From Symbiodinium sp. CCMP2592 (Eukaryota > Sar > Dinophyceae > Suessiales > Symbiodiniaceae): a stretch of 64,000 bases of DNA. The stretch covers positions 1 to 64,000 of the forward strand of contig CAJNDT010004535.1 in assembly GCA_905221615.1 (NCBI GenBank), in the 5' to 3' direction. Numbering within the stretch: the stretch's first letter is position 1; each line of letters opens with the position of its first letter. The position numbers and the translations under genes are program-made. The notes under the pieces are model-generated. The model saw only the letters and a list, made by a program, of their open reading frames with translations. It was not told the origin of the DNA and did not search any database. Shown here one piece after another: positions 1-64,000 of the stretch.

Positions 1-1645
1 GCAAGAGGGCATCAACGGTTGCGGTAGGGGGCAAGATCAATTTCGGCGGCAAGCAGATTGCATTTATGCCGCAATCCAGATCGAAAGGCTCCGTACCGGA
101 GCCAACGCGCAGCAAGAAATCCTTGTAAGCCGTATCCTCGGCTGCGCGCATATTCGTCGTCAGGGAAAAGCGCTGCATGTGCGGGTAGCTCCAAACCTTG
201 CTTCGGGTAACAGCAGTCCCAACCACTTCAGCACGATCGGCGAACTCGGCCCTTGGAATTATTTGATGCAAATCACCGCCGAGGAGGACGACTTTGCCAG
301 CAAACGGTGCACTATTATCGCACAAATCTTGCAAGCATGCATCTGCTGCGTCCACAGCATTTGCAGCCGCTGTACCCACTTCGTCCCATAGCAAAACAGT
401 ACCTTTGCCGCTACGAGCGGTGACGCTCCACGGTACAGCGTCTTTTGGAAGCGGCACCGGGAAACCAAAACGAGCATGGCATGTGCGTCCTCCAGGAAGC
501 AAAGAGGTAGCGAGGCCGGACCATGCGCACGCCACTGCAATCTCGCCACGACCTCTCATAAAATGGAATATTGCTTCAAACAGATAGGACTTACCGGTGC
601 CGCCGGGACCATCCACAAAGAACAACCTCCCAGTCTGCGAGCGTATCGCAGCCGCGACCTCGTCGAAGATGCGCCGCTGATCTGCGTTCAAGGAGCTGAT
701 CAGTCGGCAGGCTTCGGCATGCTCGAAAGCAGCGTCATAGGACAACTCTTCGCGCAATTCACATAGACGGAAAGCTTCGGCATCGAATCCAGCCGGCAGT
801 GGCAGGCCGAAATCTGAGGTGGTCTTGCCGCAAGTCTGCAGAAGGGATTGCACATGTTGCAAGGTCGCATCAAGTGCCAATGCTTTTGGAAGCCGATGCA
901 GGAAATCTTCGCAGAATCGGTCCTCGAAGGCCGTCCAAAGAGCACGCGGGTCGCCAATATCGCAACATGTCAGAACTGCAACCAAGAACTTGCGTGCGCG
1001 AGCGGCAGGAGACGTGGCAAGGACTTCATCCAGCGCCTGCAAATAATGAGAATCGGAGTCGCAAAGTCCGCGAGCTGTGGCAGCAGCTTGAAATGTGAAA
1101 AATTGTTGTCCTTCGGCAAATCGCAGATCTTCGAAGGACTGTGCACCGGGTGTTTTGAGCAGCAGCAAGTACAAAAAGAACCTGTCGCCTTCTGTCGGTG
1201 AAACCTGCGCCAGGCGGCCAACCACACGCTGCGCAGGGGCAGCAGTGGCTTTGCATAGCTTCCAGTAACGTGCAGCATTGTTCCATGTGCAATAGCGGGG
1301 GATGTCGATATATGTTTGCGCGAGGATCTCTGACTGTGGATTCTCGTGGCGGATCTGAGTGTTGAGGTCAAACCATGCCGTCAAGGTAGTCTTGGATCCT
1401 GCGGGCGCTTGCAAAGCAGCTTCTTCTTGCCCTTCAGCGAAGGTAACCATGTTCTCGTTCGGCAGGTGGACACTCCGGCGCACGACGGTGTGCGTGGAGC
1501 CACTCAGCGGAAATTCGAAAATGCGCCATGCCGCTTCAGCAGCACTGACATATCGCGCGTCAATATGGCACGTGATCTCGTCGCTGGGAGCTGCAGCGTT
1601 GCCGACCACGAAATCTGCTCGATCATGACCCTTGAAAGCATAATT
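1..1645 (-). CDS. Helitron helicase domain (Pif1/RecD family), open at the left window edge
   Basis: One uninterrupted minus-strand frame runs from about 1645 off the left edge, so no stop is seen. Motifs appear in helicase order. Walker A GPGGTGKS is preceded by FFVD (complement of about 587-616). Walker B is LLWDEV (about 378-398). Then come GGDLHQIIP and LTTNMRA, matching motifs III and IV of the Pif1-like helicase fused to Rep in Helitrons, which unwinds DNA during rolling-circle transposition. The upstream part of the frame (1000-1640) is the linker after the Rep domain. No ATG is expected because this is the C-terminal half of a RepHel protein whose N-terminal half is broken (see 1641-3130). 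Domain identity is secure. Activity is doubtful. Confidence 0.9.
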
Positions 1646-3130
1646 ATTTGTACATATACTTGACCAGACCTCAGACGAGCATGCAAAGAGACATCGATTG
1701 TAACCGAGCCGGCAAGGAAAATAAGCTGGCACGGCAAGGCGCGAATTCCAATGACCACCTCGACATTGATGTGCGCATCGTATTTCTTGGTCAGGAAGGG
1801 TGAGTAGGGCACGACATCACGGTTGTCCACGACGTGTCCATTCTTATATACAGTGATCCCTGTATCTCGACGCCGATATAAAGGATATTTGTCGGGCTGC
1901 ATGCACTTGAAGTCACGGAATTCTTTGGGATAGTGCGCTTTGCAGCACGCTGTATCGTTCATGCAGGGCGCAGCTGGGTTGCGTTGTCCGCCTCGGATGT
2001 TGCAGAAGAACCGTATTAAAGAATGCAACCTTGTTCCGGCAAGATAAATGCATCCGAGAAACAGGGTCCATGCAACATGCAGCGATACACAATTGCAGCC
2101 AGATAGGCAGCAGCGGGGTCGGAAGGGAGCTCGGCAACAACCCGGGAGTCAATATCGTCGGGTGTTCGTGGCGTATGCTGCGGTGCCACGAGAAGTAAGA
2201 TGTGGGCATGTGGCAGGCCGCGCTTCTGGAATTCCACTACCTAGTTGCAAGCCACGCATTGGCCGAAAATGCCGTGCACCTCGAGATCATGGAGCAATTG
2301 TTTGAGTTTGATGCGGAATATGCGTGCAATAAGGTCCGGTCGATCGCAAGCCCACTGTCCAGGAAGCAAATGTTGCACGACCTCTGGCAATGTCGGATTG
2401 GCTGTAAATATAACAAAGTAGTCGGGCCGGCCGCAGCGACGCACAACAGCCAGTGCGTCGGGGTAGAGTTGGAACATATTACGCGGACTGCCGGCATGGG
2501 ATGCAGGCAGTATGATGGGGCGCCCACATCGATCAATGCCGTCATCATCCTGCGCTAAGTAGTCCGCGATACCGCTGCGAGATTCGGCACGGAGCTTAGC
2601 CTGATTCATCCGTAGCCAGGACATGCGGTGACCTTCCATGCGACAAAAAGTGTCGACCACATACTGCTGAAAGAGGAGGCTGCCGCCGTGTGGAAGTGCG
2701 CAATTGAGGTCACGCACCATGAGCCGGTGCGAATAAAATTGTGCCGGCGTAAGGCGCGTGTATTTGGGCGTGCGGTGCTCGACAACATGTTGCAAATGAT
2801 CGTGCCATCCTGGTGTGCCTTGTGGAAATAGCAATGCATACGGCATACGTCAAAGGATCGACGTGCTCGGAGCGGTCGGAGATCCGGTAAATAGATTCGT
2901 TTGGACGTCGCGGCCATACCACCAAGTCTCGCGGGTCTGTCAAAGCGCCATCTTCTGAGCGGAAGGCCACGGCAATTTCGCTTGCTTGCGGATGATTGTA
3001 ACGACGAAGGTCCGCATCGGTTGCTGTAGCGAAGCCGAGGCGAAGACCGGGCTCCTGAGCAGATTCAGGATCATTTATCTGTTTCTGCACTTGGACCAGC
3101 AACAACGCAATATAATGTCAGCAACTGTGT
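1641..3130 (-). pseudogene. Helitron Rep (HUH nickase) domain, disrupted
   Basis: Going 3130 to 1641, the translation shows SEHVDPLTYA/LLFPQGTPGWH, then EFQKRGLPHAHILL with the HUH motif (HAH, near 2200), CMND..C.K.YPKEF, YPLYRRR, VVPYSPFLTKKYDAHINVE and the tyrosine motif KYMYK. These are the Rep segments that nick and religate single-stranded DNA. Four kinds of lesion are visible. A 7-bp tandem duplication (GTATGCC/GTATGCA, near 2840) shifts the frame. An in-frame TAG lies at 2241-2243, just before the HUH motif. The frame is lost near 2030-2060. A 4-bp insertion at about 1641-1648 splits KYMYK from YAFKGHD, inside the catalytic tyrosine motif. This copy cannot make an intact RepHel. Confidence 0.85.
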
Positions 3131-3201
3131 GTGGTGCATGCTGGCGTGCGTCGAGCGGCTCGTCGGTGGAGGTCCTGCCAAGGGAAAAAAGCGAAGGAAC
3201 G

Positions 3202-4083
3202 TTATGAGTGATTGAATATGTGGCATGCCCTGCAGTCCTGTACAACTTCGTTTATGCGGCGGTAGGCAGCAATATAGGGATTGGCTTCCTCTTCGAGCAT
3301 AGCAGCCAAATCGCGCAGGAGCTGGGCATCCAGCGTGTAGTTACGTGAAGCTCGCAGACGGTGAGCTTCCTCCGCATCGAACAAATATAGCTGCGCATAC
3401 TTTGCTTCATGTGGTTGTTCAGCTTGCAAGCAGTAGCTGTGATGGTAGACTGCCCCATGCACCAAGCATACAGGTGGCGCTGGCCGAGCAGGCGCACCGG
3501 TTATGATTTCGACATTTGCTCCCATACTGAACAATGCAGCATTATAGTTTCGTACAGCATCCCGAAAGTTACGGGCCTGCTTGCTACGACCCAGCAGAAG
3601 TTGCTTGAGTTGTGTCGGGGCGTCAGGGACAGGCTGCAAGTTCGCAGCTTTTCCTCCATGGCAGCATATACTGGCTCGTGGAGGGCGGCCGGCTCGTTCT
3701 TCTGGGAAGTTCAATGATCCGCAAAATTGGCAAGTGTCGATCATTCCTTGCAAGATAGAAGTTTCGACATCCATATCCTTGAAGGCTTCCAATTTTATGA
3801 ATGCAGCAGGTTTTGCAGCCGGTGCTGCTTGCGCAACAGGAGCTGGTAGATCTGCCGGGAGTGGGTCCGCGGCTGGAGGCGAACGACTTCGTTCGCGCAG
3901 CTGCTGCTGCAACCGGGGCGCTGCAGGGGCGCCATCATGCAGCATCAGATGACGATGGCAATAATCCTCCCGAGGCCGAGCGGCACGCTGACAGCCGGGC
4001 CATTGACAAGACTTGCACAAGGCGGATCGACGTACCGTTGAACGCCAACTTGCAAGCATGTACAAACCATCGTTCAGAATCAC
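3202..4083 (-). CDS. Helitron N-terminal region (zinc-finger and Helitron_like_N part)
   Basis: A 293-aa frame upstream of the Rep pieces on the same strand. It has a Cys/His-rich start (CKSCQWPGCQ...CHRH), a low-complexity middle, and then CQFCGSLNFPEE...CCHGGK, FRDAVRNYNAALFSMGA, PPVCLVHGAVYHH, AQLYLFDAEEAHRLR and ANPYIAAYRRIN. This is the run of motifs I know from the region ahead of Rep in Helitron proteins. It was probably one protein with the downstream Rep and helicase. A stop lies just upstream of the Cys-rich start (near 4087). Beyond it, a second minus frame reaches the PLE-1 boundary at 4318 without recognisable domains. Confidence 0.75.
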   Translation of the reverse strand: MILNDGLYMLASWRSTVRRSALCKSCQWPGCQRAARPREDYCHRHLMLHDGAPAAPRLQQQLRERSRSPPAADPLPADLPAPVAQAAPAAKPAAFIKLEAFKDMDVETSILQGMIDTCQFCGSLNFPEERAGRPPRASICCHGGKAANLQPVPDAPTQLKQLLLGRSKQARNFRDAVRNYNAALFSMGANVEIITGAPARPAPPVCLVHGAVYHHSYCLQAEQPHEAKYAQLYLFDAEEAHRLRASRNYTLDAQLLRDLAAMLEEEANPYIAAYRRINEVVQDCRACHIFNHS

Positions 4084-4317
4084 ACAGTTCCCGCAATATC
4101 ATGCGTGCAAATGTCGTAATCGAGCTCTCAGCCAAATAGCGCGGACGGTGGAATTGAAGGCCTTGGTGCAAGAGATCAGGATGCAAGTGCGCGGCTAAAT
4201 AGAAGATAATGTGAGCAGCTTCGCGGCATCTTTTTGCAGACGTCGTAGGCTCTCGTGCGGAAGAACATACAAGAGAAGTTCCAATGGGCGCTATCACGCC
4301 GCAGATTGCAGCACGAT

Positions 4318-4542
4318 CCCTTTCGTGCCACTGCACACTCGTGACGGTCGAAGTTTGTTTGCTCACTCGATTCGCATGGTGTGCTGCTTTACGGGTTGTG
4401 TCACAGCGCGCAGCTACAGTGCTTTAATTTATGTTGTCAGTTTCGCGTATGTCTCGCAAATCACGGTTCGAGTCACCTAGGGCAGCAGGGGGAAAGAAGA
4501 TGCCCGTTGATGCGTTGTGTCAGATGGCACCGCGTGTAAGTA
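4318..4542 (+). repeat. PLE-1 left terminal direct repeat (pLTR)
   Basis: It matches 12332-12554 with two substitutions and a 2-bp indel noticed by eye (GCGCGC here, GCGC there). The plus strand holds a short open frame beginning MLSVSRMSRKSRFESPR in both copies. The two copies diverge immediately after GTAAGTA, which resembles a 5' splice-donor consensus. Confidence 0.85.
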
Positions 4543-5246
4543 TGCTTCAGGGACCAGATCCATGGGCTCGATGGCGTTGGTCTCTCAAGTTCGTATCAGG
4601 TGTGATGCTCATGTTGTAAGTCCTCAATTTTTCCTATGTCGCGTTAAACTGCCTGGTGGAACTTATTCTGATCTGTGGCAATGTACAGCTTGTCGAACGC
4701 GATATCAGCTGGGGAGTGTCGGGTCGCATGCAGTGGATGTGGTTTGTGGCTATATATTGTGCAACCATCAGCAAGAGACAGCAGAAGCTTGGGATGCCTT
4801 TGTTGCTGGTTTTGATCTGCTCACAACTACCGCTTTGCTCAGATATGCGTGCCAATACCACTGGAGCGCTACATACTGATGCTTACATTTGGAGCAAGAA
4901 GTACACTATGCAGCTCTCCAGTGTTGCCTCTGCTGTTCAACTTGCCGAAACCGTTTTGTCTGAATGGAGCGTTTTCTGTGCCTGGTATTGTATTGCGAGC
5001 GAGTGTGATCCTAATTGCAGTCGAGCTTGCTTTGTGCATCGAGAGTCTGGGAGGGCTTTGAAACTGTTGTGTCAGCTGTCTGCCTGGGTCCATCATATCC
5101 AGCAACGCAGGTCTTCATGTCGAGTCTGTCGTGCGAACTGGAGCGCATGTCGATGCAGAGTCTGCCTGGATCCGCGTGCGTGGACCACCACATGTGACAT
5201 CATGCAAGCTCGCGCTAGCCATAACTTGTTGCCAGCCTTCAAATGA
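4543..5246. other. PLE-1 interval between left repeat and GIY-YIG frame; no gene recognised
   Basis: Several plus ORFs of 70-196 codons overlap here, but none shows a motif I recognise. A short CxxC pair (QCTAC) near 4680-4695 is the only hint of a zinc ligand set. The segment may be degraded coding sequence or an intron between the repeat-encoded N-terminus and the nuclease. Confidence 0.4.
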
Positions 5247-5783
5247 AGGGGTATCTGGCCTAGCATTGTACGGATTGAGGAAATCAAGGGTCAGCTCTTC
5301 CGCGACTTCCTGAGGACGTCGCGCACATATCACGATCAACGTATACATGCTTTCTGCCGAACTTTTGCTTCGAAATGCGGGCCGCCGCTTCCCAGGTCAT
5401 CAGGTACGTTATATATGTGGGCTGCTCCCTGGTGTAACCATGTTTTCATTGGCCAAACTAGCACCAATGGCTGGGCTCGAATGCGTACCCACCTCTACGC
5501 CCTGAACGCTGGGCGAGATTCTGGAAAGCTATATGACCAACTCCGCAAGATGCACGTGTCTCGTATCGTTTTCATGCCAGTCTGTGATCTCTCGATTGTG
5601 GCTCCAGTCCATGCTGACAGGCTTTTCATCGAGGCTCAGGCCATTTCGTTACTCCAGTCTTCCCTGAATACTCGAGGGCTTATGTCAGGCACTCCAAAAT
5701 GGCCCAGATTCACACGCTGCCGTGGTTATCCCCAAAAGACAGATCCAACGACCTGTGATGCAGCTACGGCACGCTCCTCGTAG
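5247..5783 (+). CDS. GIY-YIG endonuclease domain of PLE-1
   Basis: The frame is open from 5247. An ATG at 5415 lies inside the domain, so the real start is upstream or spliced. The fold's landmarks are present: GTLY (GIY strand), VFIGQT (YIG strand), WARMRTHLYAL with the catalytic Arg region, and LFIEAQAISLLQSSLNTRG with the catalytic Glu and trailing Asn. GIY-YIG enzymes nick DNA, and in Penelope-like elements they make the target break that primes reverse transcription. The domain sits 3 kb upstream of the RT on the same strand, pointing to the N-terminal-nuclease lineage rather than classical Penelope, where it is C-terminal. The two are not in one continuous frame as the sequence stands. 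Confidence 0.75.
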   Translation, partial: RGIWPSIVRIEEIKGQLFRDFLRTSRTYHDQRIHAFCRTFASKCGPPLPRSSGTLYMWAAPWCNHVFIGQTSTNGWARMRTHLYALNAGRDSGKLYDQLRKMHVSRIVFMPVCDLSIVAPVHADRLFIEAQAISLLQSSLNTRGLMSGTPKWPRFTRCRGYPQKTDPTTCDAATARSS

Positions 5784-5789
5784 CCATGC

Positions 5790-6400
5790 CTCTAGACTTT
5801 TCCGGCCAGACATGCTTCAACTACCGGGGGATCGTGCCCGGGCTGGTTCATATTGCGATCGTGTGAAAACAATTGTTAGTATCGCCCGTCGACCCCTATG
5901 GCAACGGCGGGGATGCTACAATAACAATCTGATCTCTTCGATGCGTAACTGGACTCAACCTGAAAGCTTGAAGATGCTGAGCACCGCCATGCATTGAATG
6001 AACCAGGTGAGCAAAGGTATATTCTTGCACAACTTCGCCAAGGTCAAAGGGTGTTTCACTGTTGTAAAGCAGTGTATCCGTACCCCTGTTTATTTCGACA
6101 CGAGTTTCAGGCGATGCGTTATTCGCAGTATTCGAAGTCCATTGACTTTGGAGTATTCTGTTAGCTGGCATGTTGTCGTCGTATTTGTGACGTTCCGACC
6201 ACAACCAAGCCCGAGCCTACTACAATTAAAGGACCGGATAACCCCGCATGTGAAGCTTGTCTATTGGTAGACAATCTAAAGACGCAAAAGAGTGAATGAA
6301 GATGGGAGTAAATGGATGAGTGATTGAATGTATGTATAGATGCGATAGAGCTGAGATCGGTTCTAGTGACCGCCGCTGGCACGTCGTTCTGCGCTGCACT
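5790..6400. other. No gene recognised
   Basis: Non-repetitive sequence with only short, motif-free ORFs on both strands, leading into the TG/CA microsatellite. Confidence 0.4.
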
Positions 6401-6404
6401 TCCG

Positions 6405-7282
6405 GAGTGTGTGTGTGTGTGCGTGTGTGTTTGTGTGTGTGTGTGTGTTTGTGTGTATGTGGGGTTGCGTGGGTGTTTGTGTGTCGTTGCCTGCCTGTGG
6501 TCACACACACACATGGCTTCCGCGCGACCCATGCCTGAACGTGGAGTCAATCCCTGTGCACAGTCGCACACACACATACACATACACATAAACACACACA
6601 CACACACATACGTAACACACACATGGCTTCCGCGCGACCCCTGCCTGAACCTGCAGTCAATCCCTGTGCACAGTCGCACACACACACATAACCACACACA
6701 CATACGCACACACACAGACACACACACACACACACATGTACACACACACATAGACATACACACACACACATACAGAGTCACGCACATGCACATAGCACCG
6801 GCAAGTCACGGCACCAAGCTTTCGGCCGGGTTTGGTGCATGCCATTCTATTTCCTGCACATCCCTGTCCTTGTATGTAAGCATGTGTGTGTCTGTGTGTG
6901 CTTGACAGAGCTGAGGCTCTGAGCGCCACAGCGGATGGTGCGGATTGATTGCATGTGTGTGTGTGTGTCTGTGCATGTGTCTGTGTGTGTATGAATGTAT
7001 ATGTGTGTGTGTGTGTGTGACAGAGCTGAGGCTGCTTCTGCGATAGCGATGGCATGTCGTCCTAGGCTCCGAAGCACTTATGTCGCGATTAGTTCCTTGT
7101 GTATATGTCTATGTGTGTGTGTGCATGTATACGTGTGCGTTGTGCGTGCACGCCTGTATGCGTGTATGCGTGTATGCGACTATGCGTGTATATGCGTTTA
7201 TATGCGTGTATATGCGTGTATATACGCGTGTATACGCGTGTATATGTGTGTGTGTGTGTGTGCGTGTGTGTGTGTGTGTGTC

Positions 7283-7313
<31 letters not shown>

Positions 7314-7318
7314 CTATG
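6405..7318. repeat. Alternating (TG)n and (CA)n microsatellite field
   Basis: Long TG runs on plus (6405-6475, 6884-7015, 7095-7318) alternate with CA runs (6502-6620, 6676-6780). The strand sense of the dinucleotide therefore flips several times. A unit of roughly 115 bp built around GGCTTCCGCGCGACC and CAATCCCTGTGCACAGTCGC occurs twice (about 6505-6570 and 6618-6690). TGACAGAGCTGAGGCT also recurs (about 6903 and 7017). The Cys/Val- and Thr/His-rich ORFs here are products of the repeat. Confidence 0.9.
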
Positions 7319-7329
7319 GGCCCGGGAAG

Positions 7330-8658
7330 GTCTTTAGTCGCGGAAGAGTCTCGCCCCCAGGGCGCGCGCGGCCTTGCCCAGACCAGGCCCGGGAGGGTCT
7401 TTAGTCGCGGAAGAGTCTCGCCCCCAGGGCGCGCGCGGCCTTGGCCAGAGCAGGCCCGGGAAGGTCTTTAGTCGCGAAAGAGTCTCGCCCCCAGCGCGCG
7501 CGCGGCCTTGGCCAGAGCAGGCCCGGGAGGGTCTTTAGTCGCGGAAGAGTCTCGCCCCCAGGGCGCGCGCGGCCTTGCCCAGAGTAGGCCCGGGAAGGTC
7601 TTTAGTCGCGGAAGAGTCTCGCCCCCAGGGTGCGCGCGGCCTTGGCCAGAGCAGGCCCGGGAGGGTCTTTAGTCGTGGAAGAGTCTCGCCCCCAGGGCGC
7701 GCGCGGCCTTGGCCAGAGCAGGCCCAGGAGGGTCTTTAGTCGCGGAAGAATCTCGTCCCCAGCGCGCGCGCGGCCTTGGCCAGAGCAGGCCCGGGAGGGT
7801 CTTTAGTCACGGAAGAGTCTCGCCCCCAGGGCGCGCGCGGCCTTGCCCAGAGCAGGCCCGGGAAGGTCTTTAGTCGCGGAAGAGTCTCGTCCCCGCCGCG
7901 CGCGCGGCCTTGGCCAGAACAGGCCCGGGAAGGTCTTTAGTCGCGGAAGAGTCTCGCCCCCAGGACGCGCGCGGCCTTGGCCAGAGCAGGCCCACGAGGG
8001 TCTTTAGTCGCGGAAGAGTCTCGCCTCCAGGACGCGCGCGGCCTTGCCCAGAGCAGGCCCACGAGGGTCTTTAGTCGCGGAAGAGTCTCGCCTCCAGGAC
8101 GCGCGTGGCCTTGGCCAGAGCAGGCCCGGGAGGGTCTTTAGTCGTGGAAGAGTCTAACCCCTAGCGCGCGCGATCTTGGCCCGGGAGGGTCTTTAGTCGC
8201 GGAAGAGTCTCGCTCCCAGGGCGCGCGCGGCCTTGGCCAGAGCAGGCTCGGGAGGGTCTTTAGTCGCGGAAGAGTCTGGCCCCCAGCGCGCGCGCGGCCT
8301 TGCCCAGAGCAGGCCCGGGAGGGTCTTTAGTCGCGAAAGAGTCTCGCCCCCAGCGCGCGCGCGGTCTTGGCCAGAGCAGGCCCGGGAGGATCTTTAGTCG
8401 CGGAAGAGTCTCGCTTCCAGCGCGCGCGCGGCCTTGCCCAGAACAGGTCCGGGAAGGTCTTTAGTGACGGAAGAGTCTCGCCCCCAGCGCGCGCGCGGCC
8501 TTGGCCAGAGCAGGCCCGGGAGAGACTTTAGTCGCGGAAGAGTCTCGCCCCCAGCGCGCGCGCGGCCTCGGCCAGAGCAGGCCCGGGAGGGTCTTTAGTC
8601 GCGGAAGAGTCTCGCCCCCAGCGCGCGCGTGGCCTTGGCCAGAGCAGGCCGGAAGGGT
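7330..8658. repeat. 68-bp tandem satellite, 20 copies
   Basis: Each unit starts GTCTTTAGTCGCGGAAGAGT, continues through a CGCGCGCG core and ends GGCCAGAGCAGGCCCGGGA. I count 20 copies of the GTCTTTAGT start or its close variants. Two subtypes occur, with CCCAGGGCGCGCG or CCCAGCGCGCGCG. One copy near 8160 is shortened. Because 68 is not a multiple of three, all ORFs through the array are frame-rotating artefacts. TG microsatellite flanks it on both sides. Confidence 0.95.
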
Positions 8659-8756
8659 CTTGTGTGTTCATGTGTGTGTATGTGTGTGTCTGTGTGTGTG
8701 TGTGTGTCTGTGTGTGTGTGTGTGTGTGTGTCTGTGTATGTGTGTCTGTGTCTCTA
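8659..8756. repeat. (TG)n microsatellite on the right side of the 68-bp array
   Basis: TGTG-rich run interrupted by TCTG and TATG steps, mirroring the run at 7095-7318. The 68-bp satellite therefore appears to sit inside one ancestral TG tract. Confidence 0.9.
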
Positions 8757-8789
8757 GATCTAATATGAGTGTGTCTGTGTCTGCATCGA

Positions 8790-8870
8790 AGGAAAAGAAT
8801 GAGGAGATGGAGGAGGCGGAGGAAGAGGAGGAGAAGGAGGAGGAGGCGGAGGCGGAGAAGGAGGAGGAGG
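8790..8870. repeat. GAGGAG-rich purine tract
   Basis: Imperfect GAG/GGA repeats that translate as poly-Glu on plus. A plus frame starting MSVSVSASKEK near 8766 runs through it to 9010. It overlaps the start of the RT in another frame and I do not count it as a gene. Confidence 0.7.
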
Positions 8871-8907
8871 CGGGACAGCCCCAAAAAGTAAGAACCCCAC
8901 ACAATGA

Positions 8908-10800
8908 TGTGGGAAATTATATGAAAACACTCGTCGTCATCTTGCCCAACCGCGCGAACCAGCTGCTTGCCCATGTCACCTACTGCAGTTCCGAGACTTG
9001 CCGAAGATAGAGGGTCACGTATGCAGCACGCTCCGTGAAACCATGGATGTTCTGGGTTATTGTTGGCCTTCGACTTGGAACTCGCGGTCGCGGTTTGCAC
9101 CTACTTCGGCTACAGTCTGCCAGCAGCTTTTGGTACAATGGAATGCTTTAAATACAAAGCTTAAGCTTCGACACCCTGCTCAACTGGATGCTACGCACGC
9201 GCACCTCATCGAAATCATCCTGCAGCGCTACAGTGACACACCCCCTGTTTCTGAAGCCGAAGATTTCAGGTATGAGTTGCGTGATTTTGTTTTCTCGCCA
9301 GTCGATCGTGCCAAAGGGGACCTCGCCATTCTTTGCCCATGGAAATATAGGCAGTGTGCAGAGACGTATATGTCATCGACTGGCAGTACTAAACTCACCG
9401 ATGCTGCCGTTGCTGAGTTCCGGCGTGACTTCTTTGTTTGGCCCAACGCACTACATTGCCTACCCTACTGCCGCCTTCGAAAAGGTCATCGTCATCGCTT
9501 CGGAAGCCTCAGCCTTCATGTGAAGGCCAAGGTACTATTCCCGAGAGTCACAGAATGGTCTGCTATGAAGTTTCGGCCGTTGGTATCATACAAACAACAT
9601 CATTTGAAACGCTTGCTCCGCATCGCATGTCAGGCTATCGACTTTATGCAGCAGACTGTTGCACCGGGGTTTGCTACTCTGTCATCGGAGGTTTTCTGCG
9701 TCAAGTTGAAGAGCTTAATCCAAGACACAGACCCTGAGTCTACCGACAGAGTCCATATCCGCGTTGACGATATTCAAGACTTCTTCACGCGAGCACCACG
9801 TGCAGATGATATAGAATATTTATCTTGGGCCACTAGCGAGCTTAGACGACGCACTGGGCATTACTTCGTATGCATCCCTCGTCGGCCAAAACAAAGTCGT
9901 ACTTGGTTATTTTCCGACGAACCCGGAACATCAAGCTGGAGATTATTGAAACGTAAGCAGGGGGTACCTCCCACTACTGCGACCTGCCCGCTCCCAAGTG
10001 AGACGTACTACACTTTGGTCATCTGTGATCTGCCCTACATTGTTGCGCAAGACTGGAAGTATGCCTTCTTTCTTTTTGGAAGTCTAGGCTATGTCTTCAG
10101 TGATGGTTTTCCTCAGGGAAGCCCAGTTTCCGGATCAGTTGCCAACTTGTTCGCATGCGTGAAAGAACACCGCTTCATGTATAATCTGCCTCACTATCTC
10201 CGGCAGAATGCGTATTTGAACCTGTGTGCCACCAGATGGATGGATGATCGACTCTTGTTGTGGAGGTGCTCGCTTGCTCGAAATGTTCTTGATGCACTCC
10301 TCGATGACAGCTTCTACGCTGCTGCGTGCCGGCTGAAGCACACCCACGACAATGCATATATCGGCCTACGAGTTCTTATCATAACAGGGAAGGTTTGCGC
10401 CATTCCATGGTACCCATTTTCGGATGCACTGTTGACTTCAGCGGATAGCCACGCCCCAAGGCTCATTGCTCAGCAATCGTTCGGAAGTACACGGACCCAA
10501 GCCAAAGGCCTCATGGGACACTTAGTTCGCATACTTGACTTTGCCAGCTGTCCCCTGCCTGCTCTTCGAAGCTGCCTCTTTCTACAGCTTGTCGAATTGT
10601 CGTCTGCTGGCTATGCTCTTCCTGTACTTTCTCGACTCGTTTGGCATGTGCACACACGAATGCCTTTTCTACATCTTCCGGAATGCCTACGCACTCGAGA
10701 TCTCTGCTCGGACAGTTTTCTGCTGTTGTGCAGGGCCTATCTACAGAGCTGCATTCTACGAGCTGACTCCGACCCAGACTTTCAGATTGACGTGGTTTGA
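8908..10800 (+). CDS. Reverse transcriptase of PLE-1 (Penelope type)
   Basis: The frame is open from 8908 after a TGA. The first ATG with a long downstream frame is MDVLGYCW near 9042. Numbering from 8998, landmarks are DRAKGDLAIL (about 103-112, the DKG-like motif before finger 1 of Penelope-like RTs), KFRPLVSYKQHHLKRL (191-206), motif A VDDIQDFFT (256-264), motif B FPQGSPVSGSVANL (371-384) and motif C RWMDDRLLL (413-421). Both catalytic Asp of motif C and the first Asp of motif A are present. The A-B spacing is long, about 105 residues. RNA-templated DNA synthesis is the expected function. The frame is intact to its stop, in contrast to PLE-2. Confidence 0.88.
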   Translation, partial: CGKLYENTRRHLAQPREPAACPCHLLQFRDLPKIEGHVCSTLRETMDVLGYCWPSTWNSRSRFAPTSATVCQQLLVQWNALNTKLKLRHPAQLDATHAHLIEIILQRYSDTPPVSEAEDFRYELRDFVFSPVDRAKGDLAILCPWKYRQCAETYMSSTGSTKLTDAAVAEFRRDFFVWPNALHCLPYCRLRKGHRHRFGSLSLHVKAKVLFPRVTEWSAMKFRPLVSYKQHHLKRLLRIACQAIDFMQQTVAPGFATLSSEVFCVKLKSLIQDTDPESTDRVHIRVDDIQDFFTRAPRADDIEYLSWATSELRRRTGHYFVCIPRRPKQSRTWLFSDEPGTSSWRLLKRKQGVPPTTATCPLPSETYYTLVICDLPYIVAQDWKYAFFLFGSLGYVFSDGFPQGSPVSGSVANLFACVKEHRFMYNLPHYLRQNAYLNLCATRWMDDRLLLWRCSLARNVLDALLDDSFYAAACRLKHTHDNAYIGLRVLIITGKVCAIPWYPFSDALLTSADSHAPRLIAQQSFGSTRTQAKGLMGHLVRILDFASCPLPALRSCLFLQLVELSSAGYALPVLSRLVWHVHTRMPFLHLPECLRTRDLCSDSFLLLCRAYLQSCILRADSDPDFQIDVV

Positions 10801-10909
10801 TGCTGAGCCGATTTTCTTTTTCTTTTCTCACCGATAATAATTTCCACTGAACCGTCTGCACAGTGCGAGACTCCGCTTTCTTGTTCTGCTTCGTAGCCGT
10901 TTATTCGAA

Positions 10910-12316
10910 GTGTGTGGCACAAGGACTTGTAGGATCGTGGCGATGGCAGCTCACCCCTTGGTGGCTCTCGGGCAATTAGCACAGGCCTTTGCACAACCAC
11001 CCGGGAATCCCAAGCCAGGATCCTTTGCCAGCTCAGGACCGCGCATTTGTTTTCAGTATCGCGACACTGGTCGTTGCTCGAGGGGGGATGCCTGCAATTT
11101 CGTACACTCGAATGCCAACGGCACCAACCATGCAATGTCAACGACTACAGTGACTGGAGTAGATGCTGCTGCCAGAGCAGGCGGCAAAAACTTACAGGAC
11201 AAGGGGATCACTCACGACTTCCATGGTTTCACGACTGGTTGCGTGCCTGAGGGGTCTACTCACAAATTTGGCCAAATCACTGTCGTTGAGCACTCTGATG
11301 TGGTTGACAGATTAGCCATGACCAAGAATGGCCAGCTTCTATACCGCATGCTTCCCGTACATACTGACGCATTCGACTTGCTTGCCGAGCTCACCAAATA
11401 CTTGGATGGTAATGCCACCTGTCACGGGAAACCTGTCACTCCATCTGCCCTCCACCAGGTGATGCGTGGTATCATTCGCCAGCTTCAGCTTGACGGTTGG
11501 AAGGCTCGCGATGACGTGGAGGAGGCCATTGCACAGACCCCCAACATGCCGCCGGAGATGGCCAAGCTGCAGGACAGCATCCGCGAGCTCACCAATGCGG
11601 TTCGCAATCAGGCAACACCTTTGCATGGTGCCAAGCGCTCTCCGCAAACTTCTCCCGGGGATTTCGCGAAGCAATTCCAAACAATGTCGGAGGCGGACAG
11701 GCTTGCAGCGCTCGCCGCGATTGGTGTGCCAACGACCTCTCTACCACCGGCATCCTTCACATCACCTCCGCGGAAAATCTTTACTTCAGTGCCCGGTGCA
11801 TTCTCCAGTGGACCCAGCGCGCACAACCAAGTCTATGCAGGCCCATTGTTCGGTGACGACGATGATGAGGAACCCGATGCAGTCTTGGACCTCCCGATTG
11901 CGGATGCCTCAGCCGAACTCCTCCACTTAACACGGTCATCTACCGCAGAGCTGGGGTATGTGCGCGAGAAGGTCGCTTATGACGCTGCCCAACCATTGCA
12001 GATTGCAGAGCTGGACGGCATGGTTGGCCCATGGGATGCACGCATACCTGTGACAACCGATTTCCCGGGGCTGAAGGACATACTCAAGGAGCAGCCGCCG
12101 AACGTGATTGACATGACCAAGAGTCTTATCCCCAAAGTGTGCAAGCAAATCCATTTGGTAGCAAAGCCCGGTACGCGGATTGATCACCTGTACAATAGCT
12201 TCGGGTTCAAATTCCAATCGCGTGGCCAGCAGGATGCTGGCATTGTGGGGCTAGCACTTTGCCTCAGCCGCAAAGCGTGCGGGCTTTCGTGTACTCCCGA
12301 AGTCCCGAGCCCATGA
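10910..12316 (+). CDS. CCCH zinc-finger ORF associated with PLE-1
   Basis: A 468-aa frame. An alternative start is MAAHPLVALGQL at 10943. The finger CFQYRDTGRCSRGDACNFVH fits C-x8-C-x5-C-x3-H, the tristetraprolin-type RNA-binding finger. After it comes a predicted soluble domain (FGQITVVEHSDVVDRLAM...LLAELTKYLDG) and a Ser/Pro-rich hinge with an acidic stretch DDDDEE. It lies 110 bp after the RT stop and ends 15 bp before the right terminal repeat. An RNA-binding ORF1-like or Gag-like role is a fair inference. Its position after the RT suggests it could be ORF1 of a second, head-to-tail copy. No enzymatic motif is seen. Confidence 0.7.
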   Translation: MCGTRTCRIVAMAAHPLVALGQLAQAFAQPPGNPKPGSFASSGPRICFQYRDTGRCSRGDACNFVHSNANGTNHAMSTTTVTGVDAAARAGGKNLQDKGITHDFHGFTTGCVPEGSTHKFGQITVVEHSDVVDRLAMTKNGQLLYRMLPVHTDAFDLLAELTKYLDGNATCHGKPVTPSALHQVMRGIIRQLQLDGWKARDDVEEAIAQTPNMPPEMAKLQDSIRELTNAVRNQATPLHGAKRSPQTSPGDFAKQFQTMSEADRLAALAAIGVPTTSLPPASFTSPPRKIFTSVPGAFSSGPSAHNQVYAGPLFGDDDDEEPDAVLDLPIADASAELLHLTRSSTAELGYVREKVAYDAAQPLQIAELDGMVGPWDARIPVTTDFPGLKDILKEQPPNVIDMTKSLIPKVCKQIHLVAKPGTRIDHLYNSFGFKFQSRGQQDAGIVGLALCLSRKACGLSCTPEVPSP

Positions 12317-12331
12317 TGGATGAATTGCATA

Positions 12332-12554
12332 CCCTTTCGTGCCACTGCACACTCGTGACGGTCGAAGTTTGTTTGCTCACTCGATTCGCATGGTGTGCTG
12401 CTTTACGGGTTGTGCCACAGCGCAGCTACAGTGCTTTAATTTATGTTGTCAGTTTCGCGTATGTCTCGCAAATCACGGTTCGAGTCACCTAGGGCAGCAG
12501 GTGGAAAGAAGATGCCCGTTGATGCGTTGTGTCAGATGGCACCGCGTGTAAGTA
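12332..12554 (+). repeat. PLE-1 right terminal direct repeat (pLTR)
   Basis: Second copy of 4318-4542. It repeats the short frame MLSVSRMSRK and ends at GTAAGTA, after which the sequence becomes a minus-strand ORF. The last A can belong either to the repeat or to the ACGAT duplication. Confidence 0.85.
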
Positions 12555-13541
12555 CGATTTCTGGGAGGCCGCGGAGTGTATCCAAGAAGGCGGCCGCCAC
12601 GGAATCCGGGGGGGTGCGACGGTCACACGCACGAGGACGACACTCTCGTGCAAGACATCCTGCAAAATAGTTTGCAGAAAGAACTGAACCCCTTTCTCCG
12701 TGGAGAGTTCCGTCATAGGAACGATACGAACATAGGGTTCGTCCGGTGCAGCGCGAGCACCAACAATTCCATGCTTCTCGAAGTTATCGCGGAATCCTGA
12801 TGTTTGCCCTGCAAACACTCCTTGGACGGATGATTCTGTGAACTCTGCCGAGAAAAGACATATCTGATTCCCCTGTGGGGGGCCAGCCTCGGAGGGCGCG
12901 AAGGACATGCCGGGGACGACGTTCACGGGCAGGGTGAACGATGGCTCAATATTGGTATTGGTTGTCCACGAGATTTGCATATCAGGAGGAAAGGTGGGGT
13001 CTTGCTCTCGCCGAAACTCCAGGAAGCCGTCAGTCAAGCCGAGAGCATTCTGCATATTGATATCTGTAGTCCCGAGGATGTAAAACGCGACACGGTAAGG
13101 GACGAATCCTGCGCTGCACGGGTCTATCTTGCCAGTGAGCTGAAGCAGGATACCGAGGTCGCGGAGACCTTGCAACGAGCTTGGTGTCTCCGGGGATTCG
13201 CTGTTGAGCTTCTCCAGGTAGCGGTTGAAATTTGCCAGGATCTGGTACGTCACGCTCGGTTTTGCCTCGTGGCGTAGCTGCAACTGAAACATTGGATCGG
13301 CCGGCATTGTGTCGATAGAGTCGCTAGCGACGGCGGTATACTGGCGAAGACAAAGCTCGATGGGTGCTTGGCCTGGCAGCCGAGAGGAAGAGCTTTTCGC
13401 AGACCCTGCTGCAAACGCCGACTGTAACTCGGAGGCTTTAGGCACAACGAGGCGTTTGGCGTCTGTTTTTCCGATGACTCGCTTCTTTGGACTTGCTGCC
13501 TGGGCGGGGTTGAATCTTGGCGGCATAGTACGGCGGCGCAA
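12555..13541 (-). CDS. Unrecognised protein, C-terminus interrupted by PLE-1
   Basis: About 325 codons before the frame runs into PLE-1. Probable starts are 13541 (MRRRTMPPRFNP) or the in-frame MPPRFNP shortly after. The protein has a basic N-terminus, then a globular-looking region rich in Phe, Thr and Gly (for example YILGTTDINMQNALGL, QICLFSAEFTESS). I do not recognise the family and see no catalytic motif. It is on the same strand as the Helitron, so if PLE-1 is removed it lies just upstream of the Helitron N-terminal region. It may be a Helitron accessory ORF or the host gene hit by the insertion. Confidence 0.5.
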
Positions 13542-13756
13542 CTAATTGTTTAATCGCTTTCTTTGAGCACTTGCTGCGGCTAGAAGCAGAAATCGTGACA
13601 ATCAGTGAAGCCATAGGCATGGAATCAACAGGAAGGAGTTGCAGCGAAGCTGGAAGCTAAACGAGCAGCACCCCAGAAGGCGTGAGCAGCATGTGCCTCG
13701 GAAGCAATTAATGCGATTTGCCTTAGCATAAAAAGGCTTGGTAGAGGCAGTCTGGG

Positions 13757-13886
13757 GGTCATATAATTCTCGAAATTTTAGAACCGGGAGCAGGGTCCTC
13801 GCGGTACTAAAATCTGTGGAATTTTAGTACCGGGAAAGACGGCTTCGGGGTAATAAATTCCCAGAATTTTATTACCGGGAGCTGTG
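13757..13886. repeat. Three tandem palindromes with covarying stems
   Basis: Units of about 46 bp each end in ACCGGGA. Unit 2 pairs GGTACTAAAAT with ATTTTAGTACC. Unit 3 pairs GGTAATAAATTC with GAATTTTATTACC (one bulge). The C:G pair of unit 2 is replaced by A:T in unit 3, so pairing is kept although sequence changed. Unit 1 is a decayed version. Confidence 0.75.
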
Positions 13887-13889
13887 TGG

Positions 13890-15460
13890 CTTACGACCTT
13901 CCCGATACGCGTCTAGCGGGAATGAGGAACTTGGATTGCAAACACGCTTTGGGCAAGGCTATAGAAGAGATAATTATGAAAGCATTGCCCGTGGAGCTGC
14001 AGCAAGTCATGAAGCCGAGGTCACGGCATTGCACCGCATCCCAGCCCACGGCGCTGTGTTGCACCTGGAGGAGGCAATATCGGATATTTAGGGTTGAGGG
14101 TGTTTTGGCTTAGGGCAGTTGAAGCGGTAGCATGGCAGAGTGCAGAAACAGCGAAACAGCAGCGCGCAGGCCAATTTTATCACGGACGGTGCTGCGGCAG
14201 CCCTCTAATAAGGGGCGTGCCGGAGACCGAGACACCCGTCCACAACTTTCCACCAGCAACACACCGCATTCGTGAAATGCCAGTGCTTTACTGTAAATGG
14301 ACTTCCGGTAGCCACTCGTGCTTCTGCCGTAGGTGTACCAAATCCGAGCGTAATGCATGGAGCTGATGGTGAACCTCCATCAGATTCTGTGTGCAAGGCA
14401 ATTCGTCACTGCCGAGCAACATAGATCGACCGGCGAGCAGAGACAACCCTCGCGATGTTCCGCCTGCCAGAGGAGCAGTGGGCGGATGGAGCAGGGGTAC
14501 TTTCCTCAAGAGCAACAGTCTGATTTAGCAAGATTAGCCGGAAAGTCTCCAGTGCCCGAGATTAGGAGCATCACCCGAAGCCGGCCTACGCGAGATACGT
14601 GGGGTAGCATGTCAAACTCTTTGGCGAAGAGGTTGGAATCGAAAAAGGAACTGCTGAAATCCCGCACACGATCGCGCAGGACGCGTTGCATCAACCCTCC
14701 CGAACCGAAGCCAGTGCTGCCAGCGTGTATGCAACCATGCTACCATTTGGGCAAAGCATTATCCACGAATGCTGTCCAAACCTGACACGCCTGCTGGGCG
14801 CCCAGCAAAGATACAGGGAATCCAGCATGGCATGTATCTACCCAGCTTCGATGCTTTGCGTGCGCTTGTTGCAAGAAATTGAGGCCGACATCCCGAATAT
14901 GATCTCGAAGGGAGTTGGACAGTGGCTGCAAGAAGCCTTCCGCGGAGGCATCGCCGGGATCTGCTCCATCCGGAAGCAGGATCTGCACCGCTTCACCCCC
15001 GCAGTCCTCTAAGTCCTGGCGGCATCAAAAGAAAGAGCAAAATGCACGTCTAGGATGAAGAGTTCAGTGTTTAGGGAATAGAGTGGATATACATGCAGAA
15101 CAAGTTGTGCGTTTAGGACGAGGCGTACAATATTTAGGGAATAAGGTTTACATATATGGCCAAAGATTTGCTGCATGCCACTTTGCGGCAGGTGCTGCAA
15201 ATCGTGGCCGCCCGTTCGTAGCCCCGAAGACGAAAGCTTCCCTGAAAATCGAGGATAATTGTTCGAGCCATGCGGGTACATGAAGTGCCGTTGTGGCCGC
15301 ACGCAGATCTATGCAACTCTGCAAGCCGCCTGTGAGTATACCGAAGCCAGCGCAAAGTGTGAGCAAGGTTGCATTTGGGTGGACCATGCCGTCGCAGATA
15401 AGAATTGCGAATGCCCACGCACAATATCGTATCCGGTGGCTATGGCGATCATGACAAGTG
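13890..15460. other. No gene recognised
   Basis: Only short overlapping ORFs on both strands (up to 142 codons). Minus fragments such as FDMLPHVSRVGRLRVMLLISG (about 14550-14620) and VHPNATLLTLCAGFGILTGG (about 15325-15385) look exon-like in composition, but I cannot connect them or name a family. They may belong to the 15468-15890 transcript. Confidence 0.35.
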
Positions 15461-15467
15461 TCTATAT

Positions 15468-15890
15468 TCAGCAGCCGTGTTCGCCGATAATTGCCAGCAT
15501 TTGATCATAGCCGAAAATTCGTGCATAAGTGGGACGGCCAACTGCAGCGCCGAACTTGTCTAGGCCAGCATCGTCACCTAGTCGAATGAGTTCACGGATA
15601 TATATGTAGTGCGCCAAAAATTGCCGCAACTCCTTCACTGCCTGAGCGCTGGTGACGAAGAAAGCGCGGACCGTATCAATTTCTCCATTTCGCAGAAGCT
15701 GCAATAACGGCACGGACAGCTCCTGAGCTGGCAGGAAACTATAGAGCACGCTCACCTGAAGGTAGCGTCGCCTGAGTACATCACGAAATTTTTGGAAGGA
15801 TGTGCGGTAAGCACCATTTTCGACATCATCTGCAACTGCAGCTGCTGCCGCAGCAGGGCGCTTGCAACCTCGAGGTGCCCGCGGAGCCAT
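15468..15890 (-). CDS. Small unrecognised protein
   Basis: A 140-aa intact frame starting MAPRAPRGCKRPAAAAAAV, with a helical middle (RTSFQKFRDVLRRRYLQVSVLYSFLPAQEL...AVKELRQFLAHYIYIRELIRLGDD). The basic, Ala-rich N-terminus could be a nuclear-targeting or disordered tail. No domain recognised. It lies on the same strand as the Helitron pieces. Confidence 0.4.
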   Translation of the reverse strand: MAPRAPRGCKRPAAAAAAVADDVENGAYRTSFQKFRDVLRRRYLQVSVLYSFLPAQELSVPLLQLLRNGEIDTVRAFFVTSAQAVKELRQFLAHYIYIRELIRLGDDAGLDKFGAAVGRPTYARIFGYDQMLAIIGEHGC

Positions 15891-16395
15891 GCTTCGTAGC
15901 TCAACAGTACGGGCAAAGGTAGCGCTGGAATCGGGTCAAATCCGACCCAGACCGAAACCTTACGATCAATCTATTGGATGAAGTCGTAATCTCTAAATCT
16001 AAATGAATCTGCTGGATATTGCGATACGAAGGAACCAAGCCCGATTTAGACTCCAACCTCAAGCTACTGATGAAACCGTATCTTCCAATTAATCTGCCGG
16101 GAATTACGACATGAATAAAAACATATATATTCATAGGCGGATGCTCAGAGATCACACGAGCCCATGATCAAAGAGGCTGCACGAAGATTGTGTGCTCAAG
16201 CATATCATCTATATATTTTTTGCATGAATAACAACGCCTCAAGATTTGGCAACTACACGACACTATAAAGCGCGTCTTTGAAGCCCAAGAAGAGTAGGGC
16301 ACCTTCTTTTGCAAGCTTTTCAACCTGAAGCAGCAGTCGTGGTGCTCTCATGCAGCTGCATGCTCGCCAGGAACGCAGGTAAATATCCTTTATGT

Positions 16396-16715
16396 GTATG
16401 TATATGTGTGTGGGTGTCTATGCGTGTGCATCAAGAGCCTAAACTACCCTGTATGTGTATGTATGCGTGTGCAGCAGGAGTCTAAAGGACCTTGTATATG
16501 TGCATATGCGTGTGCAGCATGAGTCCTACCGTTTACGTATGTGTATGCGTGCGCAGCAAGAGTCCAAATTATCTTTTACATGTATTACGTATGTGTATGT
16601 GTGCGCAGCAAGAGTCCAAATTATCTTTTACATGTATTACGTATGTGTATGTGTGCGCAGCAAGAGCCCAAATTATCTTTTACATGTATGTCTATATATG
16701 CGTATGTAGCAAGAG
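16396..16715. repeat. 52-bp minisatellite with degenerate flanking copies
   Basis: Three near-perfect 52-bp units (16536-16587, 16588-16639, 16640-16691) carry GCGCAGCAAGAGTCCAAATT. Shorter, diverged copies with GTGTGCAGCA(g/t)GAGTC precede them from about 16396. One degraded copy follows, ending near 16715. Confidence 0.85.
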
Positions 16716-16719
16716 ACCA

Positions 16720-18040
16720 AATATATTTGGGGGGAAAGCCAACCTGGCAACACAAGCGGAATACGGTAATCTGCAGCTGCCTCCGAATTGGAAACCTCAT
16801 CTGGTTGTGTCATCATCCTTGCAAGAGTGCTGCACGGCTTGATGCGTAGGAGCGGAAAGAGCAATATCCTAGGTCGTGCGCACATATCTGGCGACCAAGT
16901 CCAAGCTTCTTACCTCATAAGTTACGGGATGATCCGCGGAATTATGCCCCCGGATCACAGGCCACGACGGCGCCTGCAGCACTACGCAGCCCTCTGGATT
17001 GCACTTCAGGGCATCTACGTCAACGAACTGATGAAAAGGCCAAGGCGAGGTATCTTGATGAAATAGAGCCGATTCATATATAGTTCGCACATTCTGCCAT
17101 ACAACAAGCATAAAATTAGCTTGGCTCGTGCCTTTAAGCACTCCTCTCTAGAAGACTCTAGAGAAATCATCAATTCGTGAATCAATATCCATAGATTTAC
17201 CCATCTAAAACTATCCGGTCCATTAGTTTCCTTCTTTATATATAATAATATCATAGAAAATATAATCTATCTAAATATATATATATTTTTCTTCTATAAC
17301 TTGAATAATTCAAATTATATTACCGAATATATCTCTATTTGCAAGCATATTTTTTTAATATTTCAATCAAGAAAAAATTAGTTTAAATTTCTACCAATAA
17401 ATCAATTTTCAGATGACGATATATGACCCCAAATAATCTGCAAATAATCAATAACGAATGAAAATATTATTTATTTAAAATTTATTTGAAAGAATTATTA
17501 ATATTTTCAATAAAATCACGATTGTTGTCGCCGCTTATTCGGCACGCACAAAGATTTGTTTAGTGATATTTCTATTTAAATATAGCTCAAGAAATTTCTT
17601 TAAACACTCATGGCATCCCCCCTCCATCCATGAAGCTAAAATATACATGTGGGCATACTCCGAAGAACCATAAGTTGACTACCGGGAGAAAGTGCCTAAA
17701 CGATTGCATCCAAAACGACCGTGCAGAAGTCGCAAGAGTGTAGATATCGTAGATGCCAATATAAAGGATAGCATAATAACCCATAATAGTATATCTTGAA
17801 TTATATCAATATTTTCCTAAATAGCAAATTTTCATCGTGTAGGCTTATCCGAAATCATATTATAGGTCTGCTGTTGTTCGGGTCCGTGTGTTTATATTAC
17901 ATTTTCGTATAGAAGCCGGACGGTCAGTTCTGTGCCGGATGCACATACTACGGCTCAGAAACAATCAGCATTCAGAGTCCAGTTCTCTGTACAGGTATTG
18001 CACAGTCCAGCAGCAGAATGCAACAGACTCTTTTGAGCCC
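16720..18040. other. Gene-free stretch with an AT-rich island
   Basis: No credible ORF. From about 17180 to 17620 the sequence is strongly AT-rich (long A/T runs, few G+C), unlike the GC-balanced neighbours. It returns to normal composition near 18000. I could not identify organellar genes in it. Confidence 0.55.
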
Positions 18041-18134
18041 GTCTATTTGGAAGGGAGCGCTGGCTGAGATAGCCAATTCCAGAATACACATACGGAATCA
18101 GCGGAAGACAGCACCACTCCACCCAGTGCGCCAC

Positions 18135-18968
18135 CTACCGAAGTGGCTGCCTCGGAAATAGTGCTCGCGGCTCCACCGAGGTACGATCCTGCAGAGCTTG
18201 CGCTGTCTTTGGCCAGATCTGAAACAACCTCAGCTGCCAACAACGGCAAGCGCGACAGCGACCTTTGCATGACCTTCGTTGGGCGTGCGAAACTTTAGGT
18301 CTATATATTGCAGTGGCCCAGGGCAGTAGCAGCAGCATCGGTAGCAGCCGCAGCAGCAACAGTGGCACGACCGAAACATGCTGCCGGTTGCGACATCGGC
18401 TAGTCGTCATAGCAGCAAGGACCATCTGTACATCTGCAACCTTCGTAGCACCGCAAGACTTGACTCTGTCCAAGGCCGCGGCTCGGCTAGCAGAGCCTAA
18501 GATCTCTTTCAGCAAAAGCTGGATCATGTCGGCGGCATTCTGGATGCCGTGGGACTCGGAGAAGTTGAGGAAGCGGATGGGTGGAGCCTTCAAGGACAGG
18601 CTCGCCGTCTTGTTGTCGGACATCATTGCGTTCACCGAGTGCACGACAATGCTCCGGACCTCTACCTTTTTCAAGCAAACCTTTGCATCCTTCGGCTCGT
18701 GTCTCTTGGCAGGCTGTCCAATGGCTGCAACACGCGTTACAGTTGCCTGGCCAAGCTTCACCATGCCATCTGCGGCATTGCTGACGCCGCCAGCCACTGT
18801 GTTGAGTGTGGGCATTCCTTGTGGCAAGACGCCCGTCGTCGTTTGGTTTGTCGGCTGCTGTATCTCACCTGCCTGGTCAGACTTTTGCTCTGTGATTTTG
18901 TGAAGCAACTCCTTCACGTTGTTGGTGGTGAGATGTATCTTCTCTACGGTGAGCTGAAGGCCATCCAC
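18135..18968 (-). CDS. Exon-like ORF of an unrecognised gene
   Basis: A 277-codon frame whose first two thirds look genuinely coding: DGLQLTVEKIHLTTNNVKELLHKITEQ, a Gly/Ala/Thr hinge, then VEVRSIVVHSVNAMM and LSLKAPPIRFLNFSESHGIQ, followed by an amphipathic helix (ADMIQLLLKEIL). The last 80 codons turn Arg/Leu-rich and may be intron read-through. A second minus frame, 18043-18270 (LAKDSASSAGSYLGGAASTISEAATSVGG), could be the next exon. The arrangement is faintly reminiscent of VPS13/chorein-type lipid-transfer proteins, but I do not claim it. Confidence 0.4.
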   Translation of the reverse strand: MDGLQLTVEKIHLTTNNVKELLHKITEQKSDQAGEIQQPTNQTTTGVLPQGMPTLNTVAGGVSNAADGMVKLGQATVTRVAAIGQPAKRHEPKDAKVCLKKVEVRSIVVHSVNAMMSDNKTASLSLKAPPIRFLNFSESHGIQNAADMIQLLLKEILGSASRAAALDRVKSCGATKVADVQMVLAAMTTSRCRNRQHVSVVPLLLLRLLPMLLLLPWATAIYRPKVSHAQRRSCKGRCRACRCWQLRLFQIWPKTAQALQDRTSVEPRALFPRQPLR

Positions 18969-18969
18969 A

Positions 18970-21900
18970 AGAAGCTCCTCTATGATGACCTGCTTGAATC
19001 CTCAGGTTCATGTCGCTGCCGAGAACCCTCTACTCATCCCCCTCCAGCCCCACCATCCCCACCAGCCTGATCTCAGCAGACTCTGCAGATTGACCTGAGG
19101 TGCCCATTCGGAGATAATTCAGCTCAGAGTCGCACTAAATGAACAAATCATCACTTTTCCTACTTGCTGGTCACTAAGACCTGAAAAGCCCAGATTGCAA
19201 GCAAAGGATTCGCTTGCATTTCTATCCGTTTTGAGCGCCAGCGCTCGGTGAAAGCAAGGCGTGAGTCAGACCCTTTAGAACCAGCGTTGGGACTGTTGTG
19301 CACCTGCCGAGGCACTGCATGCAGCCCAAACTGAGCATCCGGCAGCCACGTACACGGAAGCTATCTTCAGCAGCGACTCGCTCTTGTAGGGAGGCAAATT
19401 TCCGACTTCCACACCTGTCTCCATGCACCTAGCAATCCCTCTGCATCAATGCTATGCCGTGAGACAACCACCTGACACTCCGATCTGCATCTCACAGCCG
19501 GTAAGCTTGAAGTCAATACCGCCCAGCTTGCACCTGAGCACATGCGACATGCTAGCCGTAGCACGAACACGCCCATTGCCGATTCTTGGACAAGGCACGA
19601 ACTCCCGGCCAGGGCTTTGCTAATCAAGGATTCAGCAAAGCCTTTCATCTGCCGTCCAAGCGATTTCTTGCCACACCTGACGAAGGCTCCATAAGACTCA
19701 TAAGACCCTGCCTGCACAAATCCAACAAGTCCGAGCACCACCTGCTCCATGTCACACCGGCACCAGCGGCACCGGCGGCCAGGGCAGCCAAGGTCAGGAG
19801 CACCATCCGTGAGGGCTCGGGCTCCACAAGCACGCGGCCTAGGGGCTCTACTGCTTCCAAAATGCGAATGCAGATTTGGATCACACATGTCCTGATGTCA
19901 CGTTGAGCCCTGCGTGGCGGCTTGCATGGTCCACCTCTCACCTCATGCACCATGAACGACCTTCCGTGTCAGTCACAACACGAGGGCGGACAAACCAAGA
20001 TTTTCCAACTGCCGCTGACAATCCAAGCTGCATGGGAACCTGGTCAGAAACTGCACACAAAACTGAGCAAAAAGTTCGTGACCACCGGCATGCCATCTTA
20101 GACGCGCGGTGTGCTTGCAAAGATCCGGAGTGCACGTCTCCGCTCACAATATACATCTACGTGGCTGGATGACTGCAGCGTGCTTCCGAATCTGAGTAAC
20201 TCGATGCATCCGAACATGCAGCTCGCAGATCCGGATGGACAGCTGCTTCGGCATACTGGGTTTTGTTGCTACATGTCAGCCGATGACATGTTCTTGGGTG
20301 TTGGCCTAAGGTCGGGATAGTCGTGTCTGACTTTCTTTTGCATCTCCTTGCAATGTACGAAGTGTTGCAAGTCCTGCCAAGCTCAGCCCTGGCAAGCACA
20401 GCGAGGAAGCAAATGCCTCCAGAGACGTCTGCTGGTGCGGCAGCGTTGCAGAAAGACCCATGGACCATGGACACAGACACATGTTAACTACACTGGCTGA
20501 GCCACTGCACCTCATGGTAAAGGACACGCGGCGAGCTCGCTCTAGCCGGTCCCCAGGCTTGTAGCCCCAAGCAGCGGCCTGAGCCGAACTCCCCAAGTTC
20601 CCAACCACATCCGCCAAGGTCCCTTGCATGGTCTGCCCCTGGCCTGCTCCAAATTCACCAAATTTGACGGGATGTCTTCGGATGCCTGACAACGATCAGC
20701 ATGGATGAACCAGTACAGGCTTGCAGCATGCCGCAGGATGCCACAATGATACAAGGTGTTCCGTTGCAGACTCTGTAGGAAGACGGCCGCTGCGTCGATG
20801 CCATGTCGATGGTGCCAGAAGGCGTCATGACCTCTCAAGGCTTTTTGCAGGGTTCTGCTGTTGCCTTTTCAGATTGCAGTGGGCACTGAGTCGGGCACTG
20901 AAGATCAGCAAGCTCCTCCAACGTGATGTGTGAGCATTCCGCTACAGTTACCGCGCATTGCCGACGGCTTTGCCCCGGCACACGTCAAGTACCAGAGCAA
21001 GATGCTACAGTGAGAAGCCTCAAAGCAGGAATTCCCATTCCAGTGGCACATCACCAGCACTAATCATCCAACATTACAGAACGTTAAACACATCCAGCGC
21101 TTTCACTGCGCCACTGCAGGCCTCGGCTCGACGAAGAGAGTGTTCATGGCTGACTGACCGCCCTTAAGGAATCGGGGCGATCCAAACAAGACTGTTCGCT
21201 GCACTTCCTGTGCCTGGTAGCCACCAGGTACGTCGTTGGCAGGATCCCACTTCATGCAGTCCTGGCGTGCCGGGCCGCGTGAGAGAATCTTGAAAAAACG
21301 AGCTCGCATCTGCCCTCTTGACTTTGCCGAACTCCTCGGTGCCCGTCTTCGGGTAGAAGGAAAACAGACATGGCGAGCCGAGGCTGAGAATCGCCACCTG
21401 CCATGACTGCCGCAATCGGAGCTGCAGAAAGCATCTTCGTTGAATACGCATCAGCAGGTGATTTGCACGGGCACTGCGAGATGTCCGCGAAGTTCCATCC
21501 GTGGTCGTCGCACGACGGGATAGCTACTGACGTATGCACGCACGATGGACCACTGAGGTGCCATCCCACCGGGCTGGCCCGGCTCATTAACGGCCAGGAG
21601 GAAGGCACAAGTATTGAGCCTCCGACAAGAGCTTTGCCTCCTTGCTTCTCAAGCCTGCTACAATGTACAAGATGTCGTCCAGGTATCAATCCTCCTGCAG
21701 CCACGCAAAGCTTGGATTAAGGATGTGTCTCCACCAGCATGGGACGGCACAGTTTACAGCATCAAGCAAAACCGCGTCAATACCGAGGAAGCACCTCGTC
21801 CTCCAAATCCATGCTGGCCATGCTGGCATCGAAGGCCCCAAACTTACACCTCATCCATTGTCAAAGCCGACTCGAAGACGTGTCGGTTAAACAACACACC

Positions 21901-21990
21901 GGCTGCTTGCAATGCACATTTCGGGGTTACGGGGCGAGGATATCGCAACTTTCATGCAAGTTCACGTCAATTCACGAGTAAGTGTCCGAG
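18970..21990. other. Probable minus-strand exon/intron region, not resolved
   Basis: Many ORFs under 175 codons with no strong winner. One short minus segment near 21310-21400 encodes VAILSLGSPCLFSFYPKTG, preceded by a possible CAG acceptor. It resembles the core strand of AlkB-like 2-oxoglutarate oxygenases, but the metal-binding HxD motif could not be found. No repeats stand out. Confidence 0.3.
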
Positions 21991-21998
21991 GTACCTTT

Positions 21999-22016
21999 CT
22001 TTGGCGGGTTTTTGCT
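21999..22016 (+). repeat. Left terminal inverted repeat of the candidate transposon
   Basis: CTTTGGCGGGTTTTTGCT matches the complement of 40948-40964 (CTTTGGTGGGTTTTGCT) with one substitution and one indel. Weaker similarity continues inward for about 25 bp (TTATA...TCGAG..ATAT). Outside the repeat the flanks do not match. Confidence 0.6.
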
Positions 22017-22019
22017 TTG

Positions 22020-22130
22020 GTCAGTTATAACTCGAGATATACTGGACTTGTTAAGTCGAGTTATCTCGGACTTATAAGTGGAGTTTTGGTGGACTTATAA
22101 GTCGGACTTATAAGTGACTTATAACTCCGA
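22020..22130. repeat. Left subterminal palindrome cluster
   Basis: Repeated GACTTATAAGT, TTATAACTC and related words, several in opposite orientations. GGACTTATAAGTGGAG (about 22068-22083) also occurs in the right cluster near 40785-40800. Confidence 0.7.
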
Positions 22131-22166
22131 AATTGGGGATTTAGCGAGCACACATTTCGGGGTTTA

Positions 22167-22433
22167 GCGAGCACCATTTTGCGATCATGAGGGGCGCAAA
22201 AACTCGTCACGAGAAGATCATTTTGAGGTATATAGGCGGTCAGAAAATGGGTTTGGTGAGCACCATTTTGGGATCATGAGGGTCGCAAAAACTCGTCACG
22301 AGAAAACCATTTTGAGGTATATAGGTGGTCAGAAAATGCGTTTCGCGAGCACCATTTTGCGATCATGAGGGGTGCAAAAATTCATCACGAGCAAAGCATT
22401 TTGAGGTACTGCGGCGGTCAAAAAAATCATGTA
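22167..22433. repeat. 89-bp tandem repeat, three copies
   Basis: Units at 22167-22255, 22256-22344 and 22345-22433. Each begins GCGAGCACCATTTTGCGATC or a one-base variant and contains ACTCGTCACGAG, a near-palindrome. Confidence 0.9.
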
Positions 22434-22640
22434 GAGGTGAAAAAAACAGTGTTCAGAATGCCAAAATCTGCCAGCATTCAAATTATATTGTATGACAAAC
22501 GGCCACGCAGGGAAAGCCTGTAACAGATTATGTACAGGGTTGAACATGCATTTAGGGCTGGGGGTTAAACCAACTCCGTTCTACAATCTTTTTTCTTCTG
22601 CGTGCGGTTCCCCGTCGCACATGCTCTTTAAAGACTGCCG

Positions 22641-22722
22641 GGCGAAGCCACTGCCAAATGCGGAAGCGCACGCAGAGGGCGAGGCCGCCGGTAGACCTAC
22701 ATGCAAGATGCAGGGCGAGGCC
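22641..22722. repeat. Mini-hairpin cores downstream of the 520-aa ORF
   Basis: GGCGAAGCC at 22641-22649 and two GGCGAGGCC cores (22678-22686, 22714-22722) just past the stop of the minus ORF. Their outer arms are poorly complementary, so these look like decayed members. Confidence 0.6.
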
Positions 22723-22730
22723 ACTGACAT

Positions 22731-24293
22731 CTAGAGCTCGCTCACGTAGGCGCTGAGCCGCTGCCAAGAAGCTTTTGGGTTGTCCGAAAACTTGAACGAT
22801 TTGTCCTTCTTGTCGCCCCAGATCTGGACCCTCCACGCATTCGTGGTCGTATCCGTGTAGATCTTGCAGGTCTGCAACCACACCGGCGGCTTCTTTGCCG
22901 TGCCCGGGTACTTGGGCAAAGCTGTCAGCACCTTCTTCCCCTTGCCCTTGCCTTTGCCTTTCCCATGGGCTGCAGCTGCAGCTGCCTGGCCGGCGCCCTT
23001 TCCTCCGGCAGGCTTTGTTTTGGCAGGTGTGCCCTTCGCCGGCTTCGACGGCTTGGGCGAAGGAGTCGTCTCGGACTCCTTTTCAGCCTTTGCTTTGGCA
23101 GGTGTGCTGCTTGGATTTCCCTTGTTGGCCGCGAGCTGGTCCTGGAGTTTGGAGACCATCTCGTCGACACTGCGCCGGGCCTTAGGCTCGGCAGGCGTTT
23201 TCAAGGGCGAAGCCTCTTCGTCCTCCTCCAAGTCCTCTGCTTGCTGTTCCTCGTCCTTCTCCGCCACCTTGTCCTTGTCTTTCAAAGCCAGCTGCTTGCT
23301 TGGGAGCTGGAGCTCAAGCGGCACGGAGGCTTCTCCGTCCTCCAACATCTTCCGCTTCTTCGTCATAGCGAAATTTCGCAGGCCAGGGACGCCGTTCCCT
23401 TCCATGGCATTCATCAAGAGGTTGCCAAGGTGCCCTAACAGGGCACCGTGCATGTTCTCCTGAAGGCACCTGTCCTTTTTGCCGAGCTGCTGCCCAAAGC
23501 CCTTTTGCTGCACACTGTTGTGCGTGCTCCTCGCAGCAAGGGCTTTGGTAAGCCCGTGCAAGGCCGGCAAGTCCATGGGACAAGCTGCCGGCGCTTGTTC
23601 CCCGTAGGCCGCCCTGAAGAGATCACTCGGGAGATCTCTCGCACTCTCCGGGTAGTCCTTGAGCCCACTGAACTTGGACTTGTCGAACGAAGACCTGCAC
23701 AGGTCCTTCAGCTCCTGCAGCAGGTCTAAGGCCGTAACAAAATTCACATTCAGATGCTCCGGAGCACCATCGTGGCTGCCAAGCAGCAAGATGGCAGTGG
23801 CCTGCTTGAAGATTGCCTCCCTCGGATACACCAAGCCCAGGAGCTGTAGCCTGCTGGCCACCACCCTTTGCTTGCTCCTCGCGGAGGCTCTCGGGTTCAT
23901 GATGGCATCCCACTCCGCTTGCAGCAGGAAGTTGTAGAAAAAACGATGCTGTTGCATCTTTTGGTTGCCCTTGAGCTCCCGCGTGGTGGCGGAACTCTCG
24001 GCGGAACCCGTCGCCTCGATTTTTTCCTCCAAACATCGCACGATGTCCTGCTGAAAGCCATCCGGCACATCTGCCGCGGACACCTTCTCCATGGCACGTG
24101 TGGCTTCTTGAAAGCTCACTGCTCCAGGCAGCTCCTCCAGCTGCTGCAGCAGTTTCTTTTCCATCTTCTCTGCACGGCCCTCGTCCATGCCAGGCGATTT
24201 CCGGAGCATCGCCACAAAGTCCAGCATGTCTCGCACATGCTTTTCGGCCATGGATGGAGCACCGATCCACGGCTGATGAGGCGATGCCTTCAT
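22731..24293 (-). CDS. Lys-rich protein of 520 aa, function unknown
   Basis: One intact frame from MKASPHQPWIGAPSM at 24293; the second Met gives MAEKHVRDML. The N-terminal half (about 15-300) is helical (VRDMLDFVAMLRKSPGM, LKGNQKMQQHRFFYNFLLQAEWDAIM, LNVNFVTALDLLQELKDL). Next come an acidic stretch (KDEEQQAEDLEEDEEA), a Lys/Pro/Ala-rich linker and GKGKGKGKGKK. A compact C-terminal module, WRVQIWGDKKDKSFKFSD, is followed by SWQRLSAYV. I do not recognise a family. The charged tails suggest nucleic-acid binding. Its 5' end shares a leader with a second transcript (25857-26129). Confidence 0.7.
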   Translation of the reverse strand: MKASPHQPWIGAPSMAEKHVRDMLDFVAMLRKSPGMDEGRAEKMEKKLLQQLEELPGAVSFQEATRAMEKVSAADVPDGFQQDIVRCLEEKIEATGSAESSATTRELKGNQKMQQHRFFYNFLLQAEWDAIMNPRASARSKQRVVASRLQLLGLVYPREAIFKQATAILLLGSHDGAPEHLNVNFVTALDLLQELKDLCRSSFDKSKFSGLKDYPESARDLPSDLFRAAYGEQAPAACPMDLPALHGLTKALAARSTHNSVQQKGFGQQLGKKDRCLQENMHGALLGHLGNLLMNAMEGNGVPGLRNFAMTKKRKMLEDGEASVPLELQLPSKQLALKDKDKVAEKDEEQQAEDLEEDEEASPLKTPAEPKARRSVDEMVSKLQDQLAANKGNPSSTPAKAKAEKESETTPSPKPSKPAKGTPAKTKPAGGKGAGQAAAAAAHGKGKGKGKGKKVLTALPKYPGTAKKPPVWLQTCKIYTDTTTNAWRVQIWGDKKDKSFKFSDNPKASWQRLSAYVSEL

Positions 24294-24383
24294 GCAGCGA
24301 GAGCAAAACCTGACTTTGAGCCAACGGTTGCATCACACCATGCTGTGGCTTCCTGACAAGCAGCACGAAGTTATAGTTTATGC

Positions 24384-24416
<33 letters not shown>

Positions 24417-24527
24417 CCTGGGAAAAGTCAATGTGTCTCTAAGCTATTGATTTCGTAGCAAAATACATAGTGCAACCGGTTGCGTTTTGCATTTTTTCAG
24501 CATAACCACATGCCTGTCTACAGAGGC
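24249..24527 (-). repeat. Shared 5' leader module, copy 1
   Basis: Nearly identical to 25857-26129. Both encode M(K/R)ASPHQPWIGAPS at the start of a minus ORF, then a (GTA)n tract and a block containing the 12-bp palindrome GCAACCGGTTGC (24472-24483 here). A partial third copy with the same palindrome (24653-24664) lies at about 24598-24712. Confidence 0.85.
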
Positions 24528-24590
24528 AGTAGTACTAGCAGTAATAGTATAGTACTAGAAGTAGAAGTAGCAGTAGTAGCAGCAGAAGCA
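24384..24590. repeat. (GTA)n trinucleotide repeats
   Basis: Perfect run near 24387-24416 and a degenerate one at 24525-24590. Shorter runs recur at about 25994-26006 and 26658-26680, each upstream of a minus-strand ORF. Confidence 0.85.
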
Positions 24591-24763
24591 ACAAATTAGC
24601 TGGGAAAAGTCAATGTGTCTCTAAGCTATTGATTTCGTAGCAAAATACATAGTGCAACCGGTTGCGCTTTGCATTTTTTCAGCATAAGCACATGCCTGTC
24701 TACAGAGGCTACAGTGTCCAAGGCTTCAACAATCAACTGCGAAACTAGTTTCTGCAGTGTTGC

Positions 24764-25080
24764 CGCGATTTGTATGCAAGACTTTGTACTTTGTCTTGCA
24801 TTAACTGGAACCCATTAAGGGTCCGATTTCTGGGATCTGGCTCTACGCAGACTCCTATTCCGGGCATGCTGCAGGCGAAGCCTTGCAGCATGCCAAACTA
24901 CTGCAGGCAGAGCCTTGCAAACCCGTAGCCTGCTCAGTCCAGCTCGTTGAGGAAAAGCTCTTGCGGTCCTTGGTGCTGCAGGCCTTGGTCCTGCAGAGCA
25001 GCTGCTGGGCTTGCGGGCTCTTCCGGCCCTTGGTCCTCCTGCCCTTGGTCCTGCAGTGCGGGATCTGAAGACTTCATTGG
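24764..25080 (-). repeat. Shared 3' module, copy 1, with hairpin
   Basis: Closely matches 26703-27000. In the sense direction it encodes a Gln/Glu/Pro tail ending GPQELFLNELD, compared with GPEELFFNELD in the other copy. The downstream part holds the hairpin at 24863-24894. Confidence 0.8.
24863..24894. repeat. Mini-hairpin, 11-bp perfect arms
   Basis: Arm GGCATGCTGCA, core GGCGAAGCC, one T, arm TGCAGCATGCC. The core is itself a hairpin with a GAA triloop. The homologous site at 26811-26842 carries one arm mismatch. A second, shorter hairpin (TGCA arms, core GGCAGAGCC) follows at 24902-24919. Confidence 0.85.
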
Positions 25081-25084
25081 GCAT

Positions 25085-25609
25085 CTATAGGTTACCAATG
25101 ACATTTACCCAACGGCTTTCGCAGCTCCTCATCTCTTTCACAGCAATGCTCTTGTGTTTGCGATAGGCTGGTCTCACGACATCCGGATCGCACTGTGCTT
25201 CATTGGCAATGGCGAAAGAAATCAAGCCACATATTCTCATTGAGGATGGGAGTGGAACCCTGCATCCCTCGATCTTCTCCAGCCAAGCATAAGCCACAGC
25301 CAGAACACCGTGAACCACGGACATCTTGAGCCCTGTCCTTGCAGCCATAGCCTTCAAAACATCGAGCTCCCCCGCCAAAGCCTGGAAAAAAAACTGATAA
25401 TCAGCAGCAGCAGCAGAAGACTGTACTGGCATTGCTTGCCACCGGAAGAGATGGGTCATCTGCACAGAAGTCTTCTTCCGGAGCCTGAAATGAGGCACCT
25501 TCCGGTTGTGCTTGCCGATTCTGTTGCCCGGATCGCATTTCTTGCAGACATTAGCTGGGGGTCGGCGATAAGTTAGTCGAGGGCAGCTTTTGCATTTCCA
25601 GCCAGCCAT
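25085..25609 (-). CDS. Small protein with zinc-ribbon-like N-terminus
   Basis: 174 codons from MAGWKCKSCPRLTYRR. C-x2-C-x13-C-x2-C (CKSC...CKKC) at residues 5-25 suggests a structural zinc site. A basic segment (GKHNRKVPHFRLRKKTS) and a helical C-terminal half follow (FFQALAGELDVLKAMAARTG, ICGLISFAIANEA). The upstream minus ORF 25573-25902 carries the shared leader MRASPHQPWIGAPS and may be its first exon. No family recognised. Confidence 0.55.
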   Translation of the reverse strand: MAGWKCKSCPRLTYRRPPANVCKKCDPGNRIGKHNRKVPHFRLRKKTSVQMTHLFRWQAMPVQSSAAAADYQFFFQALAGELDVLKAMAARTGLKMSVVHGVLAVAYAWLEKIEGCRVPLPSSMRICGLISFAIANEAQCDPDVVRPAYRKHKSIAVKEMRSCESRWVNVIGNL

Positions 25610-25856
25610 GGCAGCAAAGATTTTCTACAGCTGCATTGGCTTTGGGATTGCGTTGGTACGATGCCTCTTTTTGTGATGGCCAAATCGGAAACCCCGAAGG
25701 AGAGATGGTAGGCCAAAGCCTGCAACAATGCTTTAGCTAGGCATGCTGAGCTACAGATTAGAATCCAACTCCGACTGATGCCCAGAACCCAAAGTGCAGC
25801 AGGTTGTGCATCGAGTTCTTCCATGCACAGAAACAGGTAAGCTTGTTTGTTTCCCA

Positions 25857-26129
25857 GACTGGATGGAGCACCGATCCACGGCTGATGAGGCGATGCCCTC
25901 ATGCAGCGAGAGCAAAACCTGACTTTGAGCCAACGGTTGCATCACACCATGCTGTGGCTTCCTGACAAGCAGCACGAAGTTATAGTTTATGCGTAGTAGT
26001 AGTAGTACCTGGGAAAAGTCAATGTGTCTCTAAGCTATTGATTTCGTAGCAAAATACATAGTGCAACCGGTTGCGCTTTGCATTTTTTCAGCATAAGCAC
26101 ATGCCTGTCGACAGAGGCTACAGTGTCCA
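25857..26129 (-). repeat. Shared 5' leader module, copy 2
   Basis: Second copy of the leader block at 24249-24527. It includes the ORF start MRASPHQPWIGAPS, a shorter (GTA)n run and the palindrome GCAACCGGTTGC at 26063-26074. Confidence 0.85.
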
Positions 26130-26153
26130 AGGCTTCCCTGTCCAGCTCACGGC

Positions 26154-26468
26154 TCATGGCTCTTGCCGGTCCCACCGCTTCAGGATGGCACCAAAATCAT
26201 CACTCATCTTTGTCACATCCTGCACTGCTTCATACAATGCACGCACCGTGCACTTAAGCCCGTCCACAAGCTTTTGAAGTTCTTTCTTCTCCTCGCGCTC
26301 CTTCTTGATCGTGGCTTCCAGTGTTTGGATCCGCAGCTGGAGCCAGTACACCTGATTTTCCAACTGCTCAGGCTCCGGGTCTTCCATCATGCTTTGCGTC
26401 TCCAAGTCGTCCTCCTCGATATGTTCCGACATGCGGCGCAGCACGTGTGAGTGCGGTGGAGCTTCCAT
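26154..26468 (-). CDS. Short coiled-coil protein
   Basis: 104 aa from MEAPPHSHVLRRMSEHI. The middle is a clear coiled coil (LENQVYWLQLRIQTLEATIKK then EREEKKELQKLVDGLKC) with heptad spacing of Leu, Ile and Val. Immediately upstream in the mRNA sense lie two mini-hairpins with AGAA/TTCT arms. No family recognised. It could be an exon of a larger gene. Confidence 0.55.
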   Translation of the reverse strand: MEAPPHSHVLRRMSEHIEEDDLETQSMMEDPEPEQLENQVYWLQLRIQTLEATIKKEREEKKELQKLVDGLKCTVRALYEAVQDVTKMSDDFGAILKRWDRQEP

Positions 26469-26471
26469 TAC

Positions 26472-26523
26472 GAGAAGGCGAAGCCTTTCTCTGGAAGTTC
26501 TAGACGAGAAGGCAAGCCTTTCT
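26472..26523. repeat. Two adjacent mini-hairpins upstream of the coiled-coil ORF
   Basis: 26472-26491: arms GAGAA and TTCTC around GGCGAAGCC plus T. 26507-26523: arms AGAA and TTCT around the shortened core GGCAAGCC plus T. They sit in the presumed 5' UTR of 26154-26468. Confidence 0.8.
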
Positions 26524-26702
26524 GTGACAAAGCTGGAGCCAGAAACTCATCATGACTACATGTTGCAGGCACATGAAATTTGGAAGCCTTTGCCTTCCAC
26601 CATCGTTCGACGGACCATGCTAAAGGTGGTGGATCCCAGGTATATTTATATACATAAATAGTAGTAGCAGTAGTAGTAGTGTTCCTGCTCTGTTTTTACC
26701 CG

Positions 26703-27000
26703 CTGCTGCGATTTGTATGCAAGACTTTGTCTTGCATTAAGTCTTGCGTAAACTGGAACCCATTAAGGGTCCGATTTCTGGGATCTGGCTCTACGCAGAT
26801 TCCTATTCCGGGCATGCCGCAGGCGAAGCCTTGCAGCATGCCAAAGCTTCTGCAGGCAGAGCCTTGCAAACCCGTAGCCTGCTCAGTCCAGCTCGTTGAA
26901 GAAAAGCTCTTCCGGCCCTTGGACCTGCAGAGCAGCTTCTGGGTTTGCGGGCTCTTCCGGCCCTTGGTCCTGCAGTGCGGGTTCTGGGCTGAGCTCTGGA
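26703..27000 (-). repeat. Shared 3' module, copy 2
   Basis: Second copy of 24764-25080. It forms the C-terminal tail and downstream region of the 26883-27506 ORF and includes the mini-hairpin at 26811-26842 (11-bp arms, one mismatch). Confidence 0.8.
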
Positions 27001-27506
27001 GCCGGTTCGTCTTCTGCAGGAGCTGCAAAAAGCAGCAGGGCTGGAGGGACCGGAGGTTCCAGCGGCGTCAGCGTCTCCACCAAGTCTTCGATTGTCCAAA
27101 CCAGAGGTGGCGGATACGGCAGCTCCGAGATGTCGCGGGACATGGCAAGAAGAATCCGCGAGTTGTGTTCGCTGAACCCTTGCATGACATATCCCTCCGC
27201 GACCCAGGTGAAAGCAACCATTGCTTCATACACCCTGTGGGCCTTCTCTTCGTTGGAGGGGATTGTCCTCGACAACCAACCAGGCACTGCCAGCCGGAGA
27301 GTCGCCGCCGCGATCTTGTGGCCAAGCCCGAACCGTGGGCATCGCGGGCATGGGCGGAGCTCATCCGCATGAAAAGCGGAATGCCCCAGGTCTATGACCT
27401 TGTAGCCCGCCCCATGCAGACGGTCCAGGCCATCAACCAACTGGTTGATGTCCAAGAGGCGAAGGCGGCGCTCAAGGCGGTGCACAACTTCCATGTGCAC
27501 GTCCAT
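26883..27506 (-). CDS. Unrecognised protein with repetitive acidic tail
   Basis: 207 codons from MDVHMEVVHRLERRLRLLD. The N-terminal 130 residues look folded (INQLVDGLDRLHGAGYKVIDLG, VPGWLSRTIPSNEEKAHRVY, ILLAMSRDISELPYPPP). The tail repeats ALQDQGPEEPANPE and ALQVQGPEELF and is shared with the 3' module at 24764-25080. No domain recognised. Module sharing suggests recombination or gene conversion with the neighbouring transcript. Confidence 0.6.
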   Translation of the reverse strand: MDVHMEVVHRLERRLRLLDINQLVDGLDRLHGAGYKVIDLGHSAFHADELRPCPRCPRFGLGHKIAAATLRLAVPGWLSRTIPSNEEKAHRVYEAMVAFTWVAEGYVMQGFSEHNSRILLAMSRDISELPYPPPLVWTIEDLVETLTPLEPPVPPALLLFAAPAEDEPAPELSPEPALQDQGPEEPANPEAALQVQGPEELFFNELD

Positions 27507-27728
27507 GTTGCTACCTATACACGGGCCTAAAGAAAGCCCGGGCGAGCCTCAGGCAAAGGAGCTTGAGGAGAAATGCCGATGCCACTCGCACATGAGAAGA
27601 AACCCAAGTTTTTAGATTTAGGGCTTCGGGGGGTTGTATACATAGATATAGGACAAGGCTTTCAGGGTTGAGGCCAGCGTGGCGAACCCAAGCTTTTTTC
27701 CAAAAGCTCGCCCATGTGCACGTGCCCT

Positions 27729-27748
27729 TGCAGGGCGAAGCCTCTGCA
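27729..27748. repeat. Mini-hairpin, TGCAG/CTGCA arms
   Basis: TGCAG, core GGCGAAGCC, T, CTGCA. It lies just downstream (mRNA sense) of the stop of 27775-28355. Confidence 0.85.
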
Positions 27749-27774
27749 CCACACGGGCTAAGCCGCTGAGCCCT

Positions 27775-28355
27775 TCAGCTGCCCAACATGGCCTCGACCA
27801 TGTCGCAATTGATCTGGGCAAAATTGGTCATGCTGGTAGACAGCTCTTTCAAGGCGTTCTTGAGGAAGTCGACTTGCCGCTGCAGGGCCTCCACCTCACA
27901 TCGCGACTTGGACTTCATGTAGTCCATCTCGCGGCTCAAGTTCTCGATCATGTGCAAGAGCTGCAGCGGTCCTGGCCCTTTGACATCTTCCGTGTCGCTG
28001 GAGCTGCTGAGCTGCAGGAGGAGTCCAACCGCCTCAAGGCCACCCTCAGTCCTTCCTCGTCGTCTGAGGCTGCCTCCCTTGGGCGCTTGGAGCCAGCTGG
28101 CTTCGCAGCTGGCTTGGGCGCTGGCCCCGTCACCTCCAGAGGCACAGCTCGCCCCACAGCCACAGCTGTTGCCTCCACAGGCACAGCTGGCCCCACAACC
28201 ACAGTTGTTGCCTCCACAGGCACAGCTGGCCCCACAACCACAGTTGTTGGCTCCGCCAGCCTCACAGGCACAGCTGGCCACACAGCCACAGCTGCTGGCT
28301 CCGACAGCTCCAGAGCCGCAGCCGGAAACTCGGAGCTTGCACCTGTCCCCGCCAT
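27775..28355 (-). CDS. Pro/Val-repeat and coiled-coil protein, frame broken or spliced
   Basis: Two overlapping minus frames each look coding over different halves. From 28355, MAGTGASSEFPAAALEL leads into 13-residue repeats (VVVGPAVPVEATT) and an NLS-like KRPRE with SDDEEGL. From about 28010 the other frame takes over with SSSSDTEDVKGPGPLQLL and a coiled coil (CEVEALQRQVDFLKNALKEL) to the stop at 27775. A 1-bp indel or a very small intron near 28000-28040 would join them. The 39-bp coding repeat (three to four copies) is visible in the DNA. Function unknown. Confidence 0.5.
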
Positions 28356-28654
28356 CTTTCAGGAGGCAAGGCCTTCCGTTCCAAAACCTTTGCGAGCCAG
28401 AAAAAACTCTCGGATTGCAGGCAAACTGAAAGCAAGCCGCAGAGCCTTACAGATCCAACACGGTATAAAAGATGGCCGCAAGGAGCAGTGCAAGCCTTTC
28501 TAGAACGTGTTATTCAGAAGCATTACATGTATGACTTATTTAACCCCCAAAGCACCCCAACCCACAAATGTTGCGAATTGTGTTTTTGTGCTGGATTTCG
28601 GTTTCATTTTTCCACTATTTCTAGACATGGGTCGGACATCCATGGGAAAATTCA

Positions 28655-29865
28655 GGGTTCAGGGTGGGTCCGGGGTTCAGGGTTGTGGGTTTGGGGTTGG
28701 TAAGCAGTGGTGCGAAGTGTGCTTGTTTTTGCATGGATTTCGGTTCATTTTCCACTTTTTTAGACATGGGCAGGGCTCAGGGTTATGGGTTTGGGGTTGG
28801 GATGCAGTGAATGCAATAGATTCTTTTGGGCGTGGGAATTGATGGTTGTATTTCGAAGCTGACGCAGGGGAATGGGGTTTTGGTGAGGGGGTGGATGGGA
28901 AGGGGGTTTGGGGGGGTTGTTGGGGGGTTGGGCACATGGGCTGTGACCGGAATTTGGGGGTTGGGTTGGGAATGGGTTGGGGGTTGGGGGGTTGTATAAA
29001 GGGGCTGTGACCGGGGGTTGGGGGCTGTTGGGGGGTTTTGGGGCTTGGACTGCAGTTGGGAATGGGGTTGGGGGGGTTGGGTGGGGGGTTGGCTGCGATC
29101 TGAAATTGGGGGCTGGGGGCTGCAGGTTTTTGGGCTTGGACTGGGTTGGGAATGGGGTTGGGGGCCTTGGACTGCAGTTGGGAATGGGGTTGGGGGGGTT
29201 GGGTGGGGGGTTGGCTGCGATCTGAAATTGGCGCTGGGGGCTGCAGGTTTTTGGGGCTTGGACTGGGTTGGGAATGGGGTTGGGGGCCTTGGACTGCAGT
29301 TGGGAATGGGGTTGGGGGGGTTGGGTGGGGGGTTGGCTGCGATCTGAAATTGGGGGCTGGGGGCTGCAGGTTTTTGGGGCTTGGACTGGGTTGGGAATGG
29401 GGTTGGGGGGGTTGGGTGGAGGGTTGGGCATGGGCTGCGACCTGAAATTGGGGGCTGGGGGTTGGGTCTGGTGGGGGGGGTTTTGGGGCTTGGACTGCAG
29501 TTGGGAATGTTGGCTGCGATCTGAAATTGGGGGCTGGGGGCTGCAGGGTTTTGGGGCTTGGACTGGGTTGGGAATGGGGTTGGGGGGGGTTGGGTGGAGG
29601 GTTGGGCAATGGGCTGCGACCTGAAATTGGGGGTGGGGGTTGGGTCTGGTGGGGGGGATTTTGGGGGTTGGACTGGGTTGGGAATGGGGTTGGGGGGGCT
29701 TGGGTGGGGGGTTGGGGGGCTGGTTTTTTTGGCTGGGACGGGGTTGGGAAGGGGGTTTGGGTGGGGCTGGGCATGGGCTGCGACCTGAATTTGGGGGCTG
29801 CGGGGCTGGGTCTGAAATCGGGGTTTTGGGGCTGCAAGACGGGGTTGAGGGCTGAAGAAGGCGGG
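28655..29865. repeat. G-rich satellite, about 1.2 kb
   Basis: The plus strand is made of GGGTTGGG and GGGGTT words with recurring CTGCGATCTGAAATTGGGGG at intervals of roughly 80-122 bp. The 122-bp period is clearest at 29094-29460. Runs of G suit quadruplex formation. The Pro-rich minus ORFs of 386-561 codons here are repeat translations, not genes. Confidence 0.9.
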
Positions 29866-30168
29866 GCCCCCCCCTACTCCCCCCCTCCCCCCTCCCTCCC
29901 TCCCCCCTGGGGATTGGGGGCCAACCCCCCCAGACCCGCGACACGCCCCGCGATACCCCCGTGACAGCCCGCGGACAGCCCGCGACACGGCCGGACAAGC
30001 CGTGGACACGCAGTGAAAAGCCGGGACATGCGCCGTTGTGACACGCGTGACACGCCCGGACCCGCCCGTGACCCGTGGACCGCCCGTGATTAACGCCGTG
30101 GACGCCGTTGACCGCCTGTGACAGCCCGTGACACGCCCGCGGACACGGCCGTGACACGCCCGCGACAC
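29866..30168. repeat. C-rich stretch followed by degenerate GACACGCCCG repeats
   Basis: 29866-29930 is C-rich, reversing the strand bias of the preceding satellite. 29935-30168 consists of about 10-bp variants of GACACGCCCG and GACAGCCCG. Confidence 0.8.
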
Positions 30169-30249
<81 letters not shown>

Positions 30250-30309
30250 TTTTTTTTTTTTTTTCTTTGTTTTTTCTCTCCTCTTTTGGTTTTTTTTTTG
30301 TTTTTTTTT

Positions 30310-30351
<42 letters not shown>

Positions 30352-30608
30352 CTCTCTCTTTTGGTTTCTCTCTTTTTTTGTTTTTTGTTTTATATTTTTT
30401 TCGTTTTTTTTAAAGTTTTTTCGGTTTTTTTTTAGATTTTTTTCGTTTTTTCTCTCTGATTTTCCCACAGTGTTTTATTTTTTTTATTTTTTTCATTTTA
30501 TATTGGTTTACAGTTTTTTTTTATTTTTTTGCGTGTGTTATTTTTTGTGTTTTATTATTTTCTGTTCTATTTTTCTAATTTGGTTTTATGTTTTTATTTT
30601 TATTTTTT
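30169..30608. repeat. Poly-T tract with sparse G and C
   Basis: About 440 bp, almost pure T to 30350 and then T-rich. It ends exactly where the left copy of the 2.7-kb duplication begins. The Lys-rich minus ORF over it is an artefact. Length may be unreliable in assembly. Confidence 0.9.
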
Positions 30609-30667
30609 AATTATAAGGACCTTTTTGGCTCCCCGACTGCATGCGTCATGAACTCTTGATTAGAAAC

Positions 30668-30759
30668 TGCCGGGGCGAAGCCACCTGGCACACACATCAC
30701 TCCAGAGGCGAAGCCTCCGCGCAGGCATGACGAGTTTCCTGGGGGCAAACCACCAGGAA
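30668..30759. repeat. Three hairpins downstream of the zinc-finger ORF
   Basis: 30668-30690: TGCCGG/CCTGGCA arms (one bulge) around GGCGAAGCC. 30705-30717: GAGGC-GAA-GCCTC. 30736-30759: TTCCTGG and CCAGGAA arms around a degenerate core. All lie in the presumed 3' UTR of 30876-32078 and recur in the right copy (cores at 33456 and 33489). Confidence 0.75.
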
Positions 30760-30875
30760 TCAAAATCTCTGCCCGCCCTAAAGATCTTAGGGGCTGAGTA
30801 TACATAAGCAACCTTTAGACTTTTGGGCCCCATTGTAACCCTATTATGGACTCAGCCCCTAAAAGCAAAGAAGAT

Positions 30876-32078
30876 CTAGACGGATTTGAAGGCCGCCGCT
30901 TGCTCCACCTGCAGCTTCAGCCGGGCGGTGGCTGAGGTGATGCTGTTCAAAACCTTGTCCGCCTGGTCCAGAACGTCGTTGACGATACCATGGTCTTCGT
31001 CCAAGAGCTTCTCCACCTCCTCCTGGGCCGCCAAAGCCTCGGCGATCGAGGCCCTGCCTGCGTCGCAGACATAGGCCGGCACCATGCCCTCGAACTTCTC
31101 CGCCCTGGACAGCACGTCCAAGCACTGCATCCGCTGCGATGCGACGGCCTCCATCTTTTTGTTGATCTTGCTCCGATCACCCTTCTTGAACTTGGGCAAG
31201 TTGTCGCCGCCTTTGCCCTTCTTCTTCTTGAAGATCGCCTTCTTTTCAGCGGCCTTCTCTTCAGCGGCGTCCTCCAGCTCCTCGGCCAGGTCCTGGTGGC
31301 AAGAGGTTGACCTTTGCCTCTTCTTGCCCTTCTCCACCACATCCTCGTGGGAGGACTTGTACTTCATGTCCTCGAAGAGGGTAACTCCTCTTACCCTGTC
31401 CAAGATCTGCTTGCAGTTTCTTTTCACATTTTCGTACTGCTCGACACCATCCGGCTTCTCTTTGTAGCGAAGCCAGAGATCATGATCGTCGAGGAACTCG
31501 CCCGTGCCTTGGAAACTGCTCCTCGACATCTCCGTCGACCAGCTCTGGACAGTTTCTTCGAGCTTGACAACCAGCTCCCTCCCCCTCAGGTGCCCAAACT
31601 CTTTGAAAAAGTTTTGCACAGCTCCGCGATCGTCGATCTTGCCAAAGTCCTGCACAAGCCCGTCATGGGCCCGGCTTAAGCGGGCTATAGCCGCTTTGCT
31701 GCTGTGGCACTTGCGGCAGCGAAGGGTCTGCTGACCCTTCGTGTGCCTGACACAGGTCACGGACTCCGTCGACTCCTGTCCACAGGTGCAGCAGATGAAC
31801 GGCACGGGGTGCTTGTTGGTCGGGACCATCGGATGCACGGCCGGCACCATCAAAGAGCCCAGATCGGCATCGCCAGGCACCACTTGCAGTTGCCCGTCAA
31901 CTGCAACGGCTGCCTCGGCTGAGGTCTCTGGCTCCTGTTTGGCCACCGAAGCTGGCGAAGGCTCGGGCCCCTGCTGGCTTGCAGGCTGCTGGGTCTGTGG
32001 CTCCCCTGCAGGCACCTGGGTCTGCTGCGTCTCCACAACCGTCTCCGCGAGCTGTGTCTGCTGCGTCGCTGCCACCAT
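30876..32078 (-). CDS. Zinc-finger and coiled-coil protein next to the transposase, left copy
   Basis: 400 aa from MVAATQQTQLAETVV. There is a Gln/Pro-rich N-terminal tail (1-75). A four-Cys zinc site CCTCGQES...CVRHTKGQQTLRCRKC lies at about 95-125. A helical region follows, then a Lys-rich basic stretch (AIFKKKKGKGGDNLPKFKKGD, about 285-305) and a C-terminal helix. It lies directly downstream of the transposase exons on the same strand. By analogy with two-gene CACTA elements it could be a TnpA-like DNA-binding partner, which is inference. The frame is intact. The near-identical ORF at 33658-34860 is probably the same locus in the other contig. Confidence 0.75.
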   Translation of the reverse strand: MVAATQQTQLAETVVETQQTQVPAGEPQTQQPASQQGPEPSPASVAKQEPETSAEAAVAVDGQLQVVPGDADLGSLMVPAVHPMVPTNKHPVPFICCTCGQESTESVTCVRHTKGQQTLRCRKCHSSKAAIARLSRAHDGLVQDFGKIDDRGAVQNFFKEFGHLRGRELVVKLEETVQSWSTEMSRSSFQGTGEFLDDHDLWLRYKEKPDGVEQYENVKRNCKQILDRVRGVTLFEDMKYKSSHEDVVEKGKKRQRSTSCHQDLAEELEDAAEEKAAEKKAIFKKKKGKGGDNLPKFKKGDRSKINKKMEAVASQRMQCLDVLSRAEKFEGMVPAYVCDAGRASIAEALAAQEEVEKLLDEDHGIVNDVLDQADKVLNSITSATARLKLQVEQAAAFKSV

Positions 32079-32088
32079 GGCTTCAAGA

Positions 32089-32143
32089 GGCGAAGCCTTC
32101 GGAGCAACAGAAAACTATCGAGGCGAGGCCTTCGAGGAAGGCC
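32089..32143. repeat. Mini-hairpins in the 5' leader of the zinc-finger ORF
   Basis: A GGCGAAGCC core at 32089-32097. TCGA arms surround GGCGAGGCC at 32118-32135. Overlapping these is GGCCTTC-GAG-GAAGGCC at 32127-32143, a 7-bp perfect stem. They begin 11 bp upstream of the ATG. The right copy has the same arrangement near 34871-34925. Confidence 0.75.
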
Positions 32144-32289
32144 AGCTGTTAAGCTTGCTGTGTATATATATATAGATATATATATATATATATATGGCAG
32201 CGGCAAGCATGTATAATCATAAATCAAAAACGGTTTAGGTTTTACATTTGAGGGTTTCTGGGGTTTAAAGGCTTCGATCGAAAAACAAT

Positions 32290-33290
32290 GCAAGCGACAG
32301 CAGCGATAGCACATGCGGGGCTGCATTTTTGCATGGAGCTGCGACCAAGCAGAATGCGTGCATGCAGGGGCGGGCAAAGCCTCACCCGCGGTCACATGCT
32401 GCAGCTCCTCAGAAGTCAGGCAGGCCTGGAGGGATCCATCGGCCTTTTTGCCATATATGACTGCCCTAACACCGTCCGTCAGCAGCGTGAGGCAGGGTCG
32501 GCCACGACTGTGAAAAACGTTGTCCCCCACGTGCTGCCGCAGGTTGGCTTGTGCCAAGTAGGAATGCCGTCCAGACATGACGACGGCACAGAGCAGAGCC
32601 TGCACTTCCCCAATCATCTTCTCCTCGGGCCAGAAAACCTCCGAAGGCCAAGGTCGACTTACATTTGAATGAGGGTTGCAATTACATGCACACATGTATA
32701 TATATATATATACAATACAGCCAGCTCATGTTTTTGCCAGGACACGACATCACCGGTGAAGATGCGGCCAGTGGGGGTGACCATTGTCCTGGCCGCCTGA
32801 ACACCAATCACATCGGTGCCCAGAAGAGAGGCCACGACCTCTTTTGCCCACGGCACCTCACGTATGGGCTCCAGCAAGAAGTGGGAGCGGCAGACATCCT
32901 CTGTTGCAAAGAAATCCAAAAGCTCCGCCCCCAGTCTGAGGGCAATGTGCTGGCTGATCGTAGGGCCGGTGACGTGGCTGGCAATGGCCTTCACAGCTCG
33001 ATGCTTCCTCTCTGGCGCGAAACAGCTGTGGACTGCATCGAATTTCAGCACTTGTGCCGGAAGATGAAAAAGCCAATGGTATTTTGGCTTGCGGCACCCA
33101 GGATAGAGCTCGGCATAGAGCAGGTTGTGCTCGGTCACGGCCTCTTCGAGAAGCACCGCCTTGCGAGCTGCGGAAGACGACAAGATATCCAAAATGTCGC
33201 CGAGGAGCTTCATGCAGCGGCAGTGCTGGGGAAGAAGACCGGCCGGGTCCAGCACGGTCTGGACAAGGGCCACAAGAATCGTGACCGCCA
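32290..33290 (-). CDS. TNP2/CACTA-like transposase, C-terminal exons, cut by the gap
   Basis: Two exon-like pieces. The one ending near 32735 (from the gap) carries QTVLDPAGLLPQHC, the KPKYHWLFHLP segment and the ERKHRAVK motif, ending FTGDVVSWQKHELAVLY. The next (about 32650-32380) has FWPEEKMIGEVQALL and a C-terminal beta-rich tail. A (TA)n tract separates them, probably in an intron. The sequence is the same as in the full copy at 35160-37545, and the 5' exons are absent because the contig stops at 33290. Confidence 0.75.
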
Positions 33291-33390
33291 NNNNNNNNNN
33301 NNNNNNNNNNNNNNNNNNNNNNNNNNNNNNNNNNNNNNNNNNNNNNNNNNNNNNNNNNNNNNNNNNNNNNNNNNNNNNNNNNNNNNNNNN
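33291..33390. other. Assembly gap of 100 N
   Basis: Exactly 100 N, the usual placeholder for a gap of unknown size. ORFs crossing it with X residues are meaningless. Confidence 1.
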
Positions 33391-34965
33391 AATTATAAGG
33401 ACCTTTTTGGCTCCCCGACTGCATGCGTCATGATCTCTTGATTAGAAACTGCCGGGGCGAAGCCACCTGGCACACACATCACTCCAGAGGCGAAGCCTCC
33501 GCGCAGGCATGACGAGTTTCCTGGGGGCAAACCACCAGGAATCAAAATCTCTGCCCGCCCTAAAGATCTTAGGGGCTGAGTATACATAAGCAACCTTTAG
33601 ACTTTTGGGCCCCATTTTAACCCTATTATGGACTCAGCCCCTAAAAGCAAAGAAGATCTAGACGGATTTGAAGGCCGCCGCTTGCTCCACCTGCAGCTTC
33701 AGCCGGGCGGTGGCTGAGGTGATGCTGTTCAAAACCTTGTCCGCCTGGTCCAGAACGTCGTTGACGATACCATGGTCTTCGTCCAAGAGCTTCTCCACCT
33801 CCTCCTGGGCCGCCAAAGCCTCGGCGATCGATGCCCTGCCTGCGTCGCAGACATAGGCCGGCACCATGCCCTCGAACTTCTCCGCCCTGGACAGCAAGTC
33901 CAAGCACTGCATCCGCTGCGATGCGACGGCCTCCATCTTTTTGTTGATCTTGCTCCGATCACCCTTCTTGAACTTGGGCAAGTTGTCGCCGCCTTTGCCC
34001 TTCTTCTTCTTGAAGATCGCCTTCTTTTCAGCGGCCTTCTCTTCAGCGGCGTCCTCCAGCTCCTCGGCCAGGTCCTGGTGGCAAGAGGTTGACCTTTGCC
34101 TCTTCTTGCCCTTCTCCACCACATCCTCGTGGGAGGACTTGTACTTCATGTCCTCGAAGAGGGTAACTCCTCTTACCCTGTCAAAGATCTGCTTGCAGTT
34201 TCTTTTCACATTTTCGTACTGCTCGACACCATCCGGCTTCTCTTTGTAGCGAAGCCAGAGATCATGATCGTCGAGGAACTCGCCCGTGCCTTGGAAACTG
34301 CTCCTCGACATCTCCGTCGACCAGCTCTGGACAGTTTCTTCGAGCTTGACAACCAGCTCCCTCCCCCTCAGGTGCCCAAACTCTTTGAAAAAGTTTTGCA
34401 CAGCTCCGCGATCGTCGATCTTGCCAAAGTCCTGCACAAGCCCGTCATGGGCCCGGCTTAAGCGGGCTACAGCCGCTTTGCTGCTGTGGCACTTGCGGCA
34501 GCGAAGGGTCTGCTGACCCTTCGTGTGCCTGACACAGGTCACGGACTCCGTCGACTCCTGTCCACAGGTGCAGCAGATGAACGGCACGGGGTGCTTGTTG
34601 GTCGGGACCATCGGATGCACGGCCGGCACCATCAAAGAGCCCAGATCGGCATCGCCAGGCACCACTTGCAGTTGCCCGTCAACTGCAACGGCTGCCTCGG
34701 CTGAGGTCTCTGGCTCCTGTTTGGCCACCGAAGCGGGCGAAGGCTCGGGCCCCTGCTGGCTTGCAGGCTGCTGGGTCTGTGGCTCCCCTGCAGGCACCTG
34801 GGTCTGCTGCGGCTCCACAACCGTCTCCGCGAGCTGTGTCTGCTGCGTCGCTGCCCCCATGGCTTCAAGAGGCGAAGCCTTCGGAGCAACAGAAAACTAT
34901 CGAGGCGAGGCCTTCGAGGAAGGCCAGCTGTTAAGCTTGCTGTGTATATATATATATATATATAT

Positions 34966-35001
<36 letters not shown>

Positions 35002-36110
35002 GCGGCAAGCATGTATAATCATAAATCAAAAACGGTTTAGGTTTTACATTTGAGGGTTTCTGGGGTTTAAAGGCTTCGATCGAAAAACAATGCAAGCGAC
35101 AGCAGCGATAGCACATGCGGGGCTGCATTTTTGCATTGAGCTGCGACCAAGCAGAATGCGTGCATGCAGGGGCGGGCAAAGCCTCACCCGCGGTCACATG
35201 CTGCAGCTCCTCAGAAGTCAGGCAGGCCTGGAGGGATCCATCGGCCTTTTTGCCATATATGACTGCCCTAACACCGTCCGTCAGCAGCGTGAGGCAGGGT
35301 CGGCCACGACTGTGAAAAACGTTGTCCCCCACGTGCTGCCGCAGGTTGGCTTGTGCCAAGTAGGAATGCCGTCCAGACATGACGACGGCACAGAGCAGAG
35401 CCTGCACTTCCCCAATCATCTTCTCCTCGGGCCAGAAAACCTCCGAAGGCCAAGGTCGACTTACATTTGAATGAGGGTTGCAATTACATGCACACATGTA
35501 TATATATATATATAGATAGAGAGAGGAAAATACAATACAGCCAGCTCATGTTTTTGCCAGGACACGACATCACCGGTGAAGATGCGGCCAGTGGGGGTGA
35601 CCATTGTCCTGGCCGCCTGAACACCAATCACATCGGTGCCCAGAAGAGAGGCCACGACCTCTTTTGCCCACGGCACCTCACGTATGGGCTCCAGCAAGAA
35701 GTGGGAGCGGCAGACATCCTCTGTTGCAAAGAAATCCAAAAGCTCCGCCCCCAGTCTGAGGGCAATGTGCTGGCTGATCGTAGGGCCGGTGACGTGGCTG
35801 GCAATGGCCTTCACAGCTCGATGCTTCCTCTCTGGCGCGAAACAGCTGTGGACTGCATCGAATTTCAGCACTTGTGCCGGAAGATGAAAAAGCCAATGGT
35901 ATTTTGGCTTGCGGCACCCAGGATAGAGCTCGGCATAGAGCAGGTTGTGCTCGGTCACGGCCTCTTCGAGAAGCACCGCCTTGCGAGCTGCGGAAGACGA
36001 CAAGATATCCAAAATGTCGCCGAGGAGCTTCATGCAGCGGCAGTGCTGGGGAAGAAGACCGGCCGGGTCCAGCACGGTCTGGACAAGGGCCACAAGAATC
36101 GTGACCGCCA
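33391..36110 (-). repeat. 2.7-kb duplicated segment, right copy
   Basis: It starts at the first base after the gap with AATTATAAGGACC, the same word that follows the poly-T tract at 30609. It ends matching GTGACCGCCA, the last ten bases before the gap. Confidence 0.95.
33658..34860 (-). CDS. Zinc-finger and coiled-coil protein next to the transposase, right copy
   Basis: 400 aa from MGAATQQTQLAETVV, differing from the left copy by a few residues (for example start MGAA against MVAA, EPQQ against ETQQ, IFDRV against ILDRV). Same zinc site, basic stretch and neighbourhood: transposase exons begin about 300 bp upstream in the mRNA sense. The low divergence suits an allele or contig overlap rather than an old paralogue. 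Confidence 0.75.
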   Translation of the reverse strand: MGAATQQTQLAETVVEPQQTQVPAGEPQTQQPASQQGPEPSPASVAKQEPETSAEAAVAVDGQLQVVPGDADLGSLMVPAVHPMVPTNKHPVPFICCTCGQESTESVTCVRHTKGQQTLRCRKCHSSKAAVARLSRAHDGLVQDFGKIDDRGAVQNFFKEFGHLRGRELVVKLEETVQSWSTEMSRSSFQGTGEFLDDHDLWLRYKEKPDGVEQYENVKRNCKQIFDRVRGVTLFEDMKYKSSHEDVVEKGKKRQRSTSCHQDLAEELEDAAEEKAAEKKAIFKKKKGKGGDNLPKFKKGDRSKINKKMEAVASQRMQCLDLLSRAEKFEGMVPAYVCDAGRASIAEALAAQEEVEKLLDEDHGIVNDVLDQADKVLNSITSATARLKLQVEQAAAFKSV

Positions 36111-37545
36111 CCAGCATCTCCGAGCCAAAGCCTCTGATGCAAGAGTCGGGCTGCATGCATACCCGGTCCTGGAAAAAGGTCTTCGGCAGGGAGGTGTAGC
36201 ATGCTGGCAGCTTGAACGTGTTTGCGAAGTCGTCGAGAAACTCGAAGCTCAGATTGCAGGTCGTCTGCAACTCCTTCGCAAACTCGTTCACCTCGTACTG
36301 GCCCACACCCGAGCTCGCAACGAGCACATGCATCCAGTCATACATGGTCTGCTCGACGTGGTTCAGCATCGGGAGACGAGGATTCCACAGGGCGCCTCAA
36401 AGGGGGCTGCATGCTGAAGTGTAATGATTCCAGGCTCTGTGTCCCTGTGTGTTTTTCGTTATTAGAACTCTCTGCCCTTAAATATAAGAGCGAAAGGCAA
36501 ACAACCACATACATCAGACTGATTGTTTGGTCATGCACACCCACCGGGCCTTTGGCGTGGTACTGCAGGCCACAAAGCTGACCGAGCTTCTTCTGCTCGT
36601 TCGGGCGGTGTGCCAAATCGGCCAGGTCTCGCACCATCGTTTTGCCAGTATCCGACGTGTGCAGCTGGAAGCGGTCCTTGTCAGAGCTGCTGACATGAAC
36701 CAAATAGTCGTGGTTGGCAATGGATTCGGGCGACATCCTGCCTACCACGTTCGCACAGCAGAAACAGGGCTTTGTACCATTCTCACCAGTGAGGTTCCAG
36801 AGCTGTTTGAGAGCCTTGGCATCGGCAATCAAGAATCCAAACTTGGGCTTGAAGTTAAAATGCCCGGACCTCCTGCTGAGCGGGAGGCCTGTTGCAAAGT
36901 TGAGGCCGTCCTGCTGCAGGTCGAAGAAGCACTCCAGCATGAGGCCGAAGAGAAAGCTGTAGCCGCCCTCGACATCTGAGATCTTGCTCGTTGGAAACGA
37001 GCCGAAAAACAGCCATCCTCAGGGAGTTTGATGAAACATCTCACCCAATTATACATGACAGCTACGTTTGTCCTGATCCCGATCCGCGTATTTTAAGCAT
37101 CCCTGGCCTTGGTCTCTGCCGACAAACCAGGTCGGTAGCTCTTTCAGAGTCCAATAGAAGGCCAGCTGCTCTCGACCTTTATCAGGCCTCAGCACATTTC
37201 CTGGCACAATCTCGTCTGCGTATACCACCACGTTTTCACAGACGGCCACGAGGTCGCCGAAGTTTCTGTTGATGCTGCACAGTCTGTGCAGCAAAGCAGC
37301 TGGCCGCAAAATGTGCCACTGCCATGGCTCACCATCGAGTGGCACAGTTAAAGAATCCAGACTCTGCCACATGGCCCGTCCTCCTCCAGCGGTCTGCGGA
37401 GGCCTTCACGAATGACCTTCCTTTGATGATCCAGATTCTTCCCTGAGTCCTGCAGGTCTGCAAGCGTAGAGAAGGAAATCGCCCTTGGCAGCTTCTTCCT
37501 CGGCGTCTCAGCCTGCAAGGGGCGCTTCAGCGCCATCCATGGCAA
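35160..37545 (-). CDS. TNP2/CACTA-like transposase gene, about five exons
   Basis: Exons inferred in mRNA order. E1 37545 to about 37382 begins MPWMALKRPLQAET. E2, about 37372-37110, has WHILRPAALLHRL and YADEIVPGNVLRPDKGR (first catalytic Asp candidate), then AFYWTLKELPTWF. E3, about 37020-36530, has EGGYSFLFGLMLECFF, FLIADAKALKQLW (second Asp) and GTKPCFCCANV. E4, about 36395-35555, has EQTMYDWMHV, YHWLFHLPAQVLKFDA and APERKHRAVK (Glu). E5, about 35460-35160, is a beta-rich tail. The order matches the large transposase-like family I know from dinoflagellate genomes; placing it in CACTA is inference. Exon ends are approximate. Confidence 0.72.
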
Positions 37546-37553
37546 AGGTGCTC

Positions 37554-37605
37554 ATGTCAGGCGAGCCTTGACATCCACAGAAATGGTCAGGCGAGGCCTT
37601 GACCA
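37554..37605. repeat. Two mini-hairpins upstream of the transposase start
   Basis: 37554-37574: ATGTCA, core GGCGAGCC, T, TGACAT. 37584-37605: TGGTCA, core GGCGAGGCC, T, TGACCA. Both have perfect 6-bp arms of different sequence. They lie just 5' of the first transposase exon. Confidence 0.85.
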
Positions 37606-37710
37606 AGCAGGCTTGCTCCTAACATATCTCGCAAAGGATCTGAGTTTTTACTCTGTATGCATATTTGTATATAGATACATCTACACGTTTTAGGGTTCAG
37701 CGTCTATCGT

Positions 37711-37735
37711 TTAAGGGTTTAGGGTTTAGGGTTTC
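37711..37735. repeat. Interstitial telomere-like repeat
   Basis: Two tandem TTTAGGG units (37718-37731) with degenerate ones on both sides and a further TTTAGGG at 37689-37695. TTTAGGG is the reported dinoflagellate telomere repeat. More scattered single units occur at about 38390-38420, 38521-38535 and 38581-38610. Confidence 0.7.
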
Positions 37736-37934
37736 AGGCGGGCACTGTGCAAAAGGGTTTCTGCTTTTGTATGCTTCAACTGTATACGAGCCGATAAGAG
37801 CTCAAAACATCGAATCACCAATTCCTCGCTCACACAGAACATGCAGATGTGTGGCATGCATGCGTGCATAAAAAGTTGAGCCCTGTTTTCCATGGCTGTG
37901 TGCATGCATGGCGTGCTGCGTGCATGCACATGCG

Positions 37935-37952
37935 GGCGGGCGAAGCCTCGCC
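37935..37952. repeat. Mini-hairpin, GGCG/CGCC arms
   Basis: GGCG, core GGCGAAGCC, T, CGCC. It is located 3' of the acidic ORF ending at 37996. Confidence 0.8.
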
Positions 37953-37995
37953 GATTAAAGCTGCTCCAGGTCTCTTGCCTGAAGTCTCACACTCT

Positions 37996-38690
37996 CTAGC
38001 CTTCCCTCGGTTTCTTGAGAGGTGGGGCAGGCCAGCTACGAGGAAACTGCGAAGGCGAAGGGGCCTTGCTCTTGGACCCTACGCCTGGCAAGGGCACGTC
38101 CTCCTCCTCCTGCGCCTCTTTGTCGGGGCAGTCCGACGGCACGGGAGGCTCCTCCTCCGCTTCACTGCCGGGGCCAGCCTCCGACGTGGGAGAGAGGTGC
38201 TTCTCCTGCGGCAGCACCGGTGTTTCCTCGTAGTCCACCTGCATGTTGTTAAGTCTTAGGCTTTTTTTGGGTTCAGGGTTTCTCCCTAATTATATTTTAT
38301 AAGTTTAGGGCTTATAAAAACGGGCCTCCTCCTCTTTCATCGGTAGATCTTGCCCCGCAGGTGCGGCTTTGGCCACCTTCAGGGTTTAAGGATGGAATAT
38401 TGGATTTAAGGTTTAGGGCCCGGCCTCCTCTTCCTCCTCTGCCTCCTTTTTCGCCTGCACCTTGCCCGGCGGGGCTTCCTCAGCTTCTGAGCTCTCGGAC
38501 GAGTCTGAGCCGACCTTCAGGGTTTTAGGGTTTAGGCTTATTATATATAGGGGGGTTTTGGTTGAGCCTGGTTGAACCCACGGTTTAGAGTGTAGGGTTT
38601 AGGGGTTTATGGTTTGGCCTTCGGCGCCGGCTTCACTTCGACAGCGGCGGGAGCAGCGGGCTTTCCGAGCTGGCGGAGCTCGCCTGTCGG
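37996..38690 (-). CDS. Acidic low-complexity protein in small exons
   Basis: The last exon (37996-38244) encodes QVDYEETPVLPQEKHLSPTSE, then AEEEPPVPSDCPDKEAQEEED. Upstream minus pieces look like further exons: VGSDSSESSEAEEAPPGKVQ (to about 38517), VAKAAPAGQDLPMKEEEEA (to about 38380) and TGELRQLGKPAAPAAVEVKP (about 38610-38690). Two of them follow the same word AACCCTGAAG immediately before GT, suggesting a shared 3' splice-site context within telomere-like intron sequence. Disordered and highly acidic. No family. Exon order and completeness are uncertain. Confidence 0.4.
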
Positions 38691-38808
38691 TTGTTGGCAG
38701 GATTTGAGGCGTATCTATGTCTCTATATAAAGATATATGTATAAAGGAAGAGTAAAGATGTATATATAAATTTGTATGTATACATATATATATATATGTG
38801 TGTACCCT

Positions 38809-38850
38809 TGTGCAGAAGCCCAAGGGCGAAGCCACAGGTGCTTCTGCACA
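38809..38850. repeat. Mini-hairpin with 11-bp outer arms
   Basis: TGTGCAGAAGC and GCTTCTGCACA are perfect complements, enclosing CC/GG pairs, short mismatched spacers and the core GGCGAAGCC (38825-38833). Confidence 0.85.
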
Positions 38851-38851
38851 T

Positions 38852-40060
38852 TTACTTGTAATCACACAGGCGAAGCCATGTGTGATTACAACTTGCATGT
38901 GTGTTAGGCCCGGCCTCGTCGGAGGAGCTGCTCCGGGCCTTTGGCGGCGGCGGCCGCAGCTGCAGCTTGTGCATTGCCTGCAATGCTGCTTCTGCTTGTC
39001 TGGCCGCGTTTTCCGACCTGGCCGCTGCAGCTTCCGCACGTTGAGCGGCCTGCAGCCAGGGATCAGGCAGCCCTGGCACTAAAGGCGGTGGCGCGAGGAA
39101 GCCTTGCCCCAAAAAGCCAGGTTGCTGGTCCAAAAAGGCAGGTTGGGCTGGGAAGGAGGGCTGGAACGGCGGGGGCGGGGCTTGCCATGCCTGCGGGAAG
39201 GCTTGGGGCCAGGGTGAGGTGGGTGGCCTGGCTGCTGGCGGCGGGCGAGGCCTCGCCGGCTTCGCTCCTGGAGCTGGAGTGGAAGCGGCCGCTGGCGAGG
39301 CCTTTGCCGGGGGCTTTGCCTTGGCTGACGCTTCTATGTACCGCCAAGCCATGGACAAAGCCTCCGGCAAGTGACCGTCTTTGGGGCCGGTCAGGACCAT
39401 GGCTCGCCCCTGCCAGGAGTTCCTCAAGCGAAGCGAGACCCTCATGCCCGTGGCCTGAAAGATCTCGCTTCGCTCAGCGGCCGTCAGGGTCCCCGCCTGG
39501 ACCTCGTAGGGCCCATCGTAGACTTCGTCTACGATGGGCCCCTCCTCCTCCTCCTCCTCCTTTCCTTTCCCTTTCCTTTCCCTTCTTCTTTCACCTCCTC
39601 TTGGAGGCCCTCCCCTTTTCCTTTTCCCTTCTCTGAGGGATCCTCTTCTTTGACGTGCTTTCCTTTTCCTTTGTCTTCGGGGCACTTCCCTTTTCCTGTT
39701 TCCTTTCCCTTCTCTTCGAGGTCCTTCCCTCCTTTTTTGCTTTTTCCAAGACCCTTCTCTTCTGGGCGCTTCCCTTTTCCTTTTCCCGGACCCTTCTCTT
39801 CGGAGTCCTTCCCTTCTCCTTTTTCCTTTCCCTTTCCCTTCTCTTGGAGGTCCTTCCCTTCTCCTTTTCCTTTTCCCTTCTCTTCCGGGTCCTTTCCTTC
39901 TCCTTTTCCCTTTCCCTTCTCTTCAGGGTCCTTTCCTTCTCCTTTTCCCTTTCCCTTCTCTTCAGGGTCCTTTCCTTCTCCTTTTCCCTTTCCCTTCTCT
40001 TCAGGGTCCTTTCCTTTTCCTTTTCCCTTCGCCGCGGACTTCGCCGGGAGCTTGTCCATG
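38852..40060 (-). CDS. Lys/Gly-repeat protein with a KH-like segment, frame break near 39590
   Basis: From MDKLPAKSAAKGKGKGK (40060) one frame gives four to five 13-residue repeats (KDPEEKGKGKGEG) and more Lys-rich sequence, ending in poly-Arg at 39529. A second frame (to 38852) starts inside it and continues EEEEEEGPIVDEVYDGPYEVQ, then SEIFQATGMRVSLRLRNSW and GRAMVLTGPKDGHLPEALSMAW, a KH-domain-like pattern, followed by Pro-rich sequence and an Ala-rich helix. One indel in the purine-rich DNA near 39540-39600 would fuse both halves. Likely RNA- or DNA-binding. KH assignment is weak. Confidence 0.5.
38856..38891. repeat. Mini-hairpin with 13-bp perfect arms
   Basis: TTGTAATCACACA, core GGCGAAGCC, A, TGTGTGATTACAA. 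This is the longest perfect member of the family. It overlaps the last codons of the minus ORF ending at 38852. Confidence 0.9.
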
Positions 40061-40220
40061 GCGACCGCAACGAAGCAGCTGTGCCGCTGCTGAGGTTTCA
40101 GGAACTTGCCTGCATGTTCTATATATGCCATGGGCTTGCACATGTGTCTGTCTGCAGTGCGTCTGGCTTCGTGTGTGTCTGTCTGCTGTGTCATGCGTGC
40201 TGCTATGCCCATGCAGTGCA

Positions 40221-40272
40221 TGCAGGGGCGAAGCCTCCTGCACAAGATGCACGGGGCGATGCCTCCATGCAT
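40221..40272. repeat. Two mini-hairpins upstream of the Lys/Gly-repeat ORF
   Basis: 40221-40242: TGCAGG, core GGCGAAGCC, T, CCTGCA. 40247-40272: ATGCACGG and CCATGCAT (one mismatch) around the variant core GGCGATGCC. Confidence 0.85.
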
Positions 40273-40429
40273 TCATTTAGAGCCACGTTCACAGCGGATT
40301 TGGAGTTCGGGTTTGAGGTTAAGACGGCTTGGGGTTTGGGGTCAAGGGCCCGGTTTCGGGTAGCATCGTTTGGTTCTTGGGCTGGCAGATTTTGGCATTC
40401 AGCTGGCATGTTTTTGCAACTTACAAGTG

Positions 40430-40675
40430 TCAAATTTTCGACTTCAGGTATGCGTTTTTTTGAGTTTGGGTGAATTAATTTTCGACTTGAGGCTAATTTT
40501 TTTTAGGTTTGAGGGAGTTCAATTTTCGACTTCAGGCGACGTTTTTTTTTGGTTTTGGTGCGGTTAAATTCTCGACTTGAGGCTCGTTGTTTTTTTGTTT
40601 TGGGGGGGTTGGATTTCGGACTTCAGGCGACGTTTTTTTTGGTTTGGGCGGTTCAATTTTTGGCCCACGGATACA
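40430..40675. repeat. About 45-bp tandem repeat, six copies
   Basis: Units share CAATTTTCGACTTCAGG followed by a T-run and GGTTTGGGxGGTT. Alternate copies read CTTGAGG or CTTCAGG. It is the right-end counterpart of the 89-bp array near the left TIR. Confidence 0.8.
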
Positions 40676-40689
40676 ATTTTCGGGAAATA

Positions 40690-40935
40690 GCGTTGCGGGG
40701 GCGTCGGAGTTATAACTCCCAGCGAGTGGACTTACGGCGGACTTATAACTCCCACTTATAACTACTTAGCGAGGACTTGACTGGGACTTATAAGTGGAGC
40801 CTTAACTCCTTCAATTAGTTATAAGGCAAATATAACTCTGTATGGACTTACAACTCACTTGCTATGTCAATACACTACTTATAAATGGCCTTGCATGATT
40901 TATAATTGCACATGACCGACATATAACTCGACATA
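40690..40935. repeat. Right subterminal palindrome cluster
   Basis: Contains the perfect palindrome GGAGTTATAACTCC (40706-40719), GGACTTATAAGTGGAG and at least six further ACTTATAA or TTATAACT words. Its vocabulary matches the left cluster at 22020-22130. Confidence 0.7.
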
Positions 40936-40947
40936 TAAGTACGGAAC

Positions 40948-40964
40948 AGCAAAACCCACCAAAG
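40948..40964 (-). repeat. Right terminal inverted repeat of the candidate transposon
   Basis: AGCAAAACCCACCAAAG, the inverted counterpart of 21999-22016. Flanking bases outside (TTG here, TTT on the left) do not give a clear target-site duplication beyond TT. Confidence 0.6.
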
Positions 40965-41115
40965 TTGAAGCACAAGGCTGAGAAGGCTTGCTGACAGCTT
41001 GTAGCTGGGCTGAGTTGCAAAGTTGGAGCTTTTGACTTTCTCGAAAAGCATCGTTGTTCACACGATGCACCGTAGCCTTTGGGTGCCGATTGGGAAACTG
41101 AACCCGAAAGGGCGT

Positions 41116-41490
41116 GTGCGTGTGTCATCCCTGTAACACAGGGCTAAGTAACAATGCAGGGGCATGCGGCGCTCATGTCCAACCACATGCAACGAAGCTG
41201 TGGACATGAGTGGAAGCGAGAATTCACTCTCGTGTACCTGCAGAGAGTTGCTCATGGGTCACACTCCTTCAGAATCTATCAGTGATTGCACCAATGTTGT
41301 GGTCAGTTTGCACATGACAGTCAATTCTGCCTTGTGTTTACTTTTGATCCTGGAAGTAAATCCAGGCAGTCAACAAAGCAGCGGATCAGTAAATCTAGAC
41401 ATAGGCTACAGAGGCCAAAAGAGAAAATGAGAAGGAAAAACGGCCACATTCCTGACGCACATTTAGACCAAGAGCTCTACAGCAAGTGTG
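41116..41490. repeat. Diverged third copy of the PLE-2 terminal-repeat region
   Basis: Aligns with about 41825-42225 (CTAAGTAACAATG, GGGGCATGCGGCGCTCATGT, TTGTGTTTACTTTTGATCCT) but with many more differences and small indels than the two flanking copies have between themselves. Older fragment of the same family. Confidence 0.8.
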
Positions 41491-41560
41491 GTACAGCATG
41501 GCTTTCCCTCGTTGGCGCCAGCTGGGTGGAAGGTTGCCTCCACGAAACTGACTTCACATG

Positions 41561-42294
41561 CTTTGTCCGAAGCTCGTGACTTCGCTGACTCTGGAGCAGC
41601 GGGAAGATTGTGAAGATTGAAATTATTGTTGACAGTTTTGTTGAGTCTGCTTTGCTACGCTTCTTTTTCTTGGTTGAGTGCTCGCTCGTCCGTGTCAAAG
41701 TATAACAGTCTCCCACAGTCACGTTTTAGGCTCTCTTCCACGCTGAAACTTGTGCAGCATGCGTTGAGGCAATCGCGGTAGAGGCAAAAACTCGTGAGTT
41801 GGCCTTTCCCCCATCATTGGGTGTGTGGGTCATCCCTGTCACAAAGGGCTAAGTAACAATGGAGGGGCATGCGGCGCTCATGTCCTACCACATGCAACGA
41901 AGCTGTGGACATGAGTGGGAAGCGAGAATTCACCCACGTGTACCTGCAGGGAGTTGCTCATGGGTCACGTATGTGGCAGATTGGGGACTCCTTAAGAATC
42001 TTTCAGTGAATGCGCCCGGTCAGTTTGCACATGACAGTCATTTACGTGTCAATTCTGCCTTGTGTTTACTTTTGATCCTGGAGAGTAAGTCCAGACAGTC
42101 AAGAAAGCAGCAGATCAGCAAATCTAGACATAGGTTACAGAGGACAAAAGAGAAAATGAGAAGGAGAAACAGCCATATTCCCGACTCACATTTAGACCCA
42201 GAGGTCCACAACAAGCGTGTGCGTGTGCGTGTGTGCGTGTGTTTGTGTGCGGGCAGCGTGTTCTCCGTGCATGCTGTCAGATGTATTCAGTTTC
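41561..42294 (-). repeat. PLE-2 terminal direct repeat, left (3') copy
   Basis: Includes a truncated ORF1 start (MTVGDCYTLTRTSEHSTKKK at 41722, running to the repeat edge before diverging), showing that the repeat is 5' sequence placed again at the 3' end. Confidence 0.9.
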
Positions 42295-42530
42295 ACACAC
42301 ACACACACACAGAAATGCACACCGGTGTCTAGGCCGTGACAAGATCCCCACTAATACACAAAGCAGCCCGAGATCGTTTTTTGCCAGGGAATGGAACTAC
42401 CAATCTCGGTCTATGACCCCCCTTGGGCGCTATGAGCGGGCTGGCAATAGCTGCGGGACTGTTCAGTCCTTCAAGTGTACACAGAAAGATTATTATTGTT
42501 AAGCCGCCACCTCCCCATCCAACCTCCAAA

Positions 42531-44594
42531 TTACAATCGTTTGAAAAACGAAGCCACTGGCGGAGCGGTGACCTTCCAGGCCATACCGATCCTGAAGATT
42601 GGGGTCATGCCCCATGCCTTCATACATAAGGTTTTGGCTTCAGTGGAATGCAAAAACTCATTGGCGTGTTTCGCCAAACAAGCAGCTTCCCACACAAAAT
42701 GATACGGAATGACCATCCACAGAACACGAGAGTGTTCTGAGTCAGCCTCCTGTTCATGAGCACACTCCGCCCATCTCAGATTTCGTATGGGGGGAATGTA
42801 CTCACACAAAGCTTTGATGAGGGTCGACGGCCCAAAATTGTCATGTAACCTACTGATAAACGCATGTTTCGCTTTCGAGAAACTGCTTTTTTTCCACTCA
42901 AACTGTGCAACCTCTTAATTTGGGAAAAAGGCCAGCTTGCATGCACGTGCCATGGATGTGAACTGGCCGTGCTGAGTGGCACTCCGAGTGAAGTTGGCTT
43001 GAAGTGAGGTTGAAAGCCTACTCTGTATCTGCATCGGCCATCAGCTGTAACAGACTTTGTGATCGCCAAGTTCAAGTCGAGCACAGTCAGTTGGGACCTG
43101 CTAATAGCCTCCACAACGAGCTTTCTCTCTCCACCTCTCCATAAACTCACAGAATGCCATGTGCAAGCCATCCCGAAGAATCATAAAGACATCATCTCTA
43201 AAGCGCACATACAGGAGAATTCCGGCTTGGTCTTTGAGGCCTTGGTTGTGAACGAACCACGCCTCGGCCATGGAAAAGAACGCTGCATCACACAGATCCC
43301 CCGAGAAGTTGAGCCCCATACCAGCACCAACAAGTACCCGCCATACTTGGTCAGTGAAAAGATGGGAACGTACATACTGGTGATTCAAGAGGAATCCGAT
43401 GACATCCTTACCAACTTGCTGAAACGGTTGCGCCATCATACTTGCTCCATGTTCGGTCAAAGTGGCCGGGGTACCAGACATGAAATAGTCTTTAATATCA
43501 ACCTTGACAAGTTTGATGGGGACCTCACTCTCAAACGACCTCAGTTTTGCGATGAGCTCGTCAGTGTTTCGTAAAAGATGTGGAAGTCCTGAAAGCTGGT
43601 TTCTCAAGCGATGCATAAGCCATGCGCCCAAACCCGTAAAAAAATATGGACCCCCAGCGTGTATGTTGCGAAAAGATACTTCTCCTGCAGGTTTGTGGGA
43701 CTTCACGGTGACATCCAGTTTCCTCACCAGACCGTCTTCATTCCCATACCTGACCGAAGAAGTGATGAGTGATACCATGGAAGACTGCTGTTCCACTCTT
43801 GCAATCTTATGTGCAAGTAATACATACTGCTCCGCCACACACTTCCACGGTGGCAGAAATTCCATAGGGAACTCTTCATACCACGACTTCTGTAGGATAT
43901 CACGGTGAGCATCACGAAGACACCCACGGGGCACGAGACAATACCCACCATCCTTATCAGTCGGGATGATCGCATAATATGAATTTCGTAGCCAACCCAC
44001 TGAAAAACTGTCCAAAGCTGTACGATTGGACCACCTCCTCGGGTTGTGCATGTGTCTTGAAAGGGCTCTGGTGCAAGCTCGACGCATATGAGATTGGAAA
44101 AAGCTCGTCCAGCAACGAAGTTCAGGGGCAATGTTGAAATCACATGGCGGTCCCGCTCTGGTGGAGGGGACCTTGAACGGTCTCGCCGAATCACTGTGTC
44201 TAAAAAGCCATCGCCACTGAAGCTTGTTGCAGAAATCACTCACATACGTCATGACCGCCTCCAGTCTCGGACGTGTAGCCCTCGAAACACGATGTTTGCG
44301 GTGATACTTGCCTAACAACAAACCCACATCCCACGGGATTGTGTCAGCATCTGGTAAAAATACACTGCGCGAATCCGGATCAAACACATATACATACTGC
44401 CGGTACCTTTCCGCATGAAGCACCCTGAGCCACTCTTGATGACTGGCTCCCCTCATGAGTGCCATGAATTCCGCCACGACCGGGTCCGGATGCATCATTG
44501 TCTTGTGGGCCTTCCTCCAGTTCTTCCTCCTTTGCTTCTTTTGGGCTTGTCTGCGGTTGCTCCCACATTGTGAAAAACTGGCTGCTGCTGCCAC
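42531..44594 (-). pseudogene. PLE-2 reverse transcriptase with two frame breaks
   Basis: From 44594: a basic start (MAAAASFSQCGSNRR), YAIIPTDKDGGYCLVPRGCL (DKG-type motif), VTVKSHKPAGEVSFRNIHAG, motif A KLVKVDIKDYF, motif B GMGLNFSGDLCDAAFF and motif C YVRFRDDVFMIL. The frame stops at 43101 after a 1-bp shift in a GA-rich run near 43120. The thumb continues in another frame (LTVLDLNLAI, FQPHFKPTSLGVPLSTASSH), and after a second shift near 42850 as CEYIPPIRNLRWAE...VLWMVIPYHFVW to a stop at 42531. Catalytic Asp residues are intact. The breaks make it a probable pseudogene unless they are sequencing errors. Confidence 0.82.
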
Positions 44595-45735
44595 TGCGGG
44601 TGATGCTGCTTACCATGCTGCGGAGTCTGTTGATAATGCTTTCCTTTGCCCTTGCCTTTGGGTTCTCCTTTCTGTGAAGGTTTGCCATCTCCTTTGGATT
44701 TACCCTTTCCTTTGGCGGGGACCTCATGTCCTTTGCCCTTGCCTTTCAAGGCATCCTGTCCTTTGCCTTTGCCTTGTGGGCATGCTCCTTAGTGTTGTGC
44801 ATTCCTTTTGCTTTGGCCTGTGTCCTTTGAGCCAGCTCAGACTTAGTGAATCTTCGCTTGGGTGGGGCTTCCTTAGTCCAGTCAATGTGGTTGATGGGAT
44901 TCTCATTCGAAGCCAAAGCCTGCGCGTAATCAACCCGCGGATCCACCATTTGCTTGGACATGTCCATCATAGCTTGCTTCACTGCCGACTCAAAGAGGTT
45001 CTTGGGGTCCTTAGCACGAATAGCATCACGGAGCTGCTCCTTCTCCTTGGCGGTCTTGGCTGCAAGTTTGTCCTGCTCAACCTTTTTCGCGGCTGCTTTG
45101 TTGACCATGGCCAAATAGAGTTCAAGGGCCTTCTCCTTGCTCACATTCGGGTTGGAGCTCAATCCAGGTGGTAGTGTCAAACCAAGCTGGTTTAATGCCT
45201 GTACTTGGACATCCTCCGGCTGCGATGCTACCTCCATGAAATGATCAAAGGTCGTGGATGCTTGCAAGGTGGACACATACTCCTTGGTCACTTCCAGGTC
45301 AACCTTCTTGTAGAACGCGGCTGTTTGTAAATGAATGATGCTTAATGCTTGCTTCCTCGTAGAACCTTTGGGTATCACAATATTCACATGAGCATCTTGA
45401 TGTCTGCTGTCGGCAAACGGAGAGTCCAATTCAGCCTCAGTCCCTGGGCTAAAAGGTCTAACCCCTGCCGGGTATTGTCCCGAAGACAGTGTGCTGAGAT
45501 CTGATGTTTGCTTCTGTTCTCGTAATCGGGCTCGTTGTAGCTTCTCAATCTTGTCTGAGAACTCGCGGATTATCTTTGTCCGAAGCTCGTGACTTCGCTG
45601 ACTCTGGAGCAGCGGGAAGATTGTGAAGATTGAAATTATTGTTGACAGTTTTGTTGAGTCTGCTTTGCTACGCTTCTTTTTCTTGGTTGAGTGCTCGCTC
45701 GTCCGTGTCAAAGTATAACAGTCTCCCACAGTCAC
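44495..45735 (-). CDS. PLE-2 ORF1, basic RNA-binding-like protein
   Basis: From MTVGDCYTLTRTSEHST (45735), 329 codons to 44746. There is a Lys-rich patch (KKKKRSKAD), a helical body (RKQALSIIHLQTAAFYKK, FESAVKQAMMDMSKQM) and a basic end. A second frame (44749-44495) continues the Lys/Gly/Gln-rich tail (KGKGKGHEVPAKGKGKSKGD, HQQQPVF-like segment), so the true C-terminus may be reached by a frame change. It lies upstream of the RT, with the RT start inside the tail region. Analogy with retroelement ORF1 proteins suggests RNA binding. No named domain. Confidence 0.6.
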
Positions 45736-46307
45736 GTTTTAGGCTCTCTTCCACGCTGAAACTTGTGCAGCATGCGTTGAGGCAATCGCGGTAGAGGCAA
45801 AAACTCGTGAGTTGGCCTTTCCCCCATCATTGGGTGTGTGGGTCATCCCTGTCACAAAGGGCTAAGTAACAATGGAGGGGCATGCGGCGCTCATGTCCTA
45901 CCACATGCAACGAAGCTGTGGACATGAGTGGGAAGCGAGAATTCACCCACGTGTACCTGCAGGGAATTGCTCATGGGTCACGTATGTGGCAGATTGGGGA
46001 CTCCTTAAGAATCTTTCAGTGAATGCACCCGGTCAGTTTGCACATGACAGTCATTTACGTGTCAATTCTGCCTTGTGTTTACTTTTGATCCTGGAGAGTA
46101 AGTCCAGACAGTCAAGAAAGCAGCAGATCAGCAAATCTAGACATAGGTTACAGAGGACAAAAGAGAAAATTAGAAGGAGAAACAGCCATATTCCCGACTC
46201 ACATTTAGACCCAGAGGTCTACAACAAGCGTGTGCGTGTGTGTGTGCGCGTGTGTTTGTGTGCGGGCAGCGTGTTCTCCGTGCATGCTGTCAGACGTATT
46301 CAGTTTC
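45574..46307 (-). repeat. PLE-2 terminal direct repeat, right (5') copy
   Basis: Upstream copy containing the leader and first about 54 codons of ORF1. Both copies contain a TG/GC microsatellite patch near one end (46230-46265) that varies slightly. Confidence 0.9.
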
Positions 46308-48680
46308 TGCATCAAGGGTGCCAGGACCAGGATAAGTAATTTCAGTGCAAATATGGCTGCCGAGGCACCACTCTCCCATCGCCTGTATGCCGCGGTCACC
46401 GGCTCCACCCTGAAGGTACTTGAAGAAGTCCTGGCAGATCATAAGGGTTCGGGGTGTAGGAGGCTCGACGATGCTTTGTGGTGTAGAAGCTCATCCGAGA
46501 CAAATGTGAGATTCATCTTGAGATTTCAATGTCCAGTGTCTTTGGTCCCCTAAGGTCCCTAGCAAGAAACTGCTTCGCTGCCTCTGCATTTCTTGCCTGA
46601 GCTTCTCGCTGCTCCTGCCGTGCGAGTCAAATTTGTCGCGATCATGCTGAGTCGAGTCGAGTTCAGCCCGTGACGCTGCTAACAGGCAGGCGGTCCTTTA
46701 GTGAAAGCTTCGGAAGAGCTCCCGAAGAGCACTTCGGACAGGTGCCATCCGGCGGCACGCAGTAAGCGTGATACCTTGATGCACGCTTTCAGCTTTGGTC
46801 TTTGCCCTTACTTCTGACCCAGCGTGTGCCAGTTTCTCCGAAGAAAGAAGGCATCTCGAACAAGTTCAGGTTCAGGTCCAAAAACTGCCAGTACGAGCTG
46901 ATGCGGAACTATGGGATGATGCGCCGGCCAAGGCTCGAATGACCACAGAAGAAGTGCACAGCAGGGACTTCCAACGTCAAACCACACCTCGGCTGACGAC
47001 TCGGCATGTTGCAACTTTCAAGGCGCAGCAGCTTCGGAGTAATCCCACAAGGAAATCACACGACCTCCTTTCGAGGGCTCATGGCAGAGTGTCTGCTCCT
47101 GATGACAGCTGATGACTCGGTCTCTGGATCTCATGCCGTCGATGAAGTGTCGCATCTTTTAAGGAGCCCCTGGCAACCAGAGTGTCAGACAACTCACGCC
47201 GTGTTCATAGGCAGTGCAGATCGGCCGACGTCAGGGCCAAGATCATTATATTCGACTTTGCTTCTCCAAGGCTGCCACGCGTGGCATCTTGGATAGAGTC
47301 GGAGCTGATCGTACGTACGGCATCCGACCGCTCCAACTCGACTACTTGGTTGAGCCATACTTGCGGGTGGGGCCTTGTTGAAGGCTTTATCTAGATCCAG
47401 GCCTGTCTATCTTGACCTATCTATCTGTGCATAGACAGTGTCTACATAGATAGCTAGAGAACACAATGTAAATGAGCCAACACAGACATTTGTTTATGTA
47501 CATATTGCTTCGTCATATGCTGATAAATCTAAACATACATGTATGTGTGTGCATATGTAAAGCAAGATGTTCTGGTGTGTGTGTGTGTGTGGAGACCTTT
47601 CAGGAAACTCTGACACCGGTATAGGCATACTGATAGCGGGCTCTTCAGCCAGGCTTGAATAATTCAAGAGTGCTGTGAAGGGCGAGATTATGCAAAGGCG
47701 ACCCCAAATCTCCGGCAGGAAGTCTCGACCTTACATATGGTACCGGTAATTCAGCCACAGACCCAAGCAAGCCCATTCAGAAAGCTAGGCATTACCATCA
47801 GAAGAGGAATCTTCAGTCTTCATATTCTGAATATAGCAACAACCTTTCGAGAAGCCTTTCTTAACAGTGCCTGTGACGCGATTAGACGATTGGCTGCCTA
47901 TGGCTGCCTCTAGGAACGTGCTTAGATTGCTTTGGAGGGTTGACACATCGTCTTCAACGCTGGCTGATGGGTTGCTACTTCCAAACCCTGTGATGCTACT
48001 AAAACGAAACCACACAGAATCATGCCAGCGCTTTCCAAGAGTCTGGAAGCATCGAGTGTTCTGAAATTCTTTGGCCTCCATGGCAGCTGAAAAGGGGCCA
48101 AGGGTCTACTGCACGCTGCCAGGCGTGATCATGCGTCAGCTAACTGCATGGGTTTCACAAGCCGCCCCTGTCCTGCGTCCGGAGCTGGATGATCTCCTGC
48201 TGCATGCGAGCAATCTCCTGACGATCCTGAGGCTAGGCCAGGCAGGATGGACTGCACCTTTTGCAGTCGGAAGGGGCAAGTCAGGGCAAAATGCTCCTGA
48301 GTCGATTTAGCCCGGGAGGTCTCCGCAGACTCGACCAGCCGACGATACTGGGCCTTTGGCGCTGTGCACTATCTTGAGCTGAACAGGCATGCTGATCTTT
48401 GCAGAATGACTTTCCGCAGGAAGCCGCCTGCAAGTACGGACGGACGTCACCGATGGTCACCTGTAGCAGGCGGATGGTGCACCGAGGCAAAGATTATGTT
48501 GTCCAGGGGCTTTGGGAAGAGCTGCTTCCTGACAGGCCTTGATAATATTATACTAAGCATGACATTGGGATGCACAGCTGTCCTCGTTGCTTGAGCGGAG
48601 GGTCTCGATGACGAGCAGAAGCGGCATGAGATCACTGTCCTGACCCCAATTTCCCAAGTAGAGCTGGAAGGCTGCTCAAT
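46308..48680. other. No gene recognised
   Basis: Scattered short ORFs. A minus stretch near 47790-48000 (NPSASVEDDVSTLQSNLSTF, then LEAAIGSQSSNRVTGTVKKG) has coding-like composition and may be an exon. There is a short (GT)n run at about 47574-47592. No repeats or RNAs recognised. Confidence 0.35.
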
Positions 48681-48687
48681 CTCTAAG

Positions 48688-49300
48688 AATCAACCAAGAG
48701 TGCTTGCAAGCTCCCGAAGACCAGTCGCCTCGATGTGCCGCAGAACTTCGCCCATCTCCTCGAGGTGGCCTCCTCCACTCTCCGGGGAGGCCAGGAAGGA
48801 CAGAGCCTGAAGCGGGCAGGGCATCGCAGGGCACCGCACATCGCAGGGCGAGCGGGATTTGGAGCCTGCACCCAGAGACTTTGGTCTGCCGAGCCGTAGC
48901 GCTTGCAGACTTCCAGGAGACGCTTTGCATCCTGGAGCACAAGAGAGCGGTCGGAGCTAGCACGCCGGACACGCTTCCAGCCATGCTTTTCATGCACGGA
49001 CTGCTCCTTGTGCTCAAAGCACCATTGCATCAGGAGCTGGTGTCGGTGCAATCTCTCCGCAGCATGGAAAAAGCCGTCCACAAAGCCGAAAGCCCTGCAC
49101 AGAAATGGTGACGATCCCGCCACTTGCTTGCCAGCACATATGGCTAGGAGCCCGACTGGCAGACCATCAAGGTGTTGGCTAAAGCAGCATCGCTGGGATA
49201 CCTCGATGGACATAGGAACCGCTGCAGTGCACTCGTCGGCTGCTTCTTTGGGAGTATTGAATGTGGATGACCTTCTTAAAGCATATGTCTGAACGGCCAT
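48688..49300 (-). CDS. Probable 3' exons of an unrecognised minus-strand gene
   Basis: Three coding-like pieces in mRNA order: AFGFVDGFFHAAERLHRHQL (near 49080-49020), RSLVLQDAKRLLEVCKRYGS (about 48950-48890) and, after a CAG acceptor, ALSFLASPESGGGHLEEMGE continuing VLRHIEATGLRELASTLG to a stop at about 48688. The last exon is in a different frame from the long ORF through the area, consistent with splicing. Helical, HEAT/armadillo-like character at best. Family unknown. Confidence 0.4.
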
Positions 49301-49309
49301 GGGCCATAC

Positions 49310-52300
49310 TGTTTGGCCCTGACTGAAGTCTTAAGTCTAGTCTAATACAAGCCTGCCTTGATTCTCGCCGCCTGGCTGCATCAACAACCTGGCTAGTTAC
49401 GGCTCTACCATGTCTCCATAAGCTGGGACACACCTGACCTCGAGCTCGGGGTTCCAAGCACTCACTCCAAGGACAACGGCGCAAGGACTCTCATTAGAGG
49501 CACGCAAACTCAACGGGGTAACCTCGCTGCACAAACTCTTTAAGACCTGACGTGTGTTCCACCACCTATGCTCACATTGAACCACGGTAAGGAGCCACGT
49601 GTGCAGATGACCTTTTGTTTGCTTTTGGTGGGGTTCAAGTTATATAGGGTAATCGTGGTCTGGGAATCCGTCTGTGGTCCACATCGGCGGGAGCACGGCG
49701 AGCATCAAGAGCTGGATGAGGGTCGGGTTTATGATCTACTGCCGGTGCGCCGAAGGAACAGGGCTGAGCCTTGAGTCCCCGACCAAGCCCGTGCTAATGC
49801 TGCAGTGGCCGCTGCGCTGCAACCGAGTGGCTGCCGGATTAGCCGCATGATGTCTGCCGCTATGCAGCTGGCGATCTGCATCGAGAGAAAAACCAAGTTC
49901 AACAACGAGATAGGCTCATCACAGCCAAAGCTTGCAGGCCTCCTGCTTCTCGGCAGGGATGTTTCCGTCTGCAAGCAGAGAGCTGTGTGACTTCACCTTG
50001 ACAAAGAGAAGAACGGCTCCAGAGCGAGGCATGGCCATGACGGCCGTGGAATGGCATTAGTCCAGGCACCAGCAACTCCAGGAGTGTCGGAAACAGCCGC
50101 TCTGCCTGGGAAGCGTGCGCTGATTTTACCCCGGCCCGGCCCTTCCTCCTCCGTCAGGAGCAAGACTCCCCCTTCATCTGAGAGCCCGACCTGGGCCTGC
50201 GGCAGTTGGCAGCCATCATCCACCAAGACGGAGCGGAGGAAGACCTGTGATATCAGCGCGGCCGTAAACAGGCTTTGTTGCTTTGCCTTTTGCCCGTATT
50301 GCGCGTGGCCTCAAGCTGCTGCAGGTCGTCAGCCTTGGGGAGAGCAACTTTGATCCAGGGCCGGGCAAGCAGGCAAGCTGCAGCGACTACAGTATCGGAA
50401 CTGTCCAAACTTCTCAAATCGAGCAGCAAACACCGGCAACAGCTCGTCAACAGTCGGACCTTCGGCTTCAGAAGTATATGGCAGAAGGACAAGCGGACTA
50501 AACCATTTACGGCCGGAGGCCTTGGCACTCAGCTTGGAATGCCTGCAGGAGACTCCAGGACTTCTTCTTACCCGTTTCAATTAAACTCCGAACGTGACGT
50601 GAAAGCACCTGGCCATCCATCGGCTGGCCGCGAAGGTTGCACACGTGACGAATTAGTTTCACGGTCTCCTGGCGCACATGCATGCAGCGTAATGCTCCTG
50701 AAGTCGTCGCCGTATGTCCGCGCTAGCTCTAGGCACTCACTCGTACAGAGAGACAGATGTCACTCACGAAATTCCGCAAAGCCTTGCGAGTCTTTACAAT
50801 CTGCCCGTCTCCTTAGGTGCGTGACGCATCAGCGTCCGCCCATAATTGAGCAGAATTCGTCCTGCCTGACAACACGCAAAGACTGGCATCAGCAATATAC
50901 TCATTGAGTCTTATTGATAAATTGAAACTTTGGGACAGGGAAGGAGGATCTCGAGTAGGACAGAACCGTAACGGAGCTTGGCGGCGTCATGCCCCATGTC
51001 TCCTGGCCTAGGCTCGTCTGACCCTTTCAGTGTCCTCGACACGTGGTAAGGAATGCAAGAACTGGACTGTAGTGTCGTAGTTTTTGAACCTCGAGGCAAT
51101 TTGTTTCGACAAATGCAACCCGCAGCTCTGGCAACGATTTCCCAAGGCTTGAACTGCTCCAAGGAGATTCGGACAAAGTCGTCATGACTGCCCACCTGGA
51201 CAGGTTGCAAGCCCGACTAAATCTTCCTCAGAGGGCATCCTTCAAAGCTCTGTCTCCGTGGATGGCACTTCAAACACTGTGGGGCCGAGGAACATGCAAC
51301 GCGCAACTTCGGCAGTCCAAGATAACATACTGCACCGGGCAGAAACTTGATCACACTGCCTCTGCCAGGAAGAACTCAAGTACGGAATAGCAGCATTCGT
51401 GGCTTCCCGTGCTCCAGACTCCAGAAACAGTGCTCTATTCTGCCAACGCTTCGCTGTGCTCTTGGACTCTTCTGGGCATCTCCGACATGGCCTTTTGAGC
51501 CACTTCTGCAGCCAGCCCGTGGTATGCTGCCGACTCCAACACCTGCTGGGCTCTGAATCTCTCTCACCGTTGCATTGCCTCTACAAAGCAAATTCTGCCA
51601 TGAACGCCGGCGGTCTTGTCTGACAGCAACGAACGTGTTCTGGTATCATTCATATTCATTCATATTTAGAGTCCGTCTGAGTGCAAGCGTTCATGCCTCG
51701 ATGGCGGTCGCATGATCGTACTGAGAAGGTGGTGTGGTTTTCAGAAACTCCTGCCAGTCAGGTCGAACAGCAGCATGAGCATCATTGGCAGGATTCAGGC
51801 CTTGACCGGCTTTTAGCAATGCTCGGGCTGACATGCAATGCATTGTACTTCATTGTTGTAGACCAGTCTCCCCCTTGGGCATTCCGGGAACCTCAGTGAT
51901 AGCATTTTTGCAGTTGAATACTAACCTCGTCGGAAGACTCCTCCGTGTGGCGGCAACATCCAATTCCGACAGTGCATCTAATTTTGGGGTAGCTGGTAGA
52001 ATGCAAGCAGCCGAAGGAAAAACACGAGAACGAAGTCGAATCTAGGTTCGCTTTGTCCATAACATAGCCGATGGCTTTGTTCGACTGTCGCAGTGCGACG
52101 CCTGTTGGGCTTATGTCCTCCGATAAAAGAATTTCTGTGCGAACATCATCATGCGTATCAATCCTGTTCGCTCAATGGAAGCCGCAGCTTGTCCTCCAGC
52201 GTGGTGAAATCCTTGAGCTTGGTGTAGCATTTGAGAAGGAGTGCCGTGTGCTCTGGTTCAGCCATGTCCTGCACTGTAGGAATGCAGCATGGGACTCACC

Positions 52301-53560
52301 CCGTTGTAACTCAAGCGCGGCGCACGACTCTCTTTTGTGCCCGCGCGGAAGTCGCACAAAGCACTCCACTGCAATCCCTTTAGGGTGCCCAAGAAGCAGT
52401 GGCACCTCTGGGCAAACTCGAGTACCCCAGCATCTTACACAGGTTGCCGGAGATGGGCATTTCTCAGCCAGAGGCCGAGGGAAAACAGCAGCTGCTACAA
52501 AAGAGGAGAGAAAGTCAGCCGAATTTTGGTCCGACTCCCCGCGAGCATGGCTGCCAACCTGTTCATGCATCATCTTCGTGGGCTTTGGTGTGACTGCGAC
52601 GACCCTGATTAGAGTCATGCTCGTCTGTTCAGTTTACAGTGAAGACAGATTCTGCCAATGTGCTAGACGTTGCTGACACCTTGTGGCAGAGTATAAAAGA
52701 AGCTGCTGTAATTAATGAAGAACGCAGCAGGCAACCTCGCACATCAGCCCTTTGGGGATGTGTCATGCCCGGCAGACCAGTTCGCAATGATAACCTGACC
52801 GGACATGCTGGGCAGCACCATCTCTGCTTGGCTCGTAAGACAGGATTGATCCTAGGCTTCCTTGCCACGAGGCTTTCTCAATTGCTAGGACCAGCCCTTT
52901 CTCCGTCCGAGTCTGGTTACAGTGCCGGGACTGCGCCTCCAAACTGCTGCGGACGGTCTCCTGGGCGTCCGGCTCCTCGGCCCTGTCCTGTCAGCCACCA
53001 GAATCGCACATGACAAAAACGAAAACCTTTCAATTCAGCTCAGGGTCCTTCAGGCACAGGCCTTGCGCCGTACCCGGAATGGCACGACCTCGTCGTGCTG
53101 GCCATGGCAAACTTCAATTGACAGTCCTTCTGACTAAGCTTGGCGCGCAGCACCTCCAGCAGGCCCTCCACATAACGGATTGGCAGGTGATCGTGGAACA
53201 TATGCCCGCTGATGTATAGCTCCTGAAGCAGGACACATCACATGAAAAGGGAAATGCATACACTGGCCGGTTCAGCAAAGCATCGTGGTAGAAACTTGGC
53301 AGTGACCTTGGCTTTGCAGCTGCTTGTGTCAGCGATAGTGTGGTGCCAATCCACCGAGCGATTCAAGCAGTGCCGACCCGTATGAAGCGTATTTACCAGA
53401 TCTGCTGCTAGCGCAGCCCTTTGCGCACGCCTCTGCACTCCGCTGTGCTGCACCATGCTTTGCATGGCTCACGCAGCGGACGGGTGGGGAGCTAACCCTC
53501 ACCGCTAGACTGTCAAAAACGAAAGCGAACGATCCTGCGACAAGGCCCTCCAAGCGAGCC
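49310..53560. other. Gene space not resolved
   Basis: No ORF above 210 codons and no recognised motif. A minus piece near 50390-50460 (GPTVDELLPVFAARFEKFGQ) is exon-like and may belong to the same gene as 48688-49300. No tandem repeats, RNA genes or mobile-element signatures seen. Confidence 0.35.
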
Positions 53561-53568
53561 CTTGGGGC

Positions 53569-56252
53569 TCACGCGGTGACATTTCCACAGGGGCTGGGAC
53601 AGTGGTTCGGCAGCGCCACCGACGACGAGTGACAGCCGCAGCTCTCTGGACAAATGTAGGCCAAAGGTCGGAACAAGGGCTCGAAGCCTTCGCACCACTT
53701 GGCTGAGCTGGTGATTTCGAACTGAAGGGTCGGGTCTGAAAGACCCGGGCATCCTCTGACTTTCATTTCAGCGACAAGGTTCTTGATGTTTGAATAAATC
53801 ACAGTCTGCGACATGTCGTTGCCGAAGAAATCAGACAAAGCATCTGGGTAGATGTCCCAAAAGCTTTCCCATCGGGCCTGCCACCCGTCGGAGCTCTCGC
53901 CCTCTCCTGGCACCTGGTCTTTGCATGCAACTTGGCCCAGCAGCGGCTCATTGAGTTTCAAGCAGGACTCCGTGCAACCGCCCCTGATCACCTTGTGGAA
54001 TGGCTGGCTCAAGGGATCGGTGCAGCCGCAGGTGGCGCCACAGACCATCCGCAGCAGGCGCGCTTGAGGCAGGTCGCAGAGATGTTGGACCTCAGTGCAG
54101 TTCCCAACCTCGCGGAAGTCCCCCAGCATGGCCAGGGCAGTATGAAGACGAGGAGGGACCAAAGTCCCCATAAGAGGATCCCCGTAAAGGTAACCTCCTG
54201 GTTGCAAATAGTCAGTCTCCACGCAGGCTGTCCACTGCTCCTGGTCAGAGTGCATGTCGTGATTTTTCTGAAGCTCAAACTGCTGCTGCCCAGGCTGGAA
54301 GGATATGTAGTATGATACTTCCTCACGAGCAGAGTGGATCTGTCGCTGCACTGCCCGCTCAATTACTGAGATATCGACCACCGAATAATTCGTTGTGTCC
54401 ATGCCTGTGATCACTTGCGTTTCTGCATTCTGCACCACGACGAAGTTTTGATTACCAGCGCACATCTCCCATTTCACGTCACTCATCGTCTGCCCCAATG
54501 GCTGGAGCAGAACGACGTACGGAATGAGCAACGTTGTGAGGAGCAGAGCCAACAGTCCAACCGCTTCGGCTTGACTCCTGCGTTGACTGTAGCTGACGGT
54601 GATCGGGTTTAACTGTTTCACCGACAGCTCGATGGAAATAGGGGAGAAACCAGCAAATAACCACTCGTCAACGTCCAGAATAGCATTCAGTGCCACGGCA
54701 TTCAGCATCAAATCTGTGATCGACGTAGTTCGGGCGAGCCATCTGATTCCAGCAATGAGAAGCACAGAAGCTATCACAGTACGTGTGAAAAACGTGACCA
54801 GCAGGACTTGCTGGCGTGTCCTAGACAGACTGTGAAGTGTATTGTCTCTATATACGGTCGTTGGTGTGAGAGGCACCGTTAGGATAGCTTCCACAGACAA
54901 GAGAATATTCCTGAACTCTTTGTATACACACAGGCTCCAAAGAAGAATGCAAAGAACGCAAAGCAGAATACCAGGCTGATAGGTTCCCGGAACAAAATCA
55001 CCGGTGCTCAGTCCCATGAAGGCGTTGATGTGATTGACCAGCGTTGCCTGCAGATCCAGATCAAACCAACATGGGACCCAGATCAGACTCGCACATAGGC
55101 ACGAACAAGGATGCGGCAAGTACATGTGCAGGGTATTCACTTCTCTTACTTATCTTCTGCACTCGCATGCCTCGAGAACCGTCAAACAGCACTGATCTGC
55201 ATCTTGCGCTCCATGATTTGGGAAGCATTGTAGTCTTATCTGATTCTTGGAGACTCTGCTGCGAAAGTGGGTTTCAGCATATGGATACGCTTACGGCTTG
55301 ATGGCTTGGTTTCGGCTCGTCACCTAGTACTTAGTACTTGGTCATCTGTCTGTTTCCTGCCTCTGCCTCTTTGCTATCGCCGTTGGATTTATACGTCCGT
55401 GCAAACCTAACAAATTGTGGACAAGAGAACAGGTAGCTGCAATCGACATGATCTCTGAATATGTCGGAACATGCCAGAGTGCCAAGGAAAGTCAAAACAG
55501 TGTCCGACTCAGGATCCAGCTTGAACCGTTGACAAGATCAGGGCGCCATCTGCACTGCACACCCGAGTGGCAAGACTGGTCTGCTGCAAATCCATGTACT
55601 TGTAGTCATGCGCAATTCCTGCTCGCCACCGTCTGGCTGTGTCAACTTCTTCTTCGAAAGGCGACCCCATGAAGCTGGGCCCAAGAATAACCTCTGCAAA
55701 CATGACTTGCATTCCCAAGTTTATCAGCAGGAGCAGCACTGCAAAAACCACCTCGAGTGCACTTGCACTGGTCAAACCCAGAATGACTGGGAAAGTCCAG
55801 GCACTCTCGCCGAAGTGCACAGGACCAACTTGAGTCCCCAGATCGACTTCGGATCCAAGCTGCAGCTCAAGGTCGTCCTCTAGCTTCTCCTTCTCTTTCT
55901 TCTCGCTGTTCTTCTTCGTGTCCTCCGGCTCCGGAGGCCGGTTCCTGAGCCCGTTCCCTGAAAGCTCCAGTTTGGAGGTCTCCAAGGCTTTTAGTCGCTC
56001 GGCAATGTCCAGGAACTCCTCGCGGATCTGTTCCCGGAGCAAGGCAAATTCATGCTGCAGGGCACGAACTTCGGGCGAAACCTCTGGAGTAGGCATCACA
56101 GAGATCACAGAGACTACGATTATCTTCACATTTGCTTGAGGCAAATGCTGCAGGTGATGCTCGGCGTGGGATGATTCTTGGAAGGGGTTTGCGATTTCCT
56201 CGGGAGCAGGCTGGGCAACTTGATTTCTGGCAAGACTACCGCAAGCTGGCAC
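53569..56252 (-). CDS. Multispanning membrane protein of a dinoflagellate-expanded family, two exons
   Basis: Exon 1 55521-56252 (start 56252 or, more likely, MPTPEVSPEV at 56096) and exon 2 53569-55047, joined in phase 0 as STVQ/ATLVNHINAF across a 473-bp intron. An N-terminal coiled coil (ALQHEFALLREQIREEFLDI) is followed by a charged linker. Hydrophobic segments follow: LEVVFAVLLLLINLGMQVMF, PGILLCVLCILLWSLCVY, LLVTFFTRTVIASVLLIAGI, the MLNAVALNAILDVDEWLFAG re-entrant-like stretch, and VGLLALLLTTLLIPYVVLL. The C-terminal region of about 250 residues is Cys-rich, probably extracellular or lumenal. I recognise the family pattern; its function is unknown. The donor is GC rather than GT. Confidence 0.82.
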
Positions 56253-56689
56253 AGCGAATCAAAGTGACGGAGGCAATGAGGCGCCAGTAATCCACACCGC
56301 CCTGCCGTCGGCAAAATCAAAGGCAGCAAAAAGGCTGTCTTTTCCCATGACGGGGCCCTCGTTTCTTAATCGCGGGTTGCCACACAGTTTCGGGCGAATG
56401 TGCAACGTGCTGCATTTTGATCGCGCGTTGATTCTGCAGCACAGGAACCTTGTTGCTATTCGGGTGCTGGCTCATAGTTTGAAAGACGTGTACAGTGTAC
56501 TGGATGCCTTATTCGGGGCGTGGGGGGAGGGCTGATAAATCGAAACATACAGCTTGTAGCGCAACAGAAGCAATAGCAACACCTTCAAACCGTCGAACCG
56601 GGAGCTCTGAACACCACTACTGACACTACTGCTACTTCGAATGCTACTTGCCAAAGCTGCTTCCCTCCTCCTCATCCGTCGTCCCTATT

Positions 56690-56930
56690 ACGCACATCAT
56701 CGTCATCAGCCTCCTGCCTGCTCCTCCTCCTCCTCCTCATCATCATCGTCATCATCATAGCACGATCACTACCATCACCAGCACCATCAGCATCGTTATC
56801 ATCATCATCATCATCATCATAATCATCATCATCATCGCCACCACTGTGACAATCTTCGCGGTCATCCTCCTCCTCCTCTTCATCATCATCATCACCTTCA
56901 GCATCGTCATGGGCAGCCAGCATCGAGGTA
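56690..56930. repeat. (CAT)n/(CTC)n trinucleotide microsatellite
   Basis: Runs of CATCAT and CTCCTC with point interruptions. The Asp/Glu-rich minus ORF and Ile/His-rich plus ORF are repeat translations. Confidence 0.9.
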
Positions 56931-56939
56931 CCTCGTCAT

Positions 56940-57600
56940 TCTAGTCGACTTTCCTCTAGTTTCGACCAAAACGTACTTGATTATTGGAATATTGGATGCT
57001 GATGCATAGCCAAAAGCACGTTCAACACAGCCATGTTGCCAGAATAGCCGTGTCGGGGAGGTGGACATACCAACACCACGACAGTCCATGTGAAGCAGCC
57101 TCCCTGGAGTGCAGAGAACCTGGCATCGGCTGGGCACAAGTCACGAGCGCTCAACACGAGAACCTCCGCTGAAGAATCTCCTAGCCGAGACCGCACTGTA
57201 ACACAACTACAGCACAAATACATCAAATACATGTAGTTATGTATGTACTTTTGTATGTAATTATGTATGTATGCATGCATGGATGGATTCGTGTTTGCGT
57301 GTATCTTCTATCGGCACAAATGCATATGCATACAGCATCCTGGTCCACAACCAACGGCCTCCGGCACCTGGGACTCGGCACCGAATGCCCTCAGACGAGG
57401 GCTGGTGGAGGTGCCTTCACCTTGCAATTTGGCAGAGATGGTCAGAGGACATGCTCCGGGGATTTAGGTCTGCGGACAACTTAGGATCCAGGGGCTGAAG
57501 CGAGGGTTCCCCGTAAGATTTGAGAAGCTGTAAGCCCTGGCAAAGGGGCCCCGAGTTAGAGCTTTTGTGAGGAAGACAGGCTTTAGAGTTTCGGAGGGTG
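56940..57600. other. No gene recognised
   Basis: Short ORFs only. A TATGTA-rich patch lies at 57225-57275. Probably intergenic sequence between two minus-strand genes. Confidence 0.4.
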
Positions 57601-57609
57601 GAGGCTTGG

Positions 57610-59417
57610 TCAGGAACTCAGGGTAGCTTGATCATCTTTGGGTCTCACTGATTCAAAGGGCATGCATCCTAGCTTAAGATGCGGCCGGGCCACTTGCGCG
57701 TCCAAGTTTCTGAAATATCCACTGCTTGGCCATGTTTGGCGCGCTCCGTTCCTTCCGAAGCAGAAACATGCAAAATATGGGTTCGTGATGCAGGGTTCGT
57801 AGTAGGCCTGACCGAGGTTTCTAATGGGCCCGTCCGAGCGTCCGTAAGCTGCAGAATAAGCTTGTCGATGCCGAAGACAGAGACACGCGTGATATAATCG
57901 GCATCGAAGGCTGTGGACATGACCTTGTGGATTTCGATCATGACAAAACCCTCGGGTTCTCTGGAACTTACTTGTTTCCGACAAAGCTCGTTCTGCTGCC
58001 TCGCAATCAACAGTCGTCACATCCGGAGCCCTGTCCATCAACAGAGCCCTGTCACTGCCACAGCTCTCCAGGACCCAGGCATAGGAAGCGCAGCGGCTAG
58101 CCAGCTCTGGTGACACAATCCTCGGTGTTTGAGCTCTGCTCATGCTTGCGTCGACTCACCAAGACTGTGAAAACAGCATTTCACGGTCGCGAGGATGCTT
58201 GACATGGGAAAGCTTAAAGGACAGTGCCGAAGGTCGGCGATGCACCAAAGCCGTAGGCGAAGGCCTTCCGCATTGCGACTGGGTAGTCTGTGCCCAGATC
58301 CTGAGGACTTGCTCTTCGCTCGTGCACCATACCACAATACTCTGGAACCACTACGTAGCTTTTGCGCGTTGTGCGGATTCTGTTTGTTCTAGTGGCATTC
58401 TTGCCCGCATCTGCTTTGTAGCCCTTCTCGAGCACAGGCTCAACATTCAGGAAGGCATCCAGAGCCTGCCAGCCACCCTCTTCCAACAGACACGAGAACA
58501 GCCACACTATCAGTGCTGCAGTCTGTCCCATCGCTACATGGCCTACTCTCTCGAGCTATAAGTACCACGGAGTCTCCATGCCTCTGGATCTGCGCTAGAT
58601 CCCCAGCTCTTAGGAATGGAGACGGCGCCGGTGTCGCCCTCTCGCAGCATGATGGCCACCTCCAACAGATCCGAAAGACCGAGCCTACTTGGCTGGCTTC
58701 CAAGTGCCAGGTGATATAAGCCCGTCATCTCCATGGTCTCTGTTGCCGAGCGGCGAGTTCGGCCACATCCGCTCCAAGGGAGTGCCCTGTGCAGATGAGA
58801 CGGTACTCTGGGATGTTCTGCAGAGCCGAGGCCATGCAGGCCCCAGCAGTGCTGAGGATCCACCTTCCCGGTGTGCGAGACACGCTGCCTCTATGTGCAG
58901 GAGTTAGTTGCAGTCGTATGTTATCGCTGGACGTTCCTGACAATGACCCCTTTGATTCTTTGGCTCGACCGCTGTATGTTGCCGTGCTGTTGCTCGTGAG
59001 TACTCAAGCGCGTCTACATATGGTCATAATATAAACATTAGGCTTATCTGCGGTTTCTCACGTATTTGTGGATTGTGTCGTCTTGTGCAAATGCAAAGCT
59101 TGTGATGAACGCTAACCTCGCCTTCCAACGAGGGTTGGGCACTTGACACAACTAGACCGCTACAATGTTGCAGCCCGTTGAAATGACCACACACCGCGCC
59201 TTGCTGCACGTGCCATCCCGCTGTGGGCCAAACCGCCCGCGACAAGGCTCTCCTGCGGAGGGAGTGTTGCCAGGTCTCGCTGTCTGTGAAAATCAATAGC
59301 TACAATGACGGGCTTTGAGCATGCCAAAGTTGGGGTGTCTTTTCAGGAAGCGCCTCGGCAGCAACATCGGTCAGCACAGCGCTATACTCGCAAGATCCTC
59401 GCACCGCAAGCACCAAC
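57610..59417 (-). CDS. Class-3 lipase (diacylglycerol-lipase-like), small exons
   Basis: Signature pieces occur in family order. Exon about 59347-59417, after TGTCAG: LVLAVRGSCEYSAVLTDVAA. Exon about 59190-59279: DLATLPPQESLVAGGLAHSG. Exon about 58745-58863: WILSTAGACMASALQNIPEY, then RLICTGHSLGADVAELAA with the GHSLG nucleophile elbow. Near 58240-58290: VAMRKAFAYGFGASP. Near 58085-58140: PRIVSPELASRCASY. Then VMIEIHKVMSTAFDADYITR (about 57960-57900). Class-3 lipases hydrolyse acylglycerols, and the GFG-SP...SPELA segment resembles DAG lipases. The His of the triad was not located. N-terminal exons probably lie upstream; VYILRFAFSLLNVYLLNYYR near 60680-60740 is a candidate membrane segment. 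Confidence 0.75.
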
Positions 59418-59429
59418 CTGACACAGCCA

Positions 59430-62400
59430 CGTCTTAGAATTCGCAGTAGCATGATTTCTGCGATACCGAACCGGCTGGAAGAAGGAGAAACCACTTGTTT
59501 CAACCTTTGTCGGGAGCGAAACCGAAAGGTGCCAGGAGCAATCACGGCCCTGCCCAACGGTAGTAGCAGCCCAGTGACCAGCGCATCCGATGGACCCAGA
59601 AGACCACGTAAGCCGGTTCAAACGGTCTTTCCGTCCTGAGTGATGCGGTTCAATGTGATGGCAGCCGAACACCACACGAAATCCACCATCATGCCACCAT
59701 CAATGCAATTACTCCATTCCGGCATGATGTCTTGCGACAGACTATGAGACTCACGAGTCTGAGGTACCCGAGACTGATTTTGCGGCCGAAAAATCCACTG
59801 TGCCTTTACTATGTCCGCCCGCTGCGCGCCGGTCAGCTCCACGAAAGCCTGGCTCGAGGCGGGTGTAACAGCACCTAGGCAAAGCCATGCATTGAGCTCC
59901 AAAGTCTTGCAAAAGCCATGAGCTGAATTGTCATCTTCCGTGCCATCTCTGCACATCTATGGACATGCATTACATCCCCGAATCACGTGGCTCTCAGGCT
60001 CTCTCACCTCTTTCGGGGGCCTCGGTGTGTGCCTCTGCATCCCATGTGCCGGCGGCTGATCGAGCAGCACCACCAAGGAACCCACGAACTCGGTCCCCAG
60101 CGCCCTGACAGCAAAAGCGCTTGCAAGCAACTGGAAAGTGCCCTGATTGCTTCATACCTGAGACGCTGCACGGCGAGACCCAGGTTTCCTTCGTGCTTAG
60201 CACCGGGTGTGGACGAAGACTACTCCAGGAGGCGAGTAACTTACGTTTCTGAGCCGCTCTCTGATTTGGTCTGGGCCGAGTCTCTTGGCGCATCAGCGCT
60301 CCGTAGGCTGCCCGGGCAAAAACTGCAGCCAGAGTCGTGCGAGGCAAGAAGCCCTTGGCCAGAGGCGGGCACTGCTGCGAGCCCCAAAACTTTCATGAAC
60401 CCTAACCCCAAGCTCCGTCCTGCCTCGCCCGCTATGTTCTCCATATGGGCCACCTCTGCCTGCAGATGGGCTTCTTTTCGGTGTGGTGGGGCCAGGGATG
60501 TGGTCTTTCGGAAGTTGTTGCGAAGTCTCGCACGAGCAGCGTTCGCCAGCTGAGGCACGTCAGAGCATGCTGTGGCGGGGTCCTCAAGTCCCGAACCATG
60601 TCCAGACGTGTCGAAGCCGCATTCTGGAAGAGGTGTGGGAAATGATACGAGGCACGTCCGTAGGAGAAATTCCGCTCAGGTTTGAAGCGGTAGTAATTAA
60701 GCAAGTAGACATTGAGCAGTGAGAATGCGAATCGAAGGATGTAAACGCGGCACCAAGACACCCCGACACTCTGGGTGTTCAGATTCGTAGCAGCTTGGGT
60801 CCTTCTAGACTGCCTTGACATGTACCAGTTAGATCGCACGGAACCGGTGGCTTCCGCAGTTTGACCCTTCTTGTCGCAATTGCATGGCCTTCTCCGTATC
60901 TTCCAGTCTCCGGCCTAGGGCCCGAGGAATCTGCACCTCCTGCACAAAGCTTTCGACAGACTGACAATGGGTGCGGCAAGTTAAAATGCACATGCTCCGT
61001 CCCTGTACCTCAAAGGCAGTGAGGTACTCTTCGTAGTGCCTCCAGAAACACAACCAGTCTCATCGACTGATGTATCTGCCGACGAGCGAGTGTCCATGAG
61101 CCACGCCTCTGGTGCTCTGGGTAAAGGCGAAAAGGCAAACTGGGATCTGCCATAATGCTCAGGATGTCACCTGATTCTCAGATGGGCTCCAGAAGGGCAT
61201 TTCGACGATGCCGAGATTGAAAGCCAAGACTCTCTTGGAGCGCTTGCCGATGTGCGCCACCAGCAGTGAACGAAGCATATCGAGAGCCTTCGGCAATCTC
61301 CAGCACAGAGACTGTGGGCAAATCTCCGTTCCGTGTTTCTCGCGCTTGCCTCGCCAGCAGCATCCTGCGGTGTCTCGGAGGCATCGTTGGCTCGCATCGG
61401 ACGGCGTTCCATGGCACATGTGCGCGCCCGGAGCAGTGTAGAGGGCGGCAAATCGTAAGGCAAACGGTGGCAGATCGGCATCTTCCCAGGTCTAGATTCT
61501 AGATCGCCGCGCCGGCTTATCCCACTGCTGAGCTTCTGCGCATTCGAAGCGCAAGTTATTCTGTCTTGCAGGTACCTTTAGTGATATTGGCTGGTCGGTA
61601 AATGTGCCACGAATATGCATGGGCTGCAAAGCCAGACTGGATGGCAGCACGCATCGTGTCGCATCGGGCCCTCTCATACTGGATTTTCGGCGATGCCATG
61701 CTGTGCACAATATGGGGGATTCTCAATTGAGATTCCCACAGAGAAGCTGGCTACAACTCAGATCTGTCTTGCTGTTGGGCCTCCTTCTTTTCACGTAACT
61801 CACATATCCTCCCCTTCAAAACCGCACTCCGCACTCCCAGAGGCCGGCCTTCTCGTGCAGCTTCTTGAGGTATTGAGCCACATGGCCGATTCTGCCCAGC
61901 ACGAAACGGAAGGACGTGTTATTCTTGATTTCACATGGTTGTTGCTCTGCGGATTGATGATTTGTAATTAGGCTTATTGGTGCCTCGACTCGTTATATAC
62001 TGCTCCAAGAACCCGTTGCAATTCAGCATCATGTGATGCACTTGTGCCTCTGCGCATCCAGGTATCTCTCCACGACATAGGATGGCTCCAGCGGAAGGCC
62101 CAACTCCACGGTCTTCACGTAGACGCCCAAAGCCTGACAGACCCAGCGAACAGACAGCAATGAGAGGTTTCGAGGCTAAACTCGAGGGCGATGGCCGGGG
62201 CACACGCCTACTCTTTTTGGAGCAGCCCTGCCTGATCATATGCTCTTTTTTCGAAGAGCGCATCGCCATGCTGCCGGTAGATGTCGGCAGTCACCTCGCG
62301 CACAATTGGCTCCAGGATACAAGCCTGTACCTAACCAATGCTACTGCGATTACACCCGCAGTGCCATCATTGCGATTTTGATGGATGCTGTGGTCACTGT

Positions 62401-64000
62401 CACTCCCCCTGTTTTTCATTCCGACTAGGACTGTTGTTGGCATCGCGGTTGCTGACTGCGACTGCTCGGAAGGGTCGGAGCGATGCCCTCGCCTCTGGCG
62501 CGGCATTGCAAGACAAAGCCACCTGGGGTTCAAAGCTTGGGACTTAGGATATCTTAGGATGTTCAGGGATTCTTGGGTCATGCTTTATCATGAATTTCTG
62601 AAGGTGATGTGGGAAAACAGCGTGGTGCCGAAGGTGCTTGTACCCATAGATAGCTGCTTTGAGAGCTGTCGTGGGCCTCTGCAGCCCACTCGAACATCCG
62701 CTTCCTCACGAGCACATCCTCAGACGCACCATCAACATGGCATATGCTGTCGAGTCCGCTTCTGAGAGCGTCTCACGATCAAGTCCATGAAGCCCCTGTA
62801 CTCCCTTTGAGGCGGGATCTAGTCGCTCTTCCAGTGGCTTCTCCCGAAGTTCGAAGAGGACCTTGGAAGATGCTACGTCCTGTGCCCTTCAGCACCAGTC
62901 TGCCACCCATGCAGCCTTCATTTAGCAACAGAAATCGACTCTGCATTTCTCTCTGCCGAGCGACGCTGTTGCCGTCCGCGCCGCCACGGGACAGGACGAA
63001 CACACGGCCCAGGCCGATCACGACGTCTGTCACATCAGTGAACTGGCTGGTCTCGGCAGATGCAGGCACTGACAAGCGGCCCGGCCGTTGAACCAAGTTT
63101 GCCGTTCTTGGCTACCGATTAATGTAATGATTTAGGCTTTAGGGCTCTCGGACACCTGTGCAGTTTCGCTGATTCTTGCCTCCACGACGAAGGCAAATGA
63201 TCTCAGTTTCACCTCTCTTGCGACTGCGATGGTCCACCCCTCTAGGCTCTAACAAAACCCTTGTTTTGAATTCTACCTAAACCCTGAATCATCAAGACAT
63301 GTCTGAAGGTAATCATCCATTCTTGCGGTTCCCCCGGTCCAGCATGCATACGCCAAGCGTCGAAGGCTATGAAGCGCATGCCCTTCTGCACCAAGACTAT
63401 TGTCACCTCAGCTCCACTGACGTTGTACCATGCGACTGAGAATGCAGGTCTTGTAGCATTGGAACTACCAGCTCAATGTATCGCAATTATGCCTGACTGC
63501 TGCAGGTTTTTTCTGCTCGCGCCGATGCAACTGCTCTACGCAGGAGGGGCTGACACCGTGTGCCGTGCTTGACAGCTGCAGTCTTTTGGCGTGCACACTG
63601 AGAAACCGGACATGCCATCGATGAGGAATCTTTGAGCAGTCCATAGAACTGCACCGCAAGTCCTTTAGGTGGCACCTTGGTGATCTGCCAGCTTGAATTA
63701 CCTGCTGCGTAGGATTATCAAGGACTGGTGTTGCGCAACCATCTCGTTCTGCCTGAGATACAACCATCCGTTGAAATTCAGGCTCTGCTGAATGGGGATG
63801 CAGCACAGCACATCCCGCCCAGCAAGTTGCTTGCAAGCCTGGGCCTGAGATAAAACGACGTAGTCTTGGCTCTCTGATCGCCACTCTTTCTGTCAGGATT
63901 TACGAGAGCTTGCCAGACGACGGGATCGCTGCTAACTACAAGTCGCAGATCTGCTGCAGAATAGCTTTGCTTCAGATGGCCTGTAGCGGAACTTCCGAGT
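59430..64000. other. Gene space not resolved; possible 5' exons of the lipase
   Basis: Only short ORFs. Exon-like minus fragments include TGAQRADIVKAQWIFRPQNQ (about 59750-59850), the hydrophobic segment near 60700, FWRHYEEYLTAFEVQGRSMC (about 60985-61045) and VVIGLGRVFVLSRGGADGNS (about 62950-63030). I cannot assign any to a family or link them reliably. No repeats, RNA genes or mobile-element hallmarks seen. Confidence 0.3.

Follow-up and report, generated by a model that had tools for sequence, protein, structure and literature searches.

The 64-kb window, by which we mean the whole stretch of DNA analysed here, contains at positions 21999-40964 an interval that a preliminary description had proposed to be a single mobile element with its genes on the minus strand. 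The coding strand is indeed the minus strand, and the interval is flanked by terminal inverted repeats (TIRs) of 17-18 bp, CTTTGGCGGGTTTTTGCT at the left end (21999-22016, plus strand) and CTTTGGTGGGTTTTGCT at the right end (40948-40964, minus strand). Within the window alone this pair is only weakly unusual, since 41 of 2000 Markov simulations, and likewise 53 of 2000 random pieces of the window, gave a score as high as its 11. Because the window-only test is weak, we relied on copies elsewhere in the genome. In the 1.1-Gb assembly of the source genome, on which the copy searches were run, the exact right TIR occurs 31 times, versus two occurrences of a reversed control, and the exact left TIR occurs 30 times, which establishes the inverted pair that had been read from the window.

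Just inside the left TIR lie the palindromes AGTTATAACT, ACTTATAAGT (three times) and ACTTATAACT (22023-22126), followed by 2.8 copies of an 89-bp tandem repeat (22160-22408). The right end mirrors this order, as had been described, with a 45/88-bp tandem array (40433-40660) and then ten palindromic sites, identified under a relaxed rule (40708-40940). When at most one mismatch is allowed, ACTTATAAGT occurs 10 times versus 0.6 times expected, a number matched by none of 100 shuffles. The interval holds all 16 TTATAA sites of the window, and 12 of these are no more than 260 bp from a terminus. The helical phasing of the palindromes is suggestive only, with p values of 0.018 for the relaxed and 0.074 for the strict set of sites. 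A family of GGCGARGCC hairpins is also limited to the interval, in agreement with the preliminary description (23 of 23 inside, none in the remaining 45,034 bases), and folds better than shuffled sequences at only part of its sites.

All the genes are on the minus strand. Starting from the left end, ORF1 (22731-24293) encodes a Lys-rich protein of 520 aa, the putative conserved partner of the transposase. It is followed by ORF2 (25085-25609; 174 aa), which has Cys pairs, looks zinc-ribbon-like by eye and gave a sub-threshold match only against Pfam (E 0.054), ORF3 (26157-26546; 130 aa), which looks coiled-coil-like by eye, ORF4 (26883-27506; 207 aa) and ORF5 (27775-28281; 168 aa). A zinc-finger protein of 400 aa (C-x2-C ... 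C-x2-C-H; 30876-32078) adjoins the transposase (35150-37540), which supports the pairing of these two genes noted earlier. Homology places the exons of the transposase, with approximate limits, at ~37540-37085, ~36983-36520 and ~36385-35530, with a tentative fourth at 35485-35150. Closest to the right end is a K/E-rich repeat protein (38855-40272) with a conserved stretch of ~80 aa. No relict of the DinoSL motif was found in the window when up to 5 mismatches were allowed.

The interval contains an assembly gap of 100 Ns (33291-33390), and the sequence after this gap is a near-identical repeat of that from 30609 onward. About 2.8 kb beside the gap is an assembly duplication, so the apparent length of 19 kb is too long and the true length of the element is about 16.2 kb. 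The copy of the element in the window itself looks defective, because exon 1 (A) of its transposase is frame-shifted and the frame of its K/E-rich protein is split, which we count against our preferred reading. Exon A differs in this respect from all six other copies read, and intact copies of the transposase exist; frame-breaking indels are present in exon C in 7 of 26 copies. The K/E-rich protein is divided in the window over two overlapping frames (38855-39922 and 39529-40272), and 16 of the 19 other near-complete matches are one open frame of 448-521 aa. In the segment of this gene that was tested, three of six copies have frame-breaking indels.

Across the genome, the left end of the element is present 36 times and its right end 31 times. 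All 36 left-end matches begin at base 1 and 31 of 32 right-end matches reach the last base. A diverged right end on contig C2347 lacks the outermost TIR. On 20 contigs a left end is paired with a right end that faces it. In 11 of these pairs the distance is 15.4-16.1 kb, within the range of 10-25 kb in which the preliminary description had proposed to look. Sixteen aligned left ends, all picked for an exact TIR, are 99.3-100% identical over 590 bp and invariant in their first 130 bp, and copies with near-identical sequence sit in unrelated flanks. The near-identity of the main group of copies points to recent activity. The preliminary description had also proposed a search for non-autonomous copies with internal deletions, and at least one such copy is present. 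On C3 the ends are 9.5 kb apart, CA is present on both sides, the zinc finger is kept and the transposase region is gone; on C2857 they are 11.8 kb apart and the transposase exon searched for is absent among the matches listed.

Comparison of the flanks revealed a target-site duplication (TSD) of 2 bp, TT, at 21997-21998 and 40965-40966 of the window. The window flanks are single-copy: when joined, they match only their own two flanks (left 1-159, right 158-273), which overlap by exactly TT. An empty site, which the preliminary description had likewise proposed to look for, was not found for the window locus with these joined flanks in its own assembly or in the collection of loci searched. 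Out of 19 pairs of ends with both flanks read, which are partly non-independent as C451 and C5287 have the same right flank, 16 have a 2-bp TSD (8 TA and 8 other). In a permutation test the mean was 5.6 and the maximum 14, and 16 was reached in none of 100,000 permutations. A 3-bp match of the flanks was found in 1 of the 16 TSD-bearing pairs, and the TSD on C2447 sits in a TG repeat in which four bases agree. The pairs without a TSD are those on C4312, C4957 and C1979. The misses on C4312 and C4957 fit mis-joined repeats, because their right flank is common to another contig, and the miss on C1979 is without explanation.

These data bear on the possibility that the interval arose by segmental duplication or through faulty assembly, as a long repeat whose ends were by chance copied along with it. 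In its favour, the window carries the gap-associated duplication, and flanks are common to different partners (C451/C5287/C2049, C2104/C4312, C2104/C634, C2447/C4312 and C160/C4957). As flanks are joined inconsistently on some contigs, the pairing of ends is partly limited by the assembly. However, the boundaries of the copies are sharp and fall on the same base although their flanks are unrelated, half of the 2-bp TSDs are not TA, and the flanks of the window are single-copy, and we regard such an origin as very improbable. That the interval is one mobile element bounded by its TIRs is borne out by the inward-facing ends on 19 other contigs, the 2-bp TSDs and at least one internally deleted copy (C3).

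The transposase contains the catalytic-type motifs YADE, ADxKA, C(2)C, DWMH, H(3)H and ERKH, with 19 residues from the second D to the first C of C(2)C and the E 18 residues past H(3)H. In six aligned transposases, the first of which is 26-43% identical to the others and one of which (C175) is cut just after its E, the motifs Y.D, D, C(2)C, D..H, H(3)H and E are invariant (6/6). C(2)C together with H(3)H is described as the signature of the CMCT group (PMC12730594), and these motifs, read by eye against the published description and not from a tree or fold comparison, suggest a DDE transposase of the CACTA/EnSpm-Mirage-Chapaev-Transib (CMC/CMCT) group. Sequence and profile searches of the transposase and its partners against Pfam, NCBIfam and PDB gave no above-cut-off link to a known family, and no relative of the transposase was found in viral and prokaryote collections. 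PF02992 (Transposase_21) matched neither the six transposase relatives nor anything in the whole genome, where the control genomes gave no match either. The earlier label "TNP2-like" is supported by no Pfam match and should read CMC-like by motifs and invisible to Pfam.

An ordinary giant CACTA/EnSpm element of the algal type, with drifted termini and accessory genes, would share the CMCT signature (PMC12730594). Its size and gene number would match those of the red-algal giants, the elements of Chondrus crispus being described as 16-20 kb with 4-5 ORFs (PMC6431247), giant EnSpm elements of Ectocarpus are given a maximum of 15.2 kb (PMC12477816), and subterminal inverted motifs with a DNA-binding protein are presented as typical of CACTA (PMC2613891). 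Against this stand the silence of PF02992, which in the whole-genome search was shared by the controls, a TSD of 2 instead of 3 bp, and termini that in every left and right end displayed are CT..AG (CTTTGG..CCAAAG), neither CA..TG nor, as already noticed in the window, CACTA. We consider this explanation unlikely, with an appreciable chance all the same. A giant Kyakuja-Dileera-Zisupton (KDZ) element is highly improbable. KDZ elements are described as giant and often with extra genes (PMC12477816), and the same genome has 25 KDZ transposase matches (PF18758), but none of these 25 is at a locus of our transposase or of its relatives among the matches listed, and the TSDs reported are 7 bp for Kyakuja and 8 bp for Zisupton (PMC12730594), as against 2 bp here. 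A virus-derived element of the Maverick/Polinton or Teratorn type could explain the large size and the several genes, but among the ORFs of the element that were scanned with Pfam or NCBIfam none matched a viral polymerase, a capsid, an integrase or a packaging protein, and the TSD is 2 bp, which leaves this origin with a negligible probability.

We then turn to the other proteins of this CMC-like element. Divergent relatives (25-48% identical) are near a similarly divergent transposase, that is, on the same strand and within 40 kb (chance ~0.003 per locus), at 30 of 32 loci for ORF1, 7 of 9 for the zinc-finger protein and 5 of 7 for the K/E-rich protein; the count for ORF1 includes two C1280 loci at which the nearest transposase is 19-38 kb off, and several of the loci sit side by side on the same contig. 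This co-conservation suggests that the three proteins are part of the machinery. The Lys-, Glu- and coiled-coil proteins had all been taken for cargo; because distant relatives of ORF1 and of the K/E-rich protein sit near similarly distant transposases, these two look like machinery instead, and only ORF2-ORF5 are left as possible cargo. ORF4, the one of these four that was searched for in the source genome, is essentially limited to copies of this element and had no clear relative outside it there. None of the seven substitutions in ORF5 is synonymous, so substitutions give no coding evidence for it. For the zinc-finger protein the genome has 32 full-length matches without interruption, a number that counts the duplicate at 33658-34860 and those on C649 and C1057, with an omega-like value of 0.78 and no stops versus 1.8 expected. 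Except in the zinc-finger and K/E-rich genes, dN/dS among copies is based on few changes, and the signal of selection across these near-identical copies is weak.

Taken together, we consider it highly probable (roughly 85%) that the interval is a giant (~16 kb), recently active DNA transposon that is non-canonically CMC-like and has a conserved gene core. In the mechanism that we propose, the DDE transposase would cut at the CTTTGG..CCAAAG ends and insert with a 2-bp stagger, half of the sites read having TA. In the likeliest arrangement, at least one of the zinc-finger protein and ORF1, candidate binders of equal standing, would bind the subterminal palindromes, and the bound protein would bridge both ends and position the transposase, by analogy with TnpA in En/Spm. 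ORF2-ORF5 would be extras, and defective copies, such as that of the window and the transposase-less C3, would depend on mobilisation in trans if they move at all. More tentatively, and as a possibility that we hold to be short of probable, the element and its divergent cousins may form an undescribed DDE lineage at the level of a superfamily with an obligatory multi-protein machinery, whose proteins would assemble into a transpososome on the palindromes. The transposase and ORF1 stay together down to ~27% identity, and the zinc-finger and K/E-rich proteins have the same order in ~64% different families (C2502, C3335 and C5122). If this is true, assembly of the transpososome on the palindromes would explain why the elements stay giant.

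No title or start of an abstract among the literature hits listed describes this element; Repbase was outside the scope, and the result is not proof that the element is unpublished. As a transposase family that is invisible to Pfam, it would be overlooked by domain-based repeat annotation. The same genome also contains distant cousins that share many of these genes, and comparison with them allows machinery to be told apart from possible passengers, so that the role of the extra proteins of giant transposons becomes a testable question. If the host is a dinoflagellate, as the size of its genome suggests, an active element might also be developed into a tool for gene insertion in a group that is hard to transform.

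The transposase can be compared with several known systems. It resembles RAG1/Transib in the spacing of 19 residues from the second D to C(2)C, which is also that of RAG1, and in the E 18 residues past H(3)H, and differs in having H(3)H where RAG1 has H(4)H; the PDB profile search detected no match of the transposase to RAG1/Transib. Like ESTA, Mirage, Plavaka and Lanisha, it carries C(2)C and H(3-4)H in the stretch from the second D to the E and has a short TSD, those of the four groups being given as 2-5 bp, with TA in ESTA and 2 bp in PlavakaA (PMC12730594). By the same descriptions their termini are mostly CA..TG, and TGT..ACA in PlavakaA, in contrast to CTTTGG..CCAAAG here. As in the TnpA/TnpD system of En/Spm, a transposase is accompanied by a candidate DNA-binding partner and by repeated subterminal motifs (PMC2613891). 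Here, however, several conserved proteins have separate reading frames, whereas those of En/Spm are described as alternatively spliced products (PMC2613891), and the candidate binding sites are palindromic motifs of the TTATAA type. Giant DNA transposons are on record from fungi and from algae of the red, brown and green lineages, and those of Ectocarpus mostly have accessory genes of unknown function (PMC12477816). Compared by description, our element is like the giant EnSpm/CACTA elements of algae in its size class, its several genes and its presumed DDE transposase. It is unlike them in its CT..AG termini, its 2-bp TSD and a transposase unmatched by Pfam, and in that three of its extra genes appear to be partners kept across divergent families.

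The following features that the preliminary description had listed for the candidate giant DNA transposon at window 21999-40964 are all present: the pair of terminal inverted repeats (TIRs), the palindromes, the tandem arrays, the minus-strand ORFs and the private hairpin family. Judged inside the window alone, the TIR pair is weak evidence for an element, its score being equalled in 41 of 2000 simulations and in 53 of 2000 random pieces. The palindromes are not due to chance (10 matches in the window versus 0.6 expected; none of 100 shuffles), and all 16 window occurrences of TTATAA fall within the element interval. The palindromes also tend to be spaced close to whole turns of the helix, a suggestive pattern (relaxed set, p 0.018; strict set, p 0.074). 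Hairpins with unrelated stems capped by GGCGARGCC are found at 23 sites (22641-40235), all on the plus strand inside the element, 18 of them outside its listed coding stretches; the only reverse complement overlaps the site at 39244. Strong hairpins are located at 24874, 26822, 38825, 38869 and 40227 (z -2.7 to -6.3), and of the 19 distinct sites only part fold better than with shuffled flanks (mean z -1.6).

Outside the element, the window contains a PIF1-like helicase (1-1735, minus strand, E 1.8e-42), a weak reverse-transcriptase match (8998-10800, plus strand, E 0.018), a CCCH zinc-finger protein (10910-12316, plus strand, E 2.8e-5) and, at 7319-8661, a GC-rich tandem array (67-bp unit, 20 copies) beside GT-rich repeats. 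In the right flank, 41116-41260 is repeated about 705 bp away at 41821-41965 with 93-94% identity, and the 406-bp stretch 41561-41966 recurs 4 kb further on at 45574-45979 (99.8% identical).

Whether the element is real is settled by its copies in the genome and not by the window alone. We searched the 1.098-Gb assembly (5383 contigs) and found 31 occurrences of the exact right TIR, versus 2 for the reversed control, and 30 of the exact left TIR; a looser pattern gave 74 matches (31 right, 30 left, 13 other strings) versus 17 for its control. The 182-bp left-end query had 36 matches, every one beginning at base 1, and 30 of the 32 matches to the 275-bp right-end query spanned it fully. The right end on contig C2336 matches the outer 106 bases, as far as a gap, and that of C2347 is decayed and lacks the TIR. 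Inward-facing left/right pairs are present on 20 contigs, 19 besides the window's own: C451, C649, C655, C1057, C1979, C2104, C2336, C2447, C4312, C4534 (the window contig), C4952, C5132, C5287 and C5294, and, counted with TIR variants or insertions, C447, C3, C583, C3891, C2857 and C4957.

The ends are 15.4-16.1 kb apart in 11 of the 20 pairs. Longer pairs are those of the window (19.0 kb), C5132 (18.5), C649 (22.3), C1057 (28.4), C4957 (37) and C447 (65); shorter ones are C2336 (7.5), which also spans a gap, C3 (9.5) and C2857 (11.8). The extra length in the window and C5132 is due to gap-associated duplication: window 30609-33290 is repeated from 33391 onward (about 2.8 kb) and a similar duplication surrounds the gap in C5132, so in this element the assembly duplicates sequence where gaps occur. 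In the wide copy at C447:99915-165402 of the same assembly (G000), which has TT flanks on both sides, about 51 kb separate the transposase gene from the zinc-finger gene, versus the usual 1.5 kb or so, owing either to a scaffold error or to a large insertion nested within the copy.

Identical dinucleotides, a 2-bp target-site duplication, flank 16 of the 19 pairs with both flanks readable (TA 8, TT 3, AA 2, GA 1, TG 1, CA 1); C4952, whose left flank is N, was excluded. Permuting the flanks gave a mean of 5.6 matching pairs and a maximum of 14, never 16, in 100,000 tries. Of the 16, a single pair (C1057) agrees over 3 bases, and at C2447 4 bases agree inside a TG repeat. The pairs lacking the duplication are C1979, C4312 and C4957, of which the latter two are doubtful joins because their right flanks also adjoin other copies (C2447, C160). 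Since the flanks of C451, C5287, C2104 and C2447, among the 16, occur on another contig too, there is less certainty about these pairs, and some of them are not independent. Each flank of the window copy occurs once in the genome, and a query made by joining the two matches both with an overlap of exactly TT; it revealed no empty site for the window locus in its own genome or the other comparison loci searched.

Left ends were aligned for 16 of the 36 copies, all selected for an exact TIR; identity over 590 bp is 99.3-100%, and the outermost 130 bp are invariant. Right-end identity has a median of 98.8% and a minimum of 85.4% (22 copies). C3, C583, C3891, C2857 and C4957 are an older subgroup with the left terminus CTTTGGTGGGTTTCTTGC, to which C3891 adds two further substitutions. 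C3 retains its two ends, flanked by a CA duplication, and lacks the transposase region, as a non-autonomous, internally deleted copy would. The window's own copy looks defective, because the first transposase exon is frame-shifted when compared with each of 6 other copies and the K/E-rich gene is split across two frames; the alternative would be sequencing error in the window. Intact copies are present in the genome. The K/E-rich protein is a single open frame of 448-521 aa in 16 of 19 other near-complete matches, and the zinc-finger gene has 32 full-length uninterrupted matches (93-100% identity), some being assembly duplicates.

The Lys- and Glu-rich proteins had been taken as cargo, a view that the distant relatives do not support. 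ORF1, the Lys-rich protein, has at least 83 genome matches (83 of 2908 candidates scored), which besides family copies include 32 divergent relatives at 25-32% identity. Thirty of these lie on the same strand as, and at most 40 kb from, a divergent transposase (expected by chance at about 0.003 per locus), although several are neighbours on C1280, two of them 19-38 kb from the nearest transposase. Likewise, divergent transposases are near 7 of 9 divergent zinc-finger loci and 5 of 7 K/E-rich loci; nearly identical copies of the family, and second exon pieces, were excluded from these counts. C2502, C3335 and C5122 share with the window the gene order K/E-rich protein, transposase, zinc finger, ORF1. 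Together with the proximity, this shared order argues that all three proteins are conserved partners of the transposase, not cargo. ORF4 has 41 matches, essentially all in this element; exceptions are C5310 (46% over 49 residues) and a 91% fragment in C1125 without a known element end beside it.

In six copies of the K/E-rich gene, 17 synonymous (10.0 expected) and 19 nonsynonymous (25.4 expected) changes support its reading frame; 3 of 6 copies tested carry a frame-breaking indel. For the other element genes, signals were weak or changes too few.

In larger families ORF1 lies downstream of the transposase; 15 of the 32 divergent loci form a compact group in which it is 3.0-3.5 kb upstream, at near-constant spacing. 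On C1280, C1435, C1491, C1610, C1751, C1857, C2406, C3224, C3746, C5078 and C713, the ORF1 relative and transposase are only about 3.4 kb apart, again at near-constant spacing. This compact cousin family probably represents a smaller and young member of the lineage, whose ends would be most readily defined there.

The transposase, on the minus strand, has at least three exons and a tentative fourth. One exon has at least 131 genome matches (127 of 536 candidates scored), which beyond its own family form families at about 45%, 36%, 31%, 28% and 24-27% identity. Six aligned transposases (the window, C175, C57, C46, C2502 and C4896) have in common Y.D, a second D, C(2)C, D..H, H(3)H and E; in the window copy C(2)C follows the second D by 19 residues, and the C175 sequence is cut off just past its E. 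Pfam gave no match for the transposase pieces or scanned relatives at E up to 10, nor in stricter scans, and a transposase profile returned nothing meaningful from PDB sequences. The Transposase_21 model had no match in the whole genome or the control genomes. The Kyakuja-Dileera-Zisupton (KDZ) group was rejected as far as its model goes, which detected 25 genome loci, none, among the matches listed, at the element transposase or its relatives. For some of these 25 the open frame is very long, reaching 1919 aa.

The ends, duplication, spread and conserved gene set are demonstrated for the element. The transposase would cleave at CTTTGG..CCAAAG and join the element to its target with a 2-bp stagger. 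The zinc finger or ORF1 is a candidate occupant of the TTATAA palindromes that might bridge the two ends, much as TnpA does in En/Spm (PMC2613891). C3 may have moved in trans, or been deleted later.

Compared with the CACTA/EnSpm-Mirage-Chapaev-Transib group, as described in PMC12730594, the transposase motifs and duplication length agree, but the element termini, CT..AG, do not. Two further papers report giant multi-gene EnSpm elements of 16-20 kb in red algae (PMC6431247) and, in Ectocarpus, giant elements of both the EnSpm and the KDZ type (PMC12477816); the kind of element is therefore already known. By its termini, duplication length, unrecognised transposase and conserved partner set the element counts as a variant of the known giant transposons, and may be more than that.
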